Shown: positions 1 to 64,000 of the stretch, piece after piece | Position numbering within the stretch: the first letter of the stretch is position 1 | Layout: each line of letters starts with the position of its first letter | NCBI RefSeq assembly: GCF_001598055.1 | Contig: NZ_CP014845.1 | Span: 124,001 to 188,000, forward strand | Length of the DNA stretch: 64,000 nt | Reading direction: 5' to 3' | Origin: Cupriavidus nantongensis | GTDB lineage: Bacteria > Pseudomonadota > Gammaproteobacteria > Burkholderiales > Burkholderiaceae | Program-made: the position numbers and the translations under genes | The notes under the pieces: model-generated | Told to the model about the DNA's origin: nothing | What the model saw: the letters and a program-made list of their open reading frames with translations, nothing else | Database searches by the model: none

Positions 1-13
1 AAAGGAAGCAATC

Positions 14-1240
14 ATGGGTTTCGGTCAAGGGGTAAGCGGCCTGAACGCCGCCGCGTCCAACCTGGACGTGATCGGCAACAACATCGCCAACGCCAACACG
101 GTTGGCTACAAGCAATCGGCCGCGCAGTTCGCCGACGTCTACGCCGGCACCAAGATCGGCCTGGGCGTGCGCGTGAACTCGGTGGTGCAGTCGTTCAACC
201 AGGGCAATATCGAGGCCTCGGGCCGGTCGCTGGACGTGGCCATCACCAACGGCAACGGCTTCTTCCGCATGACCAGCCCGGAAGGCGCGGTCTACTACTC
301 GCGCAACGGGCAGTTCCAGCGCCAGGAAGACGGCCGCATCACCAATATGCAAGGGCTGCAGGTGACCGGCTATCCGGCCGGCGTGGCCGGCGGCGCGGGC
401 GTGCAGCCGCAGCCGCTGGTGATCAGCAACGCGCAGATGGAGCCGCGCGCCACCAGCAGCATCACCGCCAAGTTCCAGCTCGATTCGCGCGCCACCGTGC
501 CGACGCAGGCGTTTGCCAGCGCGCCCGGCGTGCCGCCGACCAGCAACATGTTCAACTACAGCACGGCGATCAACGTCTATGACTCGCTGGGCAACAAGCA
601 GCAGCTGATGGCGTACTTCGCCAAGTCGGGCGCGGCGCCGACCGTGCCGGGCGGCACCGACTGGCAGATGTATGTGACCGACGTCAACGGCAACGCCGTC
701 GGCGGCGCCCCGGTCACGCTGTCGTTCGACAACGCCGGCGCGCTGCAGGCACCCGGCGCGGGCGCGGTCACGCTGACCCAGCCGGCGGCCAACGGCGCCC
801 AGGCCATGGCCATGCGCCTGGACCTGACCGGCACCACCCAGTTCGGCGCCGACAACGACGTCAAGCAGCTCAGCCAGGACGGCTACACCTCGGGCAGCCT
901 GCTGGGCTTCTCGGTCAACGGCGACGGCACCATCACCGGCAGCTATTCCAACGAGCAGACCAAGCCGCTGGGCCAGATCGTGATGGCCGCGTTCGGCAAC
1001 GTCGAAGGCCTGAAGCCGGAGGGCGACAACGTCTGGTCCGCCACCGGCGCCTCCGGCCAGCCGCTGCTCGGCGTGGCCGGCGGCAGCCTGGGCACGCTGC
1101 GCTCGAACGCGGTGGAAGCGTCGAACGTGGACCTGTCCGGCCAGCTGGTGAACCTGATCGTGGCCCAGCGCAACTACCAGGCCAACGCGCAGACCATCAA
1201 GGCGCAGGACACGGTCATGCAGACCCTGGTCAACCTGTGA
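14..1240 (+). CDS. flgE: flagellar hook protein FlgE
   Basis: 408 aa, the structural subunit of the flagellar hook, which is exported by the flagellar type III apparatus. The N-terminus carries the rod/hook family signature NNIANANTVGYK, and the C-terminus ends in the matching amphipathic helix (VAQRNYQANAQTIKAQDT). These two ends pack together in the hook core, and the middle (about residues 80-350) is the surface FlgE domain. ATG at 14 is preceded by AAAGGAAG at 1-8, a strong ribosome site. It is the first of six closely packed flg genes on this strand, so it is probably transcribed from a promoter upstream of the window with flgB-D. Length is normal for the family. Confidence 0.97.
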   Translation: MGFGQGVSGLNAAASNLDVIGNNIANANTVGYKQSAAQFADVYAGTKIGLGVRVNSVVQSFNQGNIEASGRSLDVAITNGNGFFRMTSPEGAVYYSRNGQFQRQEDGRITNMQGLQVTGYPAGVAGGAGVQPQPLVISNAQMEPRATSSITAKFQLDSRATVPTQAFASAPGVPPTSNMFNYSTAINVYDSLGNKQQLMAYFAKSGAAPTVPGGTDWQMYVTDVNGNAVGGAPVTLSFDNAGALQAPGAGAVTLTQPAANGAQAMAMRLDLTGTTQFGADNDVKQLSQDGYTSGSLLGFSVNGDGTITGSYSNEQTKPLGQIVMAAFGNVEGLKPEGDNVWSATGASGQPLLGVAGGSLGTLRSNAVEASNVDLSGQLVNLIVAQRNYQANAQTIKAQDTVMQTLVNL

Positions 1241-1266
1241 CCGCCACGCTGAACTGAGCCGCCGCC

Positions 1267-2010
1267 ATGGACCGCATGATCTACACCGCCCTGTCGGGCG
1301 CCAAGCAGATACTCGACCAGCAAGCGGCGGTATCGAACAACCTCGCCAACGTCTCGACGCCGGCGTTCCGCGCGCAGGTGAACCTGTACCGCGCGGTGCC
1401 GGTGGTCGGGGCGGAAGCCGGCACGCGCGCCTTCACCCTGGCCTCCACGCCGGGTGCCGACATGCGCGCCGGCCCGCTCACCTACACCGGCCGCGCGCTC
1501 GACGTGGCGCTGCAGGGCAATGGCTGGCTGGTGGTGCAGGCACCCGACGGCAGCGAGGCCTACACCCGCGCCGGCGCGCTGCAGGTGGCGCAGGACGGCC
1601 AGGTGCAGACCATTTCCGGATTGCCGGTGATGGGCGACGGCGGTCCGCTGGCGGTACCGCCGGGCTCGCAGGTAACTATCGGCACCGACGGCACCATCAC
1701 CGCGCGCGGTCCGGGCGAAGCCTCGGCCGGCCTGGCGCAGGTGGGCCGGCTGCGCGTGGTCAATCCGCCCAACGACGCCATCGCCCGCGGCGATGACGGC
1801 CTGTTCCGCCTGCGCCCCGGCGCGCAGCCGCTCGAGGCCGATCCCACCGTGCGCGTGATTTCGGGCGCGCTCGAAGGCAGCAACGTCAACCCGACCGAAG
1901 CCATGGTCGAGATGATCGCCAACGCGCGCCGCTTCGAGATGCAGATGAAGATGATCCAGGGCGCCGACGGCAACGAGCAGCGCGCCAACCAGCTGCTCTC
2001 GACCAACTGA
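1267..2010 (+). CDS. flgF: flagellar proximal rod protein FlgF
   Basis: 247 aa. It begins [14 protein letters not shown] and has the rod signature [12 protein letters not shown] near residue 25 and a C-terminal helix ([16 protein letters not shown]), as expected for FlgF of the cell-proximal rod. It follows flgE after 26 bases and precedes flgG, the conserved flgEFG order. A variable surface domain lies between about residues 70 and 200. Length matches the family's usual 240-250 aa. FlgF is told from FlgG by gene order, the MDRMIYTA start and a C-terminus lacking the [10 protein letters not shown] motif. Confidence 0.96.
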
Positions 2011-2071
2011 ACCGAATGACCGGTCGGCACGGCGCAACCGTGCCGGCCCCAAGCACCCACCAAGGACCCAC

Positions 2072-2857
2072 ATGATCCGCTCTCTCTGGATTGCCAAGAC
2101 CGGCCTCGATGCGCAGCAGACGCAGATGGACGTGATCTCGAACAACCTGGCCAACGTCTCGACCAACGGCTTCAAGCGCGGCCGCGCGGTGTTCGAGGAA
2201 CTGATGTACCAGACCATCCGCCAGCCCGGCGCGCTGTCGTCGGACCAGACCACGCTGCCGTCGGGCATGCAGCTGGGCACCGGCGTGCGCCCGGTAGCGA
2301 CCGAGCGCATCCATACCCAGGGCAACCCGCAGCAGACCGGCAATGCCAAGGACGTGGCCATCCTGGGCCAGGGCTTCTTCCAGGTGGCGCTGCCCGACGG
2401 CACCACCGCCTATACCCGCGACGGCTCGTTCCAGGTGGACCAGAACGGCCAGCTGGTGACCTCCAGCGGCTTCGTGATCCAGCCCGCCATCACCATCCCG
2501 GCCAACACGCTGTCGCTGACCGTCGGCCGCGATGGCACGGTGTCGGTGACGCAGCCGGGCTCCAGCGCCAACGTGCAGGTGGGGCAGCTGCAGCTTGCCA
2601 CCTTCATGAACCCGGCCGGCCTGGAAAGCATGGGCGAGAACCTGTACGTGCAGACCGACGCCTCGGGCGCGCCCAACACCACCGTGCCGGGCCTGAACGG
2701 CGCGGGCGTGGTGCAGCAAAACTATGTCGAGGCCTCCAACGTCAACGTGGTCGAGGAACTGGTCAGCATGATCCAGACGCAGCGCGCGTACGAGATCAAC
2801 AGCAAGGCGGTGCAGGCCTCCGACCAGATGCTGCAGCGCCTGGCGCAACTGGGTTGA
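2072..2857 (+). CDS. flgG: flagellar distal rod protein FlgG
   Basis: 261 aa, the distal rod subunit joining the rod to the hook. Highly conserved family features are visible: start [16 protein letters not shown], the signature [20 protein letters not shown] and the C-terminal motif [18 protein letters not shown]. It lies 61 bases after flgF, and its stop codon overlaps the upstream end of the flgH reading frame, which suggests translational coupling. Length equals that of the enteric protein (about 260 aa). Nothing is truncated or unusual. Confidence 0.97.
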
Positions 2858-2862
2858 TTGGT

Positions 2863-3567
2863 GTGAACACGGCCACCTTGCTTTCCCGCCTGGGCGCGCG
2901 TGCGCTGGTTTGCCTGGCCGGCGTGGCAATGCTGGCCACCAGCGGCTGCGCGCTGATGCCGCGCGAGCCGCTGGTGCAGATGCCGACCACGGCGCGCGCC
3001 GAGCCGCGCCCGATGGGCCCGGCGTCGGGCTCGATCTACCAGTCGTCGTACGCCGGCAATCCGCTGTTCGAGGACCGCCGCCCGCGCAACGTGGGCGACA
3101 TCCTGACCATCCTGATCACCGAGAACGTCAACGCCAGCAAGAATTCCGGCACCAACACCAGCCGCACCGGCAACGCCGCGCTGGCGTTCGACGCGGTGCC
3201 GCGCGCGCTGGGCGGGCTGTTCGGCACCAGCCAGAACGCCAACATGAACGGCGCCAACACCATGAAGGCCAGCGGCGGCGCCAGCGCGGCCAACACCTTC
3301 AACGGCACCATCACCGTGACCGTGCTCGAGGTGCTGGCCAACGGCAACCTGGTGGTCTCCGGCGAAAAGCAGATGGCCATCAACCAGGGTGCCGAGTTCA
3401 TCCGTTTCTCGGGCGTGGTCAACCCCCGCACCATCACCGGCGACAACGCCGTGCTGTCGACGCAGGTCGCCGATGCGCGCATCGAATACACCGCCAAGGG
3501 CGTGATCGACGAAGCGCAGAACATGGGCTGGCTGCAGCGCTTCTTCCTCAATGTTTCTCCGTTCTGA
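2863..3567 (+). CDS. flgH: flagellar L-ring lipoprotein FlgH
   Basis: 234 aa from the GTG at 2863; a TTG at 2854, overlapping the flgG stop, is an alternative start and neither has a clear ribosome site. FlgH forms the outer-membrane L ring around the rod. A hydrophobic stretch ends in a lipobox-like LATSGC, giving a lipidated Cys at about residue 29, as expected for this lipoprotein. The body has family motifs [13 protein letters not shown] and [18 protein letters not shown], and the C-terminus is [13 protein letters not shown]. It sits between flgG and flgI in the standard order. Confidence 0.95.
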
Positions 3568-3574
3568 CCGCGCC

Positions 3575-4720
3575 ATGTCTGCCCAGATGCTCGCTCGTTT
3601 CCTGTCCCGCCTGCTGCGGCTGACCATGGTCAGCCTGGCGCTGGGCGTGGCCTTCGGCGCCTTTGCCACCAGCGCCAAGGCCGAGCGCCTGAAGAACCTG
3701 GCCACCTTCCAGGGCGTGCGCGAGAACCCGCTGGTCGGTTACGGCCTGGTGGTGGGGCTGGACAACACCGGCGACCAGACCATGCAGACGCCGTTCACCA
3801 CGCAGAGCCTGACCAACATGCTGTCGCAGCTGGGGATCACGCTGCCGGCCGGCAAGAACATGCAGCTCAAGAACGTGGCGGCGGTGATGGTGACCGCGTC
3901 GCTGCCTGCGTTCGCGCAGCCCGGCAGCCAGCTCGACGTGGTGGTGTCGTCGATGGGCAATGCCAAGAGCCTGCGCGGCGGCACGCTGCTGATGACCCCG
4001 CTCAAGGGCGCCGACGGCCAGGTCTATGCGATCGCGCAGGGCAATATGCTGGTGGGCGGCGCGGGCGCGTCGGCCAACGGCAGCAAGGTGCAGATCAACC
4101 AGCTGGCGGTGGGGCGCATCGCCAACGGCGCCATCGTCGAGCGCGCAGTGGCGCCGTTCCAGCCCGATGGCGGCTTGCTCAACCTGGAACTGAAGGATAC
4201 GGATTTTGGCACTGCCGAGCGCGTGGTCGAAGCCATCAACCGCAACATGGGCGGCGGCGTCGCCGCGGCGCTGGACGGGCGCGTGGTGCAGGTGCGCGCG
4301 CCGGCATCGCCGGCGGCGCGCGTGGGCTTCCTCGCCCGCATCGAGAATATCGACGTAACCCCGGCGAAGGCCGCGGCCAAGGTGATCCTGAACGCCCGCA
4401 CCGGCTCCATCGTGATGAACCAGGCCGTGACCGTGGATGATTGCGCGGTCGCGCACGGCAACCTGTCGGTGGTGATCAACACGCAACCGGTGATCAGCCA
4501 GCCGGCGCCGTTCAGCGGCGGCCAGACCGTGGTGGCGCCGGTGTCGCAGATCGACATGAAGCAGCAGGGCGGTTCGCTGCAGATCGTCAAGGCGGGCGCC
4601 TCGCTGGCCGCGGTGGTCAAGGGGCTGAACGCGCTGGGCGCGACCCCGGCCGACCTGCAGACCATCCTGGAAGCGATGCGCGCGGCCGGTGCGCTGCGCG
4701 CCGAGCTGGAAGTGATCTGA
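3575..4720 (+). CDS. flgI: flagellar P-ring protein FlgI
   Basis: 381 aa from ATG 3575; an ATG at 3551 overlapping flgH is also in frame. FlgI is the periplasmic P-ring subunit. A Sec signal peptide (about 25 hydrophobic residues ending in SAKA) is followed by the mature start [15 protein letters not shown], a hallmark of the family. Further motifs are [19 protein letters not shown] and the C-terminal [20 protein letters not shown]. It is followed 2 bases later by flgJ. Length is in the usual 365-385 range. Confidence 0.96.
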
Positions 4721-4722
4721 GC

Positions 4723-5781
4723 ATGAACAGCGGCATCAACGGTGGCGCAATGCCCGCGCCCGGCGCCGACCTGACCCAGCGCTTCGCACTGGACACGCAG
4801 GGCTTCGAAGCGCTCAAGCACAGCGCGCGCGGCGGCGCCGACGCCAATACGCTGCACGCCGTCGCCAAGCAGTTCGAGGCCGTGTTCACGCAGATGGTGC
4901 TCAAGAGCATGCGCGACGCCACGCCGCAGGACGGCCTGTTCGACAACGAGCAGAGCAAGCTGTATCTGTCGATGATGGACCAGCAGCTGGCGCAGCAGCT
5001 GTCGTCGCGCGGCATCGGCCTGGCCGACGTGATGGTGCGCCAACTCGCACGCGCCACCGGCACCGCGATGCCCGCGGGCATGAACGCGCTGACTCCGGCC
5101 GAGGCCGGCAAGGCCGCCGATGCCGAGATGGCCAGGCTGCTCGACAGCCGCGGTGCCGGCGCCATGCCAGCCGACGCGGGCGAGCAGGCCGACCTGCCCG
5201 CCATCGGCACCACCGTCGCCGGCCAGCAATGGAACCCCACTGCGGGCCTGCGCCAGTACCAGCCGCAGTCCTACGCGGACCGCGGCCAGGGCGAAGACCG
5301 GCTGGGCCGGTTGCCCGACGATGCGCCCGCGCACGTCAGCGCCTTCGTCGCCCGCATGGCGGGCCCGGCGGAAGCCGCGTCCCGCGCCAGCGGCGTGCCG
5401 TCACGGCTGATCGTCGGCCAGGCCGCATTGGAATCCGGCTGGGGCCAGCGCGAGATCACGCACGCCGATGGCTCCACCACCTTCAACGTCTTCGGCATCA
5501 AGGCCGGCCCCAACTGGAAGGGCCGCGTCGCGGAAATCACCACCACCGAATACATCGACGGCCAGCCGCAGAAGGTGCGGGCGAAGTTCCGCGCCTATGG
5601 GTCCTACGACGAGGCCTGCGCCGACTACGCGCGCCTGCTGACCAGCAATCCGCGCTATGCGGGCGTGGTCAGCGCGGCGAACGCCGAGGACGCGGCGCAT
5701 GGTTTGCAGAGGGCAGGGTATGCCACGGATCCGGCGTACGGGCACAAGCTGGTGAAGATCATGAAGAAGGTGGCGGCGTAG
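4723..5781 (+). CDS. flgJ: flagellar rod assembly protein/muramidase FlgJ
   Basis: 352 aa, two-domain FlgJ. Residues about 40-110 form the rod-capping domain (AKQFEAVFTQMVLKSMRDAT, then FDNEQSKLYLSMMDQQLAQQ). Residues about 200-352 are a glucosaminidase-type peptidoglycan hydrolase that opens the wall for the rod, with the probable catalytic Glu237 in AALESGWGQ and the family motif TFNVFGIKAG. The start at 4723 was chosen because it follows the flgI stop by 2 bases; the frame is open further upstream, inside flgI. A Q/G-rich linker (about 150-195) joins the domains. Confidence 0.95.
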   Translation: MNSGINGGAMPAPGADLTQRFALDTQGFEALKHSARGGADANTLHAVAKQFEAVFTQMVLKSMRDATPQDGLFDNEQSKLYLSMMDQQLAQQLSSRGIGLADVMVRQLARATGTAMPAGMNALTPAEAGKAADAEMARLLDSRGAGAMPADAGEQADLPAIGTTVAGQQWNPTAGLRQYQPQSYADRGQGEDRLGRLPDDAPAHVSAFVARMAGPAEAASRASGVPSRLIVGQAALESGWGQREITHADGSTTFNVFGIKAGPNWKGRVAEITTTEYIDGQPQKVRAKFRAYGSYDEACADYARLLTSNPRYAGVVSAANAEDAAHGLQRAGYATDPAYGHKLVKIMKKVAA

Positions 5782-5840
5782 GGCGCGGGCTACAGTTGCA
5801 ATACAGCGGCAAACCGCAGCCGACACCGCACGAACCAGGC

Positions 5841-5880
5841 TCCCCTCGCCCGCTTGCGGGAGAGGGGTGGGGGAGAGGGC
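5841..5880. repeat. REP-like palindromic repeat, copy 1
   Basis: In the flgJ-flgK gap: CCCGCTTGCGGG hairpin with GAGAGGGG and TGGGGGAGAGGG on its right. The same unit occurs in inverse orientation at 5918-5960. Short GC-rich hairpins of this sort are common between genes in Burkholderiales. Here the pair could form a long stem or end flgE-J transcription. Confidence 0.7.
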
Positions 5881-5917
5881 AAGAGCATCAACGAAGTGAC
5901 GCCCCTCGCTATTGCCA

Positions 5918-5960
5918 CCGCCGGCCCTCACCCCCGGCCCCTCTCCCGCAAGCGGGAGAG
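5918..5960. repeat. REP-like palindromic repeat, copy 2 (inverted)
   Basis: Reverse-complement relative of the repeat at 5841-5880. It contains CTCTCCCGC-AA-GCGGGAGAG at 5941-5960, a perfect 9-base-pair stem, preceded by CCCTCACCCCCGGCC. With copy 1 it fills much of the 312-base flgJ-flgK gap. Confidence 0.7.
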
Positions 5961-6002
5961 CGGAGAAAACCAGCGGGATCCGACGAAGATCACTGCCATA
6001 AC

Positions 6003-6030
6003 TAAAGTCCTGCTTCCAGCCAGCCGATAA
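6003..6030 (+). promoter_or_regulatory. sigma-28 (FliA) promoter of flgKL
   Basis: TAAAGTCC at 6003-6010 and GCCGATAA at 6023-6030, separated by 12 bases. The sigma-28 consensus is TAAAGTTT-N11-GCCGATAA, so the -10 is perfect and the -35 matches 6 of 8. The flgK ATG is 63 bases downstream. This marks flgKL as late (class 3) flagellar genes. Confidence 0.85.
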
Positions 6031-6093
6031 CTCCCAAATACCACCCCGCCGCCCCTCACCGCGGCAGTCCCACCAATCCCGGACCAGAGCACC

Positions 6094-8013
6094 ATGTCTC
6101 TCTTCAGCATTGGCCTCTCCGGCCTGAACACCGCGCAGAACGCGCTGACGACGACGGGCCACAACTTTGCCAATTCGGCAACCGAAGGCTATTCGCGCCA
6201 GAACACCATCGTCGCGTCCGCCGGCGGCCAGTACACCAGCCAGGGCTTCTACGGCTTCGGCTCGAACACCACCACGGTGATCCGCGTCTATGACGAGTTC
6301 CTGACCGGCCAGCTGCGCGGCGCCACCTCGGCCAGCGCGTCGCTGGAGATGTACTCGGACCAGATCAGCCAGATCGACAACCTGCTGGCCGACCAGAAGG
6401 GCGGCCTGGCGCCGCTGATGCAGAAGTTCTTCGCCGCGGTGCAGGCGGTGGCCGATACCCCGGCCGATCCGGCCGCGCGCCAGGGCATGCTGTCGGCAGG
6501 CCAGGCGCTGGTGGGCCAGGTGCGCTCGGCCAGCAACTACTTCAAGCAGCTGCAGTCCGGCGTCAACGAACAGGTCGGCACCGCGGTCACGCAGGTCAAC
6601 GCCTACACCAAGCAGATCGCCAACCTTAACGAGGAAATCACGCGGCTGAAGGCGGCCTCCGGCGGCCAGCCGCCCAACGACCTGCTCGACCAGCGCGACC
6701 AAGCCGTGGCCGAGCTGACCAAGCTGGTCGGCGCCAAGGTGGTGGTGCAGGACAGCGGCACCTACAACGTCTTCGTCGGCAACGGCCAGCCGCTGGTGAT
6801 GGGCAACGACGCCTATGAACTGAAGGCCGTGGCCTCGGCGGCCGACCCGAACCGCACCGTGGTGGCCTACACGCTGCCCACCGGCACCGTGATCGAGAGC
6901 GAGCCGGGCGCGCTCACCGGCGGCTCGCTGGGCGGCCTGCTGCAGTTCCGCACCGAAACGCTGGACCCGGCGCAAAGCGCGATCGGCCGCCTGTCGCTGG
7001 CGATCGGCGCGAGCTTCAATGCGCAGCACCAGCTCGGCATCGACCTGAACGGCGTCGCCGGCACCGACATGTTCAGGCTGGGCGGTGCGACCACCATCCC
7101 CAACGCCAACAACACCGTCAAGACCACCGTCGCCACCGCCACCATCGACAATGCGTCGGCGCTGACCACCAGCGACTACAAGCTCCACTTCGACGGCACC
7201 AACTACACGCTGACGCGCCTGTCCGACAACCAGCAGGTGGTCACGCCCGTTCCCGCCGGCGGCGCCACCTACCCGCTGCAGTTCAGCGCCGACGGCTTTA
7301 CCGTCGAGATCAACGCGCCGATGGGCACCAACGATTCGTTCACGGTGCAGCCCACCCGCAATGCCGCCACGGGCTTCGACATGGCGATCAACGATCCCGC
7401 CAAGATTGCTGCGGCGTCGCCCGCCTACATCGAGGCGACCGCCGGCAACAAGGGCAGCGCCACCGCGTCGCTGAGCAAGGTCGCGCCCGGGTTCACCCCG
7501 CCGGCCGGCAAGATCACCGCCGAGTTCGACGGCACCAATTACATCTTCAAGGTCGGCGGCGTGGCCATGGCGCCGCAGCCGGTGGGCGTGCCCAACGGCA
7601 GCAATACCGACTTCACCCTCAACGGCCTGACCTTCAGCTTCGGCGGCACGCCCGCCGCCGGCGACAGCTTCACGCTGGGCAGCAACGCAGGCGCGGTCAA
7701 GGACAACGGCAACATGCTGGTGCTGGCCAAGCTGCAGAACGCCAAGACCATCGGCGGCGTATCCAGCTTCAGCGAAGCCTACGCGCAGCTGGTCAACGAT
7801 GTCGGCACGCGCGCCAAGTCGGTCAAGATCGCGTCGGCGTCGCAGGACAGCATCACCACGCAGATCAAGACCGCGCAGCAATCGGTGTCCGGCGTCAACA
7901 TGGACGAGGAGACCGTGTCGATGCTGCGCTTCCAGCAGCTGTACCAGGCCAATGCGCGCGTGATCCAGACCGCCGGCACGCTGTTCGACACCATCATCGG
8001 CATCGGCCGCTAA
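6094..8013 (+). CDS. flgK: flagellar hook-associated protein 1 FlgK
   Basis: 639 aa, the first hook-filament junction protein. It starts MSLFSIGLSGLNTAQNALTT and contains the rod/hook signature HNFANSATEGYSRQN. The C-terminus has SGVNMDEETVSMLRFQQLYQ, typical of FlgK. The central 300-550 region is a variable surface domain with repeated Thr/Asn-rich beta strands. It is preceded by a sigma-28 promoter, so it is made late, and followed 36 bases on by flgL. It is longer than the enteric protein (about 547 aa), as is usual in Burkholderiales. Confidence 0.95.
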   Translation: MSLFSIGLSGLNTAQNALTTTGHNFANSATEGYSRQNTIVASAGGQYTSQGFYGFGSNTTTVIRVYDEFLTGQLRGATSASASLEMYSDQISQIDNLLADQKGGLAPLMQKFFAAVQAVADTPADPAARQGMLSAGQALVGQVRSASNYFKQLQSGVNEQVGTAVTQVNAYTKQIANLNEEITRLKAASGGQPPNDLLDQRDQAVAELTKLVGAKVVVQDSGTYNVFVGNGQPLVMGNDAYELKAVASAADPNRTVVAYTLPTGTVIESEPGALTGGSLGGLLQFRTETLDPAQSAIGRLSLAIGASFNAQHQLGIDLNGVAGTDMFRLGGATTIPNANNTVKTTVATATIDNASALTTSDYKLHFDGTNYTLTRLSDNQQVVTPVPAGGATYPLQFSADGFTVEINAPMGTNDSFTVQPTRNAATGFDMAINDPAKIAAASPAYIEATAGNKGSATASLSKVAPGFTPPAGKITAEFDGTNYIFKVGGVAMAPQPVGVPNGSNTDFTLNGLTFSFGGTPAAGDSFTLGSNAGAVKDNGNMLVLAKLQNAKTIGGVSSFSEAYAQLVNDVGTRAKSVKIASASQDSITTQIKTAQQSVSGVNMDEETVSMLRFQQLYQANARVIQTAGTLFDTIIGIGR

Positions 8014-8049
8014 GCGCCCAGCCACCCGCGTCAGAAGAGGTAACCCAAC

Positions 8050-9279
8050 ATGCGCGTTGCAAGCTCCACCCTGTACCAGCAAGGCCTGGCTTCGATGAAC
8101 TACCAGCAGGGCGCGCTGATGCATATCCAGCAGCAGCTCGGCACCGGCCGCTCGATCCTGACCCCGTCGGACGATCCCGTCGGCGCCACGCGCGCGCTGG
8201 GCGTCAGCCAGGCGCAGGCCGTCAACGGCCAGTACGCCACCTCCCGCAACCAGGCCAATATCGCGCTGGCGGCGGAAGAAAACGCGCTGCAGTCCATCAC
8301 CACCATCACGCAGAACATCCAGACCATGCTGGTGCAGGCAGGCAACGGCACCATGAGCGATGCCGACCGCGCCTCGGTGGCGACCGCACTGGAAGGCCTG
8401 TACAACCAGCTGCTGGGCCTGGCCAATGCCGACGACGGCAACGGCCAGTTCCTGTTCGGTGGCACCCGCTCCGGCACTGCACCGTTCACGCAAAGCGGCG
8501 GCGCCAGCAACTACATCGGCGACAACAGCCAGCAACTGCTGCAGGTCGACGTCGCACGCCAGATGCCCGCCGGCAACACCGGCCGCGAAATCTTCATGAG
8601 CGTGACCGGCGGCGCCGGCTACGTGGTCAAGGGCAACCCCGCCAATACCGGCACGGCAACCTTCGGCGCGGTGTCCACCACCGACCCGAGCCATCCGCTG
8701 TTCGGCCACTCGCTGCAGATGTCGTTCACGGCCAATGCCACCGGCCAGATCGAATACACCATCACCGACACCTCGACCGGCGCCACCCCCGCCCCGGTTG
8801 TCACCGGCCCGGTGCCATACAACTCGCCGGCACAGATCGAAGTCGCGGGCTTCACCTTCAACGTCACCGGCGCGCCCAAGGCCGGCGACACCCTGACCAT
8901 GCAGCCCGCCAGCGAGGCCGGCACCGACATGTTCGCCAACCTGCAGACCGTGATCGACACGCTGCGCCAGCCCGCCGCCACCGAAAACGACCGCGCCAAC
9001 CTGGGCAACGTGCTGTCGACCGCCGTGCGCCAGTTCTCCAACTCTCTCGACAACGTGCTGACCGTGCGCGCATCGGTGGGCTCGCGCATGAATGAGCTGG
9101 ATGCGCTGGACGACGTGGGCACCAACCGGGATTTGACGTATTCGCAGACGTTGTCGGGATTGCAGGACCTGGACTACGCCAAGGCGATTACCGAGTATTA
9201 CCAGCGGCAGGTGGCGCTGCAGGGGGCGCAGCAGTCGTTTATGCAGATCCAGGGGATGAATCTGTTTAAGTATCTGTAA
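8050..9279 (+). CDS. flgL: flagellar hook-associated protein 3 FlgL
   Basis: 409 aa, the second hook-filament junction protein and a flagellin relative. The N-terminus MRVASSTLYQQGLASMNYQQ and the motif LTPSDDPVGATRALGVSQAQ are typical. The C-terminal helix contains DLDYAKAITEYYQRQVALQG and ends FMQIQGMNLFKYL, as FlgL proteins do. AGAAGAGGTAA just before ATG 8050 supplies the ribosome site. It is the last flagellar gene here, and the NHEJ operon converges on it 22 bases downstream. Confidence 0.95.
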   Translation: MRVASSTLYQQGLASMNYQQGALMHIQQQLGTGRSILTPSDDPVGATRALGVSQAQAVNGQYATSRNQANIALAAEENALQSITTITQNIQTMLVQAGNGTMSDADRASVATALEGLYNQLLGLANADDGNGQFLFGGTRSGTAPFTQSGGASNYIGDNSQQLLQVDVARQMPAGNTGREIFMSVTGGAGYVVKGNPANTGTATFGAVSTTDPSHPLFGHSLQMSFTANATGQIEYTITDTSTGATPAPVVTGPVPYNSPAQIEVAGFTFNVTGAPKAGDTLTMQPASEAGTDMFANLQTVIDTLRQPAATENDRANLGNVLSTAVRQFSNSLDNVLTVRASVGSRMNELDALDDVGTNRDLTYSQTLSGLQDLDYAKAITEYYQRQVALQGAQQSFMQIQGMNLFKYL

Positions 9280-9301
9280 GGGCGGGAAGTTGATCGTTCC
9301 T

Positions 9302-10123
9302 TCACCTGGACCGATCCAACTTCCGATACTGGTTGAAATGCCGAAGCGCCTTCTGGATGTGCCCGAGTTCCTGATGCAGGCGCGCGGCATTGTAGTGCGC
9401 GTCGGCATCGCCTGGCGCCAGTTCGATGCTGCGCTCATAGGCGGCCAGCGCGGCCTGCGTGGCCCCGGTATCTTCCAGCGCCACGCCGAGGTTGAAATGC
9501 AGTTCCGGCTCGTCGGGGAGCTCGGCCAGCGCGGATTCATAGAGTGAGATGGCTTCGTCCAGCCGCTGCTGGTCGGCCAGCAGGCAGCCGAGATTGAGGT
9601 ACGCGTCCAACATCGCCGGATAATGACCCACCGCACGCCGGTAGGCCGCTTCGGCGCCGCGGACATCGACCGGTTCCAGCCTGAGGCCCTCGGCCAGCGC
9701 TTCATCCGCGGCGGCGTAGGCCGATGCCTCCCGCGTCAGCGCCATGACCCGGAAACCGTCGTCGTCCCGCGAGCCGAAGTCCATCACCCGCTGGCCCGTT
9801 TCCACGATCCAGTCGCCGTGGCGGTCCCTGGCCGAGACCTTGCCGCTGCATGCCGAAATACGTACTGCCGAAAGGTGCTCGTCTGGCTTGAGTCGTTCCA
9901 GATGGCGCAGTGCGCGCAGGATCTGCGCCGGTCCGATGTGCGCGCGGTGCAGGGAGTGGGCGGTGCGGATCAGCACCACGTCCTGGAACGAAAACACGTG
10001 TTCGCCGCGCGGGCCGCGCGTGGGTTGCACCAGCCCGGCTGCGACCAGGCTGCCGATCAGCCGCCTCGATACCCCCAGGCGCGCCTCGAGCTCGCGCGTG
10101 CCAAGTCCGCCGCTGAGCTTCAC
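9302..10123 (-). CDS. MerR-type HTH / tetratricopeptide repeat fusion protein
   Basis: 273 aa from a GTG that overlaps the ku stop (GTGA), so its translation is probably coupled to Ku. Residues about 6-75 resemble a MerR winged helix (GTRELEARLGVSRRLIGSLV, then ALRHLERLKP). Residues about 135-268 hold three or four TPR units (AYLNLGCLLADQQRLDEAI, LHFNLGVALEDTGATQAALA, HYNAARLHQELGHIQKAL). The fold assignments come from motifs; the function is unknown. Last gene of the NHEJ operon, so it may bind DNA or act as an adaptor for Ku/LigD. It could equally be a regulator unrelated to repair. Confidence 0.8.
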   Translation of the reverse strand: MKLSGGLGTRELEARLGVSRRLIGSLVAAGLVQPTRGPRGEHVFSFQDVVLIRTAHSLHRAHIGPAQILRALRHLERLKPDEHLSAVRISACSGKVSARDRHGDWIVETGQRVMDFGSRDDDGFRVMALTREASAYAAADEALAEGLRLEPVDVRGAEAAYRRAVGHYPAMLDAYLNLGCLLADQQRLDEAISLYESALAELPDEPELHFNLGVALEDTGATQAALAAYERSIELAPGDADAHYNAARLHQELGHIQKALRHFNQYRKLDRSR

Positions 10124-11013
10124 GCTGATTTCTTGGTGGTCCGTCGGATCGGCGTGGGCTCGGCCGCCGCGCCGCGCCGGGCAGACTTGCGGGCGGGTGG
10201 GGCGGCTGCGGCAGCCTTGCCCTTGGCGGCCGCGGTGCCCTTCTTCGACAGGCTGGCGCGCAGCGCGTCCATCAGGTCGATGACCTGTCCGCCCTCGCCG
10301 GCCTCCACCGGCTCGGGCGCGACGATATGCTTGCCGGCGATCTTTGCGTCGATGGCAGCCAGAATCCTGGCCTTTTCCTCGTCCTTGTACTGGGTGGGGT
10401 CGTAGGCGTCTTCGGAGGCCTGCTCGATCAGCTGGATCGCCAGCTTGAGCTCGGCATCGGACACCTTTACCTCTTCGATATTCAGTTCGGCAATGTTGCG
10501 GACCTCGTCGGCAAACAACAGCTGCTGGAATACCAGCCCGCCTTCCACCGGGCGGATCTGGACGATATGGGATTTGCCCTTGGACGCCCATTTGGCGATG
10601 GCGCATCGTCCGGTCTGCGACATGGCTTCGCGCAGCAAGCTGTAGGGCTTGCCGCCACGCTTGTCGGGCGCGATGAAATAGGCCTTGTCGTAGTAGAGCG
10701 GATCGACGCTTTGCTCGGGGATGAAGGCGACGATATCGACCATATGGCTGGCGCTTTCCTCCAGCGCCTTGAGCTCGTCGGCCGAGAACGTGACAAAGCG
10801 GCCTTTCTCGAACTCGTAGCCCTTGATCATGTCGGCACGCTCGACCACCTGCTGGGTCTGTTCGGAAATGTACTGCTGCTTGACCCGCGACCCTTCCTTG
10901 CTCAACAGGTTGAAGCGCACGGTGGAACTGCTTTCGGTGGCGGTATAGAGCTTGACCGGGATCGACACCAGGCCAAACGACAACGACAGGGAAGCTAGGG
11001 ATCGGGCAGCCAT
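10120..11013 (-). CDS. ku: DNA end-binding protein Ku
   Basis: 297 aa from ATG 11013, which has GGAG six bases upstream; a GTG at 11025 is in frame but less likely. Bacterial Ku forms a ring dimer on double-strand ends and recruits LigD. Family motifs are LSFGLVSIPVKLYTAT at the start and VDPLYYDKAYFIAPDK and KDEEKARILAAIDAKIAGK further on. The last 45 residues are a Lys/Ala/Arg-rich tail ([20 protein letters not shown]), the usual DNA- and LigD-contacting extension. It is 30 bases downstream of ligD on the same strand. Confidence 0.96.
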   Translation of the reverse strand: MAARSLASLSLSFGLVSIPVKLYTATESSSTVRFNLLSKEGSRVKQQYISEQTQQVVERADMIKGYEFEKGRFVTFSADELKALEESASHMVDIVAFIPEQSVDPLYYDKAYFIAPDKRGGKPYSLLREAMSQTGRCAIAKWASKGKSHIVQIRPVEGGLVFQQLLFADEVRNIAELNIEEVKVSDAELKLAIQLIEQASEDAYDPTQYKDEEKARILAAIDAKIAGKHIVAPEPVEAGEGGQVIDLMDALRASLSKKGTAAAKGKAAAAAPPARKSARRGAAAEPTPIRRTTKKSA

Positions 11014-11043
11014 TGGAGACTCCACAGTGCGGTGCGCCTGGAT

Positions 11044-13563
11044 TCAGCTTAAGCGTTCGATGGCTTCCGTCAAAGTCTGGTGTGTTTCCCAGTACGACTG
11101 CCACGGATCGGCCAGCTGGAAGCTCAAATACTCGCGCGCGTCGCGGATGGTCCACTGCGCGCCGCTTTTCAGCTTGGAAAGTTGCTCCCACGACACCGGC
11201 ATCGATACGCCCAGGCCAGGCCGCGCACGTGCCGAAAACGCGGCGGCGGTGGTCTGCGAGAAGCCGTTGCGCAGATAGTCCACGAAGATGCGCCCCTTGC
11301 GGTTGGCGGCGCCGGAGCGGGCGGTGAAACGCTGCGGCAGCGTGGCGGCCAGGTGCTTCACGGCCGCATGTGAAAACGCCTTCACTTCATCGTAGTCACG
11401 GCGCGGCGCCAGCGGCACCACCACATGCAGGCCCTTGCCGCCGCTGGTCTTCAGCCAGCACTGCAGGCCCAGCTCGTCCAGCAGCGTGCGCATCAGCATG
11501 GCGGCTTCCAGCATGGTGTCCCACGCCACGCCTTCGCCCGGATCGAGATCGAAGATGACCCGGTCCGGGCGGTCGATATTGCGCGCGGTGGAATTCCAGG
11601 TGTGGAACTCCACCACGTTCATCTGCGCCGCCGCGACAATGGCTTCGGGCGAGTCGGCGGTCAGCAATGCCGCGTGGCCGGGCCACAGCGAAGCCGGTTG
11701 CTCGGTGAGGCCCGGCATCGCGGTCTCGGCATGCTTCTGGAAGAAGGTGGGCGCGTCGATGCCCTCCGGCGCACGCACCAGCGAGAGCGGGCGCTCAAGC
11801 AGGTGCGGCAGCATCACGGTGGCGACGCTTTCGTAGTAGCGCACCAGTTCCAGCTTGGTGATGCCTTTGGACTGGTCGATGACCCGTTCCGGGTTGGTGA
11901 CCTTGATGGCGGCCACGCCGTGGGGTGTGACCGCGGTCTGCACCGCCTCGCGCCGGATCGACTTGATCGCGTGGTCGGTGCGCAGCCCCTTGAATGAAGC
12001 GTGGCGGACCTGTCCTTCTGGTGTCCACTCGGTGAACTCGACTTCGGCGACCAGCTTCGGCCTGACCCAGCGCACCACGGCGGGCCGCCGGCCGCCCCAG
12101 CGTCCGCTGCCGCGCGCTTCCGTCGAGAATGGGCTGTCCTTGACTTCCAGTGCCGCCAGGCGCTTGCGCAAGTCCGTCGCGGTGGCGCTGTCCCAGCCGG
12201 TGCCGACGCCGCCGGCATAGACCAGCGCGCCATCCGCGTAGACGCCCAGATAGAGCCTGCCCACCTCGTCGGCGGCGCCTTGCCGGTCGGAGAAGCCGCC
12301 GATCACGAATTCCTGGCGCAGCTTGCATTTGGCCTTCAGCCAGCTCTGCGTCCGCGCCGAAACATAGGGGGAATCGGCGCGCTTGAACATCAGCCCCTCG
12401 AGGCCGAGCTGGCAGGCTGCCTGGAACATCTGAGCCGGCGGCGCGTCGAAGGCCTCGCTGAAGCGCACGCGCTCCGAGCGGTCGGCGACGAGAGCAGCCA
12501 GCTTGGCGCGGCGCTGCGCCAGCGGCAGCTCACGCAGGTCGCGCCCTTCCCAGTACGGGAGGTCGAAGGCGAAAAACACGATGGCCTCGTGGCGATGCCC
12601 GTCGATGGCGTTCTGCAAGGCGTTGAAATCCGGCATGTCGTCGCGCAGCACGACGATCTCGCCATCGAGCCAGCCCTGCGAGATATCGAGCTTCTCGATT
12701 TCAGCCGCGAGCGAACTGAGCTTGCGGGTCCAGTCATGCCCGTTGCGCGTGAACAGCGTCACGCGAGCATCGTCGATCCTTGCCAGGATCCGATACCCGT
12801 CGAACTTGGTTTCGATGACCCAGCCAGGGCCGGCGGGAAGGGTAGGGGACAGCGTCGCAAGCTGGGGCCGCAGCTTCGCCGGCAAGGGCGCGCGCGGCGC
12901 GCGCTGGACGGCCCGGACAGGATCGTCCTCGTCGGCGACGCCGGATGCCTCGCGCAATGCGCCCAGCGGCTTCGCGATGACGCTGTCCGGCAACGCCGCC
13001 AGCACGTCGAATTCCGCCAGTGGACGCGCCCAGGCATCGCGCTTCTTGAAGAGGATCCATTGCTCGGACTTGTCGCCCGGCTTGGCGATGCGCACCAGTT
13101 CCCAGCGGCCTGCCAGCTTTTCGCCGTGCAGCTCGAAGACGAGCTTGCCGGCGGCCATGCCGTCATGCGGATCGCCAACCGGCGTCCAGGTACCGCGATC
13201 CCAGACGATCACCGCCCCCGCGCCATACTGCTTCGGCGGGATCTCGCCTTCGAAGCAGGCATAGTCGAGCGGGTGGTCTTCGACATGGATCGCGATGCGC
13301 TTCTCGGCCGGGTCGTAGCACGGTCCCTTGGGCACGGCCCAGCTCAGCAGCACGCCGTCGAGCTCGAGCCGGAAGTCATAGTGCAGGCGCCTGGCCCAGT
13401 GCTTCTGTACGACGAAGCGCAGGCACTGCGGACTTCTGCGATACCTCATTTGTCCCGACGGCTCTGGAGTGATGCTGAAATCCCTTTTTTGCGCGTAGGG
13501 TTTGAGAACTGGCCTCTTGCTCAGCTTGGGCCTGCTTTTACCCTTTGACGTCTCTCGGGTCAT
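11044..13563 (-). CDS. ligD: multifunctional DNA ligase D (phosphoesterase-ligase-polymerase)
   Basis: 839 aa with all three NHEJ domains in the Pseudomonas order. Residues about 40-190 are the 3'-phosphoesterase (HWARRLHYDFRLELDG, HVEDHPLDY). About 230-530 is the ATP-dependent ligase, with the adenylated Lys253 in ETKFDGYRI and further ligase motifs (GWLDGEIVVL, GLMFKRADSPY). About 550-839 is the primase-like polymerase, with catalytic D672 and D674 in IFDLDPGEG and the SGGKGLHVV motif. ATG 13563 overlaps the stop of the upstream small gene (ATGA), so the two are coupled. It seals double-strand breaks with Ku. Confidence 0.97.
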   Translation of the reverse strand: MTRETSKGKSRPKLSKRPVLKPYAQKRDFSITPEPSGQMRYRRSPQCLRFVVQKHWARRLHYDFRLELDGVLLSWAVPKGPCYDPAEKRIAIHVEDHPLDYACFEGEIPPKQYGAGAVIVWDRGTWTPVGDPHDGMAAGKLVFELHGEKLAGRWELVRIAKPGDKSEQWILFKKRDAWARPLAEFDVLAALPDSVIAKPLGALREASGVADEDDPVRAVQRAPRAPLPAKLRPQLATLSPTLPAGPGWVIETKFDGYRILARIDDARVTLFTRNGHDWTRKLSSLAAEIEKLDISQGWLDGEIVVLRDDMPDFNALQNAIDGHRHEAIVFFAFDLPYWEGRDLRELPLAQRRAKLAALVADRSERVRFSEAFDAPPAQMFQAACQLGLEGLMFKRADSPYVSARTQSWLKAKCKLRQEFVIGGFSDRQGAADEVGRLYLGVYADGALVYAGGVGTGWDSATATDLRKRLAALEVKDSPFSTEARGSGRWGGRRPAVVRWVRPKLVAEVEFTEWTPEGQVRHASFKGLRTDHAIKSIRREAVQTAVTPHGVAAIKVTNPERVIDQSKGITKLELVRYYESVATVMLPHLLERPLSLVRAPEGIDAPTFFQKHAETAMPGLTEQPASLWPGHAALLTADSPEAIVAAAQMNVVEFHTWNSTARNIDRPDRVIFDLDPGEGVAWDTMLEAAMLMRTLLDELGLQCWLKTSGGKGLHVVVPLAPRRDYDEVKAFSHAAVKHLAATLPQRFTARSGAANRKGRIFVDYLRNGFSQTTAAAFSARARPGLGVSMPVSWEQLSKLKSGAQWTIRDAREYLSFQLADPWQSYWETHQTLTEAIERLS

Positions 13564-13886
13564 TTCCGTAGGAGTTTCGCATACGAATTGCTCCGTCCGA
13601 GCCCTGCACTATCCAGCTCGCTCCGGAGCTTCTTTGCCAGAGCTGTCTCGGCAACAATTGCTGCATCCTGGCTGTCGTAAGTCGACCATGCTTGTGTGCC
13701 ACGCTTCACTTCGACTTTCCCTTTGTTCCCGCTCGATACCACGTGAATGTTCGGCAGGATTGCCGCCTTTGCGGCTACATGCCTGCAGTCTAGTTCGCGA
13801 CTTCTTGGTGCTGTATAAGGTCTGCGTCGGACAGCCCTAGTGAAATAGTCGAAGTCGCTGTGGACAACCGCGATAGGGAACAGCAT
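13560..13886 (-). CDS. small DUF2188-like protein coupled to ligD
   Basis: About 108 aa from ATG 13886; the frame stays open to a TTG at 13952 and the true start is uncertain. The C-terminal 60 residues (NIHVVSSGNKGKVEVKRGTQ, then STYDSQDAAIVAETALAKK) resemble the DUF2188 family: a short HVV strand, a VKR segment and an alpha helix. The stop overlaps ligD's ATG (ATGA), so it belongs to the repair operon. No enzyme motif is visible. DUF2188 proteins are small and uncharacterised; a role beside LigD is inferred from position only. Confidence 0.6.
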   Translation of the reverse strand: MLFPIAVVHSDFDYFTRAVRRRPYTAPRSRELDCRHVAAKAAILPNIHVVSSGNKGKVEVKRGTQAWSTYDSQDAAIVAETALAKKLRSELDSAGLGRSNSYAKLLRK

Positions 13887-14257
13887 CCGGCAAAATTGCT
13901 GCGATAGCGATTTGTCGTCCCCCGACGGACGTAAGCTGATCGCACGCAGCAAACATGGGACGCGAGACGCGTAGCACTACGCCAGCCCATCAAAAAAACG
14001 TGAATCAGGTCTGGATGAGATCCCCGGCAAGGACATACGGATCAACGGCGACAATGACGCCAAATGGACGACGACTGCGGGGTGACCGTCGTCGTCGGGG
14101 GAGTCGATGCATTGCTGGACGGCGGATCGTCGCTGCCGCAGACCAGGTTCGAAAGCGCGGCGTCGTCGGGCTTGACGGGCGGTCTTGTGCGCGGTGTCTC
14201 TCTCTGGCGCGGAATCCGTGCCGCTATGACAAGCACGCAAGCGGGATGGCCAGCGCT
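13887..14257. other. 371-base gap before the NHEJ operon
   Basis: It lies between the ggt-like stop and the first NHEJ gene, so it should hold the promoter of the minus-strand repair operon. I see no convincing sigma-70 boxes or long palindrome, and no supported gene in any frame. Confidence 0.5.
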
Positions 14258-15844
14258 TCAATAGCCGATCGCGAGTCCGTCGCGCCGGCCGTCAGAGCCG
14301 CCCATCAGCACGCCGCGCTGGCGATCGGTCCAGATCGCATGGCAGGTGCCGAGGGGATTTGCCGTTCGGGTGGGACGGTGACCGCGGCGACGTAGGCCTT
14401 CCCACACCGACGGGGGCACGGTTTGTTCCAGTTCGAGGCTATCGCCCCTGGCGAACATGCGGGGATGCTCGATCGCCTGCTGAACTGACATGCCATAGTC
14501 CAGGATGTTAGACAGCACCTGGAGTTGGCCGGCAGGCTGGAAGTGGCCCCCGGTACAGCCGAACGAGAGGACCGCCTCATCGTCCTTTGTCAGCAACGCC
14601 GGGATGATGGTGTGCATTGGACGCTTGCGGCCGGCAATCACGTTGGGATGGCCTGGCTCGAGCACGAAGCCGCATCCGCGGTTGTGCAGCAGTACACCGG
14701 ACCCGGGGGCGACCAGGCCGCTGCCGAAGTCGTCGAACAGGGAGTTGATGAATGCCACCAAAGTGCCGTCGGCATCCACAACGGAGATGAAGACCGTGTC
14801 CTTGTGCTCCGGCATGTCCGCGGGCAGGAGGTCGCCGATCCGGCGGTCAGGATTGATTTGCGCCAGCAGTCCGGCAATATGCTGGGCGGAAAGCAGGCGG
14901 TCGATATCGACGGGGTGGAACGCGGGGTCGCACAGCATTGCATCGCGCTGGGCATAGGCCACGCGGGACACCTCTGCCTGCAAGTGAAAACGCTCCGCGC
15001 TCAACGGGTCTAGTTCGTGCAGTGGGAACTGGTTGAGCATCGATGCAATTTGCAGCGCGACGATGCCTTGGCCGCTCGGCGGGCATTCCCACAGTTGGTA
15101 TCCGCGGTATTCCGCCGAGATGGGCGTCACATACTCCGGTTGGTAGTCGGCAAAATCGTCGAGCGACATGGCACTGCCCCGGCTCCTCAATGCGGCAACG
15201 ATGTCTTCGGCGATCCAGCCTTCGTAGAATGCATCGGCACCCTCAGCGGCAATCGCTCGCAAGGCCTTGCCAAGTCGGGGGTTGGACCGCCGGTCCCCGA
15301 CCCGCGGTGCACTGCCGTCTGCCAGGAACACTGCCTTGGCTTCCGGGGTGGCCGACATCTTTGCCGTCTGTCGCCCCCAGTCGCGCGCGAGACGCTCCGT
15401 CACGTTGTAACCGGACTCGGCCGCGGCAATGGCCGGTAGCAGCAGCGACGCGAAGCTGCGGGTGCCGTAGTCGGCCAGCAACCGCTCCCACGCGCGGATC
15501 GACCCGGGAACGGTGACGGCATGCACGCTCTCCGCGGGGATGGCGCTCATGCCGACGTCTCGCAGCGCTTCGACGCGTATTGCCTTGGGCGCCCAGCCCG
15601 CGCCGTTCAGGGCGACGGGCGGCTGCCCCGGCTTCTTCAGCAGTACGAAGCAATCCCCACCGATACCAGTCTGCGTCGGCTCGACGACCGCAAGCATGGC
15701 AGCGATGGCAATGGCCGCATCGATGGCATTGCCGCCCGAGCGCAGCACGTCCAGGCCGGCAAGCGCGGCCTGTGGATTGGAGGTGGCCACCATGCCCTGG
15801 GAGCCAAGAGCCACCGAGCGGCCCGGAACTTCAAATTCACGCAT
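14258..15844 (-). CDS. gamma-glutamyltranspeptidase-family Ntn hydrolase (no signal peptide)
   Basis: 528 aa from ATG 15844, chosen for the AAAGGAAA six bases upstream. The Ntn-hydrolase precursor is expected to cleave itself before a catalytic Thr, here Thr350 in KDTVFISVVD. The small-subunit motifs that follow (SGLVAPGSGVLLHNRGCGF, then RPMHTIIPALL) fit GGT. The large-subunit part has RSGGNAIDAAIA and TGIGGDCF. No signal peptide is present, unlike periplasmic GGT, so it may be a cytoplasmic amidohydrolase of the group (for example oxamate amidohydrolase-like). It lies downstream of an amino-acid transporter gene on the same strand. Confidence 0.9.
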   Translation of the reverse strand: MREFEVPGRSVALGSQGMVATSNPQAALAGLDVLRSGGNAIDAAIAIAAMLAVVEPTQTGIGGDCFVLLKKPGQPPVALNGAGWAPKAIRVEALRDVGMSAIPAESVHAVTVPGSIRAWERLLADYGTRSFASLLLPAIAAAESGYNVTERLARDWGRQTAKMSATPEAKAVFLADGSAPRVGDRRSNPRLGKALRAIAAEGADAFYEGWIAEDIVAALRSRGSAMSLDDFADYQPEYVTPISAEYRGYQLWECPPSGQGIVALQIASMLNQFPLHELDPLSAERFHLQAEVSRVAYAQRDAMLCDPAFHPVDIDRLLSAQHIAGLLAQINPDRRIGDLLPADMPEHKDTVFISVVDADGTLVAFINSLFDDFGSGLVAPGSGVLLHNRGCGFVLEPGHPNVIAGRKRPMHTIIPALLTKDDEAVLSFGCTGGHFQPAGQLQVLSNILDYGMSVQQAIEHPRMFARGDSLELEQTVPPSVWEGLRRRGHRPTRTANPLGTCHAIWTDRQRGVLMGGSDGRRDGLAIGY

Positions 15845-15917
15845 TTCTGATTTCCTTTGGAAAGGCACGGAGTGCCGCATGCCGGCTAGCCCAGCGGCGG
15901 GGGCACCAACTTGACGT

Positions 15918-17213
15918 TCAATGGCTGAACTTCGCGATCATCGTTCCAATACCGCTGACCAGGCATACGATGCCGACCGCAGCGATCAGCAGGTTCATCG
16001 GGCGCCCCTGATAGCGGTGCAAGGAAGGGACTTTGCGGAATGCATAAAGCGGCAGGAAATACACCACGAAGACGCTGACGGGAACCAGGGCGACCTTGAT
16101 CAGGTTGAGCACATCCAGGTTGGCGATAGCGCATGCCGTGGTCACGGCATAAACGAACAGCGCTATCAGGCGCGTGAATGCCGGACTGCGCAGCGTAGCT
16201 TCGGACGTTCCAAAGAGGCTTCGGCTGAAGCTCTTTGCGCTTTCTTCCGTTGCAAGATAGTGAGCCAGAAAGGACTTGATCACTGCGGCGAACACGATGG
16301 CTTGCGAGGCTATGGCCATCGCCGGAGTGTCGAACTTGCGTGCGAGGAACGACAGGATGGTGAGGTTGCTCGCCTTCGCCTCGGACAGTTCTGCCGGAGA
16401 AAGGGCGAAGATGGTGCTCCACGAGAAGAACAGCACGGTCGACACCGCAAGCATGACTGCCACCAGCATGACCTGCTTAACCTTGTACGGCGCCTCGGCA
16501 CCATAGGTGCGTCGCTGGGCGACCACAAAGCTGGACACGATGGAAGTAAAGCTGAACGCAAAAACCACGAGCGGCAGTCCCTTCCATGTTTCCGTGGCCA
16601 ATCCGGACACGCCGCCGAAGTGGGTTGCGGTCTCCAGCATCGAGGCGTTCCAGTGTGGTGCGGCCATGATGCCGAACAGGATTAGGCAGAGAATGAAGGG
16701 CAGGACGATATAGCCCATAATCCTCACCACGGTAGTCGTGCCGTAGCGCACCATCATCATCAGCACGAAGGTACTGATGGGCGCGACATACCAGCGCGAC
16801 ATGCCGCCGAGGTGCAGTTGCGTACAAGCGAAATCAATAATCGTATTGGTGAGCGTGATCGTGTAGATTGTCATGCCCGGGAAGACCGCCGAAATATACA
16901 AGGCCGTGAGTGCCTTGCTCCAACCGTCCCCAAGATGTTCCTGCGTGGCGTCCAAGATGTTGCCGTCGCGTCCGCCGCGTGTCGTGCCGGACAGCACGAA
17001 GCGTCCCAAGGCAAGGTAGGGGAAGAAGGTGACCGGCAGTGCCAGGACCGACAGAATGATCATGGGCCAAAAGCCTGTCATCCCTAGGCTGACGGGCCAG
17101 AACAGCGTGCCACCTCCTACCGCGTTGCCGTAGATGCCCAACACCCACAGGGTGTCGTGGCGTGTCCATCCGCGACCAGTGGTGAGCTGGCCGGTGGTTG
17201 TTCTGAATTCCAT
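15918..17213 (-). CDS. HAAAP/SdaC-type amino acid permease
   Basis: 431 aa, about 11 hydrophobic helices, with ILGIYGNAVGGGTLFWP-like sequence in the first helix (WVLGIYGNAVGGGTLFWPV), the G-rich start typical of serine/hydroxy-aromatic amino-acid permeases. No signal peptide, inner membrane. Start set at ATG 17213 (a GTG precedes it in frame). The ggt-like gene follows 73 bases downstream on the same strand, so the two probably form a transcript: transporter plus hydrolase for an amino-acid derivative. The family call is firm; the substrate is unknown. A second gene of the same family lies at 56321. Confidence 0.85.
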   Translation of the reverse strand: MEFRTTTGQLTTGRGWTRHDTLWVLGIYGNAVGGGTLFWPVSLGMTGFWPMIILSVLALPVTFFPYLALGRFVLSGTTRGGRDGNILDATQEHLGDGWSKALTALYISAVFPGMTIYTITLTNTIIDFACTQLHLGGMSRWYVAPISTFVLMMMVRYGTTTVVRIMGYIVLPFILCLILFGIMAAPHWNASMLETATHFGGVSGLATETWKGLPLVVFAFSFTSIVSSFVVAQRRTYGAEAPYKVKQVMLVAVMLAVSTVLFFSWSTIFALSPAELSEAKASNLTILSFLARKFDTPAMAIASQAIVFAAVIKSFLAHYLATEESAKSFSRSLFGTSEATLRSPAFTRLIALFVYAVTTACAIANLDVLNLIKVALVPVSVFVVYFLPLYAFRKVPSLHRYQGRPMNLLIAAVGIVCLVSGIGTMIAKFSH

Positions 17214-17617
17214 CACATCGATTTCGGAAGAGTTCAGGGTGCAAAGGGCGCGTCTGGCCCTTCATGCGCCGGCAGCGTCTGCCGGAATGCCATTGAATTG
17301 GCGTAGGGAGGGGGATCGGGAAGAGGCATGTCTCCGGTGTCGTTATATTGGATGTGCTAATGAATGTTGCGCGGAAAAGCCATCGGCTTTCCGTTCGCAA
17401 GTCGCGTTGCCGATGCGATCGAGCACGCTCGGCTCACTCAAGTGAATGCTAGCTGGCGCCGGGCGCAAACGTGCCGCGAAGTGGCGGTAGAAATTGCAAC
17501 GACATCCCGAATCGGAACAGCCGTTCGCAACAAGCCCGAGCCTGCGCGGGCTCGGGCGAAGGCGCTGGCGAATGCCTGCCGCATTCGGACATTCCTGGAC
17601 GGCCACGGGTCCGGAAA
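17214..17617. other. 404-base gap: permease promoter and Bug-gene terminator
   Basis: Upstream region of the permease gene and the end of the Bug gene at 17618. A strong hairpin at 17534-17557 is listed separately. Otherwise I see no gene. Confidence 0.5.
17534..17557 (-). terminator. GC-rich hairpin after the Bug gene
   Basis: GCCCGAGCC (17534-17542), loop TGCGCG, GGCTCGGGC (17549-17557): a perfect 9-base-pair stem 60 bases past the stop of the minus-strand Bug gene. TTGTTGCG follows on that strand, so the U tract is weak. Confidence 0.65.
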
Positions 17618-18574
17618 CTAATCAGCCGAGAACCCGCTGGCCTTGATCGGGCCTTCCCAGCTCGCCGCGGTAGTGGCCTGCAGTCTGGCGAGTTCCGACG
17701 GCGTGGAAAACGCTGGTGACATGGCGAACTGCTTGATACGCGCTTGCAACTCATGCGACCGCATCGCCTCCTCAAGTGCCTTGTTCAGACGCTTTACCTT
17801 GTCGGCCGGCAGGCCAGCCGGCGCATACAGTGCCACGTACGCATCAGCGGCGACATTGATACCCGCTTCACGTAGCGTTGGGACGTTGGGAAGAAAAGGG
17901 CTGCGGCTCTCACCGGTTGTGGCGAGGATCCGTACCTTGCCGGACTTGGACATTTCCATCGGTTCATAGATCGTATCGATGATCATGGGAATCTGTCCCC
18001 CGGCCAGGTCCACAAGCGCGGGGGCGCCGCCTTTGTAAGGCACGTGCTGAAGCTGCATCCCGTTAGCGGTGCCGATCATCCCGCCAAGGAAGTGGCTGAT
18101 GTTGCCCGGCCCGGACGTGCCATAGGAAGCCTCGGATGGATGAGCTTTCGCCCACACCAGGACTTCCTTGATCCCGCCGGGAGGCGCCTTCGGTCCTGCC
18201 GCGACGCACAGTTCGTACGTCGTCACCCGTCCAACCGGTGTGAAGTCCTTCACCGCATCGAATTCGAGCTTCTTGAAGGCGTGCGGAAAGATCGTGAACG
18301 GTGCGCTGTTTGCGAGCACCAGGGTCTGGCCATCGGGCGGCGAGCGCTTGAGTTCGGCAAGTGCCAGGCGCTGGTTGGCGCCTGGCTTGTTTTCTACGAT
18401 GACCGGCTGCTTCAGTGTCACGCGGAGACTTTCGGCGAGCGCACGGCCGACGGAGTCGATGGCGCCTCCTGCCGAGAAGCCGACCAGAAGGCGCACCGGC
18501 GTTGAGTTCTGCTGGGCGAGCGATACGCCGGCAGACAGCGAAAGCAAGGTTGCTAGGGTGATCGATCGGATCAT
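17618..18574 (-). CDS. Bug-family tripartite tricarboxylate receptor (Bug 1)
   Basis: 318 aa periplasmic substrate-binding protein of the TctC/Bug family, which binds carboxylates for TTT-type transporters. A signal peptide ends LSLSAGVSLA. The mature part has the family motifs VGFSAGGAIDSVGRALAE, VIVENKPGAN and HVPYKGGAPALVDL. Start set at ATG 18574, which follows GGAGGA; the frame is open further up. No TctA or TctB permease gene is nearby. It is the most divergent Bug in the window, with GFSAGG in place of PFxxGG. Confidence 0.93.
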   Translation of the reverse strand: MIRSITLATLLSLSAGVSLAQQNSTPVRLLVGFSAGGAIDSVGRALAESLRVTLKQPVIVENKPGANQRLALAELKRSPPDGQTLVLANSAPFTIFPHAFKKLEFDAVKDFTPVGRVTTYELCVAAGPKAPPGGIKEVLVWAKAHPSEASYGTSGPGNISHFLGGMIGTANGMQLQHVPYKGGAPALVDLAGGQIPMIIDTIYEPMEMSKSGKVRILATTGESRSPFLPNVPTLREAGINVAADAYVALYAPAGLPADKVKRLNKALEEAMRSHELQARIKQFAMSPAFSTPSELARLQATTAASWEGPIKASGFSAD

Positions 18575-19611
18575 GATTGTCGTCCTCCATGGGTGGGTAA
18601 GCCTGGTAATTCTTATTGTTTCAGGCAACGCTCGGTGGCCTTGCGGTGGCACCCGCTCGGCAGATCGCTACGGATACGCCGGTCGAAGCGGCTGGTGCGC
18701 TGCCATGACTATGGGTCCGATCCATGGTAGGTTTTGCCCGTCGCAAAAGCGGCGCGTTCTCCCCCGTCAAAAGGAAACAATGATGCGAATTGGTAGTGGG
18801 GAAGTGCCGCGCGCGATAGCTGCGGCGGAGCGGTGCCTCGTGCCTGCAAGCTGCATGGGACGTGGTGGGAACACCGTGGTGGGTAACGGCGAAGTGGCGA
18901 TGTGGACGTCCACATATTGAACGGCTAGGTTCGTGAAACGCCCGAAGGTCGAACTGCGACCTCTGGACCTGCGGCTTGCGGTCGACGCGCTGCAGACGCT
19001 CAAGGGGCTCGCCAGATCCTTCGCTGTCTGGGCCTGGCGCGACATTCGGCTGCGAGGCATCCGCTACGACCTCCCTGAGGTGCCGCAGACCGTCGGGCCC
19101 GCGGCGCGCTGCCTGCACGTTGGCAAGGAATGGGACGATATCGCAGCGCCGGCGGAATGGTCGGGCCTGCGAAATCCTTACGTGGAGAGTTTCACGGCTG
19201 ACCGCCTGCGATCCTGCCATGCAGGCGAAGGCCAAGGGGCGGGTGGTCTGGGCGTTGCCTACCGCTCAACAGTTCTTCGTCGATGCAGAGGCGGCGTTGC
19301 TGATTGCCCCGATCGAGTTTGATCCGCTGGAAGTCTATGACGCCAGCATCGCGCCGGGCCAGGTAACCGCTGGCTTCCGCTGGTACGCTCAGTATGGGGA
19401 TCGACTGGGCCTCACGCTCGAAGGCAACGCCCTATGCGCACGCTCCTTGCCTTTCGAAAGCTTGCCGCCGAAGGCCGGCTGGCCTGGAAGGGACCGCAAC
19501 ACCAGAACCCCTGCTTTGACGTGAAGTAGATGCAAAAAGCTCGAGCTGCAAGCCCCGAATGATGCGATTGAGGTCACGGGTGACCCGGAATCCGCCGAAT
19601 GACCGATGCTA
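18575..19611. other. 1-kb stretch without a convincing gene
   Basis: Between two minus-strand genes. A 46-codon frame at 18780-18920 (+) follows a good AAAAGGAAACA ribosome site but matches nothing I know. Between about 19217 and 19528 (+), two overlapping frames read protein-like (ending DRLGLTLEGNAL, then in another frame MRTLLAFRKLAAEG to a TAG at 19528). This could be a frameshifted remnant. No family is recognised. Confidence 0.35.
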
Positions 19612-20493
19612 CTAGCTATCCGACTTTTCGCGCACAGCATTGCGCAGGTGCAGGCGCATGAAATCCGCCGCCGCTTCTTGCTGGCCATTCAGCAGCATGT
19701 CGATCAGCGTTAGGTGTTCGCGGCAGCGCCGTTCGGCCTGGTCGCGGTCTACTGCCTTGCGGTATTCCATGAGTCGGCGCAAGCGGTCAAGACGCCGCAG
19801 GCCTTCGAGGATAAACGCGTTGCCTGAGCAAGCGGCAATGGTTTCATGCAGGCGGCTGTTTGCGTCGAACAGCGCGGCTGCGGAGGCGGAGTAGACACCG
19901 CCGTTTGCCAGCGCTTCTTGCTCGGCGCGGCAGCGCAACAGCGCTTCCCGGTCGAGCTCGAAGGTCGGTTCCAGGATGCCGGCGGCTTCAATCAGCAAGC
20001 GATAGCGGTAGCCCTGTTTGTAGGTCTCGGCGGACGTGAGCACGGGCAGGAACATCCAACCGTGGCCAGGCAGTCGTTCCACCCATCCCTCCTGCGCCAT
20101 TCGGCGCAGGATCGCGCCAAGTTGCGCACGCGTGATGCCATACCTGCGCATCATTTCGTTTTCGGTGAAGCGATCGGGCAATACTCCATTGAGCCGCTCC
20201 TCCGCAATCCTGAAGTAGACGGCCTCTGCGCCGTCGCCTTCGCTGCCATCCACTTCCCGGCCATCCACCGGTACCACGAGGCTGCCTTCGGCCACCGCAT
20301 AACCGCCTTCCGGATGCGCCGCAACCACTGACTGTGACGCCAGGCGCCTCAAGGCCTCTCGCACGGGCGAACGCGACACGCGGAACTGCTCGGCCAGCGC
20401 CCGCTCGGGCAGACGTGTACCCGGCGCCATCCCGGCAGCAGAGATGTACTGATGAATGTTTGCCGCGAGGGCGTCGGCGAGCTGGCGGGCCAT
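19612..20493 (-). CDS. GntR/FCD-family regulator with two winged helices
   Basis: 293 aa. Residues 10-68 are a normal GntR winged helix (LPERALAEQFRVSRSPVREA). Residues 104-150 look like a second one (LPDRFTENEMMRRYGITRAQ, then AILRRMAQEGWVERLPGHG). About 160-285 is an FCD effector domain with candidate metal ligands D210, H216, H260 and H282. FCD-GntR proteins are usually 220-250 aa with one winged helix, so the extra 50-60 residues are unusual. It is divergent from the amidohydrolase operon at 20803, probably its target. Effectors of FCD regulators are often organic acids. Confidence 0.93.
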   Translation of the reverse strand: MARQLADALAANIHQYISAAGMAPGTRLPERALAEQFRVSRSPVREALRRLASQSVVAAHPEGGYAVAEGSLVVPVDGREVDGSEGDGAEAVYFRIAEERLNGVLPDRFTENEMMRRYGITRAQLGAILRRMAQEGWVERLPGHGWMFLPVLTSAETYKQGYRYRLLIEAAGILEPTFELDREALLRCRAEQEALANGGVYSASAAALFDANSRLHETIAACSGNAFILEGLRRLDRLRRLMEYRKAVDRDQAERRCREHLTLIDMLLNGQQEAAADFMRLHLRNAVREKSDS

Positions 20494-20538
20494 GAGAGGA
20501 AGCGTTCAAACCGGTTGTCGGATGCTATCACATCTATG

Positions 20539-20566
20539 TTGGACTTTTGGAAAATCAAAAGGCCAA
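20539..20566. promoter_or_regulatory. palindrome between GntR gene and amidohydrolase operon
   Basis: TTGGACTTTTG (20539-20549), GAAAAT, CAAAAGGCCAA (20556-20566): 11-base arms with one mismatch, 45 bases before the GntR start. TGTAAA (20706-20711) and TTTACA (20724-20729) form a second, shorter dyad nearer the operon. Candidate GntR operators in the 309-base divergent gap, which holds no gene. Confidence 0.55.
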
Positions 20567-20802
20567 CGATGATGCCATGCACATTGACGGCGGGCGGCGT
20601 CAAATTCCGCAGGCAGGGAAGCTGACATCGGGTATACCATGAAAATTCCCTGCTGTGCCTTGTGCTGCAAGGGCTGGCGATCGCTGTTGGTCGACGGCGG
20701 TTCTTTGTAAATCCAAAAAACCCTTTACATGGTTCTTTGAGCTTATAAAATGCCATTCATCGCGTCCCCTTGGCGGCGCACCGACAACAACAGGAGACAG
20801 CA

Positions 20803-21828
20803 GTGCATCGCAGACAAGTGCTTCAGGCAGGCCTGGCGGCCATCGGCGGACTTTCCCTCTTTGAAGCCATGGCGGCTAACGCACCTGGTGTGTCCACACA
20901 AGGATCTTCAGTGAACCCGGATCTCGTCTCCCACGTCAGCGCGCCATCTTTTCGGCCGCCGCCCGGCAGTTGTGATTGTCACGTCCACATCTTCGACGGC
21001 GCGCGTTTCCCATTCGCGGCCAGGCGCTCGTACACGCCGGCTGCGGCCCGCGTCGAAGACCTGGTTGCGTTTGAGCAGCGCCTCGGTATCGATCGCGTCG
21101 TACTGGTACAGCCCAGCGTCTATGGTTCCGACAACGCGGCCTTGCTCGACGCGTTGGGCCGGCTTGGCGAGCGGGCCCGCGGTGTGGCAGTGATCGACCT
21201 GGAGACAAGCACGCCGGCGGCGCTGCAGGCAATGCATGCCCGGGGCGTCCGAGGCATCCGCCTCAACCTGGAGGTGAGCGGCCAACGCGACCATGGCTTC
21301 GCGCTGAAGCAGCTGAAGCGCGCGGAGGGATTGGTCGGGCCTCTCGGCTGGGCGGTACAGGTCTATGCGGATGTCGATGTAATCGCCGAACTGTCCGTCG
21401 ATATCGCGGCGCTGCAAGTGCCCGTGGTGCTCGACCACTTCGCCGGCATCAAGGCTTACAAGAAGGAAGAGCAGAAGGCGGCGTTCGCCAGCGTGGTTGA
21501 GTTGGTGAGGCGCGGCAACGCGTACGTAAAGCTGTCGGCGCCGTATCGCGCGTCGCGTAACGCGCCCGATTTCGACGACGTTGCGGAATTTGCGATGGCG
21601 CTGATCCAGGCGCGTTCAGACCGCCTGGTGTGGGCGTCCGACTGGCCGCACACCGGCAGCTCCGCGAGCCGCACGGGCAACCTCGATCAGGTCGAGCCCT
21701 TCCGCAAGACGGATGCAGGGCGCGCGCTGAACCAATTGGCGAGCTGGACGACCGCCCCCGCGTTGCTGCAAGGCATTCTCGTTGACAACCCGGCCCGGCT
21801 CTACGGCTTTGACCGTGCCGCGGCCTGA
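20803..21828 (+). CDS. Tat-exported amidohydrolase-2 (pyrone dicarboxylate hydrolase-like)
   Basis: 341 aa from GTG 20803, with AGGAG six bases upstream. The N-terminus HRRQVLQAGLAAIGGLSLF has a twin-Arg motif and hydrophobic core, so Tat export is predicted. The rest is a TIM-barrel metal hydrolase: DCHVHIFDG (metal HxH), RLNLEVSG, VVLDHFAG, and LVWASDWPHTG near the C-terminus (metal Asp). It resembles 2-pyrone-4,6-dicarboxylate lactonase and related enzymes. First gene of an operon with cupin, dehydrogenase, Bug receptor and aldehyde dehydrogenase. The likely job is hydrolysis of a lactone in the periplasm; the substrate is unknown. Confidence 0.87.
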   Translation: MHRRQVLQAGLAAIGGLSLFEAMAANAPGVSTQGSSVNPDLVSHVSAPSFRPPPGSCDCHVHIFDGARFPFAARRSYTPAAARVEDLVAFEQRLGIDRVVLVQPSVYGSDNAALLDALGRLGERARGVAVIDLETSTPAALQAMHARGVRGIRLNLEVSGQRDHGFALKQLKRAEGLVGPLGWAVQVYADVDVIAELSVDIAALQVPVVLDHFAGIKAYKKEEQKAAFASVVELVRRGNAYVKLSAPYRASRNAPDFDDVAEFAMALIQARSDRLVWASDWPHTGSSASRTGNLDQVEPFRKTDAGRALNQLASWTTAPALLQGILVDNPARLYGFDRAAA

Positions 21829-21859
21829 CCACACACCAGTGAATCAGCAGGAACTACCC

Positions 21860-22285
21860 ATGACGATCAAGACCCCTTCAGGTGCGGTGCTGCTCAAGCC
21901 CGACCAATTGCCTGCCTATGACCGTGGCGGCGGCGCCAGCACGACTCCGCTGGTAGGCAAGTCCATCGGTTCGGACAGCTTTATTACCGGCTACACGTCG
22001 TTTGCCGGCGGCGTCGAAATTCCGTTCCACAGCCATAACTGCCAGGAAAGCGTTGTGCTTGTGGAAGGTGAGGCCATGCTCGATATCGACGGGATCGAGT
22101 ACCGCTTGAAGCCGCTGGATACCACATTCATCCCACCCAACGTGCCGCACCGCTTCCGCAACCTGTCGAAGACCGCGCCGATGAAGATCCTGTGGATCTA
22201 CGCGACCATCGACGCCACCCGTACCCTCGTCGATAGCGGCGAAACCCGGACCGTATCGGCCGAGCACCAGACCCCCAAGGCCTAA
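21860..22285 (+). CDS. cupin-domain protein
   Basis: 141 aa, one cupin barrel. Metal-binding motif 1 reads PFHSHNCQESVVLVEGEAML (His, His, Glu) and motif 2 has PPNVPHRFRN. ATG 21860 follows CAGGAAC. It lies 31 bases after the amidohydrolase gene and 14 before the dehydrogenase gene, so it is co-transcribed. Small single cupins act as isomerases, dioxygenases or sensors; which of these it is cannot be told. Inside the pathway it could isomerise or open a sugar- or keto-acid intermediate. Confidence 0.85.
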   Translation: MTIKTPSGAVLLKPDQLPAYDRGGGASTTPLVGKSIGSDSFITGYTSFAGGVEIPFHSHNCQESVVLVEGEAMLDIDGIEYRLKPLDTTFIPPNVPHRFRNLSKTAPMKILWIYATIDATRTLVDSGETRTVSAEHQTPKA

Positions 22286-22299
22286 CAGAGATTTCCACC

Positions 22300-23364
22300 A
22301 TGCGCATTCTTGTTCTCCCGGGCGACGGCATCGGCCCCGAAATCGTTGCTGCCTCCATCGATGTCCTGAAGCAGGCCGACCAGGTCTTTGATCTGGACCT
22401 GCAGTTCGACTATGAGGATGTCGGCTTCGCCAGCCTTGAAAAGCACGGCACGACACTGCGCCAGCAGGTGCTGGACAAGGCCGCCTCATACGACGGCCTG
22501 ATCCTGGGCACCCAGTCCCACGCGGACTATCCGGCGCCGGACAAGGGCGGCCGCAATATCTCCGCAGCGTTCCGTTGCGACCTGGACCTGTACGCCAACG
22601 TGCGGCCGTCGCGTTCGAGGGAATTCCTGGGAAAGGGCGCGAAGAACATGGACCTCGTCATCATGCGCGAGGCCACCGAAGGCTTCTATCCCGACCGCAA
22701 CATGTACGAAGGCTGGGGCGAGATGATGCCGTCGAAGGACATGGCGATCTCGGTGCGCAAGATCACTGCCCATTGCTCGGAGCGCATCGCCCGTCGCTCG
22801 TTCGAACTGGCGATGAAGCGCAAGAAACACGTGACGGCGATCCACAAGGCCAACAGCTTCCATATGACCGACGGCCTGTTCCTGCGCGAAGTGCGCAAGG
22901 TGGCGGCGGAATTTCCCGAAGTGAAGCTCGACGACCTGCTGGTGGATGCATCGACGGCATACCTGGTGCGCGACCCGTCGCGCTTCGACGTGATCGTGGC
23001 GACCAATTTCTATGGCGACATCCTGTCGGACCTGGCCAGCGAATTGTCGGGCAGCCTGGGTCTTGGCGGCTCTGTCATGGCAGGCGATTCGCTGTGCTGT
23101 GCGCAGGCCCAGCATGGTTCGGCCCCAGATATCCAGGGCCAGGACAAGGCCAATCCGACGTCGATGATCCTGTCCGTCGCCATGCTCGTGCAGTGGCTCG
23201 GTGAGCACCGTGGCAAGCCGAACTTCGTTGCGGCAGCCATGGCCATCGACGCTGCCGTGGACCGGGTGCTGGCAAATCCTGCTACGCGCACGGCGGACCT
23301 TGGCGGCGCCATGGGCTGTGCGGCGTTCGGCAAGGCCGTTGCCGCAAGCATCATCGCGGGCTGA
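22300..23364 (+). CDS. isocitrate/isopropylmalate dehydrogenase-family enzyme
   Basis: 354 aa, NAD-linked beta-decarboxylating hydroxyacid dehydrogenase. Motifs: LPGDGIGPEIV at the start, MREATEGFYPD, HKANSFHMTDG (catalytic Lys), and NFYGDILSDLASELSGSLG with the metal-binding Asp pair. It is close in length to isopropylmalate and tartrate/D-malate dehydrogenases. As it sits in a catabolic operon rather than a leu cluster, it is more likely to act on a malate- or tartrate-like acid. It probably oxidises and decarboxylates the product of the upstream hydrolase (inference). Confidence 0.9.
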   Translation: MRILVLPGDGIGPEIVAASIDVLKQADQVFDLDLQFDYEDVGFASLEKHGTTLRQQVLDKAASYDGLILGTQSHADYPAPDKGGRNISAAFRCDLDLYANVRPSRSREFLGKGAKNMDLVIMREATEGFYPDRNMYEGWGEMMPSKDMAISVRKITAHCSERIARRSFELAMKRKKHVTAIHKANSFHMTDGLFLREVRKVAAEFPEVKLDDLLVDASTAYLVRDPSRFDVIVATNFYGDILSDLASELSGSLGLGGSVMAGDSLCCAQAQHGSAPDIQGQDKANPTSMILSVAMLVQWLGEHRGKPNFVAAAMAIDAAVDRVLANPATRTADLGGAMGCAAFGKAVAASIIAG

Positions 23365-23443
23365 ATCCCGCCTTTTGAGCGGCGCGGTGCCTCCAAGGCT
23401 GCCACCGCCGCCCCATCCACCGAAGAGAACATCCGGAGACAGC

Positions 23444-24415
23444 ATGCACGCATTTAAGTCATTGCTGGCGATGACGCTCGCCAGTGTGGCGTTCATCGGC
23501 AGCGCCAGCGCCAACAGCAACTACCCGACGAAACCCGTCAGCATCATCGTGCCGTTCGCACCGGGCGGCGGCAGCGACAACGTGTCGAGATATATCGCCA
23601 CGCGCTTGTCGGAGAAGACGAAGGCGCAGTTCCTGATCGACAACCGCCCCGGTGCCGGCACTAATATCGGCAATGAGGCGGCAGCGCGCGCGGCGCCAGA
23701 CGGCCAGACGTTGCTGTTCGGCCAGGTGGCGTTGTCGATCAATCCGTTCGTCTACAAGAAGCTGCGCTACGACACGGAGAAGGACTTCGTGCCCGTGGTG
23801 CAGATCGCAACGTCTCCGACGGTGCTGGTCGTGACCAGGGATTTTCCGGAAAAGGACCTCAAAGGTGTGATCCGGTACATCAAGGCCAATCCCGGCAAGG
23901 TGAACTTTGCATCGGGTGGCAAGGGCACCTCGGTGCATCTGGCCGGTGAGCTGTTCCGCAGCATGACCCACGCCGAGATGGTCCACGTGCCGTACAAGGG
24001 CAGCGGCCCGGCCGTGACCGACCTGATCGGCGGACAGGTGCAGATGATGTTCGATACCGCGGCATCCGCGTTGCCCCAGCTCAAGGGCGGCAAGCTGCGC
24101 GCCATCGCCGTCACGGGCACGCATCGCTTGTCGGAACTGCCTGATGTGCCGACCTTTGCCGAGGCAGGCCTGAACGGTTTCGACGCGCCGGCATGGTACG
24201 GGCTGCTTGCTCCGGCCGGCACGCCGAAGCAGGCCATCCAGTTCCTCAATACACAGGTCAATGAAATCCTCAAGGAGCCTGCGACGAGGCAGCGGCTTGT
24301 GCAACTCGGCGCGGAGCCCGCAGGCGGATCGCCCGAGGATCTCGCCCGCTTCATGCGCGCCGAATCGGCCAGATGGTCGGCCGTCGTGAAGACGGCAAAC
24401 GTGGCAGCCGACTAG
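23444..24415 (+). CDS. Bug-family tricarboxylate receptor (Bug 2)
   Basis: 323 aa, with a signal peptide ending IGSASA and mature start NSNYPTKPVSIIVPFAPGG. The Bug motifs FLIDNRPGAGTNIGNEAAAR, VHVPYKGSGPAVTDLIGGQV and LPDVPTFAEAG are all present. ATG 23444 follows CCGGAGACAGC, a leader shared with other genes in this region. It probably binds the carboxylate substrate of the surrounding operon. No membrane partner is seen here, so it would have to use a TctAB pair encoded elsewhere. Confidence 0.94.
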   Translation: MHAFKSLLAMTLASVAFIGSASANSNYPTKPVSIIVPFAPGGGSDNVSRYIATRLSEKTKAQFLIDNRPGAGTNIGNEAAARAAPDGQTLLFGQVALSINPFVYKKLRYDTEKDFVPVVQIATSPTVLVVTRDFPEKDLKGVIRYIKANPGKVNFASGGKGTSVHLAGELFRSMTHAEMVHVPYKGSGPAVTDLIGGQVQMMFDTAASALPQLKGGKLRAIAVTGTHRLSELPDVPTFAEAGLNGFDAPAWYGLLAPAGTPKQAIQFLNTQVNEILKEPATRQRLVQLGAEPAGGSPEDLARFMRAESARWSAVVKTANVAAD

Positions 24416-24435
24416 GCCGTCCATCAACCCTCTGC

Positions 24436-24460
24436 CGCACCGGAGCGATAGCCCGGTGCG
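24436..24460 (+). terminator. hairpin between Bug 2 and aldehyde dehydrogenase genes
   Basis: CGCACCGG (24436-24443), nine-base loop, CCGGTGCG (24453-24460), with GTTTTTG eleven bases on. It could attenuate transcription between the receptor and the downstream dehydrogenase gene, leaving the latter at a lower level. Confidence 0.55.
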
Positions 24461-24508
24461 CCAGGGGCAGGTTTTTGTTCGAAACACCGGTCTTCCCGAA
24501 GGATAGCC

Positions 24509-25900
24509 ATGACCCAAACCATTACGACTTACGACCCCAGTACGGGCGCCGTGCTGAAGACCTATGAAGGCTGGACCGCGGAACAGATTGAAGCGGCCGT
24601 CAGCGCCGGCCATGCTGCCGCGACAGCCTGGGGCCGGCAACCACTGGGGAACCGCGTTGCGGCGGTGCGCCGCCTGGCTGACGAACTGCGTCTCCAGGCC
24701 ACGCCTTTTGCGGAGCTGATCGCTGCAGAGATGGGCAAGGTGATAACCGAGGCCGCTGGCGAAATGGAGAAGTCCGCGGTCACCGCGCTTTACTATGCTG
24801 ACAACGCCATGCGCATTCTCGCCGATGAAAAGGTTGAGATTGAGGGGGTTGATGCGTGGGTCAGCTACGAACCGATCGGGCTGGTGCTGGCCGTGATGCC
24901 GTGGAATTTCCCGGTGTGGCAGGTGATGCGTTTCGCGATTCCGGCGATTACGGCCGGCAACGGTGTACTGCTGAAGCATTCGCCCAATGTCACGGGTTGT
25001 GCGCTGGCGCTGGAGAAGCTGTTCCTCGATGCCGGCGTGCCGGAGCATCTGGTCACTACGCTGGTCGTCGCCGAACCGGACGTGCCACAAGTCATCGATG
25101 GCCTGATCCAGGACGACCGTATTGCGGCCGTGACGCTGACGGGGTCCAACCGCGCTGGTGCCGCCGTTGGCGCGGCGGCGGGTCGGGCATCGAAGAAGTC
25201 GGTGCTGGAACTGGGCGGCTCCGATGCGTTTATCGTGCTTGACGATGCGGATCTCGACAAGGCCGTGGCGGCGGCCGTCAAGGCGCGCTTCCATAACGCC
25301 GGACAAAGCTGTGTCTGCGCCAAGCGCTTTATCGTCTCTGAACGCATCGCCACGGCATTCACCGAACGGTTTGTACAGGCCACGCAGGCACTTGTCGTCG
25401 GCAATCCCAACGAGTCCGCCACGCAGATGGGGCCGCTGGCTCGTCCTGACCTGCGCGACGCGCTGGACCAGCAGGTGCGCCGGTCGCTGGAAGCTGGTGC
25501 AGTGCTGCTCGCGGGCGGCAAGGCCATCGAGGGCCCTGGCAATTTCTATGCGCCTACCGTGCTCGGCAATATGCAGCCAGGCATGGCCGCCTTCGACGAA
25601 GAGACGTTTGGTCCGCTGGCCGCCATCGCGGTGGCTAAGGACGACGCTGACGCCGTACGCCTGGCCAATGCCACGCCGTTTGGCCTGTCGGTGAGCGTTT
25701 GGGCCGGATCGAGCCAGCGCGCGCTGGCGGTGGCGAAGGGCATCACCAGCGGCGCCGCGTTCATCAACGCGATCACCGCTTCCGACGCGCGCGTGCCGTT
25801 TGGCGGCACAAAGAAGTCAGGCTACGGCCGCGAGCTTGCCGCCGCCGGCATCCGCGAGTTCACCAATGCACGTACCTATTGGGCAGCGGCGTCTGCGTGA
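24509..25900 (+). CDS. NAD(P)-dependent aldehyde (succinate-semialdehyde type) dehydrogenase
   Basis: 463 aa ALDH-superfamily enzyme. Catalytic Glu234 in LELGGSDAF and Cys268 in AGQSCVCAKRF are spaced 34 residues apart, as in the family. Other motifs: PWNFPVWQVMRFAIPAI and ETFGPLAAIA. The PWNFP and VPFGGTKKSGYGREL features, with the short 460-aa length, match the succinate-semialdehyde dehydrogenase (Sad/GabD) branch. ATG 24509 follows GAAGGATA. Last gene of the operon that begins at 20803, and probably oxidises a semialdehyde to an acid for the TCA cycle. Confidence 0.92.
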   Translation: MTQTITTYDPSTGAVLKTYEGWTAEQIEAAVSAGHAAATAWGRQPLGNRVAAVRRLADELRLQATPFAELIAAEMGKVITEAAGEMEKSAVTALYYADNAMRILADEKVEIEGVDAWVSYEPIGLVLAVMPWNFPVWQVMRFAIPAITAGNGVLLKHSPNVTGCALALEKLFLDAGVPEHLVTTLVVAEPDVPQVIDGLIQDDRIAAVTLTGSNRAGAAVGAAAGRASKKSVLELGGSDAFIVLDDADLDKAVAAAVKARFHNAGQSCVCAKRFIVSERIATAFTERFVQATQALVVGNPNESATQMGPLARPDLRDALDQQVRRSLEAGAVLLAGGKAIEGPGNFYAPTVLGNMQPGMAAFDEETFGPLAAIAVAKDDADAVRLANATPFGLSVSVWAGSSQRALAVAKGITSGAAFINAITASDARVPFGGTKKSGYGRELAAAGIREFTNARTYWAAASA

Positions 25901-26040
25901 GCGTCCCTGACGAGTGCTGCATCAGCCGACAGCTACCCTTAACACCTGTGCGAGCCAATCGCTGAACGCCTGGAGTCGTCGTGCCAGGTGTAGGCGAGGC
26001 GTATAGCATTGGGTGGCCGCGATATCGGGCTGGCTACTGA

Positions 26041-26868
26041 CTACCGGCCGATGTCTGGCCTTTCGACACGCTTGTCGGACATTGCGGGCGAGGGCCCTTC
26101 GTCGGTGGCAAACTGGCCGAGCGTCAAGCGTGCCTGCGCGATGTCGTAGCGTTCGCCGCTGCCGCCTAACGACATCGTTACGGTCTTGGCCGCATTGAGT
26201 AAGGTGGCCACGGCGGCAAACATGGTCGCCGGCGCGCCGAGGCGCCCGATGGGCCCAGATATCGTCATCGCACCGACCAAGCGGTCCGTCGCATCAAATA
26301 CGGGCGCCGACGCTGACGCCGTTTCCCTTTCACGTTCGCCGTAGGAAACTGCCCAAAGCAGGTCACGCACCGAGCTCATACGGGGATCAACAGGCTTGCT
26401 GAATGCACGTAGCACCTTGCCGGACGCACCGCGATCAATGGGAAATTCCTCGCCGACACCGATCGACACTCGGACTGCCCGTGCTGGTTCGACGCGATGG
26501 AGAACGACGCGCATGCTGCCTTCGCGCACGTAGAACGATGAAGTTTCCCCCAGCTCCCTACTGAGTTGCGCCAGCAACCGCTCCACCACGGGCCCGACCC
26601 GGAATGATCGTTGATAAATCGCAGCGAGCCGCAGTGGGGCCGGGCCTACCCCGTATTGGCCGTCATCCAGCTTACGGATGAACCCCCCGTGCTCCAGCGC
26701 GCCGACCAATCGCAGCACGGTGCTCTTGTATAGGCCCGTCCGCCGGGAGAGTTCGGTCAGCGTAAGCCGCTCATCGTCGAGGCCGAAGGCCTCCAGGATC
26801 GCGAAGGCACGATCGAGCACTGCGACGCCGCTGGTGCCCGGTTCAAGATCACCGTTCTCTGAAGTCAT
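26041..26868 (-). CDS. IclR-family regulator of module A
   Basis: 275 aa. Residues about 18-75 form the winged helix (LTLTELSRRTGLYKSTVLRL, recognition helix YKSTVLRLVGAL), and 85-250 the IclR ligand-binding domain (VHHRVEP-like segment, DRGASGKVL, SAPVFDATDRLVGAM). It is divergent from the amidohydrolase operon at 27073, with palindromic sites GTTCT-N7-AGAAC between. Its paralogue at 39568 has the same residue spacing and the same divergent arrangement. The aldehyde dehydrogenase gene converges on it 140 bases away. The ligand is unknown, probably an organic acid. Confidence 0.93.
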   Translation of the reverse strand: MTSENGDLEPGTSGVAVLDRAFAILEAFGLDDERLTLTELSRRTGLYKSTVLRLVGALEHGGFIRKLDDGQYGVGPAPLRLAAIYQRSFRVGPVVERLLAQLSRELGETSSFYVREGSMRVVLHRVEPARAVRVSIGVGEEFPIDRGASGKVLRAFSKPVDPRMSSVRDLLWAVSYGERERETASASAPVFDATDRLVGAMTISGPIGRLGAPATMFAAVATLLNAAKTVTMSLGGSGERYDIAQARLTLGQFATDEGPSPAMSDKRVERPDIGR

Positions 26869-26901
26869 ATTTCGAGAGGCGCTGTGGCCCCGTTCGCCAA
26901 T

Positions 26902-26922
26902 GTGTTCTGCTCAGTAGAACAC
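26902..26922. promoter_or_regulatory. IclR operator candidate 1 of module A
   Basis: GTGTTCT-GCTCAGT-AGAACAC: perfect 7-base arms, spacer 7, 34 bases upstream of the iclR start. Core GTTCT-N7-AGAAC. The same core recurs at 27007-27023. Confidence 0.7.
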
Positions 26923-26998
26923 GAAATCAAAAAAACGGGAATTCAGGGGTTTACCCTAGTTAAAGACTCCGGATTTCCGATCTAAAGTTTTGTCCAAC

Positions 26999-27023
26999 AG
27001 AACATAGTTCTTCTGAATAGAAC
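26999..27023. promoter_or_regulatory. IclR operator candidate 2 of module A
   Basis: AGAAC-ATA-GTTCT (26999-27011) runs directly into GTTCT-TCTGAAT-AGAAC (27007-27023), so three half-sites are packed together. It is 50 bases upstream of the ATG at 27073. Its N7 core equals that of site 1; the spacing suits a regulator that controls both directions. Confidence 0.7.
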
Positions 27024-27072
27024 CAATTGGTGGTGCCGGCCTAAGGTTGGGCTTGGTTCAATCGATCACGAG

Positions 27073-28125
27073 ATGAACGCACAGACGAATTACTTGCCCG
27101 TCCGCGAACAATGGCTCGCCAAGGGCGCCGAGCCGCCGATTGACCCTGGCCTGCCGATAATCGATGCGCACCACCACTTCTATGAGCGCCCGGGATGGAC
27201 TTATCTGGCCGACGATTACCTGGCCGACGTGCGAGAGTCGGGGCACAACCTCGAGGCATCGGTCTACATGCAAGCGCTCACGCGCTACTTCACGGACGGC
27301 CCTGAGCACAGGAAGCCGGTCGGCGAGACGGTGTACGTCGCGAAGGCGACCCGCAAGGATGAGCGGTTAGCACCGCAGTTGTGCAAGGGCATAGTCGGTT
27401 ACGTCGACCTTCGGCAGGGTGCTGCGGTCCGCGAAATTCTGGAAGCGCATGTCGCAGCTGGCGAGGGGCGCTTTCGTGGCGTGCGCCATCTGACGACCTG
27501 GGATGCGGACACATCGTTGGTGAACCCGCTGAGCGCGGCGCCTCGAGGCCTATTGCTGGATGCTCGGTATCGGGCCGGGGTCAGTCAACTGGCTCCGATG
27601 GGACTGTCATATGACGCATGGCTGTTCTTCCACCAACTACCTGAGTTGGCCGACTTGGCCCGGGCCAACCCGGACACAACGATTGTTGTGAACCATTGCG
27701 GCGGCGTACTTGGGATTGGCGCCTATGCCGATCCGGGGCGGGCCGTCTTTAACCAATGGTCGACATCGATGCGGGCGCTGGCCCAGCTTCCGAATGTCTT
27801 TGTGAAGCTCGGCGGCCTGGGCATGCGCATCAACGGGTTCGGGTTCGACAAGGGCGAGAGGCCGCCTTCGTCCCTGCAGCTCGCGCAAGCGTGGAAGCCA
27901 TGGATACACAGCTGCATCGAGATGTTCGGTGCCGACCGCTGCATGTTCGAGAGCAATTTCCCGGTGGACAAGGGCTCGTATCCCTTCGGGAATGGCTGGA
28001 ACGCTTTCAAGAGGATGACCGAGGACGCGAGCGCTGAGGAGCGCGAGGCCTTGTTCAGGGGTACCGCCACCTCTGTATATCGGCTTGGCGGCAGCGACGC
28101 TGCCAGTGCTGCAACCGCGCGTTAG
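27073..28125 (+). CDS. amidohydrolase-2 family metal hydrolase
   Basis: 350 aa, no signal peptide. The TIM-barrel motifs are clear: IIDAHHHFYERPGW (metal HxH), GVRHLTTWD, VVNHCGGVLGIG (metal His) and CMFESNFPVDKGSY (metal Asp). This fits the aminocarboxymuconate-semialdehyde decarboxylase/lactonase group. It opens module A, with IclR operators just upstream, and the Bug gene follows 56 bases on. Likely a hydrolase or decarboxylase at the head of a catabolic route; the substrate is unknown. Confidence 0.88.
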   Translation: MNAQTNYLPVREQWLAKGAEPPIDPGLPIIDAHHHFYERPGWTYLADDYLADVRESGHNLEASVYMQALTRYFTDGPEHRKPVGETVYVAKATRKDERLAPQLCKGIVGYVDLRQGAAVREILEAHVAAGEGRFRGVRHLTTWDADTSLVNPLSAAPRGLLLDARYRAGVSQLAPMGLSYDAWLFFHQLPELADLARANPDTTIVVNHCGGVLGIGAYADPGRAVFNQWSTSMRALAQLPNVFVKLGGLGMRINGFGFDKGERPPSSLQLAQAWKPWIHSCIEMFGADRCMFESNFPVDKGSYPFGNGWNAFKRMTEDASAEEREALFRGTATSVYRLGGSDAASAATAR

Positions 28126-28181
28126 ATGCGCTATCGGCCGTTGGGCAATGGACCCGGTACGTGCCGCCCACAGGAGACAAC

Positions 28182-29201
28182 ATGATGCCTTCCTATACCA
28201 AGTTTGCCGCAAGGCGTTGCGTGACACGCGCCGCCACGGCCCTGATTTGCCTGGCAGTGGCGACGGCCGCGATGGGTGCCGCCACCGCTGACGCCTACGC
28301 CGCGGATGCCTATCCGAGCCGGCCCGTTCGCTTGGTGGTGCCGTTCCCCCCGGCCGGTGGCACTGACGTGCTATCAAGGCTGGTCTTCAACAAGATCGGA
28401 ATGTCCACACAGTGGAGTGTCGTGGTGGAGAACCGCGCTGGGGCGGGCGGCAACATCGGCCTGGACCTCGTTGCGAAGGCGAAACCGGACGGCTACACGC
28501 TTGGGATGGGGCAGACCGCAAACCTGGCGATCAATCCCGCGCTGTATCCGAAGATGCCCTACAACGCGGTAAAGGATTTCACCCCGATAGCGTTGGTCGC
28601 CGCGCAGCCTGTCGTGCTCATTGTGCGAGCCGACGCGCCTTACAAGAATCTGGCTGAGTTCGTCGCTGCGGCGAAGAGCCGGCAGATGTCAATGGCGTCG
28701 GCGGGTACCGGCACGGTAGGGCACCTGACCGGCGAAATGTTCCAGCGTAGGGCAGGCATCAAGTCGCTGCACGTGCCATACAAAGGCGCATCCCCGGCGC
28801 TGAACGATCTGCTGGGCGGCCAGACCGATTTCTACTTCGCGACGCCGCCCATCGCCATGCCCATGATCAGGGCCGGAAAGGTCCGCGCCCTTGCTGTCAC
28901 CTCGGCAAAGCGCCTGCCGATTCTGCAGTCGGTCCCAACCGTCGCAGAGTCCGGTTATGCCGGGTTCCAGGCGGAAGACTGGAAGGCGCTGGTCGCCCCC
29001 GCCAATACGCCGCCCGAAGTCGTGTCTCGCCTCAATGCCGAGGTGAACAAGGCACTGTCTCAGCCAGACACGATCGCCAAGCTCAAAGAGGAAGGCAGCG
29101 AGCCGAAGGGTGGCTCGGCGAAGGAGCTCGAAGCGCTACTGAAATCGGAAAACGCGCGCTGGGGTGACATCGTGCGCCAGTCTGGCGCACGCGTCGACTG
29201 A
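28182..29201 (+). CDS. Bug-family tricarboxylate receptor (Bug 3)
   Basis: 339 aa; ATG 28182 follows CACAGGAGACAAC. A long signal peptide ends near ADAYA, and the mature part starts DAYPSRPVRLVVPFPPAGG. It has Bug motifs VVVENRAGAGGNIGLDLVAK and HVPYKGASPALNDLLGGQTD. Its sequence is strikingly like Bug 6 at 36260 (shared GMGQ-A-NLAINP, ASQPVVL- or AAQPVVL-type segments, GGQTDF, KEEGSEP/QEEGSEP). It lies in module A between hydrolase and CoA-transferase genes. A hairpin (GCACTGG/CCAGTGC, 29216-29239) follows it. Confidence 0.94.
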   Translation: MMPSYTKFAARRCVTRAATALICLAVATAAMGAATADAYAADAYPSRPVRLVVPFPPAGGTDVLSRLVFNKIGMSTQWSVVVENRAGAGGNIGLDLVAKAKPDGYTLGMGQTANLAINPALYPKMPYNAVKDFTPIALVAAQPVVLIVRADAPYKNLAEFVAAAKSRQMSMASAGTGTVGHLTGEMFQRRAGIKSLHVPYKGASPALNDLLGGQTDFYFATPPIAMPMIRAGKVRALAVTSAKRLPILQSVPTVAESGYAGFQAEDWKALVAPANTPPEVVSRLNAEVNKALSQPDTIAKLKEEGSEPKGGSAKELEALLKSENARWGDIVRQSGARVD

Positions 29202-29260
29202 GTGAAACGTAACAAGCACTGGGTCAACCGGTCCAGTGCCGCATCGATGCAGAGCATGCC

Positions 29261-30460
29261 ATGAACAAACCACTGCGCGGGAAGCGTATTCTTGATCTGA
29301 CCAATGTGTTGGCGGGCCCATTCTGTTGCCATCAACTCGCGCACATGGGTGCAGACGTTATCAAAGTGGAGACGCCGGGCACTGGTGACCTTGCCCGGCA
29401 GCTCGGCGCTGACGCGGAACTCAACCGCAAACTGATGGGCGTTTCTTTCCTTGCCCAGAACCCAGGCAAGCGCTCCATCACCGTCAATCTCAAACATGCA
29501 CGCGGCAAAGATGTCTTGCGCCGGCTGGTTCAGAATGCCGATGTCCTTGTGGAGAACTTCCGTCCGGGTGTCATGACGCGGCTGGGCGTTGGCTACGACG
29601 AACTTCAGCGCGTCAATCCGCGCTTGATCTACTGCGCGATCTCTGGCTTCGGTCAGGATGGCCCCCTGTCGGACTTGCCTGCCTATGACCAGATCATCCA
29701 GGGCATGTCCGGCGTCATGAGCATCACGGGCGATGCCGAGTCCGCTCCACTGCGTGTGGGTTATCCGGTCGCCGACACGATTGGCGGCATGACGGCCGCT
29801 TTCGCCATTGCGTCAGCGCTTGCGGACAGCGAACGAACGCAAGGGTACTTCCTCGATGTGTCGATGCTGGAGGCGACGATGGCAACGATGGGTTGGGTCG
29901 TGTCCAACCACCTCATTGCAGCCAAGGAGCCGATGGCCTTGGGCAACGTCAACATGACGGCAAGCCCTTCCGGCACGTTCCGGACTGGCGATGCACCACT
30001 CAATATCGCTGCCAACAAGCAGGAGCAGTTCGAAGCCGTCTGCCGCGTCATCGGTCGCCCGGATCTGGCGGGCGATCCTCGCTTTGCCGAGCGACAGTCA
30101 CGGCTGACCAATCGTGACGCGCTGACGGCGGAACTGGAGGCTGAACTGGCGAAGAAGCCAGCCATGGAATGGTGGACATTGCTCAACGAAGCAGGGGTGC
30201 CCGCAGGACCGGTGCTGACGGTACCAGAGGTTCTCGCGCATCCACAAGTCCGCGATCGCGGCATGATTGGCGACTTTTCGGACGTGCCAGGAGTGGATCG
30301 CGATATCCGATTGGTGCGCACAGGATTCAAGGTAAACGGGTCGGCTCCGTCGGTGCAAACGCCCCCACCGCAGCTCGGGGAGCACACCGACGAGATTCTG
30401 CAGGAACTCGGTTACACCACGGACGACATCGCAGCGCTGAAAAAGGAGCGTGCACTATGA
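29261..30460 (+). CDS. CaiB/BaiF-family CoA-transferase (module A)
   Basis: 399 aa class III CoA-transferase. It moves CoA between acyl groups via a mixed anhydride on a conserved Asp, here Asp172 in PVADTIGGMTAA. The N-terminal nucleotide-binding motif LDLTNVLAGPFCCHQLAHMG and NLKHARGKDVLRRLVQNADV are typical. Its stop overlaps the ATG of the next gene (ATGA), a citryl-CoA-lyase-like enzyme, so the two are likely made in equal amounts. The pair should first form a CoA thioester and then cleave it. Confidence 0.94.
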   Translation: MNKPLRGKRILDLTNVLAGPFCCHQLAHMGADVIKVETPGTGDLARQLGADAELNRKLMGVSFLAQNPGKRSITVNLKHARGKDVLRRLVQNADVLVENFRPGVMTRLGVGYDELQRVNPRLIYCAISGFGQDGPLSDLPAYDQIIQGMSGVMSITGDAESAPLRVGYPVADTIGGMTAAFAIASALADSERTQGYFLDVSMLEATMATMGWVVSNHLIAAKEPMALGNVNMTASPSGTFRTGDAPLNIAANKQEQFEAVCRVIGRPDLAGDPRFAERQSRLTNRDALTAELEAELAKKPAMEWWTLLNEAGVPAGPVLTVPEVLAHPQVRDRGMIGDFSDVPGVDRDIRLVRTGFKVNGSAPSVQTPPPQLGEHTDEILQELGYTTDDIAALKKERAL

Positions 30461-31320
30461 CAGATTCCACCAATCCAAACATGGCGCTGCCCGATGCCGG
30501 CCAGCAGGCTTCGCAGGACTGGTGGCGCACCCGCATCATCGACATGCAGCCCGGCGAGATTCGCTTCCGCGGCTATCCGATCGAGGAACTGATTGGCAAT
30601 GTGTCGTTTGTCCAAATGGTCTGGTTGATGCTGCGTGGTGAACTGCCAATGCATGAGCAAAGCGCATTGCTCGATGCCGCACTGATGGCAGGCGTGGACC
30701 ATGGCCCGCAGGCGCCCAGCATTGCGATTGCCCGCATGGCAGCGACGTGCGGCGTTGGACTGAACAGCGCGATGGCATCAGCAGTGAACGTTCTGGGCGA
30801 TGTGCACGGCGGCGCGGGCGAGCAGGCTGTCGACCTCTACCTCGACATCGCGCGTCGAGCCGACGAGGGCGCGACGCTGGACGATGCCGTGGCAGCGGGA
30901 TTGGCCCAGTATCGCGATCTGCACGGCAAGTTCGTGTCGGGCTTCGGCCATCGCTTCCACCCTGTTGATCCGCGCGCGCCACGTCTGCTGGCGCTGGTCG
31001 AACAGGCAGCGGCCGCCGGGATCGTCAGCGGACGATTCGCCGATATCGCACGACGCATCGAGCAGGCTCTTGGTGCGGGCCGCAGCAAGTCCATTCCGAT
31101 GAACATCGATGGGGCCACTGCGGTCATTTACGCAGAGCTGGGCTTTCCGGCACCTTTGGCACGAGGCTTGTTCTGCCTGTCACGCTCCGTTGGCATTCTC
31201 GCCCACGCCTGGGAGCAGACCTGCCAGGGCGGCAGGAACAAGGGCCCCATTCCTCGGCAATTCCTCTGTTCCTATGTCGGCGAACCGAAACGAGCGGTGC
31301 CGGTGCCTCGCCGTTCCTGA
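30457..31320 (+). CDS. citryl-CoA lyase-like (short citrate synthase family) enzyme
   Basis: 287 aa, about 130 residues shorter than bacterial citrate synthases, the size of citryl-CoA lyase-type proteins. The three citrate-synthase catalytic residues are all visible: His117 in GDVHGGAGE, His165 in GFGHRFHPV and Asp218 in MNIDGATA. It overlaps the upstream CoA-transferase gene by 4 bases (ATGA). It is predicted to split an activated tertiary hydroxy-acid CoA ester into acetyl-CoA and a keto acid. The substrate could be citryl-CoA, citramalyl-CoA or a relative; position does not decide. Confidence 0.85.
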   Translation: MTDSTNPNMALPDAGQQASQDWWRTRIIDMQPGEIRFRGYPIEELIGNVSFVQMVWLMLRGELPMHEQSALLDAALMAGVDHGPQAPSIAIARMAATCGVGLNSAMASAVNVLGDVHGGAGEQAVDLYLDIARRADEGATLDDAVAAGLAQYRDLHGKFVSGFGHRFHPVDPRAPRLLALVEQAAAAGIVSGRFADIARRIEQALGAGRSKSIPMNIDGATAVIYAELGFPAPLARGLFCLSRSVGILAHAWEQTCQGGRNKGPIPRQFLCSYVGEPKRAVPVPRRS

Positions 31321-31437
31321 TACCGGCCCGGCAACCCAGAACTCGATTCTGGTGCGCCGGCCGACTCTTCTCAGCACTTCTTGACAGCGATTTGACGTAT
31401 GCAAGTCGCCTCGCCACGACAACACAAGGAGACAACC

Positions 31438-32397
31438 ATGTTGAACCGACTCATTGCCGCCGGCGCCATCATGCTGGCCAGCCTTCCCGTTTGCGCTGAT
31501 ACCTGGCCCAGCAAGCCCGTGCGGGTCATCGTCCCATATTCTGCGGGGGGTACAACAGACTATGTCGCCCGGCAAGCTGCCCAGAAGCTCACGGATGCTA
31601 CTGGCAAGTCGTTCTTCGTCGAGAACAAGCCTGGCGCCAGCGGCACAATTGGTACGCTCCAGGTCGTGCGCGCGGCGCCGGACGGCTATACCTTGCTGGC
31701 GAACGACACCACCTACACGATGCTGCCGTCCCTCTTCAAGAAACTGCCATGGGATCACCAAAAGGATCTAATTCCGGTAACCACGATTGCGCAGACTCCG
31801 GTCATTCTGATCGTGCCGGCGGGTTCGCCATTCAAGAGCCTGCAGCAGTTGATTGCATTCGCGAAGCAAAATCCAGGGAAGCTCAACTTCGGCTCGGGAG
31901 GTGCGGGAAGCTCGACGCACCTTGCGGCTGAGGTCTTCGAGAAGTCATCCGGCGTCACGATGAGCCACATCCCGTACAAGGGAGCAGGAGAGGCGCTGAT
32001 GGGGTTGATCTCGAGCAATGTGGACGTGCTGATCACCGCGACGCCCACCGCCGTCCCTCAAGTCAAAGGCGGCAAGGCACGTGCGCTGGCCGTGACGGGC
32101 AATGCTCGCGTGCCTGCTCTTGCCGACGTTCCCACGTTTGCCGAGGCGGGTCTGAAGGACTACAACGTCGTCAACTGGTTCGGCTTGGCGGCACCGAAAG
32201 GCACACCGGACGATATCGTCACAAAGCTGCAGGTCGAGATCCAGAAGAGCATGAATAGCGCCGACATGAAGGAACGACTGACTGGCATGGGCGCCACGCC
32301 GGGCGGTGTTCCGTCCAGCGAGTTTGCGAACCGGATCAGGCAGGATACGGCCATGTGGACCGAGGTCGCGAGATCAGCAAATGTAAAGCCGGAATAG
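31438..32397 (+). CDS. Bug-family tricarboxylate receptor (Bug 4)
   Basis: 319 aa, ATG 31438 after CAAGGAGACAACC. The signal peptide is short, ending SLPVCA, and the mature part starts DTWPSKPVRVIVPYSAGG. Motifs: FFVENKPGASGTIGTLQVV and HIPYKGAGEALMGLISSN. It is a close relative of Bug 5 at 34012 (shared GKSFFVEN, KLPWDH, KLNFGSGG, SSTHL, NWFGLAAP/SWFGLATP-type segments). Last gene of module A, facing Bug 5's operon. It recognises a substrate different from that of Bug 3. Confidence 0.94.
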   Translation: MLNRLIAAGAIMLASLPVCADTWPSKPVRVIVPYSAGGTTDYVARQAAQKLTDATGKSFFVENKPGASGTIGTLQVVRAAPDGYTLLANDTTYTMLPSLFKKLPWDHQKDLIPVTTIAQTPVILIVPAGSPFKSLQQLIAFAKQNPGKLNFGSGGAGSSTHLAAEVFEKSSGVTMSHIPYKGAGEALMGLISSNVDVLITATPTAVPQVKGGKARALAVTGNARVPALADVPTFAEAGLKDYNVVNWFGLAAPKGTPDDIVTKLQVEIQKSMNSADMKERLTGMGATPGGVPSSEFANRIRQDTAMWTEVARSANVKPE

Positions 32398-32445
32398 AAT
32401 ACGACTTCTGCACTGACATCTCCCTGCCTGATGCGATGCTTTTTT

Positions 32446-32466
32446 GCGTCGGGCGCGCACCGACGC
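32446..32466. terminator. hairpin in the gap between modules A and B
   Basis: GCGTCGG (32446-32452), seven-base loop, CCGACGC (32460-32466). TTTTTT lies 20 bases further on, after a second short dyad. It lies in the 120-base convergent gap, so it may end both operons. Confidence 0.55.
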
Positions 32467-32517
32467 GCCGCTGGCGGTTGACGACTTTTTTGGGCGGCTG
32501 GTATGCGCTAATTTCCT

Positions 32518-33042
32518 TTAGCCGCGACGGATCAGTCCCGCGGCGAAACGGCGGGCATTCTGGATGTAGTCCTCGGCGCTCTTCCCCAAGCCATCCAGTT
32601 GCTCTGGACTCAGCGGCTTGATGGCCTTCCCCGGCACGCCCAGCACCATGTGGTCATCTGGCATCTCCTTGCCTTCGGTCACCAACGCCCCGGCGCCGAC
32701 GAGCGAGCGAGCACCGATCCTTGCGCCGTTCAGAACCATTGCACCGATGCCTATCAGTGCGCCGTCGCCCACGGTGCATCCGTGCAGCACCACCCGATGG
32801 CCTATGGTGACGTGGTTGCCTACAGTGAGAGGGACTCCTTCATCGGCATGCAGGATAGAGCCATCCTGGATACTTGTCCCGGAACCGATCGTCAGGGTCG
32901 CGTTGTCGCCCCGCAGCACGGCGCCGAACCAGATACTGGATCCCTCGCCGATCACCACGTCGCCGATTACATCGGCACTGTCAGCAATCCAGACACCCGG
33001 TGCAATGCGGGGAGAAATACCGTTCAATTCGTAGATAGCCAT
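32518..33042 (-). CDS. gamma-carbonic anhydrase-family hexapeptide protein
   Basis: 174 aa, a left-handed parallel beta-helix of hexapeptide repeats (IAPGVWIADSADVIGDVVIG, and more). Zn ligands by family pattern: His65 in ILHADEG, His82 and His87 in IGHRVVLHGC. Members include gamma-carbonic anhydrase, YrdA and PaaY, a thioesterase. Last gene of module B, 12 bases after the lactonase gene. A thioesterase-like or carbonic-anhydrase role in the pathway is possible but not shown. Confidence 0.92.
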   Translation of the reverse strand: MAIYELNGISPRIAPGVWIADSADVIGDVVIGEGSSIWFGAVLRGDNATLTIGSGTSIQDGSILHADEGVPLTVGNHVTIGHRVVLHGCTVGDGALIGIGAMVLNGARIGARSLVGAGALVTEGKEMPDDHMVLGVPGKAIKPLSPEQLDGLGKSAEDYIQNARRFAAGLIRRG

Positions 33043-33054
33043 AGTAAGTTCGAA

Positions 33055-33996
33055 TCAATCGAAGGTTACGGAAGAGTGGGAATATATGGACGCGCCGCAG
33101 ACGGGTAGTTCCGCTGTCAGCACCGTCCCGGTTTGAGATTCGGTCAAAAACAGGGACGACGTGCCCGGCTTGAACGCGACGTTGGTAATGTTGTGACCCG
33201 TCGGACTTCGCACGTAATGAGTAACTTCACCGGCGGCGTTGAGGACAAAGGCTCCGCCCAGACTCGCATGGGCCACGACGAGGCCGCCATCGGCCGTGGG
33301 AGCCAGACCGTCTGGCCCACTGGTGCCGAAGAGCGTCTGGAAGGCGCCCATTTTGGAGATTGTTCCGTCGCGCATTATCGGTGCCCGCCAGACCTGATTC
33401 GCTCGGGTGACCGCGACGAACAGCACGTTGCCCTCGGCGTTCAGGGCGATGCCGTTCGGGCTCGGAACATTCGAAACCAGACAGTCCAGTCCGCCGTCCA
33501 CCCTATGGCGATAGACTCGTCCAGTCGGATCATGCAGGCCGGTTTGGCCCTGATCGGTGAAGTACAGGTTGCCGCTCGAATCAAAGACGAGATCGTTGAC
33601 TCCCTTAAAGGACTCGCTGTTGCGCGTGCCGAGCACAGTTTCCAGGGCTCCTGTGGCGGCGTCGACTCGAATGATCCCATGCCTGTAATCCGCGACTAGC
33701 AGGCTGCCGTCCTGATGAATTGCAAGGCCGTTGGGCCAGCCGAGTCCGTCGGCGATAACCGTCCAGTCATCGGGCGCGTTGACCCGGAGTATCCGCCCGT
33801 GCGGAACGTCGGTCAGATAAAGGGCGCCGTCTTGCGAGAATGCCGGGCCTTCGAGAAAGCAGTCCACGAGCTGGCCCTGTTTGTTGGCATCGGCCCATGG
33901 GCTATGTCGCGCCATCCGAAGGCCGTCGGGAACGCGCGCAAAAACCGCGGCTTGAATGACGATAGGCGGGGCGAACGAGAGGTTCCACATGGTCAT
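33055..33996 (-). CDS. SMP-30/gluconolactonase-family lactonase
   Basis: 313 aa six-bladed beta-propeller, no signal peptide. Metal and active-site motifs of the family are visible: LEGPAFSQDG (Glu), GWPNGLAI, FKGVNDLVFDSSGNLYFTDQ (Asn), SPNGIALN and TSGPDGLAPTADGG (Asp). Such enzymes open sugar or hydroxy-acid lactones. It lies between Bug 5 and the gamma-carbonic anhydrase gene, in a tight run of minus-strand genes. Probably hydrolyses a lactone intermediate of module B; it could have another hydrolase activity. Confidence 0.9.
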   Translation of the reverse strand: MTMWNLSFAPPIVIQAAVFARVPDGLRMARHSPWADANKQGQLVDCFLEGPAFSQDGALYLTDVPHGRILRVNAPDDWTVIADGLGWPNGLAIHQDGSLLVADYRHGIIRVDAATGALETVLGTRNSESFKGVNDLVFDSSGNLYFTDQGQTGLHDPTGRVYRHRVDGGLDCLVSNVPSPNGIALNAEGNVLFVAVTRANQVWRAPIMRDGTISKMGAFQTLFGTSGPDGLAPTADGGLVVAHASLGGAFVLNAAGEVTHYVRSPTGHNITNVAFKPGTSSLFLTESQTGTVLTAELPVCGASIYSHSSVTFD

Positions 33997-34011
33997 GTCT
34001 ACGCTTTCGGG

Positions 34012-34998
34012 TCATTCCGGCTTTACACCGGCCTTCTCTCCAACCTGGGCCCAAATCACGATTTCCTGATTTACAAAGCGCCCAAAAGCCTCGACGCTCA
34101 TCGGTCGGTAGACTGCACCTTGTTGAGCAAACGTCCGTTGCACCTCAGGGTCCCGCATTGCCGTGGCCACCAGGTCGTGCAGCTTGGCCACGATTGCGGG
34201 CGAAGTGCCGCGAGGGGTAGCAAGTCCAAACCAGCTGACTCCCTTGTAGTCGGGCAGGCCGGCCTCGGCAAAGGTCGGTACGGCGGGAAGGGCGGGGATT
34301 CTTTCGCTGCCGCTGACGGCCAGCGCCCTGACGCGCCCACCCTTGACTTGCGCAATGCTGGTCGGCGTTGCAGCGACTAGCATGTCAATCTGCCCGGCCA
34401 GTAAGTCTGCTGCGGCTGCCCCCGCACCGCGGTACGGGATGTGGGTGATCGACACACCTGCCACCGACTTGAAGAGCTCTGCCCCAAGATGCGTGGAACT
34501 GCCTGGTCCGCCGGAGCCGAAGTTTAGTTTGCCGGGATTCGCCTTGGCAAACGCCACGAGTTCGGCAACCGTCTTGAACGGCGATCGCTCTGGCACCGTG
34601 AGCATCACGGGCGTTTCGATCAGCTCCGTGATGTGAACAAGATCCTTCATGTGGTCCCACGGCAGCTTGGCGAAGACCAGAGGCAACATCGCGTAGGTGG
34701 TGTCGGTCACCAGCAAGGTGCTGCCATCAGGCGCGGATCGCACAACCTCCTGCGTTGCGATGGTGCCGGAGCCTCCGGTCTTGTTCTCGACGAAGAAACT
34801 CTTGCCGGTAAGCTTGGTCAGTTTTTGCGCGATCAGGCGAGCAGCGAAGTCTGTCGTGCCGCCCGCGGAGTAAGGCACGACCAGCCGTACCGGCTTGTCG
34901 GGCCACGCGCTGGTTTGCGCCAGAGTGGGCAGGCTGCAGATCAGTCCGGCGGAAACTAGAAGTATGCCGAGGGTCGTTCGGCGCGCCGAGTTGGCCAT
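34012..34998 (-). CDS. Bug-family tricarboxylate receptor (Bug 5)
   Basis: 328 aa; the ATG follows CGGAGACAACATC. The signal peptide ends LPTLA, and the mature part starts QTSAWPDKPVRLVVPYSAGG. Bug motifs: FFVENKTGGSGTIATQEVV and HIPYRGAGAAAADLLAGQID. Very like Bug 4 in module A, and placed in the same inner position relative to the middle of the mirror. It probably feeds the pathway of module B. It follows the alpha/beta hydrolase gene. Confidence 0.94.
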   Translation of the reverse strand: MANSARRTTLGILLVSAGLICSLPTLAQTSAWPDKPVRLVVPYSAGGTTDFAARLIAQKLTKLTGKSFFVENKTGGSGTIATQEVVRSAPDGSTLLVTDTTYAMLPLVFAKLPWDHMKDLVHITELIETPVMLTVPERSPFKTVAELVAFAKANPGKLNFGSGGPGSSTHLGAELFKSVAGVSITHIPYRGAGAAAADLLAGQIDMLVAATPTSIAQVKGGRVRALAVSGSERIPALPAVPTFAEAGLPDYKGVSWFGLATPRGTSPAIVAKLHDLVATAMRDPEVQRTFAQQGAVYRPMSVEAFGRFVNQEIVIWAQVGEKAGVKPE

Positions 34999-35034
34999 GA
35001 TGTTGTCTCCGATATGTGCGTTGTGATCGGACTT

Positions 35035-36207
35035 TTAGTTGAGTGTCTTGCGCAGCCAGCCATCGATCCATGCCGCGACATCGTTACTGTTCTTCTCGAG
35101 CATAACCATGTGACCGTTGCCGCGCAGGCCTATTTCTTCCAGCCTGACGATTTCGGTAGGCACTCCCGCCTGGGATAGCCAGCGTGCGGTGCAGTGGTCG
35201 TACTGCGAATGGAAGGACGCCTCAGTGATCAGCACGGTGATCGGTATGCCTTTGAGGTTGGGCAGTTGTCGCGCCGGGGCCTTTTGTCGCCAGCACGCCA
35301 TCAACTGCGGACGCTCTGGCGTGGTCTCTTTCTCGATGTCAAGCGTGGAAGCATCCATGACGGGGGGGTCGTAGGTAATAGGCACGTCTGCCACACCCCA
35401 TGCAAGCTGCTTCTTGGCGCCGAAGACCGTGGAGGATTCGATGGGCGGACCGTTTGGCTCAACCGATACAATCGCCTTGACCAACTGCGGGCGGGCGTCA
35501 GCCAGCAGCCAGCCGAACGGCCCTGCCTGTGAGTGCGTGATCAACACCGCCGGGCCAATACGATCCAGCAGTGCCGTGCCGGCTTGCTTCACCAGGGCTT
35601 GAGTCTCTGCGTTGGTTCCCAAGTATTCGACCTGACTCGAATAGAACTGATCGAACACCGAGTCGCCCATCCTGCCTTTGTTGGGCCCGGTGCCTGGCCA
35701 TTGGGTATGGAGCTTGGCCTGCGGCCAGTTCCCACGGGCCGCGGAGTCAGTGAATAGCATTTCAATCTTGGGCGCAGAGAACTTCGTCAGCGTGCCATCC
35801 AGGCCGGGGTGCCACGCGGACCGGCCCCTTGCGGGCTGGTCCACTAGGTACACGTCGTAACCTCGATCTAGGAAATACGATGCCCAACCTGGGCGTCCGT
35901 CCGGCGTCGTGATCCAGTTCACAGCTGTCTGGGCAGCGCCGTGGAAGAAAACCACCGGGTACTTTTGCGTCACGCGGGCAGGGGCGAGATGCTCAACGTA
36001 CATCGCCCCCTGCATGACTTCCTGCCCCCCCGTACCAACGTATCGGCCGCCGGCGAAGAACACGTCGCGACGTTCCGCCGCGGTCTGGACCGCGGCCCTT
36101 GGTGAATCAGTCGTGGGCATGCCACCGCACCCGCCCGTCACGACCGCGCCGACCATGCACACGACACTGGCGCTGGCCTTGCAATTTGCCCGAAATTGCC
36201 TCTTCAT
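35035..36207 (-). CDS. putative lipoprotein alpha/beta hydrolase
   Basis: 390 aa. The N-terminus MKRQFRANCKASASVVCMVG and the lipobox-like VVTGGCGG suggest a lipoprotein with Cys27 lipidated. The alpha/beta-hydrolase core has VVFFHGAAQTAVNWI (oxyanion region), LITHSQAGPFGWLLA with the nucleophile Ser, an acid residue within ITVLITEAS and His in RGNGHMVML. It is preceded by ATGGAGACAAAGAAACC, a relative of the leader seen before the Bug genes. It may hydrolyse an ester or lactone outside the cytoplasm to give a Bug ligand. Confidence 0.85.
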   Translation of the reverse strand: MKRQFRANCKASASVVCMVGAVVTGGCGGMPTTDSPRAAVQTAAERRDVFFAGGRYVGTGGQEVMQGAMYVEHLAPARVTQKYPVVFFHGAAQTAVNWITTPDGRPGWASYFLDRGYDVYLVDQPARGRSAWHPGLDGTLTKFSAPKIEMLFTDSAARGNWPQAKLHTQWPGTGPNKGRMGDSVFDQFYSSQVEYLGTNAETQALVKQAGTALLDRIGPAVLITHSQAGPFGWLLADARPQLVKAIVSVEPNGPPIESSTVFGAKKQLAWGVADVPITYDPPVMDASTLDIEKETTPERPQLMACWRQKAPARQLPNLKGIPITVLITEASFHSQYDHCTARWLSQAGVPTEIVRLEEIGLRGNGHMVMLEKNSNDVAAWIDGWLRKTLN

Positions 36208-36259
36208 GGTTTCTTTGTCTCCATTGCGTCTTGAAGGTCTAAAGGGGAGTCAAGGTCAG

Positions 36260-37255
36260 TCACTCGAGCTTGATGCCGGCTACGCGAACGAGATCGCCCC
36301 ACTTCTTGCCCTCATCCTGGATAAACCTCGCAAAATGCGCGGGTGATCCACCCAACGGCTCACTGCCTTCCTCCTGGAGCTTCTTGACGATGTGCGGATC
36401 CTTCAAGGTGGCCTGCACGCGGGCATTGATCTGGTTCACTATCTGGAGAGACACGCCGGCGGGTGCGACAAGACCCGTCCACGCGCTGCTCTCGAACCCC
36501 GGGAAGCCCGATTCCGCCACCGTTGGCACTGCCGGCAGTGCTGCCAACCGTTGAGGCGAGCTGACAGCGAGCGCCCGCAGTTTGCCGGTTCGGATCATCG
36601 GGTAAGCCGCCTGTGGCACGCTGAAGAAGAAGTCGGTCTGGCCGCCCATCAGGTCGGTCAGCGCCTGACCGGCCCCCTTGTAGGGTACGTGCAGGAACTT
36701 CACGCCAGCCTTCCTCCCCAGGAGTTCACCTGACATGTGCCCGATGGTCCCGGCACCCGAAGAGGCCATCTTGACTGCACCGGAACGCGCCTTGGCTGCC
36801 TTGAGCAGGTCGTCAACGGTCTTGTGAGGGGAGTCGCCTCGAACAACGAGCACCACCGGCTGCGATGCGACAAGAACGATCGGAGTGAAATCCTTCACTG
36901 GGTCGAATGGCATCGAGGAGTACAGCCAGGGGTTAATGGCCAGATTGGCCGCCTGCCCCATGCCGATCGTGTAAGCGTCGGGTGCCGACTTGGCGAGGGA
37001 CGCCATGCCGATGTTGCCTGTCGCGCCCGGCTTGTTTTCGATGACGACTGTCCAGCCGTGTTTCTGCAACAGGGAATCGGCGATGATGCGCGATATGGTG
37101 TCAGTGCCGCCGCCAGGCGGCATGGGCACGATCATCTTGATCGGCCGTTGAGGGTAGGTATTCTGGGCATAAGCGGGCAGGGTCGCGGCGCCCAGAAGGG
37201 CCGCTGTCAGCAAAGCACTGCGTGCAAGGGCCGCGCGACGAATATTCACACTCAT
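36260..37255 (-). CDS. Bug-family tricarboxylate receptor (Bug 6)
   Basis: 331 aa; ATG 37255 follows CAGGAGACAACC. The signal peptide ends TLPAYA, and the mature part starts QNTYPQRPIKMIVPMPPGGG. Motifs: VVIENKPGATGNIGMASLAK and HVPYKGAGQALTDLMGGQTD. Its closest match in the window is Bug 3 of module A. In module B it follows the CoA-transferase gene by 57 bases. Confidence 0.94.
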   Translation of the reverse strand: MSVNIRRAALARSALLTAALLGAATLPAYAQNTYPQRPIKMIVPMPPGGGTDTISRIIADSLLQKHGWTVVIENKPGATGNIGMASLAKSAPDAYTIGMGQAANLAINPWLYSSMPFDPVKDFTPIVLVASQPVVLVVRGDSPHKTVDDLLKAAKARSGAVKMASSGAGTIGHMSGELLGRKAGVKFLHVPYKGAGQALTDLMGGQTDFFFSVPQAAYPMIRTGKLRALAVSSPQRLAALPAVPTVAESGFPGFESSAWTGLVAPAGVSLQIVNQINARVQATLKDPHIVKKLQEEGSEPLGGSPAHFARFIQDEGKKWGDLVRVAGIKLE

Positions 37256-37312
37256 GGTTGTCTCCTGATTTATATTGGTTTACGGATGAGGTGGGGGGCG
37301 GAACCACTCCGC

Positions 37313-38536
37313 TTACGAGACTGTGCCGATCACGCCCTCCGCAGCGAGATTGGAAATCTCGCTTTCGCTCAGGCCGAGCCTGGTCAGCAGTTCATGCCCC
37401 TTTTCTCCCAGGCGAGGCGGCTGATGGCGAACGCCCGGGCGTCGGCCGCCCAAGGTGAATGGCAATAGGGGGGTATAGGTGTCGTTGCCCGCCTTTTCGC
37501 CGTCAGGCAAGGAGACCCTCGCCAAGCCGCCGGTCTCCTTCAAGTGGATGTCGTCGAAGAGGTCGCCTGGGCGAGCGATCGGTGCAAAAGGCAACCCGTG
37601 GCGCTCAAAGTTGTCGGCCAACTCTTGTTTGGACATCGAACCTAGGCGGGTGCGGATATCTGGCATTAGCCACGGCCGTGCTTCCACGCGCTGGTTGTTC
37701 GTGATCAGCCGCGCGTCCCGGGAAAGGTCATCGAAGCCGAACGCCCGGCAGAAAATCTCCCACTGCGTATCGGACACGACGGCCAGGAAGATCTGCTCCC
37801 CGTCTTTCACGGTGAACACGTCGTAGATCGCCCAGGCCGATATGCGGCTGGGCATGGGGGAGGGTGCCAGCCCAGTCACGGCTTGCTGCATCATGTGGTG
37901 GCCGACCAGGAATACATTGTTCTCAAACAGGGCCGATTGCACTTCCTGACCCACGCCCGTGCGTTGCCGCTCGAACAGCGAGACAATCGCGCCCAGCGCG
38001 CCGAACACGCCTCCCATGATGTCGTTGACTGCCGCGCCTGCACGCAACGGTTGGCCGCTTGGCCCAGTCATGTAGGCCAAGCCACCCATCATCTGCACCA
38101 CCTCGTCGAGCGCGGTTCGATGGTCGTACGGCCCTGGCAGAAAGCCCTTGTGAGAGACGTACACCAGGCGTGGGTTGAGCTTGCGCAAGGTTTCGTAGTC
38201 AAGGCCATTCTTGGCCATGGTGCCCGCCTTAAAGTTTTCGCTCACCACGTCGGCGGTGCCAATGAGCTTGAGGACCAGTTCGCGGCCTCGGGGGTCTTTG
38301 AGGTTCACCGGCAGGCTCTTCTTGTTTCGGTTGAACATCGGAAAGAAGCCGGCGCCCGAACCTTTAAGGCGGCGCGTGTTGTCGCCGACTAGCGGCTCTA
38401 TCTTGATTACATCCGCCCCGAGGTCACCCAGTACCATGCCGCAGGTCGGCCCCATGACCATGTGCGTGAATTCAACTACCCGGATGCCGGCCAGAGGAAG
38501 CTGATCCTGCGTCTGAGACTCCGCTGCGCTGCTCAT
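37313..38536 (-). CDS. CaiB/BaiF-family CoA-transferase (module B)
   Basis: 407 aa class III CoA-transferase with catalytic Asp172 in AAVNDIMGGVFG. It has the N-terminal VVEFTHMVMGPTCGMVLGDL and the NLKDPRGRELVLKLIGTADV motif. Its ATG overlaps the stop of the HMG-CoA-lyase-like gene (ATGA), so lyase and CoA-transferase are translationally coupled, as in module A but in the opposite order. It probably activates a dicarboxylate or hydroxy-acid using succinyl- or acetyl-CoA. Confidence 0.94.
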   Translation of the reverse strand: MSSAAESQTQDQLPLAGIRVVEFTHMVMGPTCGMVLGDLGADVIKIEPLVGDNTRRLKGSGAGFFPMFNRNKKSLPVNLKDPRGRELVLKLIGTADVVSENFKAGTMAKNGLDYETLRKLNPRLVYVSHKGFLPGPYDHRTALDEVVQMMGGLAYMTGPSGQPLRAGAAVNDIMGGVFGALGAIVSLFERQRTGVGQEVQSALFENNVFLVGHHMMQQAVTGLAPSPMPSRISAWAIYDVFTVKDGEQIFLAVVSDTQWEIFCRAFGFDDLSRDARLITNNQRVEARPWLMPDIRTRLGSMSKQELADNFERHGLPFAPIARPGDLFDDIHLKETGGLARVSLPDGEKAGNDTYTPLLPFTLGGRRPGVRHQPPRLGEKGHELLTRLGLSESEISNLAAEGVIGTVS

Positions 38537-39459
38537 GCGGCCTCCTTGGCATAGTGGAACCCCTTCGGCAGGCCGGCTGCAGGCACATAGCCGTACAACG
38601 CCTCGTTAGGCAGTGCCTCTGCAAGTACCGCGCGCGCATTCGCAAGCAGTTCAAGGTCTACCCCTGTCTTGACGCCGCTTGCCTCCAACATGAACACCAG
38701 GTCTTCGGTGACGATGTTGCCCGTCGCTCCCGGCGCGTACGGACATCCGCCAATGCCGCCTTGGCTGGAGTCGAACGTCGTTACGCCAGCATCAAGTGCG
38801 GCAACTACGTTCGCCAAGCCTTGCCCACGAGTGTTGTGGAAGTGCGCGCCGCCTGCTTTGTTGCCCACCTCCTCGCGCAAGCGAGTGAACAGTCGCTTGA
38901 CCTGTGCGGGGTTGGCATAGCCCACGCTGTCGGAGAGGCCCACCTCGTCCACGCCGAGTTCGGCCATGCGAACGGACACGCGAATCGTGTCGTCTTCCGG
39001 TACGTCGCCAGAAATGGTGCAGCCAAAAGCAGTCGACAGTCCGGCCTCGATTTTCACATCCGGAAACCTCTCGTTCCGCAGCGCGACGATGTTCGCCACG
39101 TCCTCCTCGATCTGCTCCGGCGTCTTGCGGATGTTCGACCACAGATGTGCTGCGCTGACGGATACAGGCAGCGTCAGCTTGTGCGCGCCAGCCTCCATTG
39201 CGGCGATGGCGCCGCGTAGGTTGGGCACCAGCACTGCCACAGTGAGGTCACGAAGGGTCAATGCATGGCGGACCACTTCGACAGCGTCCGCCATCTGCGG
39301 CAGTAGCTTGGGGGATACGAAGGAAGCTACTTCGATCTCACGCAGCCCAGCGGCGGCAAGCGTGTCGATCCATCTGCACTTCGCGCTCGTCGGCATCGTG
39401 GCGGCGATGGACTGGAGTCCATCACGGGGCGCAACTTCACTGATCAATACCTGGGTCAT
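38533..39459 (-). CDS. HMG-CoA lyase-family enzyme
   Basis: 308 aa TIM-barrel C-C lyase. Metal ligand motifs: EVAPRDGLQ (Asp) and AHFHNTRG (HxH). The catalytic Cys is in GGIGGCPYAPGATGN, the HMG-CoA lyase signature. It splits 3-hydroxy-3-methylglutaryl-CoA-like esters into acetyl-CoA and a keto acid. The real substrate may be a longer or shorter hydroxyacyl-CoA made by the partner CoA-transferase, whose gene it overlaps. First gene of module B and divergent from the IclR gene at 39568. Confidence 0.93.
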   Translation of the reverse strand: MTQVLISEVAPRDGLQSIAATMPTSAKCRWIDTLAAAGLREIEVASFVSPKLLPQMADAVEVVRHALTLRDLTVAVLVPNLRGAIAAMEAGAHKLTLPVSVSAAHLWSNIRKTPEQIEEDVANIVALRNERFPDVKIEAGLSTAFGCTISGDVPEDDTIRVSVRMAELGVDEVGLSDSVGYANPAQVKRLFTRLREEVGNKAGGAHFHNTRGQGLANVVAALDAGVTTFDSSQGGIGGCPYAPGATGNIVTEDLVFMLEASGVKTGVDLELLANARAVLAEALPNEALYGYVPAAGLPKGFHYAKEAA

Positions 39460-39484
39460 CGCATATCTCCTTGCGGTCTTCGTC

Positions 39485-39512
39485 GTTCCAATAGTTGGAA
39501 CACAGTTCCAAC
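39485..39512. promoter_or_regulatory. IclR operator candidates of module B
   Basis: GTTCCAA-TAG-TTGGAAC (39485-39501; core GTTCC-N7-GGAAC) runs into GTTGGAAC-ACA-GTTCCAAC (39494-39512), again three packed half-sites. It has the same spacing plan as the module A sites, with T replaced by C in the half-site. It sits 26 bases from the HMG-CoA-lyase start and 56 from the iclR start. Confidence 0.75.
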
Positions 39513-39567
39513 TTATGTATTGTGATTATGGTAGGATCCGACCCTGCGGTCAATTACCAACAGCCCT

Positions 39568-40281
39568 ATGCCTAAGAAGCCCGTGCAATCCCCGCTAGCA
39601 GAAGAGGACTCCGCCCCGGGCGGGGCCTCGACTGTCGACCGTGCGCTGTCGCTGCTGGATGCATTCACCATGGACGACCGCACTCTCACGCTCAGTGAGC
39701 TTGCGGAACGCACCCGCATGTACAAAAGCACGACCAAGCGCATGCTTGCGTCGCTGCAGCACCGTGGGCTAGTGATTCAGAACGAAGACGGGACCTTTGG
39801 ACTAGGCGGGGCGATCGCTCGGCTGAACGCGATTTACGTCGCGAGTTTTTCGCTGGAGTCGGTGGTGATGCCGGTGCTCGAGGATCTTGTGAAGGCGACC
39901 CAAGAGACGGCCGCATACTATGTACGGCAGGGCGCCATGCGGCTGTGCCTGTTTCGGGTGGATTCGCCTCAACCGATGCGTGTGCACGTCAAAACTGGCG
40001 ACCTCTTGCCCTTGGATCAGGGCTCCGGCGGCCGCGTGCTGCTCGCCTTCTCCGGCGCCAAAGGGAAGATCTATGATGCGGTTCGCGAGGCAGGTGTCGC
40101 GGCTTTGGTAGGTGATCGAAAGCCAGACATCGCAGGCGTGTCCGCGCCCGTGTTTGATGCAGAGAACAAGCTCGCCGGGGCAGTCACCCTGACCCTTCCT
40201 GCATCTCGTTTCTCTGACAGCTTGGCCAGTGCTGTGGTCAATTCTGCGGCCAAGGTAACGGGAAAGCTCCGAGGGAATTAG
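39568..40281 (+). CDS. IclR-family regulator of module B
   Basis: 237 aa. The winged helix is at about 20-80 (LTLSELAERTRMYKSTTKRM), and the effector domain spans about 85-230 (YYVRQGAMRLCLFRV, DQGSGGRVLLAF, SAPVFDAENKLAGAV). It is a paralogue of the IclR at 26041: the same YKST recognition start but different following residues (TTKRMLASL against TVLRLVGAL). It is divergent from the HMG-CoA-lyase operon with palindromes between, and probably represses or activates that operon and itself. Shorter than its paralogue by about 38 residues, mostly at the two ends. Confidence 0.93.
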   Translation: MPKKPVQSPLAEEDSAPGGASTVDRALSLLDAFTMDDRTLTLSELAERTRMYKSTTKRMLASLQHRGLVIQNEDGTFGLGGAIARLNAIYVASFSLESVVMPVLEDLVKATQETAAYYVRQGAMRLCLFRVDSPQPMRVHVKTGDLLPLDQGSGGRVLLAFSGAKGKIYDAVREAGVAALVGDRKPDIAGVSAPVFDAENKLAGAVTLTLPASRFSDSLASAVVNSAAKVTGKLRGN

Positions 40282-40595
40282 CGGGTATCCTTACGCAAGC
40301 ATATGAATGTCTTTTGCGAGAATATCCGTTTTGAGGTATGAAGGCACGGCCGGCCCCAGACCCAGTGCAGCCGTACCGTAGCCTTCCTCCACGAATGAGA
40401 GTGGATCCGACAGTCATTCGAGCCACGCGCTAGCTTCGCCCGCGTGCTGGTCGTCTCAGTTCTATCCCCATAGAGACCAGACTCCCTTCGTCGTTGCTGT
40501 ATCAAGCGGACCAACGAAGCGGTCACCACTGTGTTTCACAAAATGCGGATGGGGCCGGTCAGACATCGAAAAAGCTTCCCTTTGCTTAGCACCCA
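40282..40595. other. 314-base convergent gap
   Basis: Between the IclR and mmsA stops. No supported gene or clear terminator. A weak CGCAA/TTGCG dyad lies near 40295-40320. Confidence 0.4.
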
Positions 40596-42110
40596 TCACT
40601 TCACAGTCGGCATCGCAAACTCAGCCCCGCGAACTGTGTCGTTGGGCCAGCGTTGCATGATGCTTTTCTGGCGCGTATAGAAGCGCACGCCTTCTTCGCC
40701 GTAGGCATGCATGTCACCGAAGAGTGAACGCTTCCAGCCGCCGAAGCCGTGCCATGCCATGGGAACAGGGATGGGTACGTTGATGCCAACCATACCGACT
40801 TCGATGCGCCGCGAGAACTCGCGCGCGATCTGGCCATCGCGCGTGTAGCACGCCACGCCGTTGCCGAATTCATGCGCGTTGACCAGCTTCACAGCTTGCG
40901 CCAAGTCCTCCACGCGCACGCATGAAAGCACCGGACCAAAGATCTCTTCCTTATAGATTCGCATGTCCGGGGTCACATTGTCGAACAGCGTCCCGCCGGT
41001 AAAGAATCCTTGCTCGTGACCAGGAACCTTGTAGTTGCGGCCGTCGACCAGCAGCGTGGCGCCTTCCTCGACCCCGATAGCGATGTAGCGTTCGATGCGT
41101 TCGAGCGCCTGGCCTGTCACAACGGGACCCATCTCGGCATCGGCCTCCATGCCGTTCTTAATGACCAACTCCCGCGCGCGGGCTTCAAGCTTCGGCATGA
41201 TCTTTTCCGCCACGTCGCCGACGAGCACTGCCACGGAGATCGCCATGCAGCGCTCGCCGGCAGAGCCGTATGCCGCGCCGATTAGTCCGTCTACGGCCTG
41301 ATCGATATCCGCATCGGGCATGACGACCATGTGGTTCTTGGCTCCGCCCAGCGCCTGGACACGCTTGCCCAGCCTAGCGCCGGTTTCGTAGATGTAATTG
41401 GCGATCGGCGTGGATCCGACGAAGCTCACGGCCTTGACGTCAACGTGATGGAGCAGGGCATCTACTACGGTCTTGTCACCCTGAACGACATTGAAGACGC
41501 CATCGGGAAGCCCCGCATCCTTGAGCAAGCGTGCCATGAACAGCGAAGCCGAAGGATCGCGCTCACTCGGCTTCAGGATGAAGCAGTTTCCGGCCGCGAT
41601 GGCGACGGGAAACATCCAGCACGGCACCATGCATGGGAAGTTGAACGGTGTGATTCCCGCGACGACGCCGAGCGGCTGGCGCAGCGTCCAGTTGTCCATG
41701 CCGGTCGAGACCTGATCCGTGTAATCGCCCTTGAGTAGCTGCGGGATGCCGCAGGCAAACTCGATGATGTCGATGCCACGGCTCACTTCACCCTGGGCAT
41801 CGCTGAAGACCTTGCCGTGCTCGGCGGTGATGATGGCAGCCAACTCGTCCTTGTGACGGTTCATGAGCTCCAGGAACTTCAGCATTACGCGGGCGCGGCG
41901 GATCGGCGGCGTGTCAGCCCACTTCGAGAACGCGGCAAGCGCGCTGGCCACGGCGGCATCCACGTCCGCAGGGCTGCCCAGCCGAACGCTGCGCGCGACC
42001 GCGCCAGTGGCGGGATTGAACACCGGCTGCGAGCGCGTGCCGAAACCGGCATACGGCGCTCCGGCCACAAAGTGAATAACTTCCGCGGTTGAGTTGTAGG
42101 GAGCGGTCAC
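40596..42110 (-). CDS. mmsA: methylmalonate-semialdehyde dehydrogenase (CoA-acylating)
   Basis: 504 aa from GTG 42110, with GGAG 6 bases upstream; an ATG at 42152 is in frame but lacks a site. ALDH fold: [33 protein letters not shown] and catalytic Cys288 in [10 protein letters not shown]. The Ala-Lys-Asn in LGGAKNH, where other ALDHs have the general-base Glu, is the mark of CoA-acylating MmsA. It converts methylmalonate or malonate semialdehyde to propionyl- or acetyl-CoA (valine, inositol, beta-alanine routes). It stands alone, divergent from a LysR gene. Confidence 0.93.
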
Positions 42111-42291
42111 AATGATCTCCGGGCGTCGTGGGTGGGTCGAAATCCACCGCATTGAAGGATGACCGCAGTGTAGGGATCACGATCTGGCCCGGGTAGCGGC
42201 CCTCGCCCAAACTCACTGTTCAGGAAATTTGCCTACAGGCATGTTATAGCTGTGAAATATGAAGCCGGGATGGCCTGGATAGGGAGGAACT

Positions 42292-43257
42292 ATGCGGCAG
42301 GGTGATGTAGAGGACCTTTGGGAACACCTGCATTGGCTCATGGTGTTGCATCAACAAGGTAGTTTCAGCAAGGCGGCGGCCCGCCTTGGTGTGAGCAAGG
42401 CGTCCATGAGCCAGCATATTGCTGACCTGGAAAGGTCGGCGGGCATCATGCTGGTTCAGCGCACGACACGCAGCGCCACGCTGACCGATGCAGGCAGGCA
42501 ACTGGTGGATTCGATGCGCGGTGCGTTTGAGCAGATCTCCGCTGGCTTTGCCAACGTGCGGGATCTCGCCGGAGCTCCGCGCGGACTTCTCAGAGTGACC
42601 GCGCCGGTTGCGTTTTCCAGGCAACAGTTGGTGCCGCGGCTACCGGAATTTCTGCGGCAGTATCCGCAAATCCAGATCGAACTGGATATGTCCGACCGCC
42701 TGCGTTCGCTGGCTCAGGAAGGTTATGACATCGCGGTGCGCCACACGACCGCGCCACCGGAAACCCATGTCGCCTGGACCCTGTCTGCCACGCGTATCGT
42801 GCTGGTGGCAAGCCGATCCTATCTGCGCGCCAACGGTACGCCAGAAATCCCCGAGGCACTCGTTGACCATGCCTGCCTGCATTACCCCCGGCAGCATGGC
42901 ACCGCGACCTGGACCTTCGTACGGACTGGCCCGGATGAACCCTCCACCCATGCGGATCCGGTGACCGTGGCGGTCAACGGACCGCTGGCGGTCAACAACA
43001 GCGAGGCCTTGCGTGACGCCGCCATCGAAGGGCTTGGCATTGCGCTGCTGCCGGATTTCAGTGCCCAGTCGGCACTCGACACTGGCCGGCTTATCGAGGT
43101 GCTGCCGGAGTGGCGTGCAACGGGAGCTTTCGGTGATTGGCTCTATGCGATCCGGCCATACTCGGCCCATGCATCGCGGGTCTCGCAGCTCTTCGTCGAC
43201 TATCTGCGTGAGAGCTTTTCGAAGGGATTCACCTCAACGCCACCCGCCCTAGTCTGA
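42292..43257 (+). CDS. LysR-family regulator next to mmsA
   Basis: 321 aa. The winged helix is at about 15-72 (FSKAAARLGVSKASMSQHIA), and the LysR substrate domain at about 95-305. It resembles the CrgA-like group, with LRVTAPVAFSRQQLVPRLPE and YDIAVRHT. Divergent from mmsA across 181 bases, which contain TGCCT-AC-AGGCA at 42230-42241, a possible operator. It also precedes the SDH-like operon on the same strand, so it could regulate either or both. Confidence 0.93.
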   Translation: MRQGDVEDLWEHLHWLMVLHQQGSFSKAAARLGVSKASMSQHIADLERSAGIMLVQRTTRSATLTDAGRQLVDSMRGAFEQISAGFANVRDLAGAPRGLLRVTAPVAFSRQQLVPRLPEFLRQYPQIQIELDMSDRLRSLAQEGYDIAVRHTTAPPETHVAWTLSATRIVLVASRSYLRANGTPEIPEALVDHACLHYPRQHGTATWTFVRTGPDEPSTHADPVTVAVNGPLAVNNSEALRDAAIEGLGIALLPDFSAQSALDTGRLIEVLPEWRATGAFGDWLYAIRPYSAHASRVSQLFVDYLRESFSKGFTSTPPALV

Positions 43258-43414
43258 CCCTTGTGGAAACAGGTCGGGCTTTATCCACTTTTCGGGGATT
43301 TACTTCAAAAAATATCAAGTGACATATTATTGATTCACAAATAACGATTACTTAAACTTCTCTCAACCCAACCATTAGAGCAGCGGCCGGGCATGGTCGA
43401 AACGGGAGAGAGGC
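43258..43414 (+). promoter_or_regulatory. AT-rich leader of the SDH-like operon
   Basis: 157 bases, much poorer in GC than the flanks. Inside lies GTGA-N12-TCAC (43319-43338), a LysR-like dyad, and runs such as AAAAAATATCAAG. Probably holds the operon promoter; exact boxes are not certain. Confidence 0.4.
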
Positions 43415-44149
43415 ATGGAGGCAACAACAGCCACGAAACGCACGCTGACGGTACGCATTGCGCGTGGCACCGACGAGAGCAGTCTCACCACCTATCAGGT
43501 GCCGTGGCGCGAGAACCAGACCGTGCTCGACGTGGTCACCGAGGTTCAGCGCCACATGGATCCGACGCTGTCGTATCGCTTCGCATGCCGGGTCGGTGTG
43601 TGCGGATCGTGCGCGATGACGGTGAACGGGCGGCCACGCTGGACCTGCCGAACCCATGTGAGCCGCGTGGAGGAGGACGGCGTGATCGTGATCGAGCCGC
43701 TGCGCAACATGCCTCGCATCAAGGACCTGGTGGTGGACATGTCCGAGTTCTTCGACAAATGGAAGAAAGCGGGCAACACCTTTGTCGGCACCGCCACGCG
43801 CAACGATCCCCCAGCCGCGGTTTCGCCCGTCAGCCGCAAGCGCAAGATGGCCGATGCTGCCATTGAATGCATCAATTGCGGTGTCTGCTATGCCGCCTGC
43901 GACGTGGTGTCGTGGGACAAGGAATACCTGGGCCCTGCGGCACTGAATCGGGCATGGACGCTGTTCAACGACGAACGCCATGCCGACCCGAAGGGCGTGC
44001 TCAAGCAAGCGACTTCCGGCAGCGGTTGCCATTCCTGTCACACGCAAGGCAACTGCATGACGCACTGTCCGGTCAGCCTGAGCCCGACCGGCAGCATCGC
44101 CGGGCTCAAGAAAAACGCGCTGCTGCAGTTCCTGAAGGGAGGGGACTGA
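43415..44149 (+). CDS. succinate dehydrogenase/fumarate reductase-like iron-sulfur subunit
   Basis: 244 aa, SdhB/FrdB family. The [2Fe-2S] ligands are C58, C63, C66 and C78 (FACRVGVCGSCAMTV, TC). The [4Fe-4S] and [3Fe-4S] clusters use C152, C155, C158, C162, C205, C208, C214 and C218 (CINCGVCYAAC and CHSCHTQGNCMTHCP). Electrons would pass from the flavoprotein to the membrane quinone. The usual Pro after the fourth Cys of the middle group is Asp. First gene of the operon, ahead of two membrane subunits and the flavoprotein, the reverse of the common order in which the flavoprotein comes first. Confidence 0.93.
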   Translation: MEATTATKRTLTVRIARGTDESSLTTYQVPWRENQTVLDVVTEVQRHMDPTLSYRFACRVGVCGSCAMTVNGRPRWTCRTHVSRVEEDGVIVIEPLRNMPRIKDLVVDMSEFFDKWKKAGNTFVGTATRNDPPAAVSPVSRKRKMADAAIECINCGVCYAACDVVSWDKEYLGPAALNRAWTLFNDERHADPKGVLKQATSGSGCHSCHTQGNCMTHCPVSLSPTGSIAGLKKNALLQFLKGGD

Positions 44150-44151
44150 CC

Positions 44152-44487
44152 ATGGAGTCGCGCCTGTTTGCATTGCAGCGCCTGACGGCCATGATCATGG
44201 CGCCGTTCGTGCTGGTGCACCTGGCGGTCATTCTCTATGCCGTACGAGGAGGACTGACCGCCGCAGAGATCCTGTCACGCACGCAAGGAAGCTGGATCTG
44301 GATTCCTTTCTATTCGCTGTTCGTGCTGAGCGTCGCGGTTCACGTGCCGATCGGCATGCGCAACATCCTGATCGAATGGGGGCGGCTCAGTCGCGGCGCA
44401 GCGTCCTGGCTTGGGCTGCTGTTCGGGCTGTTGCTGCTGTGGATGGGGCTGCGTGCCGTGGCGGCGGTGGGAGGCTTGCTGTCATGA
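44152..44487 (+). CDS. SDH/FRD-like membrane anchor subunit 1
   Basis: 111 aa with three predicted membrane helices (about 12-32, 48-70, 84-105). His23 in PFVLVHLAVIL and His65 in SVAVHVPIGMRNIL lie where cytochrome b-type anchor subunits carry haem ligands. Its start is 2 bases after the Fe-S gene stop, and its stop overlaps the next ATG (ATGA). Such small anchors vary in sequence, so the call rests on size, helices and context. Confidence 0.85.
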   Translation: MESRLFALQRLTAMIMAPFVLVHLAVILYAVRGGLTAAEILSRTQGSWIWIPFYSLFVLSVAVHVPIGMRNILIEWGRLSRGAASWLGLLFGLLLLWMGLRAVAAVGGLLS

Positions 44488-44831
44488 AATCACCGCGCAA
44501 TCACCGCGCCTACTGGGCCTTTCTGGGGCATCGCTTGTCCGGACTCGCACTGGGCATCTTTCTGCCGGCGCACTTCTACGTTCTGGGCTTTGCCCTCGAC
44601 CAGCGTGCGCGCATGGACGCCTTCCTGAAGTTTGCCGACATGGGCGCGGTGAAGTTCGGCGAATGGGGGCTGGTGCTGCTGCTGTCCGTGCATATGAGCT
44701 TTGGCCTGCGGCTGCTGGCACTGGAACTGCTGCCATGGAGCTCGACCCGCGACGCTCGCCTGTCCTGGATCAGCTGGGGTGGTGCGCTGTCCCTGCTGGT
44801 CGGCGTGATCTTTGCCCTGGGGGTAATCTGA
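44484..44831 (+). CDS. SDH/FRD-like membrane anchor subunit 2
   Basis: 115 aa, three hydrophobic helices. It has the SdhC-type quinone-site motif HRLSGLALGIFLPAHFYVLG and a further His in LLLSVHMSFGLRLL. ATG 44484 overlaps the previous stop; the flavoprotein ATG lies directly after its own stop. With subunit 1 it should anchor the Fe-S/flavoprotein pair and hold haem b and quinone (family knowledge). Confidence 0.88.
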   Translation: MKSPRNHRAYWAFLGHRLSGLALGIFLPAHFYVLGFALDQRARMDAFLKFADMGAVKFGEWGLVLLLSVHMSFGLRLLALELLPWSSTRDARLSWISWGGALSLLVGVIFALGVI

Positions 44832-46580
44832 ATGCAAATCGAACACCACAAGACGGACATCCTGATCCTCGGTACTGGTGGAGCAGGCCTGTTCGCCGCG
44901 TTGCACGCGAAGAAAGCGAATCCGGCGCTCAAGGTATCCGTGGCCGTAAAGGGTCTGTTAGGCAAGTGCGGGTGCACGCGCATGGTCCAAGGCGGCTACA
45001 ACGTGGCGCTTTCCGCCGGGGATTCGGTCGAGCGCCATTTCATGGATACCATCGAAGGCGGTAAGTGGCTGCCCCGCCAGGACCTTGCCTGGCGGCTGGT
45101 CGAAGGGGCGGTCGAGCGGGTGCGCGAGCTCGAGAACGAGATCGGTTGCTTCTTTGACCGCAATCCGGACGGCACCCTGCATCAGAAGGCTTTCGCCGGG
45201 CAGAGCTTTGACCGCACCGTGCACAAGGCCGACCTGACCGGCATCGAGATCATCAACCGCCTGATGGAACAGGTGCGGGCGCTCGATGTGGAGGAGATGG
45301 AGGAGCACCGGGCCATCGAGCTGATACCCGCCGCGGACGGGTCGGGCATCGCCGGCGTGCTGTTCATCGATATGCGACGCGGCAGCTACCGCTTCGTGCA
45401 GGCCAAGGCAGTGTTGCTGGCCACGGGCGCCGGCCCGACCATGTACCGCTATCACACCCCGTCCGGCGACAAGACCTGTGATGGCCTGGCGATGGCAATG
45501 CGCTACGGCCTGAGCCTGCGCGACATGGAAATGGTGCAATTCCATCCCACCGGCTTGCTGGGCGGACCGGACACCCGCATGACCGGCACGGTGCTGGAGG
45601 AGGGCTTGCGTGGTGCGGGGGGCTGGTTGCTCAACGGCGATGGCGACCGTTTCATGACCCGCTACGATGCGCGCGGCGAGCGTGCCACGCGCGATGTGGT
45701 GAGTCGCGGCATCTATGCCGAAATGCGTGCCGGCAGGACTGGTCCGATGGGCGGCGTATATATCCAGATGAGCCACCTTGGCGCCGAGAAGGTCGCCAGG
45801 ACATTCCCCGGGATGGTCAATCGCTGCAAGGATTGTGGTTTCGATCTGGCCGGCGGCCGGGTCGAGGTCGTTCCGACCGCCCACTACCTGATGGGCGGCG
45901 TGGAATTCAATGTCGACGGCAGCACGGCATCGCCAGGCCTGTTTGCCGCGGGCGAGGATTGTGGCGGCGTCCACGGCGCCAACCGGCTTGGCGGCAACGG
46001 CGTGGCAAATTCGACGGTCTTCGGCGGTATCGCCGGCGATTCGATGGCCGCCTATGCTTCGGGCGTGCAGCACTGGAAAGAACCGGACAAGCGCGTCATT
46101 GCCAGCGGCATCGAGCGGGCGGAGTACCCGTTCGCCAGATCGCCCGGAGCGATTCACGAACTGCGCGACGCGCTGGCGCAAACCATGTGGGACGACGTCG
46201 GGGTCTTGCGGAACGAAGCGGCCATGCGCCGCGGCCTGGATTCGTTGGCGTCGCACGGCGAGGCATTGATGGCCATGGGGGTTGCCGATGGCGACCGCCG
46301 CTACAACGTGACCTGGCATGACTGGATGAACCTGCAAAGCCTGGTGGACATCTCCCGCGTGATCACGGTGTCCGCGCTGGCGCGCGAGAACAGTCGTGGC
46401 GCGCATTTCCGCGAGGATTTCCCCGAGCCGGGTGACCTGCACAGCAGCCGCTATACCCGGGTGACGGCCGACGGCGATAGCCTACGCCTGGATATGGTCC
46501 CTGTGAAGTTCGACATCGTCCGGCCCGGCACCTCCCTGATTACCGGTGAGGCCGGTCAACCCCCCAAAGTTGCAGCATAG
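44832..46580 (+). CDS. SDH/FRD-like flavoprotein subunit lacking the FAD-linking His
   Basis: 582 aa. FAD-binding DILILGTGGAGLFAALHA is at the start. Active-site elements of succinate/fumarate enzymes are kept: QFHPTG (His), TRDVVSRGIY (Arg), PTAHYLMGG (His), HGANRLGGN (Arg). In the segment that normally reads SHTxxAQGG, with the His bound to FAD, this protein has GCTRMVQGG, so Cys replaces His. FAD may be non-covalent, as in L-aspartate oxidase, or linked differently. Family membership is sure. Whether it oxidises succinate, reduces fumarate or uses another dicarboxylate is open. Confidence 0.92.
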   Translation: MQIEHHKTDILILGTGGAGLFAALHAKKANPALKVSVAVKGLLGKCGCTRMVQGGYNVALSAGDSVERHFMDTIEGGKWLPRQDLAWRLVEGAVERVRELENEIGCFFDRNPDGTLHQKAFAGQSFDRTVHKADLTGIEIINRLMEQVRALDVEEMEEHRAIELIPAADGSGIAGVLFIDMRRGSYRFVQAKAVLLATGAGPTMYRYHTPSGDKTCDGLAMAMRYGLSLRDMEMVQFHPTGLLGGPDTRMTGTVLEEGLRGAGGWLLNGDGDRFMTRYDARGERATRDVVSRGIYAEMRAGRTGPMGGVYIQMSHLGAEKVARTFPGMVNRCKDCGFDLAGGRVEVVPTAHYLMGGVEFNVDGSTASPGLFAAGEDCGGVHGANRLGGNGVANSTVFGGIAGDSMAAYASGVQHWKEPDKRVIASGIERAEYPFARSPGAIHELRDALAQTMWDDVGVLRNEAAMRRGLDSLASHGEALMAMGVADGDRRYNVTWHDWMNLQSLVDISRVITVSALARENSRGAHFREDFPEPGDLHSSRYTRVTADGDSLRLDMVPVKFDIVRPGTSLITGEAGQPPKVAA

Positions 46581-46592
46581 AGGACCGCTACG

Positions 46593-47528
46593 ATGACCAT
46601 TTCCATCGACCGGGTCGAGGAAGCCGCGTTCGAGATCATGAAGCGCGCCGCGATCGAGATCCCCCAGGACTACAAGCAAGGCATAAAGGCCTTGCAGCAG
46701 ACGGAAACCGGAAAGCTGCCGCGCTTTGTCATTCACGCGATGCAGGACAACTGGGAAGCCGCGGACCAGGACCGGCGGCCCATGTGCGCGGATACCGGAC
46801 TGCCGCGCTACTACGTCAAGGTCGGCAACAACGCCACCGTGGAGCGTGGCTTCGTGGCGGTCGAGCGCGCCCTGCGCAAGGCCACGGCGGACGCGACGCA
46901 GGCCGTTCCGCTGCGCCCGAATCGCGTCCACCCGCTATGGCGCACAGATAACAACAACAACGTCGGCATCAACGCGCCCGAGATCGAATGGTCCTTCGAG
47001 CCGGATGCCGACTGGGTCGATATTACGACAGTGCACAAGGGCGGTCTGTTCGGTACCGACTACCGGATGCTCTTCCCTGGCGACGGGATCGACGGCATCA
47101 AGCGCTTCGTGCTCGATACCCTGATCGCCTTCGGCAAGCGCGGCCTGGCATGCCAGCCGGCCATCGTTGGCATCGGTCTGGGTGGGTCCAAGGACACCTG
47201 CATGCAGCTAGGCAAGCAGGCGGCATGCCTGCGCGTGGTCGGAAATCGCAATCCTGATCCGAAAATCGCCGAACTGGAGCTGGAGCTGATGAAGCTCGGC
47301 AATTCCATCGGCATGGGTGCCATGGGCTTTGTCGGCTCGTCGATGGTTGTCGATTGCCATATCGAGGTCGGCCACACCCATACCGGCGGCATGCCGATCA
47401 GCCTGCATACCTTCTGTCTGTCGTCGCGCCGTGCCACGGCACGGATCCATGCCAACGGCGACATCGCATATCGCACGGACCCCCAGTGGTTCACCCCATA
47501 CCTGCGCAGGGAGACGGTCGAATGGTAA
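46593..47528 (+). CDS. class I fumarase/tartrate dehydratase alpha subunit
   Basis: 311 aa, the N-terminal half of Fe-S hydro-lyases (TtdA/FumA family). Three Cys for the [4Fe-4S] cluster: C65 in MCADTGLPRYYVKVG, C187 in ACQPAIVGIGLGG, C275 in SLHTFCLSSRR. Its stop overlaps the beta-subunit start, so the pair is coupled. Substrate may be fumarate/malate, L-tartrate or a methylated relative; the split-subunit form is seen in archaeal and tartrate-type enzymes. Encoded right after the flavoprotein, so it may act on its product (fumarate to malate). Confidence 0.92.
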   Translation: MTISIDRVEEAAFEIMKRAAIEIPQDYKQGIKALQQTETGKLPRFVIHAMQDNWEAADQDRRPMCADTGLPRYYVKVGNNATVERGFVAVERALRKATADATQAVPLRPNRVHPLWRTDNNNNVGINAPEIEWSFEPDADWVDITTVHKGGLFGTDYRMLFPGDGIDGIKRFVLDTLIAFGKRGLACQPAIVGIGLGGSKDTCMQLGKQAACLRVVGNRNPDPKIAELELELMKLGNSIGMGAMGFVGSSMVVDCHIEVGHTHTGGMPISLHTFCLSSRRATARIHANGDIAYRTDPQWFTPYLRRETVEW

Positions 47529-48205
47529 GCCCCAAGGACGATGAACTGAAAGTCTTCCACATCAACTTGCCGGCCACGACGGCGGATATCGCCAGGCTTG
47601 AACTGGGCGCGGCCGTGTATTTGAGCGGCCTGGTCTATACCGCGCGAGAGGGAGTCTACAAGAAGGTCCTGGATGAAGGCCTTGACTTGCCGGTCGAGCT
47701 CAGGGGCCTGAGCAATGTCAATTTCCATTGCTCTCCGGCCGCGGCCCCTGACGGTGACGGCGGCTACAACGTAGGGGCGGTGACGGCGACAGCCAGTTTC
47801 CGGTTCTCGAAGTGGATTCCGAAATGGCTGGAGAAGACCGACTGCCGGATCTTTATCGGCAAGGGCGGCATGCCCGCCGATGATTACAAGCGGGTCATGG
47901 CACCTGGCGGGGCGGTCTATCTGACGACAGTGGGATATGGCACCGGCGCGCTGCTGGGACGGGGCATCAAGCGGGTGAAGGATGTGTTCTGGCTCGATGA
48001 GCTGGGCATTGCCCAGGCAATGTGGATGTTCGAAGTCGAGAACTTTGGCCCGTTTATCGTGGAAAGCGACCTGGAAGGTAACTCGCTGTTTGCGCAGCAT
48101 GCCGAAGTGATCAATGCCGGCATCGAGAAGCTGTACGCCGGCCTCAAGCCCCCGGCATTGCACCGCTACGGCGAGACCGACGACCGCAAGAACGAAGTGA
48201 TGTGA
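47522..48205 (+). CDS. class I fumarase/tartrate dehydratase beta subunit
   Basis: 227 aa, C-terminal fumarase domain (TtdB family). Motifs include INLPATTADIARLELGAAVY, SGLVYTAREGVYKK and IGKGGMPADDYKR. ATG 47522 lies 7 bases inside the alpha gene. Together with the alpha subunit it forms the whole hydro-lyase found fused in FumA. Length fits the family (about 200-230 aa). Confidence 0.92.
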   Translation: MVSPKDDELKVFHINLPATTADIARLELGAAVYLSGLVYTAREGVYKKVLDEGLDLPVELRGLSNVNFHCSPAAAPDGDGGYNVGAVTATASFRFSKWIPKWLEKTDCRIFIGKGGMPADDYKRVMAPGGAVYLTTVGYGTGALLGRGIKRVKDVFWLDELGIAQAMWMFEVENFGPFIVESDLEGNSLFAQHAEVINAGIEKLYAGLKPPALHRYGETDDRKNEVM

Positions 48206-48239
48206 CGCAAGCTCTCCAAAAGTCAACGAGGAACAGAAC

Positions 48240-49073
48240 ATGATTATCGATTTCCGTCTCCGCCCGCCGCTCGGTGGCTTCCTTGACACCCTGATGTACT
48301 CGGCAGGCGAGCGCCGCGATGGCTTCACCCGGACCGTCGGCTTCGAGCCGTCGCCCGCCGCGCAGCAGCAGTCGATGGACCTGCTGATGCAGGAGATGGA
48401 CGGCGCCGGCGTCGACAAGGGCGTCGTGGTGGGGCGCCTTGCCGGCACCCTGGGGAGCGTGTCGAATGCCGATGTGGAGCAGATCGTGCGGGAATACCCC
48501 GGGCGCTTCATCGGGGCGGCGTCCATCGATCCGACCCAGCGCGTGGCGGCGTGCCAGACCATCTCCGATGCCGTTGCCGCAGGCTTCAAGGCCATCAACA
48601 TCGAACCAGGCGCCTATCCCATACCGATGTACGCGGATGACAGACGCCTGTATCCGATCTACGCCCACTGCGAAGACCTGGATGTGCCGGTCATCATGAT
48701 GGTGGGCGGCACGGCGGGGCCGGACCTGAGTTATTCGGACCCTGTGCGGACCGATCGTGTGCTGTCTGACTTTCCGCGGCTGAACGTGGTGGTGGTCCAC
48801 GGCGGCTGGCCTTGGGTCACGGAGATTCTCCACATTGCGTTCCGACGTCCGAACCTGTACTTGTCCCCGGACATGTACTTCTCGCGGATGCCGGGGTGGG
48901 AGGAATACGTGAAGGCCGCCGATACCTTCCTGTCAGACCGGATGCTGTATGCAAGCTCGTTCCCGTTCTGCCCGGTGCGCGAGTACAAGCAGTGGTTCGA
49001 AACGCTGCCGATCCGCCCCGGCAATCTGGAAAAGATCATGGGCGCAAACGCCCGTCGTCTGTTGAAGCTGTAG
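48240..49073 (+). CDS. amidohydrolase-2 family protein of the SDH-like operon
   Basis: 277 aa; ACGAGGAACA precedes the ATG. TIM-barrel metal hydrolase with IIDFRLRPPLGG at the start, where the usual HxH is DFRLR, so the first metal site is altered. Later motifs are normal: KAINIEPGA, VVVVHGGWPWVTEILH (His) and LYASSFPFCPVREY. It follows the hydratase genes by 34 bases. It may be a decarboxylase or lactonase rather than a typical metal hydrolase; no substrate can be assigned. Confidence 0.85.
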   Translation: MIIDFRLRPPLGGFLDTLMYSAGERRDGFTRTVGFEPSPAAQQQSMDLLMQEMDGAGVDKGVVVGRLAGTLGSVSNADVEQIVREYPGRFIGAASIDPTQRVAACQTISDAVAAGFKAINIEPGAYPIPMYADDRRLYPIYAHCEDLDVPVIMMVGGTAGPDLSYSDPVRTDRVLSDFPRLNVVVVHGGWPWVTEILHIAFRRPNLYLSPDMYFSRMPGWEEYVKAADTFLSDRMLYASSFPFCPVREYKQWFETLPIRPGNLEKIMGANARRLLKL

Positions 49074-49151
49074 GCACGCGGCGCACGTCCATGCGGCAGA
49101 ATGACGTCGCCACCGCGACAGCGGGTCAAACCAACTATCGATTTGTCAGAC

Positions 49152-50066
49152 ATGGACGTTAAGACACTCTACACGCTTGTGGCGATCGCAGACCGAGGCA
49201 GCTTTGCCGAAGCAGGCAACGCGATCGGCCTGTCACTGTCGGCCGTGAGCATGCAAATGCGCTCGCTCGAAGACGAGCTTGGCATGACCATCTTCGATCG
49301 TAGCCGGCGGCCACCGGTGCTGACGGACGCCGGGCTTGCGTTCACGAACCGGGCCCGCGACCTGCTGACACACTGGGAGAGCATGAGCGCGGCGCTCAAG
49401 CGCGAAGCAGCGGGAGGCGTGCTCAAGCTCGGTTCGGTCCATACGTGCGTGTCGGGCGTACTGCCGCTCGCACTCAAGCGGCTCCAGCAGCAAGGGCATC
49501 GCATTGACATCCACCTGACCACCGGCCTCACGCACGATCTCGAACGGGCGGTGTACCGGCGCCAGCTCGATGTCGCAGTCGTCACGGAACCCGAAGTGCC
49601 GCGCCTGGACCTTCAGTTCATGCCGTTCTTCAATGAGGAGTTCGTCGTCATCACCCATGCCACGACGCGTGGCGACTCGGACAAAGGCGTGCTTGAAACC
49701 ACGCCCTATGTCCGGTTCAACCGTACCGCGCGGGTCGGTCTACTGGTCCAGGAAGAAATGGTGCGGCGGCAGATTGCGGTCCGGTCGACCATGGAGATCG
49801 ACACGCTCGAAGGCGTCATCGCCATGGTCGCCAACGGCCTGGGTTCTTCCGTGGTGCCGGCGCGTGGCGTCGAGAACGAGTTTCCGGCGTCGATTCGCAC
49901 CCTCCCGTTCGGATCGCCGCCGCTGACCCGACGGCTTGGCATTCTGGTGCCCCGTGACAATCCGCGCGCGCACCTGTCGAAGCTGTTGCTGGACGCGCTG
50001 ACCGAGGTTACGACGCCGGCTGGCACGCCCGACAACGGCAGGCCGAAACTGGTCAGGAAGGGCTAG
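49152..50066 (+). CDS. LysR-family regulator (tandem copy 1)
   Basis: 304 aa from ATG 49152; an upstream ATG at 49101 is in frame. The winged helix (LVAIADRGSFAEAGNAIGLS, AVSMQMRSLEDELG) and LysR effector domain are present. It follows the SDH-like operon by 78 bases on the same strand, and is 2 bases from the next LysR gene. Likely regulator of the preceding operon or of the Bug gene downstream. The effector is unknown. Confidence 0.9.
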   Translation: MDVKTLYTLVAIADRGSFAEAGNAIGLSLSAVSMQMRSLEDELGMTIFDRSRRPPVLTDAGLAFTNRARDLLTHWESMSAALKREAAGGVLKLGSVHTCVSGVLPLALKRLQQQGHRIDIHLTTGLTHDLERAVYRRQLDVAVVTEPEVPRLDLQFMPFFNEEFVVITHATTRGDSDKGVLETTPYVRFNRTARVGLLVQEEMVRRQIAVRSTMEIDTLEGVIAMVANGLGSSVVPARGVENEFPASIRTLPFGSPPLTRRLGILVPRDNPRAHLSKLLLDALTEVTTPAGTPDNGRPKLVRKG

Positions 50067-50068
50067 CC

Positions 50069-50971
50069 ATGGCAGCGCTGCGATTCTCGCTGCGGCAACT
50101 GGAACTGTTCTCGGCCGTGGCCAGAACAGGCTCGACCGCGGCGGCGGGCGAGACCGCCGCGCTGTCGCAGTCTGCGGTCAGCTCCGCCGTGAACGAGCTT
50201 GAGCAGATGCTAGGCGTGACGCTGTTTGATCGAATCGCCAAGCGTCTTGTGCTCAATGATGCTGGCCGCGCGCTGCAAGAGCGGGCCGCCCGCCTCATCT
50301 GGGAAGCGCGTTCGATCGAGCGTGAATTTTCCGGCGGGCATCCGTCTTACCACCTTAAGGTGGCGGCTAGCACGACCATTGGCAATTACCTGATTCCGCG
50401 GATCCTGACCGGATATCAGCGCCGGTATCCGGACCGGCGCGTCGATACAGCGATTGGCAATTCCCGCGAGGTAATGCGGCTGGTCAGCGAGGCCCACGTT
50501 GATGTCGGCCTGATTGAAGGCCCCAGTCTGGCAACCGATCTGGTCGTACGCCCATGGCGCGAGGATGAACTGGTGATTGTCGCGTCCGCGCAAGACCGGC
50601 TTGCAGTGGCGCAACGTGAATCCGGCGCGCTCGTATCCGCGGCGCAATTGCAGGCGGCCAGCTGGCTACTGCGGGAAGAGGGATCCGGTACGCGGGATGC
50701 GGTAAGACAGGCCTTGCACCCCTGCCTCGGGCCTCTGTCTCCGAAGGCGGTACTGGGCAGTTCGGAGGCCATCAAGTACGCGGTCGAGCTCGGGCTCGGC
50801 ATCAGTTGCCTGTCGCGGCTATTGGTGCAGCCCATGCTAGACAGCGGAACGCTGGTGGAATTGCGCACTGGGCTGCCGCGGTGGACGCGCCCGCTGTCGC
50901 TGGTATCGCATCCGGCGCGACCTGTTTCATTGGCGATTTCCGAATTTCTGCATCCCGAGCGAACGGGATAG
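50069..50971 (+). CDS. LysR-family regulator (tandem copy 2)
   Basis: 300 aa with an HTH at about 5-65 (LFSAVARTGSTAAAGETAAL, SQSAVSSAVNELEQMLG) and an effector domain with STTIGNYLIPRILTGYQRRY, resembling CysB/CbbR-type LysR proteins. It directly follows the LysR at 49152 (2-base gap) but is a different subgroup. Two LysR genes in tandem on one transcript are unusual. It precedes Bug 7 by 217 bases. Confidence 0.92.
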   Translation: MAALRFSLRQLELFSAVARTGSTAAAGETAALSQSAVSSAVNELEQMLGVTLFDRIAKRLVLNDAGRALQERAARLIWEARSIEREFSGGHPSYHLKVAASTTIGNYLIPRILTGYQRRYPDRRVDTAIGNSREVMRLVSEAHVDVGLIEGPSLATDLVVRPWREDELVIVASAQDRLAVAQRESGALVSAAQLQAASWLLREEGSGTRDAVRQALHPCLGPLSPKAVLGSSEAIKYAVELGLGISCLSRLLVQPMLDSGTLVELRTGLPRWTRPLSLVSHPARPVSLAISEFLHPERTG

Positions 50972-51010
50972 CGTAAAAAATACAAAAACTCATCAGGGCC
51001 AATTGAGAAT

Positions 51011-51030
51011 TCGCATTCTTGAAAATGCGA
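51011..51030. promoter_or_regulatory. perfect dyad upstream of Bug 7
   Basis: TCGCATT (51011-51017), CTTGAA, AATGCGA (51024-51030). In an AT-rich stretch that also has near-repeats of GCGAAAAATACAATAAC at about 50971 and 51043. No T tract follows, so an operator is as likely as a terminator of the LysR genes. Confidence 0.45.
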
Positions 51031-51188
51031 GGGGGACTTATTTGCGAAAAATACAATAACAAATTTAACTGATAAGGCTGATCGCAATAATCCGTTTCGT
51101 ATCGATGAGGTCCGAAATTAGGATGGATAAACCGCAGCATTCAAATGCGATCGTCGATGCCATGACGGCGCCACAAAAGGAGACAGCG

Positions 51189-52283
51189 ATGCAAGCATCA
51201 GGTACTGAAAAGGCTTTTGGGCAATGGATTGGTCAGGCCAGACAATGGCTGCGCCGCATGCGTCGGAATCGCCTTCCAACAGCCGGATTTGGAGACGCCG
51301 GCGCCAAACGGCACGGCACGTCGGTGGCAATGACCATGTTCGCGTTCGCCATCGCTCCCCTTTACATGGCGGGAGCGCATGCCGAAGAATGGCCGGCGAA
51401 GCCGGTACGCCTGGTGGTGCCGTTTGCCTCCGGTGGCGCCACTGACCTGCTGGCGCGTGCCGTGGCTCTCGAACTGGGCAAGCAGTGGAAGCAGCCGGTG
51501 GTGGTGGACAACCGGCCCGGCGCCGGCGGTGCCGTCGGCGCGGAGATGGTAGCCAAGGCAAGCCCTGATGGCTATACGCTGCTGCTGGCTTCTGGCAGCA
51601 TGTTCACGGTCAACCCGTTCATCTATCAAAAGCTGCCGTATTCCGCCGAGAGCTTCGAGATGATCAGCAAGGTAGCCAGCGGGCCAATGGTTGTGACCGT
51701 CAATACGCAAGTGCCGGCAAAAACCATGACCGAGCTGATTGCCTATGCCAAGGCCAACCCCGGAAAACTCACGTTCGCCTCGGCCGGTAATGGCAGCCAG
51801 GTACACATGGCCAGCGAGGCCTTCGCAGAGGCTGCCGGCATCGATGTGGTCCATGTGCCGTACAAGGGCGAGGGGCCGGCCTACGCGGACCTGATGGCCG
51901 GTACGGTCAACATGACCGTGGGCAATATCAACGCGATCTCGCCGCTGCTCAAGGGTGGCCGCTTGCGCGCGCTTGCCGTGACCGGCAAAGAACGCTCAAC
52001 GCTGCTGCCCGATGTGCCGACGGCCGCCGAAGCCGGCTTGCAGGGGTTCACGTTCTACGGCTGGTTTGCGCTAATGGCACCGGCCGGTACGCCAAGAGCG
52101 TTGACTGCGAAGATGTATGCCGACCTGGAGAAGGCGGTGTCGGAACCCGGCATGCAACGCTACCTGGCGTCGCAGGGCATGGCCAGGACGCTCACGCCGA
52201 AGGGCCGGCTCCCCGAAGAGATCGCCCAGGAAGCCGGGCGCTGGAAGCTCCTGGTGGCGAAGCGGAAGATTGCTGCCAACTAG
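51189..52283 (+). CDS. Bug-family tricarboxylate receptor (Bug 7), long leader
   Basis: 364 aa from ATG 51189, which has AAAAGGAGACAGCG before it, the ribosome site shared by other genes here. The leader is long: some 48 charged residues come before the hydrophobic core MTMFAFAIAPLYMAGAHA, and the mature part starts EEWPAKPVRLVVPFASGG. Bug motifs: VVVDNRPGAGGAVGAEMVAK and HVPYKGEGPAYADLMAG. An in-frame ATG at 51330 (residue 48) would give a normal leader, but its upstream site is weaker. Very similar to Bug 8. Confidence 0.92.
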   Translation: MQASGTEKAFGQWIGQARQWLRRMRRNRLPTAGFGDAGAKRHGTSVAMTMFAFAIAPLYMAGAHAEEWPAKPVRLVVPFASGGATDLLARAVALELGKQWKQPVVVDNRPGAGGAVGAEMVAKASPDGYTLLLASGSMFTVNPFIYQKLPYSAESFEMISKVASGPMVVTVNTQVPAKTMTELIAYAKANPGKLTFASAGNGSQVHMASEAFAEAAGIDVVHVPYKGEGPAYADLMAGTVNMTVGNINAISPLLKGGRLRALAVTGKERSTLLPDVPTAAEAGLQGFTFYGWFALMAPAGTPRALTAKMYADLEKAVSEPGMQRYLASQGMARTLTPKGRLPEEIAQEAGRWKLLVAKRKIAAN

Positions 52284-52320
52284 TGGTTGCAATGATGAGC
52301 GGACCAGCGCCCTGTGGCCA

Positions 52321-52351
52321 GGCGGATGATCCCGGCATCTATTCATCCGCC
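52321..52351 (+). terminator. hairpin after Bug 7
   Basis: GGCGGATGA (52321-52329), 13-base loop, TCATCCGCC (52343-52351): perfect 9-base-pair stem 38 bases past the stop, with no T tract. Confidence 0.55.
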
Positions 52352-52384
52352 GCCCACCGCGCCCGGACCAGGGTGTAGCCAGGC

Positions 52385-53164
52385 ATGGCAGCAACACTTT
52401 TGACAAGGCGACGGGCGACCATGGCGGCAGAACATTACGCAATCCTGGGTGCGACCATTGGGGCCGCCTATACGGTATTCGGCCTGACAGGCTTTGGCGC
52501 GGCGATGGTAGCGGTACCCGTGCTGGTGCAATTCCTTCCGCTGCAGTTCGTGGTGCCGATGCTGCTGCTGCTCGATCTGGTGGCGACCGCGGTGGTGGGT
52601 GTGCGGAACCGGAGTTCGGTGTCGCACACCGAATTGTTTCGATTGCTCCCGTTCATGATGATCGGCGTGGCGCTGGGCACCACCGTGCTGGCAAAGCTCG
52701 AATCCCGCTGGCTGCTAGTGGGGCTCGGCCTGTTTGTGCTGGCCATGACGGCGCGCGCATTGATGGGTTCCTCGGGGCGCATGGCTGCCGCCGCAAAGGG
52801 GTGGTCAGTGCCGGCCGGTGTCATTGGTGGCGTATTCAGCGCTTTGTTTGGCACGGGCGGGCCAATCTATACGATGTATCTGGCGAGCCGTCTTCCTGAG
52901 ATCGATGTGTTCCGGTCCACCATTGCGTCCGTGATCCTGTCCAGTGCGGTAGCCAGGCTGCTGGCGTTTGCCGGCGGCGGTCTCCTGCAACAAGACGAGC
53001 TATGGCGCAGTGCCGCGTTTGCCATGCCATTCAGTCTGGCCGGGTTGGCCGTGGGCTCCTGCCTGCGCCGGCGCATCTCGGCAGATGCCGTACGCCGTGC
53101 GCTGCTGGTGTTCCTCGGTGCCAGTGGCGCTTCGGTGCTGGTCCGCGGCCTGCTGATGCGATGA
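52385..53164 (+). CDS. TauE/SafE-family sulfite/anion exporter-like permease
   Basis: 259 aa, about 7-8 membrane helices. It has the duplicated TauE/SafE pattern: GLTGFGAAMVAVPVLVQFLP in the first half and GVIGGVFSALFGTGGPIYTM in the second. ATG 52385, or 52421 which trims 12 residues. Members export sulfite or organosulfonates in taurine and sulfoacetate routes, and many act on other anions. It sits between two Bug genes, so an organic-acid or sulfonate link is possible but not shown. Confidence 0.88.
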   Translation: MAATLLTRRRATMAAEHYAILGATIGAAYTVFGLTGFGAAMVAVPVLVQFLPLQFVVPMLLLLDLVATAVVGVRNRSSVSHTELFRLLPFMMIGVALGTTVLAKLESRWLLVGLGLFVLAMTARALMGSSGRMAAAAKGWSVPAGVIGGVFSALFGTGGPIYTMYLASRLPEIDVFRSTIASVILSSAVARLLAFAGGGLLQQDELWRSAAFAMPFSLAGLAVGSCLRRRISADAVRRALLVFLGASGASVLVRGLLMR

Positions 53165-53312
53165 CATCCTGTCCGCACAGCGCTCACCATAGCGGCGCAC
53201 GCAGCGGGCCACGGAGTATCCCATTCGCCATTGAGTTTTATTTCAATTGATCATGGTTTCCCGGCGGAATAGCCTTGCGCGGGCGTATCACCATGAGAGC
53301 GAGGAAGAGACT

Positions 53313-53966
53313 ATGGCAGCAAGTGTGAAAGACATCATCTCCCGGATAAAAGGCCCGGCTTCGACCTATGTGCAGGCATTTGAGACGCACCGGTCCCACT
53401 TGCATGCGGCGGAAGATGGAGAAGCGGGATTGACGCCTCGCCAGCGTGCGCTGGTCCGGATCGCCATTGCCGTCGCAATTCCGAGCGCGGAAATGTTGCG
53501 AACCTGCAGGAACGAAGCAGAGGGGATCGTTGCGCGAGAGGAGATCGAGCAGGCAGTCAGCGTTGCCACTGCCTTGCGGGCCGGTGCCGCGGTGGCTTAC
53601 GGCAGGCTGGCGTACAAGTACCTCAATGGCGAAGAAGACGGCGCCGCCGTCTCTTCGGCTGTTTCCGAAATCAAGAAAGATCGTGAGCTGATGACCCAAT
53701 TCCGCAGGTCATCGCCAGCGGATTTCGAGCGGCTGACGAAGATGCTCGGCGAGATGCACAAGGAGGGGCTGCCCCTGTCCAGGCTCGACTATGAATTGCT
53801 TGCTATCGGCTGCGCTACTATTACCCAGTGCGTGTATTGCATGGAGCGTCATGTTGATGCGGCGCGCGCGCTAGGCATCGTGCCAGCGCAGGTTGCGCAG
53901 GTGGTTCACCTGGCCGTGTCGGCCCGGATCGAAGCGTCGTTCCTCGCAGCCGGAGAGATTCTGTAA
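53313..53966 (+). CDS. carboxymuconolactone decarboxylase-like (AhpD fold) protein
   Basis: 217 aa from ATG 53313, which follows AGGAAGAG. Two helical repeats: the first (about 20-110) has no Cys pair, and the second (about 120-217) has CATITQCVYCMERHVDAARA, the CxxC..H motif of AhpD/CMD peroxidase-like proteins. It is either a hydroperoxide-reducing enzyme or a decarboxylase. Upstream of Bug 8 on the same strand. Confidence 0.8.
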   Translation: MAASVKDIISRIKGPASTYVQAFETHRSHLHAAEDGEAGLTPRQRALVRIAIAVAIPSAEMLRTCRNEAEGIVAREEIEQAVSVATALRAGAAVAYGRLAYKYLNGEEDGAAVSSAVSEIKKDRELMTQFRRSSPADFERLTKMLGEMHKEGLPLSRLDYELLAIGCATITQCVYCMERHVDAARALGIVPAQVAQVVHLAVSARIEASFLAAGEIL

Positions 53967-54000
53967 AAACGGCCGCGAAGTGCAAGCTGGCTTATGCCAT

Positions 54001-54040
54001 GGCATGGCTTGGCATGGCTTGGCTTCGCGTGGCTCGGCAT
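54001..54040. repeat. 10-base tandem repeat
   Basis: GGCATGGCTT twice, then two degenerate units (GGCTTCGCGT, GGCTCGGCAT), between the CMD-like gene and Bug 8. It may be prone to slippage near the leader of Bug 8. Confidence 0.75.
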
Positions 54041-54074
54041 CCGTAGCAGGCCATTTTCGCTCGCGCATACCCGA

Positions 54075-55055
54075 ATGATGATTATTCTCCCCCAGCTTCG
54101 CGTAGCAGCCTTGGTCTTCATTGGCGCCATGATGGCCTCCTCGGCGTTCGCCCAGTCATGGCCGACGAAGCCCGTCAGGCTTGCTGTGCCTTTCGCAGCA
54201 GGCGGCGCGACGGATGTCATCGCCCGATCTCTGGCGCAAAAGCTTGGCGAAATATGGAAGCAGAGCGTCGTAGTGGATAACAGGCCTGGCGCCGGTGGCG
54301 GTGTCGCGGCGTCGCTCGTGGCAAAGTCTCCTGCAGACGGGCATACTATGATCCTGGTCGGCGGAAGTCAGCTGACGGTGAACCCGCACATCTATCGGCA
54401 ATTGCCGTATAGCCCCTCAGACTTCACCATCATTGCCAATATAGCCAGAGGCCCGAAGGTGATTGCTGTTGGCTCCGCTGTCCCCGCCCAGACTCTGAAG
54501 GACCTTGTGGCGCTTGCCAGATCAAGGCCGGGCCAGCTGAATTTTGGATCTGCTGGCAATGGCACACAGGTCCACATGGCGGGAGAAGCGTTTGCCGATG
54601 CCGCAAGGATCGATATCAAGCACGTGCCCTATAAGGGCGAGGCTCCCGCGTTGAATGACCTGATGGGGGGGCAAGTGCAGATTGTGGTTGGAAACATCGC
54701 AGCCGTATCTCCATTTGTAAACGCTGGCCGCATCAAGGCGCTGGCGATTACCGATAAAAGCCGCTCTCCCATGTTGCCGGAAGTGCCTACTGCAACCGAA
54801 GCTGGAGTTCCAGGCCTGGAAGATATTTCGGCATGGTTTGCGCTGCTAGTTCCCGCGGGTACGCCAGCAGACATTGTGCGCAAAATCCGGGCCGACACTG
54901 TCAAGGCGCTGCAAGACAACGAACTCAAGGCGGGACTGATGTCGCAGGGCATGCGTGCGGGGGGTGAAGATGCGTCGCAGATGAAGGCAATCATTGCAGC
55001 CGAATCGCAGAAGTGGGCCCGAATCGTCAAGCTGAAACAGCTCAGCGCAGACTGA
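54075..55055 (+). CDS. Bug-family tricarboxylate receptor (Bug 8)
   Basis: 326 aa from ATG 54075. Signal peptide ends MMASSAFA and the mature part starts QSWPTKPVRLAVPFAAGG. Bug motifs: VVVDNRPGAGGGVAASLVAK and HVPYKGEAPALNDLMGGQVQ. Close relative of Bug 7 (shared WKQ-VVVDNRPGAGG, AGNG-QVHMA, HVPYKGE). The frame stays open into the repeat upstream, but that part is low-complexity and unlikely to be translated. A LysR gene converges on it. Confidence 0.93.
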   Translation: MMIILPQLRVAALVFIGAMMASSAFAQSWPTKPVRLAVPFAAGGATDVIARSLAQKLGEIWKQSVVVDNRPGAGGGVAASLVAKSPADGHTMILVGGSQLTVNPHIYRQLPYSPSDFTIIANIARGPKVIAVGSAVPAQTLKDLVALARSRPGQLNFGSAGNGTQVHMAGEAFADAARIDIKHVPYKGEAPALNDLMGGQVQIVVGNIAAVSPFVNAGRIKALAITDKSRSPMLPEVPTATEAGVPGLEDISAWFALLVPAGTPADIVRKIRADTVKALQDNELKAGLMSQGMRAGGEDASQMKAIIAAESQKWARIVKLKQLSAD

Positions 55056-55067
55056 CCTGGCCCACGG

Positions 55068-55994
55068 CTAGGAACTGAGAGCGCGATCCCAGACGGGCAC
55101 CTCGCCAATATCGGCAACCAGGAAGTCGATGAAGCTGCGAATGACAGCGCGCGCATAACGCGAGCGGTAGTACATCGCGTACAGCGAATGTGAGATCGCC
55201 GCGCGGTATTCCGGGACCACAAGCTTCAGGTGTCCTGACAGGATATCGTGGGAGACCAGATAGGTGGGCAGGCAAGCGACACCGTAGCCCTGCAACGCGG
55301 CCTCGCGCAACGCCAGGCTGGAATTCGAGGTCAGCCTGGACGCGATGCCGATGTGCTGCACCATCATTTCTCTCTGGAACGTCCATGCGCCATTCATGGT
55401 CATTTCCGGATAAACCAGGCATTGATGCCGCATCAGGTCGGAAGGTTCCAGAATCGCTTCATGCCTGGCCAGGTACGCTGGCGCAGCGCAATATACCCAG
55501 TGTATGGGTGCCAGCTTGCGAGCCGCGTAGCCCGAGTCGGTGTCGCCCGTGATGCGCACCGCGACATCAAAGTTCTCTTCAGCGAGATTTACCAGCCGGT
55601 CTTCAAGTGTTACGCGCGCGTCCACATCCGGATATGCGCCGAGGTACCTGCCAACTATAGGGGTAAGTTGCTTGCTGCCGAACGCAATGGAGCAAGTCAC
55701 CCTCAGTGTCCCTTCAAGGCGCTGGGACTGTCTGGTTGCATCAAGGGTGCTTTCCACGTCGGAGAGAATTCCGTTCGCCCGCTCCAGCATGATGCGGCCG
55801 CTATCCGTCAGCGTCATGCTACGGGTCGTGCGCTTAACGAGCAATACGCCAAGTCGGTCTTCGAGCTGCGAAAGGCTCTTGCTCACGGCTGAAGGCGACA
55901 GATTGAGTTCTCTCGCAGCTGCGCTCAAGCTGCCCAGTTCGGCCACCCTGACAAACACAGTTATCTGTGTGAACGTTGCGAAGCTTTTAGACAT
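55068..55994 (-). CDS. LysR-family regulator
   Basis: 308 aa from ATG 55994. HTH at about 8-66 (FVRVAELGSLSAAARELNLS, SAVSKSLSQLEDRLG) and a CrgA/DsdC-like effector domain (LRVTCSIAFGSKQLTPIVGR). Divergent from the transporter gene at 56321 with a 326-base gap, so it probably controls that gene and the C-S lyase. Convergent with Bug 8. Confidence 0.92.
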   Translation of the reverse strand: MSKSFATFTQITVFVRVAELGSLSAAARELNLSPSAVSKSLSQLEDRLGVLLVKRTTRSMTLTDSGRIMLERANGILSDVESTLDATRQSQRLEGTLRVTCSIAFGSKQLTPIVGRYLGAYPDVDARVTLEDRLVNLAEENFDVAVRITGDTDSGYAARKLAPIHWVYCAAPAYLARHEAILEPSDLMRHQCLVYPEMTMNGAWTFQREMMVQHIGIASRLTSNSSLALREAALQGYGVACLPTYLVSHDILSGHLKLVVPEYRAAISHSLYAMYYRSRYARAVIRSFIDFLVADIGEVPVWDRALSS

Positions 55995-56320
55995 ATTTTC
56001 GGAGGCGCCGGCCTGGCAGCGTATGCGCGTCCCCTGTAGTGCTGAGGGCAGCATCATTCTATTCCGAAGTGTGACGCATCGCATCTACCTGGTTCGCACC
56101 ACTTACCCGGCGACCGCCGTCATCTTTGACTTTCCCTCAAAGATGGTTTGAGGGGATTTCGCTAACTGAATCGTCGAAAGTCCCTGAGAATGGATCGGGG
56201 TCAAAGTCGAAAGGAAGTGAGGACCACCAATCCGTATACAAGTGTTGGTGTGCTGAAAACTAAAGAAGGTCCGACTGCCGAACTGTTTTAAAACATAGCT
56301 CAAGAAATTATGGAGGAGAA
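55995..56320. promoter_or_regulatory. 326-base divergent region of LysR and transporter
   Basis: Contains the perfect palindrome TGTTTTAAAACA at 56284-56295 and a strong ribosome site (GGAGGAGAA) before ATG 56321. No gene seen. It should hold both promoters. Confidence 0.5.
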
Positions 56321-57598
56321 ATGAGACAACTGACCATTTCTGCTGAGGAGATGTGCGTGCCGTTTACGCGATACGACCTCGGCTGGGTCATCCTGTGTAT
56401 CGGGATGGCCATTGGTGCCGGCGTGGTGTTCTTGCCGGTCCAGGTGGGGATCATGGGAGTGTGGGTATTCATCGCATCCGTCATCCTGGCCTATCCCGCG
56501 CTCTACATGATGCAGAACCTCTATTTGAGGACGCTGTCGGAGAGCGCGGACTGCGATAGCTATGTCAGCATCATTACCCATTACCTGGGTAAGAACTGGG
56601 GCTTCTTTCTGAGTATTGCTTATCTCCTCATGCTGCTGAAGGGGATGTTGACGTACTCGTTGGCCGTGACCTTCGATAGCGCCAAGTATTTGCAGACCTT
56701 CGGTATCACCACCCAGTTGCTGTCGGATAGTCCGCTGTACTCTCTGACGATTCTGGTTGTGCTGGTGATGATCGCGGCGCAAGGGGAGCGGTTGCTGTTC
56801 AAGGTCTCCGGGCCATTGGTGATAGTGAAGCTCGCTATTGTCCTGCTTTTGGGCTTCGTCATGATCCCGCATTGGGACGTCATGGGGAATCTTCCTTCGT
56901 TTCCCGAGTTGAAGCAGCTGGCGATCGACACCGTACTGACTTTGCCGTTCACCGTGTTCTCGATTCTCTTCGTTCAGATACTGAGTCCGATGAACATTGC
57001 CTTCCGCAAGCAAGAGTCAGATCCGCGCATCGCGACATACCGCGCGATCCGCGCGCACCGGGTGGCATATGTCGTGTTGGTGGTATCGGTGTTGTTCTTT
57101 GCCATTTCGTTCACGTTCTCGCTATCGCACGAACAGGCATTGTCTGCCAAGGCACAGAACATCTCCGCACTGGCCCTTGCAGGTAGTGTGATTCCCGGGG
57201 CTGACGTGTTGCTGATGACGACCGCGCTGAACGTGTTTGCCATCGTGACTGCATTCTTTGGCCTGTACCTGGGGATCGACGAGGCTGTATCCGGCATTGC
57301 GATCAATGTGCTGTCCCGGTTCATTCCCAGGGAGAACATCAACAGAAAGGTGGTATCGATCGGCACATCGGTCCTGATCGTCGGAGCGCTCTGGCTCTGG
57401 GTGCAGTCAAAGTTCTCGATCCTTTTGCTACAGCAAATCGCTGCGCCCATCTACGGTGTCACCTCCTTCATTATCCCGTGCCTGCTGGTCTACAAGGTCC
57501 CTGCGCTACACGCCTACAAGACCAAGTCGGTCTACTTCGTATTCTTCGTGGGTGTGGTCGTATGCATGACGCCCGTATTGAAGGCATTGGGGTACTGA
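56321..57598 (+). CDS. HAAAP-family amino acid transporter
   Basis: 425 aa, about 11 membrane helices. The first helix has GAGVVFLPVQVGIMGVWVF, the Gly-rich start of serine/aromatic amino-acid permeases (SdaC, DlsT/YhaO). ATG 56321 follows GGAGGAGAA. The C-S lyase gene follows 31 bases on. In E. coli a similar pair (dlsT-yhaM) handles cysteine and D-serine, so a role in uptake or export of a sulfur amino acid or cysteine derivative is plausible here (inference). Confidence 0.86.
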   Translation: MRQLTISAEEMCVPFTRYDLGWVILCIGMAIGAGVVFLPVQVGIMGVWVFIASVILAYPALYMMQNLYLRTLSESADCDSYVSIITHYLGKNWGFFLSIAYLLMLLKGMLTYSLAVTFDSAKYLQTFGITTQLLSDSPLYSLTILVVLVMIAAQGERLLFKVSGPLVIVKLAIVLLLGFVMIPHWDVMGNLPSFPELKQLAIDTVLTLPFTVFSILFVQILSPMNIAFRKQESDPRIATYRAIRAHRVAYVVLVVSVLFFAISFTFSLSHEQALSAKAQNISALALAGSVIPGADVLLMTTALNVFAIVTAFFGLYLGIDEAVSGIAINVLSRFIPRENINRKVVSIGTSVLIVGALWLWVQSKFSILLLQQIAAPIYGVTSFIIPCLLVYKVPALHAYKTKSVYFVFFVGVVVCMTPVLKALGY

Positions 57599-57632
57599 AA
57601 AGGCAATGATGGATGTTTGAGGGAATGATGTG

Positions 57633-58832
57633 ATGGTAAAAGTTTCAGAGTTCGAATTTGACGACATCGTTGATCGCAGCGACTCCAGTTCGATGAAGTG
57701 GTGTTTTCCGGACAGCTTTCTCACACCGCACCAGGTGCGAGCCGAGCCGATTCCGATGTGGCTGGCGGATATGGATTTCCGCTCCCCCGGCGTAGTCGTC
57801 GAGGCAATTCAGGGGATGGTGGCCAAGGGTGTGTTCGGATACTCCTCGGTCCCGGCGAGTTACTTCAAGGCGGTAACGGGCTGGCAGAGCCGGCGCTTTG
57901 GCTGGCGCGTCGACGAGGAATGGATTGTGCCGGTTGCCAGCGTCATTGCCGCGCTCAGGACGCTTATCCATGCCTTTTCCCGGCCAGGGGATTCGGTGTT
58001 GATCCAGCCGCCGGTATACGTGCACTTCCACCATGACGTCCTGATCAACGGGCGCCAGCTGGCGATGGCGCCGCTCAGGTTCGATGGCGAGCGCTACCGC
58101 TTTGACCCGGATGCCTTCGAGCGCGCCATTCAAGCGGATACCAAGCTCTTCATTCTCTGCAATCCTCACAATCCCACCGGGAACGTCTGGAGTCCGGACG
58201 AGCTGCGCGCCATGGGCGACATTTGCCGTCGCCATGGTGTGCTCGTCATATCCGATGAAATCCATGGGGACTTCGTCTTCGGTGGTGGCAAGAGGCACAC
58301 GCCTTTTGCCTCGCTAGGGGACGACTATGCCGACAACAGTGTCACCTGCATCTCGGCAAGCAAGACCTTCAACCTGGCGGGCCTGCAGTGCGCGAACATC
58401 GTCGTCTCTGACAAAGGTAAGCGAGACGAGATCAAGCGAACGATCGAGCGGAACATGAATGCGCACGTCAACATGGTAGGCGCATTGGCAACGGAGGCCG
58501 CGTACACGTCAGGCGACCAATGGGTAGACGCGCTAGTCGGAAAGGTGGCCGCCAACCATGAATACTTCCGCACCGAGGTGAACAGCCGTGTCAATGGGAT
58601 CCGCGTTCTGGACTCGGACTCTCTGTACCTGGCCTGGATTGACTGCCGGGATCTGCAACTGTCGCCCGCAGACCTCGAGAACTTCCTGCTGACCAAGGCC
58701 CGCGTCTGGTTTGATCGCGGACCGAAGTTTGGAAAAGAGGGACACGGCTTCATGCGTGCCAATCTGGCGTGCCCACGCCAGACGCTGGATCGCGCGATCT
58801 CGCAGTTGACTTCAGCGCTGCCGCGCAACTGA
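57633..58832 (+). CDS. MalY/PatB-family PLP C-S lyase
   Basis: 399 aa (a GTG at 57630 is an equal alternative; both lie after GAGGGA). Fold-type I aminotransferase fold: NPHNPTGNVWSPDEL, VISDEIHGDFVF, and the PLP-binding Lys244 in ISASKTFNLAG. These are the marks of cystathionine beta-lyase-type MalY/PatB, which cleave cysteine S-conjugates to pyruvate, ammonia and a thiol. Located after an amino-acid transporter and close to a LysR gene. Substrate not known. Confidence 0.92.
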   Translation: MVKVSEFEFDDIVDRSDSSSMKWCFPDSFLTPHQVRAEPIPMWLADMDFRSPGVVVEAIQGMVAKGVFGYSSVPASYFKAVTGWQSRRFGWRVDEEWIVPVASVIAALRTLIHAFSRPGDSVLIQPPVYVHFHHDVLINGRQLAMAPLRFDGERYRFDPDAFERAIQADTKLFILCNPHNPTGNVWSPDELRAMGDICRRHGVLVISDEIHGDFVFGGGKRHTPFASLGDDYADNSVTCISASKTFNLAGLQCANIVVSDKGKRDEIKRTIERNMNAHVNMVGALATEAAYTSGDQWVDALVGKVAANHEYFRTEVNSRVNGIRVLDSDSLYLAWIDCRDLQLSPADLENFLLTKARVWFDRGPKFGKEGHGFMRANLACPRQTLDRAISQLTSALPRN

Positions 58833-58953
58833 GCGATGCCTCGCCCGAAGCGTGTCTTCGGGCATTTGGCTTATCGGAAGCCATCGTAGTACGTCCGCAA
58901 TGGATGTTCAGCGCTTTATCCAGTGGGTCGGATTTCCCACGAGAATTTCTGCC

Positions 58954-60216
58954 ATGTCACAAGATGTCATAGCTACGGAAGCAAGGGCTGGCTTGCCCCA
59001 TGCAAGCGGGCTGATCGACCGCCGTGCGTTGCATGCCGCCTTCGCCGGCTTGAGTGCAAGTCTGGTCGCGATCGGACTCGCCCGTTTCGCCTACACGCCT
59101 TTAATACCGGCCTTGATCCAGGCCCACTGGTTCAGCGCCGCCGACGCTGTCTCGCTTGGCGCCGCCAACTTTGCCGGATACCTGGCGGGCGCACTGTCAG
59201 GCCGCTTGCTTGCCGCTCGCATGTCGAACCGCAGCCTCATGCGCTGGATGATGCTGACCGCCACCGCGGCGTTCTTTGCGTGTGCGTTTCCGGTGTCCCT
59301 GAGTTGGTTCTTCATCTGGCGCTTCCTGTCCGGGCTGTCCGGTGGCGCCATCATGGTGCTGGTGGCAACGACAATCCTTCCTCATATCCCATCGACCCGC
59401 CGGGCACTGGTAAGCGGCATGATATTTCTGGGTGTAGGCCTCGGCATTGCGGCGTCCGGCACCTTGGTGCCCGGATTGCTGTCGATGGGCCTTCGTACGG
59501 CATGGCTCGGCCTGGGGGCGGTGTCACTGCTGCTCACCGTGCTGAGTTGGGGGGGGTGGCCTGCCGCGGGCAAGCCCGCTGGCAGATCTGCGCCAAGATC
59601 GGCGGACGAATGTGCAGAAGCCAGCCGTCCCACCCTTGCGCGCAGGCTCAGGATCATCTGCATGCAGTATGCCGCTAATGCGTTGGGACTGGTGCCTGCC
59701 ATGGTTCTGCTGGTCGACTATGTCGCACGCGGGCTGGGACAAGGCGCGACGGTAGGCGCACGCTACTGGGTGCTCTATGGCGTCGCGGCGACTGCGGGAC
59801 CGCTGGTCAGCGGATGGGCCGGGGGGAGGGCAGGCTTTGGCAATGCCTATCGGATTGCCCTGTTGCTGCAGGCCATCGCGGTCGGCCTGCTGGCAATCTC
59901 GCAGCAGACCGCTGTGCTGATTGTGTCAACCATCATATTGGGCGCTTTCACGCCGGGCATCGTGCCATTGGTGCTGGGACGCATCCAGGAGTTGCTACCG
60001 CATGATGCCAGCGACCAACGCGCGGCCTGGAGTCGCGCGACGGCATCGTTTGCGCTGTTCCAGGCGTTGGGCGGCTACGGCTATGCCTGGCTTTTCTCGC
60101 GCACGGACGGGAATTACACGCTCATCTTTGCCTGCAGCGCCGTTGCGTTGTTCCTGGCCTTCGCCATGGACTTCACTGCCGGGAGGCGAACTGACTTTAC
60201 GCCAGTCAAATCTTGA
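58954..60216 (+). CDS. YbfB/YjiJ-family MFS transporter
   Basis: 420 aa from ATG 58954; the frame opens at 58852. Twelve helices, with GLARFAYTPLIPALI in the first and FLSGLSGGAIMVLVATTIL later, which fit the YbfB/YjiJ-type MFS permeases. A central cytosolic loop of about 30 residues is rich in Ala, Pro, Arg and Ser. It lies 121 bases after the C-S lyase gene and could be a thiol or amino-acid exporter for that product, but the substrate is unknown. Confidence 0.88.
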   Translation: MSQDVIATEARAGLPHASGLIDRRALHAAFAGLSASLVAIGLARFAYTPLIPALIQAHWFSAADAVSLGAANFAGYLAGALSGRLLAARMSNRSLMRWMMLTATAAFFACAFPVSLSWFFIWRFLSGLSGGAIMVLVATTILPHIPSTRRALVSGMIFLGVGLGIAASGTLVPGLLSMGLRTAWLGLGAVSLLLTVLSWGGWPAAGKPAGRSAPRSADECAEASRPTLARRLRIICMQYAANALGLVPAMVLLVDYVARGLGQGATVGARYWVLYGVAATAGPLVSGWAGGRAGFGNAYRIALLLQAIAVGLLAISQQTAVLIVSTIILGAFTPGIVPLVLGRIQELLPHDASDQRAAWSRATASFALFQALGGYGYAWLFSRTDGNYTLIFACSAVALFLAFAMDFTAGRRTDFTPVKS

Positions 60217-60345
60217 GCTTCACCCGCCGGCGCGAGTGCTCAGTCCAGCGCCATTGACAGGTTTGCCTAATGAGTCTACTTTCAACGATCCGCGGCTAGG
60301 GATGAGATTCATCTCAACGCCACCTGTTCTGCTTCTGGATCGTCG

Positions 60346-61248
60346 ATGCCCAAGTCTGAAAGATTCCAGCAACCAACACTGCGTCAACTCGAGCTTCTTC
60401 TTGCATTGGTATCTTCCGACGGCATTGCCGGGGCGGGGGCGAAGCTGGGCATGACGCCATCTGCTACCAGTCACGCGTTGCGTGCGCTGGAGGACGCGCT
60501 TGGGGTCCAGTTGGTGGAGCGCAACCAGAGCGGCCTGTCGCTGACCTACGCTGGCGAACAGGTGCTGCCGCATGTGCGGGACGTGTTCGCCTCGTTGCAG
60601 CTGGTGACCGCCACGGCGCGTGCCGGAGCGGAGCTGAAGACCGGCCTGATCCGCGTCGGCTCGTTCGGCGCAAGCGCGTCACTGCATGCGCTGCCTGCGC
60701 TGCTGCAGCAGTTCCGGACCAGGTATCCCGGCGTCAGCGTGATCGTCACCGAACGGCCGGATGAGGAAACCAGCCAGGATCTGATCGAGCGCCGCATCGA
60801 GCTGGCCGCGGTCACGTTGCCCAAGCCTGACTTCGAGACCATTACGCTGGCGGTCGACGAGCTGGTCGCAGTGCTGCCGGAAGACCATGAGCTAGCCACA
60901 CAGGCCGAAGTCCAGCTCGCCGACATTACCCGCTTTCCTTTCATCATGACGCGCGCGGGCTCGCAGAAACTCATTCAAAGGCTGTTTGCGCGCCACAATT
61001 GCCGGCCGCGGATCGCGCACGAGCTGCTGCAGATCATGTCGATCCTGGAGTATGTGTCCAGGGGCGAAGGCGTCTCGATCCTGGCCCGGCTAGCCGTGCC
61101 CGACGCCTATCCCGGCGTGCGCTACGTACCGCTCCTGCCCCAGACCCGCCGCAGCATCGGCCTGGCATGCCTGGGCGAGAACAAGCTATCGCCTGCAGCC
61201 AAGGCGCTGTGGCAGGAGGCGAAGCGGTTCAGCGTGGCCAGCTACTAA
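60346..61248 (+). CDS. LysR-family regulator
   Basis: 300 aa. HTH at about 10-68 (TPSATSHALRALEDALG) and an effector domain (IRVGSFGASASLHALPALLQ). Same direction as the MFS gene, 129 bases downstream, and upstream of the thioesterase gene. A CysB/CbbR-like LysR with no sure target in the window. Length and domains are normal. Confidence 0.92.
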   Translation: MPKSERFQQPTLRQLELLLALVSSDGIAGAGAKLGMTPSATSHALRALEDALGVQLVERNQSGLSLTYAGEQVLPHVRDVFASLQLVTATARAGAELKTGLIRVGSFGASASLHALPALLQQFRTRYPGVSVIVTERPDEETSQDLIERRIELAAVTLPKPDFETITLAVDELVAVLPEDHELATQAEVQLADITRFPFIMTRAGSQKLIQRLFARHNCRPRIAHELLQIMSILEYVSRGEGVSILARLAVPDAYPGVRYVPLLPQTRRSIGLACLGENKLSPAAKALWQEAKRFSVASY

Positions 61249-61386
61249 GGCGGTGGTCTTCGGCTCGCATTGAAATCCGATTCAATTGCACATGAGCGAG
61301 GCCACTCTTAGCCTCGGGGCATTTGCCGGAACCCGCCCGCTGCACGCTGCGGCGTTACGGGGGCCAGCCACTATCGCCTCTTGACC

Positions 61387-61854
61387 ATGAGTGATATCGA
61401 GCACGCCGACGCCTGGATCCAGAAAGAATATTCCCCCGAGAACAGCCACTGCTATGGGTGCGGCGTCGCCAACCCGCATGGCAACGGACTCAGGACCTAC
61501 CTGAACGGCGCCGAAACGGTTTCCCGCTTCACGCCGGACCCGATGTACAGCGGTGGCGTACCCGGCAACGTCTACGGCGGCATGATCGCATCGCTGTTCG
61601 ATTGCCACGGCACGGCGTCCGCTGCCGCCTTTCACAGGCAACAGTCGGACGACCCCTCCGGACCCTTGGGCCGGTTCGTTACCGCTTCACTCCACGTCAA
61701 CTTCCTTGCACCCACGCCGCAGGCGCAGGTGCTGACGGTGTCGGGCAAGCTGAAAGCCATCGACGGCCGCAAGGTGTGGGTCGAGATGACGCTCACGGCG
61801 GGCGAGGCCCTCTGCGCCACTGCCGAGATGCTTGCCATCGCCCTGCGCAAATGA
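61387..61854 (+). CDS. hotdog-fold thioesterase (PaaI-like)
   Basis: 155 aa from ATG 61387. The region NSHCYGCGVANPHGNGL at the N-terminus and VYGGMIASLFDCHGTAS (with the helix-start Asp) match the PaaI/YigI-type thioesterases that hydrolyse acyl-CoA. The strand HVNFLAPTPQAQVLTVSGKL completes the hotdog. The IS element starts 20 bases after its stop, and a CoA-transferase gene lies beyond, which may once have been its neighbour. Confidence 0.88.
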   Translation: MSDIEHADAWIQKEYSPENSHCYGCGVANPHGNGLRTYLNGAETVSRFTPDPMYSGGVPGNVYGGMIASLFDCHGTASAAAFHRQQSDDPSGPLGRFVTASLHVNFLAPTPQAQVLTVSGKLKAIDGRKVWVEMTLTAGEALCATAEMLAIALRK

Positions 61855-61870
61855 CAACACCGGCGGCTGC

Positions 61871-63212
61871 CTAGCAGGCCGCTGAAATACCTCCGGTGGA
61901 CGTCAGCGCGACAACTGGCTGAAGCGTTGATTTGAGGAACCCATCCAACTCCACTTTCATGCGCGGCGCAGATACCTTCACGGAAAGTTTGTTCACTATG
62001 CGGAGGCTGGATGATTTCGTGCCGAAGTCCCACCCGCTGCGCTCGATCCGCGCCATGGCCAACCAGGCGCTGGTAAAGATGGACCGGTTGTTCGCACAGA
62101 TGTACGAGGACGATATCAAGGGTGGCCAGCCCAGCATCGCGCCGGAGAAGTTGCTGCGGGCCATGCTGCTGCAGGTGCTCTACAGCGTTCGCTCCGAACG
62201 CCAACTCATGGAGCAGACGCAGTACAACCTGCTGTTTCGCTGGTTCATCGGGCTGTCGATGGACGACACCGTTTGGGTGCCCACGGTCTTCACCAAGAAC
62301 CGCGAGCGGCTGATCAAGCATGATGCGGTGATCCAGTTTTTCAACGAGGTGCTGGCCATCGCGCAGAAGAAGAACTGGCTGTCGGGCGAGCACTTCAGCG
62401 TGGACGGCACGCTGATTCAGGCGTGGGCAGGCCACAAGAGCTTCGTGCGCAAGGACGGCGGCGACGACAAGGACGACAACGACGGCGCCAACTTCAAAGG
62501 TCGCACGCGCAGCAACGAGACGCACGAGTCCAAGACCGATCCCGATGCCAAGCTGTACCGCAAGGGCAAAACTGCGAGTGAACTTCGCTATATGGGTCAT
62601 ACCCTGAGCGACAACCGTCACGGCCTGGTGGTGAGCGCCATGGTGACCAATGCGGACGGACATGCTGAGCGCGAGGCCGCGAAGGTGATGCTCAACGATG
62701 CCCGACAGGTGACGGACGACCCGAACACCGAAATCACGGTGGGTGCAGACAAGGGCTACGACGCGCAAGAGTTCATTCAAGCCTGCCTGGAACTGAAGGT
62801 GACGCCCCACGTGGCACAGAACACCTCGGGGCGCCGCTCGGCCGTTCCTGATGCCATTGCTTGCAGCGCCGGGTATGCCGTTTCGCAGCAAAAGCGCAAG
62901 CTGATCGAACAAGGCTTCGGATGGGTCAAGACTGTCGGGCGCATGCGCCAGGTGATGGTGCGTGGACTGAAGCGAGTCGACCAGATGTTCGTGCTGAGCA
63001 TGGCCGCCTACAACCTCGTGCGCATGCGCTCACTGGGACAAATCCGTCCGCAGTTGCAGTAATCGCGGTAATGAGGCCGGAATCGGGCGCCAAACCGCCG
63101 AAAAAATCGATGTAGGGACGTCCCGCTTCCAGATTGTGAAAAATCGCAAGCCTACTGCCTTGCAGGGGGAAGCCTCGCCTCTTGTACGGGGAGTACTTCA
63201 GCAACCTGCTAG
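61871..63212 (+). mobile_element. IS5-like insertion sequence, intact
   Basis: About 1.33 kb between direct repeats CTAG (61871-61874 and 63209-63212), the usual 4-base target duplication of the IS5 group. Inverted ends CAGGCCGCTGAAATACCTCC (61875) and its partner CAGGTTGCTGAAGTACTCCC read inward from 63208, with 15 of 20 bases alike. It carries one full transposase gene. It separates a thioesterase gene from a CoA-transferase gene. Confidence 0.82.
61959..63062 (+). CDS. IS5-family transposase
   Basis: 367 aa from ATG 61959. DDE catalytic residues: Asp149 in FSVDGTLIQAW, Asp264 in VGADKGYD and Glu317 in LIEQGFGWVK. The N-terminal helix-rich part (about 40-110) resembles the DUF772 segment found in IS5 transposases. 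The reading frame is intact, with no stop or frameshift, so the element may still be active. Confidence 0.93.
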   Translation: MRGADTFTESLFTMRRLDDFVPKSHPLRSIRAMANQALVKMDRLFAQMYEDDIKGGQPSIAPEKLLRAMLLQVLYSVRSERQLMEQTQYNLLFRWFIGLSMDDTVWVPTVFTKNRERLIKHDAVIQFFNEVLAIAQKKNWLSGEHFSVDGTLIQAWAGHKSFVRKDGGDDKDDNDGANFKGRTRSNETHESKTDPDAKLYRKGKTASELRYMGHTLSDNRHGLVVSAMVTNADGHAEREAAKVMLNDARQVTDDPNTEITVGADKGYDAQEFIQACLELKVTPHVAQNTSGRRSAVPDAIACSAGYAVSQQKRKLIEQGFGWVKTVGRMRQVMVRGLKRVDQMFVLSMAAYNLVRMRSLGQIRPQLQ

Positions 63213-63260
63213 GGGTTTCTCCTCTCCTTGCGCTGCAATTCAATTGAGGTTGTCGGACAC

Positions 63261-63275
63261 CGATTCTTAGAATCG
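63261..63275. promoter_or_regulatory. palindrome upstream of the third CoA-transferase gene
   Basis: CGATTCT-T-AGAATCG: perfect 7-base arms about 110 bases before ATG 63384, in the 171-base gap after the IS. Possible operator of a regulator encoded beyond the window. Confidence 0.45.
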
Positions 63276-63383
63276 ATCGCATGACCAGCAAGGAGATCTT
63301 GTCATGCGATGCAGTAGAACGCCGGACCGCAATTCAGCCGTAATAAGCCAATACGCTGCGGCCCCATGCGCGCGAGGTGCGGA

Positions 63384-64000
63384 ATGAATGTGCCCTCGGA
63401 CCGCCTGGCACTGGCCGGCATCAAAGTACTGGACCTTTCCCGGATTCTCGCAGGGCCTAGCGCGACGCAACTGCTTGGCGACCTTGGCGCCGACGTAGTG
63501 AAAGTCGAACGCCCCGGGGAGGGCGACGACACCCGCAAATGGGGCCCACCGTATATCGAGGACAGCGCCGGGAACGCGACGCAGGAGAGCGCGTATTACC
63601 TCAGCGCCAATCGCAACAAGCGCTCGATCGCCATCGACCTGGCATCGGAAGCCGGGCGTACGCTGATCCACGAGCTGCTGCAGCACGCCGACGTACTGGT
63701 GGAGAACTACAAGGTCGGGGGGCTGGCGCGCTACGGATTGTCGTATGAACAGCTCAAGGCGCAGTACCCCAGGCTGATCTACTGCTCGATCACGGGCTTC
63801 GGCCAGACCGGCCCGTATGCGCAGCGCCCGGGCTACGACTTCCTGATCCAGGGGATGGGCGGGATCATGAGCCTCACCGGCGAGCCCGACGGCCAGCCGA
63901 TGAAGGTCGGCGTCGGCATCGCCGATGTCATGACCGGCATGTATGCCACGGTGGGCATCCTCGCCGCGCTGCAGTATCGGGCCGCGCATGGCCGCGGCCA
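63384..64000 (+). CDS. CaiB/BaiF-family CoA-transferase, cut by the window end
   Basis: The first 205 residues are present; the gene continues past the window. Start MNVPSDRLALAGIKVLDLSR, then ILAGPSATQLLGDLGADVV and a catalytic Asp181 in GIADVMTGMYA. The motifs QHADVLVENYKVGGLARYGL and YCSITGFGQTGPYAQRPGYD are typical of class III CoA-transferases. It is the third of its family here and is nearer the formyl-CoA-transferase branch by its start. Preceded by the IS and a palindrome. Confidence 0.93.
   Translation, partial: MNVPSDRLALAGIKVLDLSRILAGPSATQLLGDLGADVVKVERPGEGDDTRKWGPPYIEDSAGNATQESAYYLSANRNKRSIAIDLASEAGRTLIHELLQHADVLVENYKVGGLARYGLSYEQLKAQYPRLIYCSITGFGQTGPYAQRPGYDFLIQGMGGIMSLTGEPDGQPMKVGVGIADVMTGMYATVGILAALQYRAAHGRG

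Follow-up and report, generated by a model that had tools for sequence, protein, structure and literature searches.

Gene organization of the two operons

Two convergent operons, each with an outward-transcribed IclR gene as the original prediction had described, lie between positions 26041 and 40281 of the window, the 64,000-nucleotide stretch of the Cupriavidus nantongensis genome that was analysed. The left operon starts next to the gene of its IclR-type regulator, IclR_L (26041..26868, minus strand; PF09339/PF01614), and its promoter holds the operator sequence GTTCT-N7-AGAAC twice exactly (26904..26920 and 27007..27023) and once with one mismatch (26987..27003). It encodes, all on the plus strand, a COG3618-like amidohydrolase of the Amidohydro_2 type (Amidohyd_L, 27073..28125; PF04909), a TctC-type periplasmic receptor of type 3/6 (Bug3, 28161..29201; PF03401 and tree), a class III CoA-transferase (CaiB_L, 29261..30460; PF02515), a lyase of the citryl-CoA-lyase type, which has the citrate-synthase C-terminal domain (CCL_L, 30457..31320; NF004864 and 6hxp), and a TctC-type receptor of type 4/5 (Bug4, 31399..32397; PF03401 and tree).

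The right operon is adjoined by the regulator gene IclR_R (39568..40281, plus strand; PF09339/PF01614), whose recognition helix reads KSTTKRM, and its operator has a changed core, GTTCCAA-TAG-TTGGAAC-ACA-GTTCCAA (39485..39511). On the minus strand follow a lyase of the HMG-CoA-lyase type (HMGL_R, 38533..39459; NF004283 and PF00682), a class III CoA-transferase that belongs to a second lineage (CaiB_R, 37313..38536; PF02515 and tree), the type 3/6 receptor Bug6 (36260..37255; PF03401 and tree), an alpha/beta hydrolase (35035..36207; PF00561/PF12697), the type 4/5 receptor Bug5 (34012..34998; PF03401), a hydrolase of the SMP-30/gluconolactonase family (SMP30_R, 33055..33996; PF08450) and a gamma-carbonic-anhydrase/PaaY/CaiE-like hexapeptide protein (32518..33042; PF00132), which scored 169 bits against NF050158, under the cut-off of 250. 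The operons meet in a 120-bp gap (32398-32517), where no intrinsic terminator was found. In both of them the CaiB and lyase genes overlap by 4 nt, an overlap that is possible in 66 of the 91 CaiB-lyase pairs compared, both window pairs included.

The two lyases could be assigned with some detail. CCL_L, scanned within the longer reading frame 30169-31320, scored 477.9 bits against NF004864 (cut-off 261), and its best PDB match was 6hxp; in an alignment to 6hxp and 30 further rows it keeps HGGA, GHR..DPR and NIDGA (commonest variants), motifs with catalytic roles in the citrate-synthase fold. HMGL_R scored 283.4 bits against NF004283 (cut-off 246) and keeps RDG, HxH and GCPYAPG, which have catalytic roles in the HMG-CoA lyase family.

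The hydrolases were less clear. Against the curated L-fucono-1,5-lactonase model Amidohyd_L reached 68.9 bits, far under the cut-off of 400. The strand-8 Asp (GSDWP in 4dlf) has a functional role in lactonases of the COG3618 type, and its position is occupied by Asn in 23 of 24 aligned rows, Amidohyd_L among them, and by Asp in one. Because of this change and the low model score, a lactonase role of Amidohyd_L was not accepted as established. The alpha/beta hydrolase matched 4q34 and 1qlw in the PDB and has, by eye, a lipobox-like VTGGC at its N terminus, so that it is possibly a periplasmic esterase. It had no match in the right-type operons of three other loci (L251, L256, L260), all of which contain an SMP-30 gene.

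A common operator and its predicted regulators

The sequence GTTCT-N7-AGAAC usually occurs upstream of either lyase type where an IclR of this subfamily adjoins. It was exact in 29 of 44 IclR intergenic regions and present with at most one mismatch in 38 of them; shuffles of the first 35 regions gave 0.02 and 0.29, respectively, values that understate chance since the operator word was chosen on those same 35 related regions. The operator is not universal, since of 27 loci scanned, 13, mostly alphaproteobacterial CaiB-CCL pairs with no adjacent IclR, had no copy with one mismatch or fewer. The whole 7.1 Mb genome has only two exact sites, both in the left promoter, where the spacing of 83+20 bp is like that of the Burkholderia-type HMGL promoters (84+20 in L203, L210, L212 and L213). 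Such modules adjoin IclR_L as well as each of the three strong relatives that it has in this genome. IclRs of this one subfamily would bind GTTCT-N7-AGAAC ahead of both operon versions.

The right promoter carries GTTCC-N7-GGAAC, two mismatches away. The recognition helix has Leu in 55 of 57 aligned IclRs, and IclR_R alone has Lys; the coincidence of the Lys with an altered operator was seen in this one regulator. The right regulator and its operator may have been altered jointly in this genome, and therefore the two operons would be kept from cross-regulation. If true, it would be a clear example of how a regulator can free itself from cross-talk with related regulators.

Exchange of parts among related operons

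The left and right operons each belong to an operon type present in other genomes, and both are members of one operon family in which the regulator, hydrolase, transport, CoA-transferase and lyase slots have been reshuffled. With a subfamily IclR and the operator at the operon start taken as the mark of this family, the left operon has it exactly and the right one only with the changed core. Both lyase folds are found with each CoA-transferase lineage, each hydrolase (COG3618-like and SMP-30) and each IclR subtype. This was counted over 101 loci. As these had been selected by the presence of CCL, HMGL, the amidohydrolase or Bug5, the counts are not frequencies. CCL alone was found in 45 loci, HMGL alone in 49, neither in six, and both only in the window. 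CaiB of the left (L) lineage adjoined CCL 39 times and HMGL once; CaiB of the right (R) lineage adjoined HMGL 47 times and CCL four times, with no lyase called in two loci. The only L-HMGL case, in Roseomonas mucosa, combines an HMGL of 67% identity with a CaiB that is 61-63% identical to the CaiB_L type and only 31% to CaiB_R. All four R-CCL cases fall in a single basal clade of the CaiB R lineage. Within 8 kb of the lyase, the amidohydrolase was paired with HMGL in 18 cases and CCL in seven, and SMP-30 with HMGL in seven (in one of them, L278, on the opposite strand) and CCL in one. With IclR subtypes assigned by best match, all eight combinations of subtype and lyase were filled.

Intermediate arrangements were also observed. 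In the Burkholderia-type operons, a regulator and amidohydrolase of the left type stand with a lyase and CoA-transferase of the right type: the orthologs of Amidohyd_L lie behind HMGL-CaiB-MFS, and the IclR_L clade of the tree includes the IclRs of these operons. Similarly, 51 of 61 genomes with the amidohydrolase have an HMGL match less than 6 kb away on the same contig. Locus L192 has an IclR_L-type regulator followed by MFS, amidohydrolase, Bug3-type receptor, CaiB and CCL. Mapped on trees, the lyase label changes at least five times for IclR (55 of 57 rows) and at least twice for CaiB.

Since both lyase folds would accept the CoA esters delivered by either CaiB lineage, they probably perform one retro-Claisen step on esters that are identical or closely similar. 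The strictest form of this idea is that the unrelated CCL and HMGL lyases are drop-in replacements on the same CoA ester, swapped within one family whose IclR-led members (in beta- and some alphaproteobacteria) carry one operator, and that one regulator-operator pair was rewired (Leu to Lys, T:A to C:G) for insulation where several members share a genome; we regard this as tentative, with somewhat less than an even chance. A swapped lyase might instead mark a changed side chain or stereochemistry of the substrate, with only the regulator, transport and hydrolase folds in common. Both operon types are retained in this genome and in one other (G058, about 17 kb apart), hence the two lyases may act on substrates that differ in stereochemistry or side chain; moreover, CaiB lineage follows lyase fold in 86 of 91 pairs, and the Bug 3/6 and Bug 4/5 trees both follow the lyase, with a single change each. 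Nevertheless, the two lyases share their regulator and amidohydrolase subtypes and their operator layout, and the five crossed CaiB pairs run in both directions, so that different substrates appear the less likely explanation.

Predicted pathway

We consider it fairly probable, at roughly 60%, that the two halves are members of one operon family with exchangeable parts, lying side by side, which activate and cleave branched hydroxy-acids with a swappable lyase under insulated regulators. Judged from the gene content, receptors of types 3/6 and 4/5 would bind a small tertiary hydroxy-(di/tri)carboxylate, and a hydrolase, COG3618-like on the left and SMP-30 on the right, would release the acid from a lactone or ester, the right SMP-30 step being perhaps assisted by the possible periplasmic esterase. 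The class III CoA-transferase would then activate the tertiary hydroxy-acid, and from the beta-hydroxyacyl-CoA the lyase would release acetyl-CoA and an oxo acid. Two unrelated folds can occupy the lyase slot, the citrate-synthase fold or the HMG-CoA-lyase TIM barrel. Candidate substrates are citramalate, citrate, homocitrate and its lactone, hydroxycitrate lactones, itatartarate/2-hydroxyparaconate and 3-hydroxy-3-methylglutarate.

For uptake, the domain scan of the module genes detected neither TctA nor TctB in either window module. TctA and TctB stand beside a TctC-type receptor in L045, L048 and L053, TctA was found in L049 and L051 (TctA alone tested), and TctA/TctB are annotated in L284. 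Transport genes adjoining the relatives comprise TctABC, DASS and a citrate:proton symporter, and other CaiB-lyase pairs adjoin ABC or MFS transporters.

This genome has 115 TctC/Bug and 38 CaiB matches, and with Bug, CaiB and IclR genes in such numbers, sets of this kind could arise by chance, as a loose co-location with no pathway in common. This is very improbable, given a gene order conserved over several genera, the 4-nt overlaps, one operator common to the modules, and the location of IclR_L and its three strong relatives. If an exchangeable operon family is the correct reading, the loci would be a natural experiment in catabolic operon assembly, with slots filled from a pool and one slot filled by two unrelated enzymes. 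The many orphan Bug receptors would gain a handle, as two receptor types would be tied to one chemistry, and the operator would be a searchable mark for further members and, through the swapped-in genes, for their substrate.

Origin of the two operons

The original prediction had taken the operons for a mirror-image pair descended from one module. Its receptor pairs were confirmed as mutual best matches: when all 115 TctC/Bug matches in the genome were compared, Bug3 best matched Bug6 (53% identity; 384 bits, next 333) and Bug4 best matched Bug5 (55%; 385 bits, next 371), and for this reason the pairing is beyond chance. The strict mirror gene order was not borne out by the gene map. The left amidohydrolase and right alpha/beta hydrolase have unrelated folds, and the right SMP-30 gene is the likelier counterpart. 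The CaiB proteins share only 29% identity and fall in two old lineages of their tree, each with a far closer relative elsewhere in the genome (75% at C2:1867874, 57% at C2:2193036). IclR_L has its best genome match in a third module (169 bits) and scores 159 against IclR_R. The lyases do differ, as had been noted, in that their folds are not homologous, yet this difference probably does not mark two divergent chemistries, as the types look interchangeable.

Trees had been named beforehand as the check that could refute a local origin, and in them Bug3, Bug4, Bug5, Bug6 and both IclRs group nearer to genes in other genomes than to their partners in the window. Bug5 is 67-68% identical to its L251 match. 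The AU test, run on the local pairs, rejected Bug4+5 (p 1e-57), Bug3+6 (p 6e-4) and the IclR pair (p 9e-4). At the DNA level, long inverted repeats (134-271 nt, 70-73%) are confined to the Bug genes. Thus, despite the mutual Bug matches and the common IclR subfamily, inverted copying of one module followed by divergence was ruled out by the AU test on every pair tested, the CaiB relatives and the restricted repeats, and has hardly any probability left, the more so as neither lyases nor hydrolases are homologous and, in the stretches opened, left-type operons (L197, L198, L199, L291) occur without a right half and right-type operons (L251, L256, L260) without a left half. What stands of the earlier proposal is two related routes, each with one receptor of each kind, CoA activation and a predicted cleavage that yields acetyl-CoA and an oxo acid; descent from one local module does not.

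Comparison with known systems

A description of the operon family was not found in the open-licence PMC literature, nor was a match there for citryl-CoA lyase together with CaiB. One of the nearest described systems is the itaconate/methylsuccinate degradation cluster of P. aeruginosa and C. necator, Ict-Ich-Ccl with Mcd and Msi, which, according to the cited passages, likewise couples a CoA-transferase to a C-C lyase yielding acetyl-CoA and an oxo acid and in P. aeruginosa also holds a lactonase for 2-hydroxyparaconate (PMC12290011, PMC9875883). Compared with the cluster as outlined there, the window operons have lyases of other folds, the IclR/operator frame and two Bugs. No itaconyl-CoA hydratase domain was found among the 14 module genes, and membership in the itaconate cluster was ruled out because of this. 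Its Ccl is presumably of the CitE type. Mesaconate utilisation, compared by description as the source passages name no locus, has the same two-step logic of activation and cleavage; against that description, no fumarase lies inside the window modules.

CCL_L shares its domain and the conserved motifs with the citryl-CoA lyase 6hxp, which we take to act in the reductive TCA cycle; CCL_L, in contrast, belongs to catabolic operons in which a CoA-transferase is coupled to it. HMGL_R, above its NCBIfam cut-off and with motifs kept, resembles the HMG-CoA lyase of leucine/HMG catabolism; the right operon differs in having a CoA-transferase, receptors and lactonase-type genes, and none of its genes was recognised as part of the leucine pathway. 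A last comparison is with the RraA-LigK family (4-carboxy-4-hydroxy-2-oxoadipate/HMG aldolase). Unlike the window operons, M3, another module of this genome, shows no CoA activation and does not share the common operator, which was not found in its promoter. In M3 the same Bug and SMP-30 types stand next to a pair made up of a 2-hydroxyacid dehydrogenase gene and a LigK-like gene, the latter scoring 159 bits, under its cut-off of 179.

Layout of the two operons

Gene and domain analysis of the window, C2:124001-188000 of the source genome, bore out the genes and transcription directions of the original prediction. The left operon runs amidohydrolase (COG3618-like), Bug3, CaiB_L (class III CoA-transferase), CCL_L (citryl-CoA-lyase type) and Bug4, and the right one HMGL_R (HMG-CoA-lyase type), CaiB_R, Bug6, alpha/beta hydrolase, Bug5, SMP-30 and a gamma-CA-like gene, with IclR_L and IclR_R facing outward and 120 bp between the operons where they converge. 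By blastp, the left and right receptors are 53.5% (Bug3/Bug6) and 55.4% (Bug4/Bug5) identical, the regulators 39% and the CoA-transferases 29%; the hydrolases belong to different families, as do the lyases.

A 42-bp stretch of Bug6 (36623-36664) matches the C. metallidurans megaplasmid, close to the CCL locus there, at 97.6% identity; with the genes otherwise distant, this is either a conserved motif or gene conversion. Directly left of IclR_L, a separate catabolic set (19612-25900) starts with GntR and holds an Amidohydro_2 gene (20770-21828), cupin, an isocitrate/isopropylmalate-type dehydrogenase, Bug and aldehyde dehydrogenase. The region 43415-49073 holds a succinate-dehydrogenase/fumarate-reductase-like set (flavoprotein 44832-46580) and, after it, a class I fumarase-type gene (46593-47528) and a further Amidohydro_2 gene (48240-49073).

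Local duplication and related modules in the source genome

The mirror arrangement had been read as descent of both operons from one local module. Among 115 TctC/Bug matches in the 7.14 Mb source genome, the best match of Bug3 was indeed Bug6 (next C2:1804024) and that of Bug4 was Bug5 (next C2:1801305), and IclR_L ranked C2:1805134, IclR_R and C2:1871482 before a drop (141 vs 50 bits for the rest). However, quick trees rejected holding the local pairs together, with p-AU values of 1.1e-57 for Bug4+Bug5, 5.8e-4 for Bug3+Bug6 and 9.4e-4 for IclR_L+IclR_R, whose tree set contains long branches. The observation of paired modules was partly confirmed. Local duplication was rejected, and the reading proposed instead is a wider operon family in which lyases are exchangeable and an operator is shared.

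Three further modules were found in the source genome. M3 (L085:6329-11869; C2:1.800-1.806 Mb) comprises IclR, a Bug 3/6-type receptor, LigK-like aldolase, 2-hydroxyacid dehydrogenase, a Bug 4/5-type receptor and an SMP-30 gene 49% identical to that of the right operon; the GTTCT operator described below was not found there. Judged from its genes, M3 would represent a third cleavage chemistry inside the same operon frame. M4 (L086) carries CaiB (75%) and CCL (80%) related to the left pair, while its IclR is nearer IclR_R (56% identity) than IclR_L (38%), and no Bug was matched within its 19 kb stretch. M5 (L103) has HMGL (48%) and CaiB (57%) related to the right pair; its neighbours are a Bug that fits neither kind and, judged by eye, a LysR-like gene. 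The composition of these modules therefore indicates that parts were reshuffled already inside one genome.

Operon types in other genomes

The complete left operon occurred in L197, in L199 and on the plasmid of Cupriavidus sp. KK10 (L291); L198 has it too, with a short IclR match. Ten other Cupriavidus loci (L031-L038, L054, L297) carry Bug3-CaiB-CCL but neither the amidohydrolase nor Bug4, and six of them have an M4-type IclR nearby. Right-type operons (IclR, HMGL, CaiB, Bug 3/6, Bug 4/5, SMP-30) were found in L251, L256 and L260, none of which had a match to the alpha/beta hydrolase; the gamma-CA-like gene has a 39% counterpart downstream of HMGL-CaiB in A. lipoferum.

At E up to 1e-105, HMGL_R matched 59 of 398 family genomes (source genome included) and the amidohydrolase 61 of 398; comparison of the two match lists placed an HMGL 3.6-5.7 kb from the amidohydrolase on the same contig in 51 of these 61. 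The loci inspected show a Burkholderia-type operon, with annotated examples in B. stagnalis and P. aromaticivorans, in which an IclR_L-type regulator is followed by HMGL, CaiB_R-type, MFS and amidohydrolase genes; it unites the left regulator and amidohydrolase with the lyase and CoA-transferase of the right operon. In L276 (Comamonadaceae) an IclR_L-type regulator stands before amidohydrolase, HMGL, CaiB_R-type and Bug 4/5-type genes. L192 (G058:C6, same genus), with IclR_L, MFS, amidohydrolase, Bug3-type, CaiB and CCL, is an intermediate build. Among 59 other same-genus genomes, HMGL reached 72% in G058 alone (remainder <=52%), and this HMGL operon (L193) starts about 17 kb beyond the left-type L192, which differs in build. 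G058, the only same-genus carrier of an HMGL_R ortholog (1/59), is thus a second case of both types close together.

Exchange of parts

Combinations were tabulated for 101 loci: the window, 3 own-genome loci, 2 Burkholderia plasmid loci, 22 further plasmid loci, and three sets of 24, 19 (of 20; L211, a 2-kb tail, left out) and 30. The non-own genomes inspected were 19/58 and, from a second list, 22/28 for HMGL, and 19/60 for the amidohydrolase; plasmid records were 15/28 for CCL (directly) and 7/16 for HMGL. Since every locus was picked for carrying a target gene, and some genomes contribute two or more, the counts state which combinations exist, not frequencies. Genes were called by identity and length limits, by which six loci counted as without either lyase: L207, L250 (HMGL match present but dropped by the limits), L201, L208, L085 and L277.

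In these selected loci, L-lineage CaiB adjoined CCL in 39 and R-lineage CaiB adjoined HMGL in 47; crossed pairs were R-CCL in four (L052, L280, L281, L288) and L-HMGL in one (L278), and two R-lineage genes had no called lyase (L207, L250). In quick CaiB trees (SH-aLRT support only), the R lineage (53 rows) was fully supported (100), the four R-CCL rows being basal in it (96), the L-HMGL row was nested inside the L lineage (95, 99), and the lyase label needs at least two changes; on the IclR tree it needs at least five. By best match, HMGL/CCL counts were 18/6 for IclR_L, 5/1 for IclR_R, 8/11 for M4 and 2/4 for M3 subtypes. Within 8 kb, the amidohydrolase accompanied HMGL in 18 and CCL in 7 cases, and SMP-30 accompanied HMGL in 7 (L278 on the opposite strand), CCL in 1 and RraA in 1. 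Trees of Bug 3/6 and of Bug 4/5, on the other hand, agree with lyase type and need a single change each, so each receptor may be adapted to the type of lyase it accompanies. Of 91 CaiB-lyase pairs, 66 allow a 4-nt overlap, both window pairs among them. Both lyases occurred in one locus in the window alone, the two G058 operons having been fetched separately.

Predicted operator of the IclR subfamily

The palindrome GTTCT-N7-AGAAC topped the word count of 35 IclR-operon intergenic regions, being exact in 24 and within one mismatch in 32; 200 mononucleotide shuffles averaged 0.02 and 0.29, figures that ignore kinship between regions and the choice of the word on the same regions. With all sets combined (L214 scanned for operators only, outside the combination tables), it was exact in 29/44 and within one mismatch in 38/44; the six without it were the window right promoter, L085, L193 (where 700 bases were scanned), L267, L278 and L279. 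It lies upstream of HMGL, amidohydrolase, MFS and CaiB starts. Ten Cupriavidus loci without divergent IclR, outside the 44 regions (Bug3-CaiB-CCL or, in M4, CaiB-CCL), have it immediately before Bug3 or CaiB, exactly in 8/10, the shuffle expectation being 0.31 per 20 kb. An exact operator also adjoins IclR in Azospirillum argentinense and Agrobacterium larrymoorei. In one scan, 13 of 27 loci lacked a site even with one mismatch allowed (L039, L040, L043, L045, L047, L048, L051-L053, L279, L282-L284) and several more had their sole site away from the operon start; the presence of the operator therefore tracks this IclR subfamily rather than the enzymes.

Three sites lie in the left promoter, at 26904, 26987 and 27007 (spacing 83 + 20), resembling L203, L210, L212 and L213 (84 + 20). 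The exact T/A operator occurs twice in the whole source genome, both in this promoter, and the looser GTTCY-N7-RGAAC is at chance level (23 vs 20 for control). The right promoter reads GTTCCAA-TAG-TTGGAAC-ACA-GTTCCAA. At a position which we take, from the IclR family fold, to lie in the recognition helix, 57 aligned IclRs have Leu (55), Ile (1) and, only in IclR_R, Lys; its coincidence with the changed operator is a single case and suggestive only. GTTCC-N7-GGAAC sites lie near other IclR matches at C1:3235791 and C1:3833021, so IclR_R may now have a core in common with those; operators with a GTTCC core may be widespread among the IclR regulators of this genome. Both C1 palindromes have the form GTTCCG-N5-CGGAAC.

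Predicted chemistry

CCL_L and HMGL_R both pass curated models and keep their family motifs; for both CaiB proteins the best model was succinate-glutarate CoA-transferase, far below cut-off. The M3 LigK-like aldolase, which scores below its model cut-off, would add to the two lyases a third enzyme type, unrelated to them, that cleaves a tertiary-alcohol acid. Citryl-CoA lyase, HMG-CoA lyase and LigK all cleave at a tertiary alcohol, which supports a branched hydroxy-acid substrate. TctABC, DASS or citrate:proton symporter genes adjoin some CCL or HMGL pairs, and TRAP genes an HMGL nearer the M5 type, pointing to di- and tricarboxylates; other pairs adjoin ABC or MFS transporters instead. The amidohydrolase keeps HxH, and Asn at the strand-8 Asp position (23/24) argues against a standard lactonase. 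SMP-30 enzymes are often, not always, lactonases.

The sections consulted of papers on an itaconate/methylsuccinate cluster with 2-hydroxyparaconate lactonase (PMC12290011, PMC9875883), mesaconate and citramalyl-CoA (PMC4682846), the Bug family in C. metallidurans (PMC2864759) and IclR neighbours in A. baylyi (PMC4213383) do not describe the present operons, and no published description was found in a search covering few subscription papers.

Three loci showed further gene combinations. In Pollutimonas subterranea (L040:7180-10804), a 2-hydroxyacid dehydrogenase and an RraA-like gene (42-43% to M3) directly precede Bug and CCL without adjacent CaiB, placing the third chemistry beside CCL. In Bradyrhizobium sp. 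CB82 (L290:6001-8818), an SMP-30 gene (53%) lies behind CCL, and the sole CoA-transferase annotated in the vicinity is short. In Azoarcus sp. KH32C (L279:1710-10342), a CaiB-CCL pair lies within an IclR-led set annotated with shikimate dehydrogenase, dehydroquinate dehydratase and 4-hydroxyphenylpyruvate dioxygenase, which may hint at the substrate.
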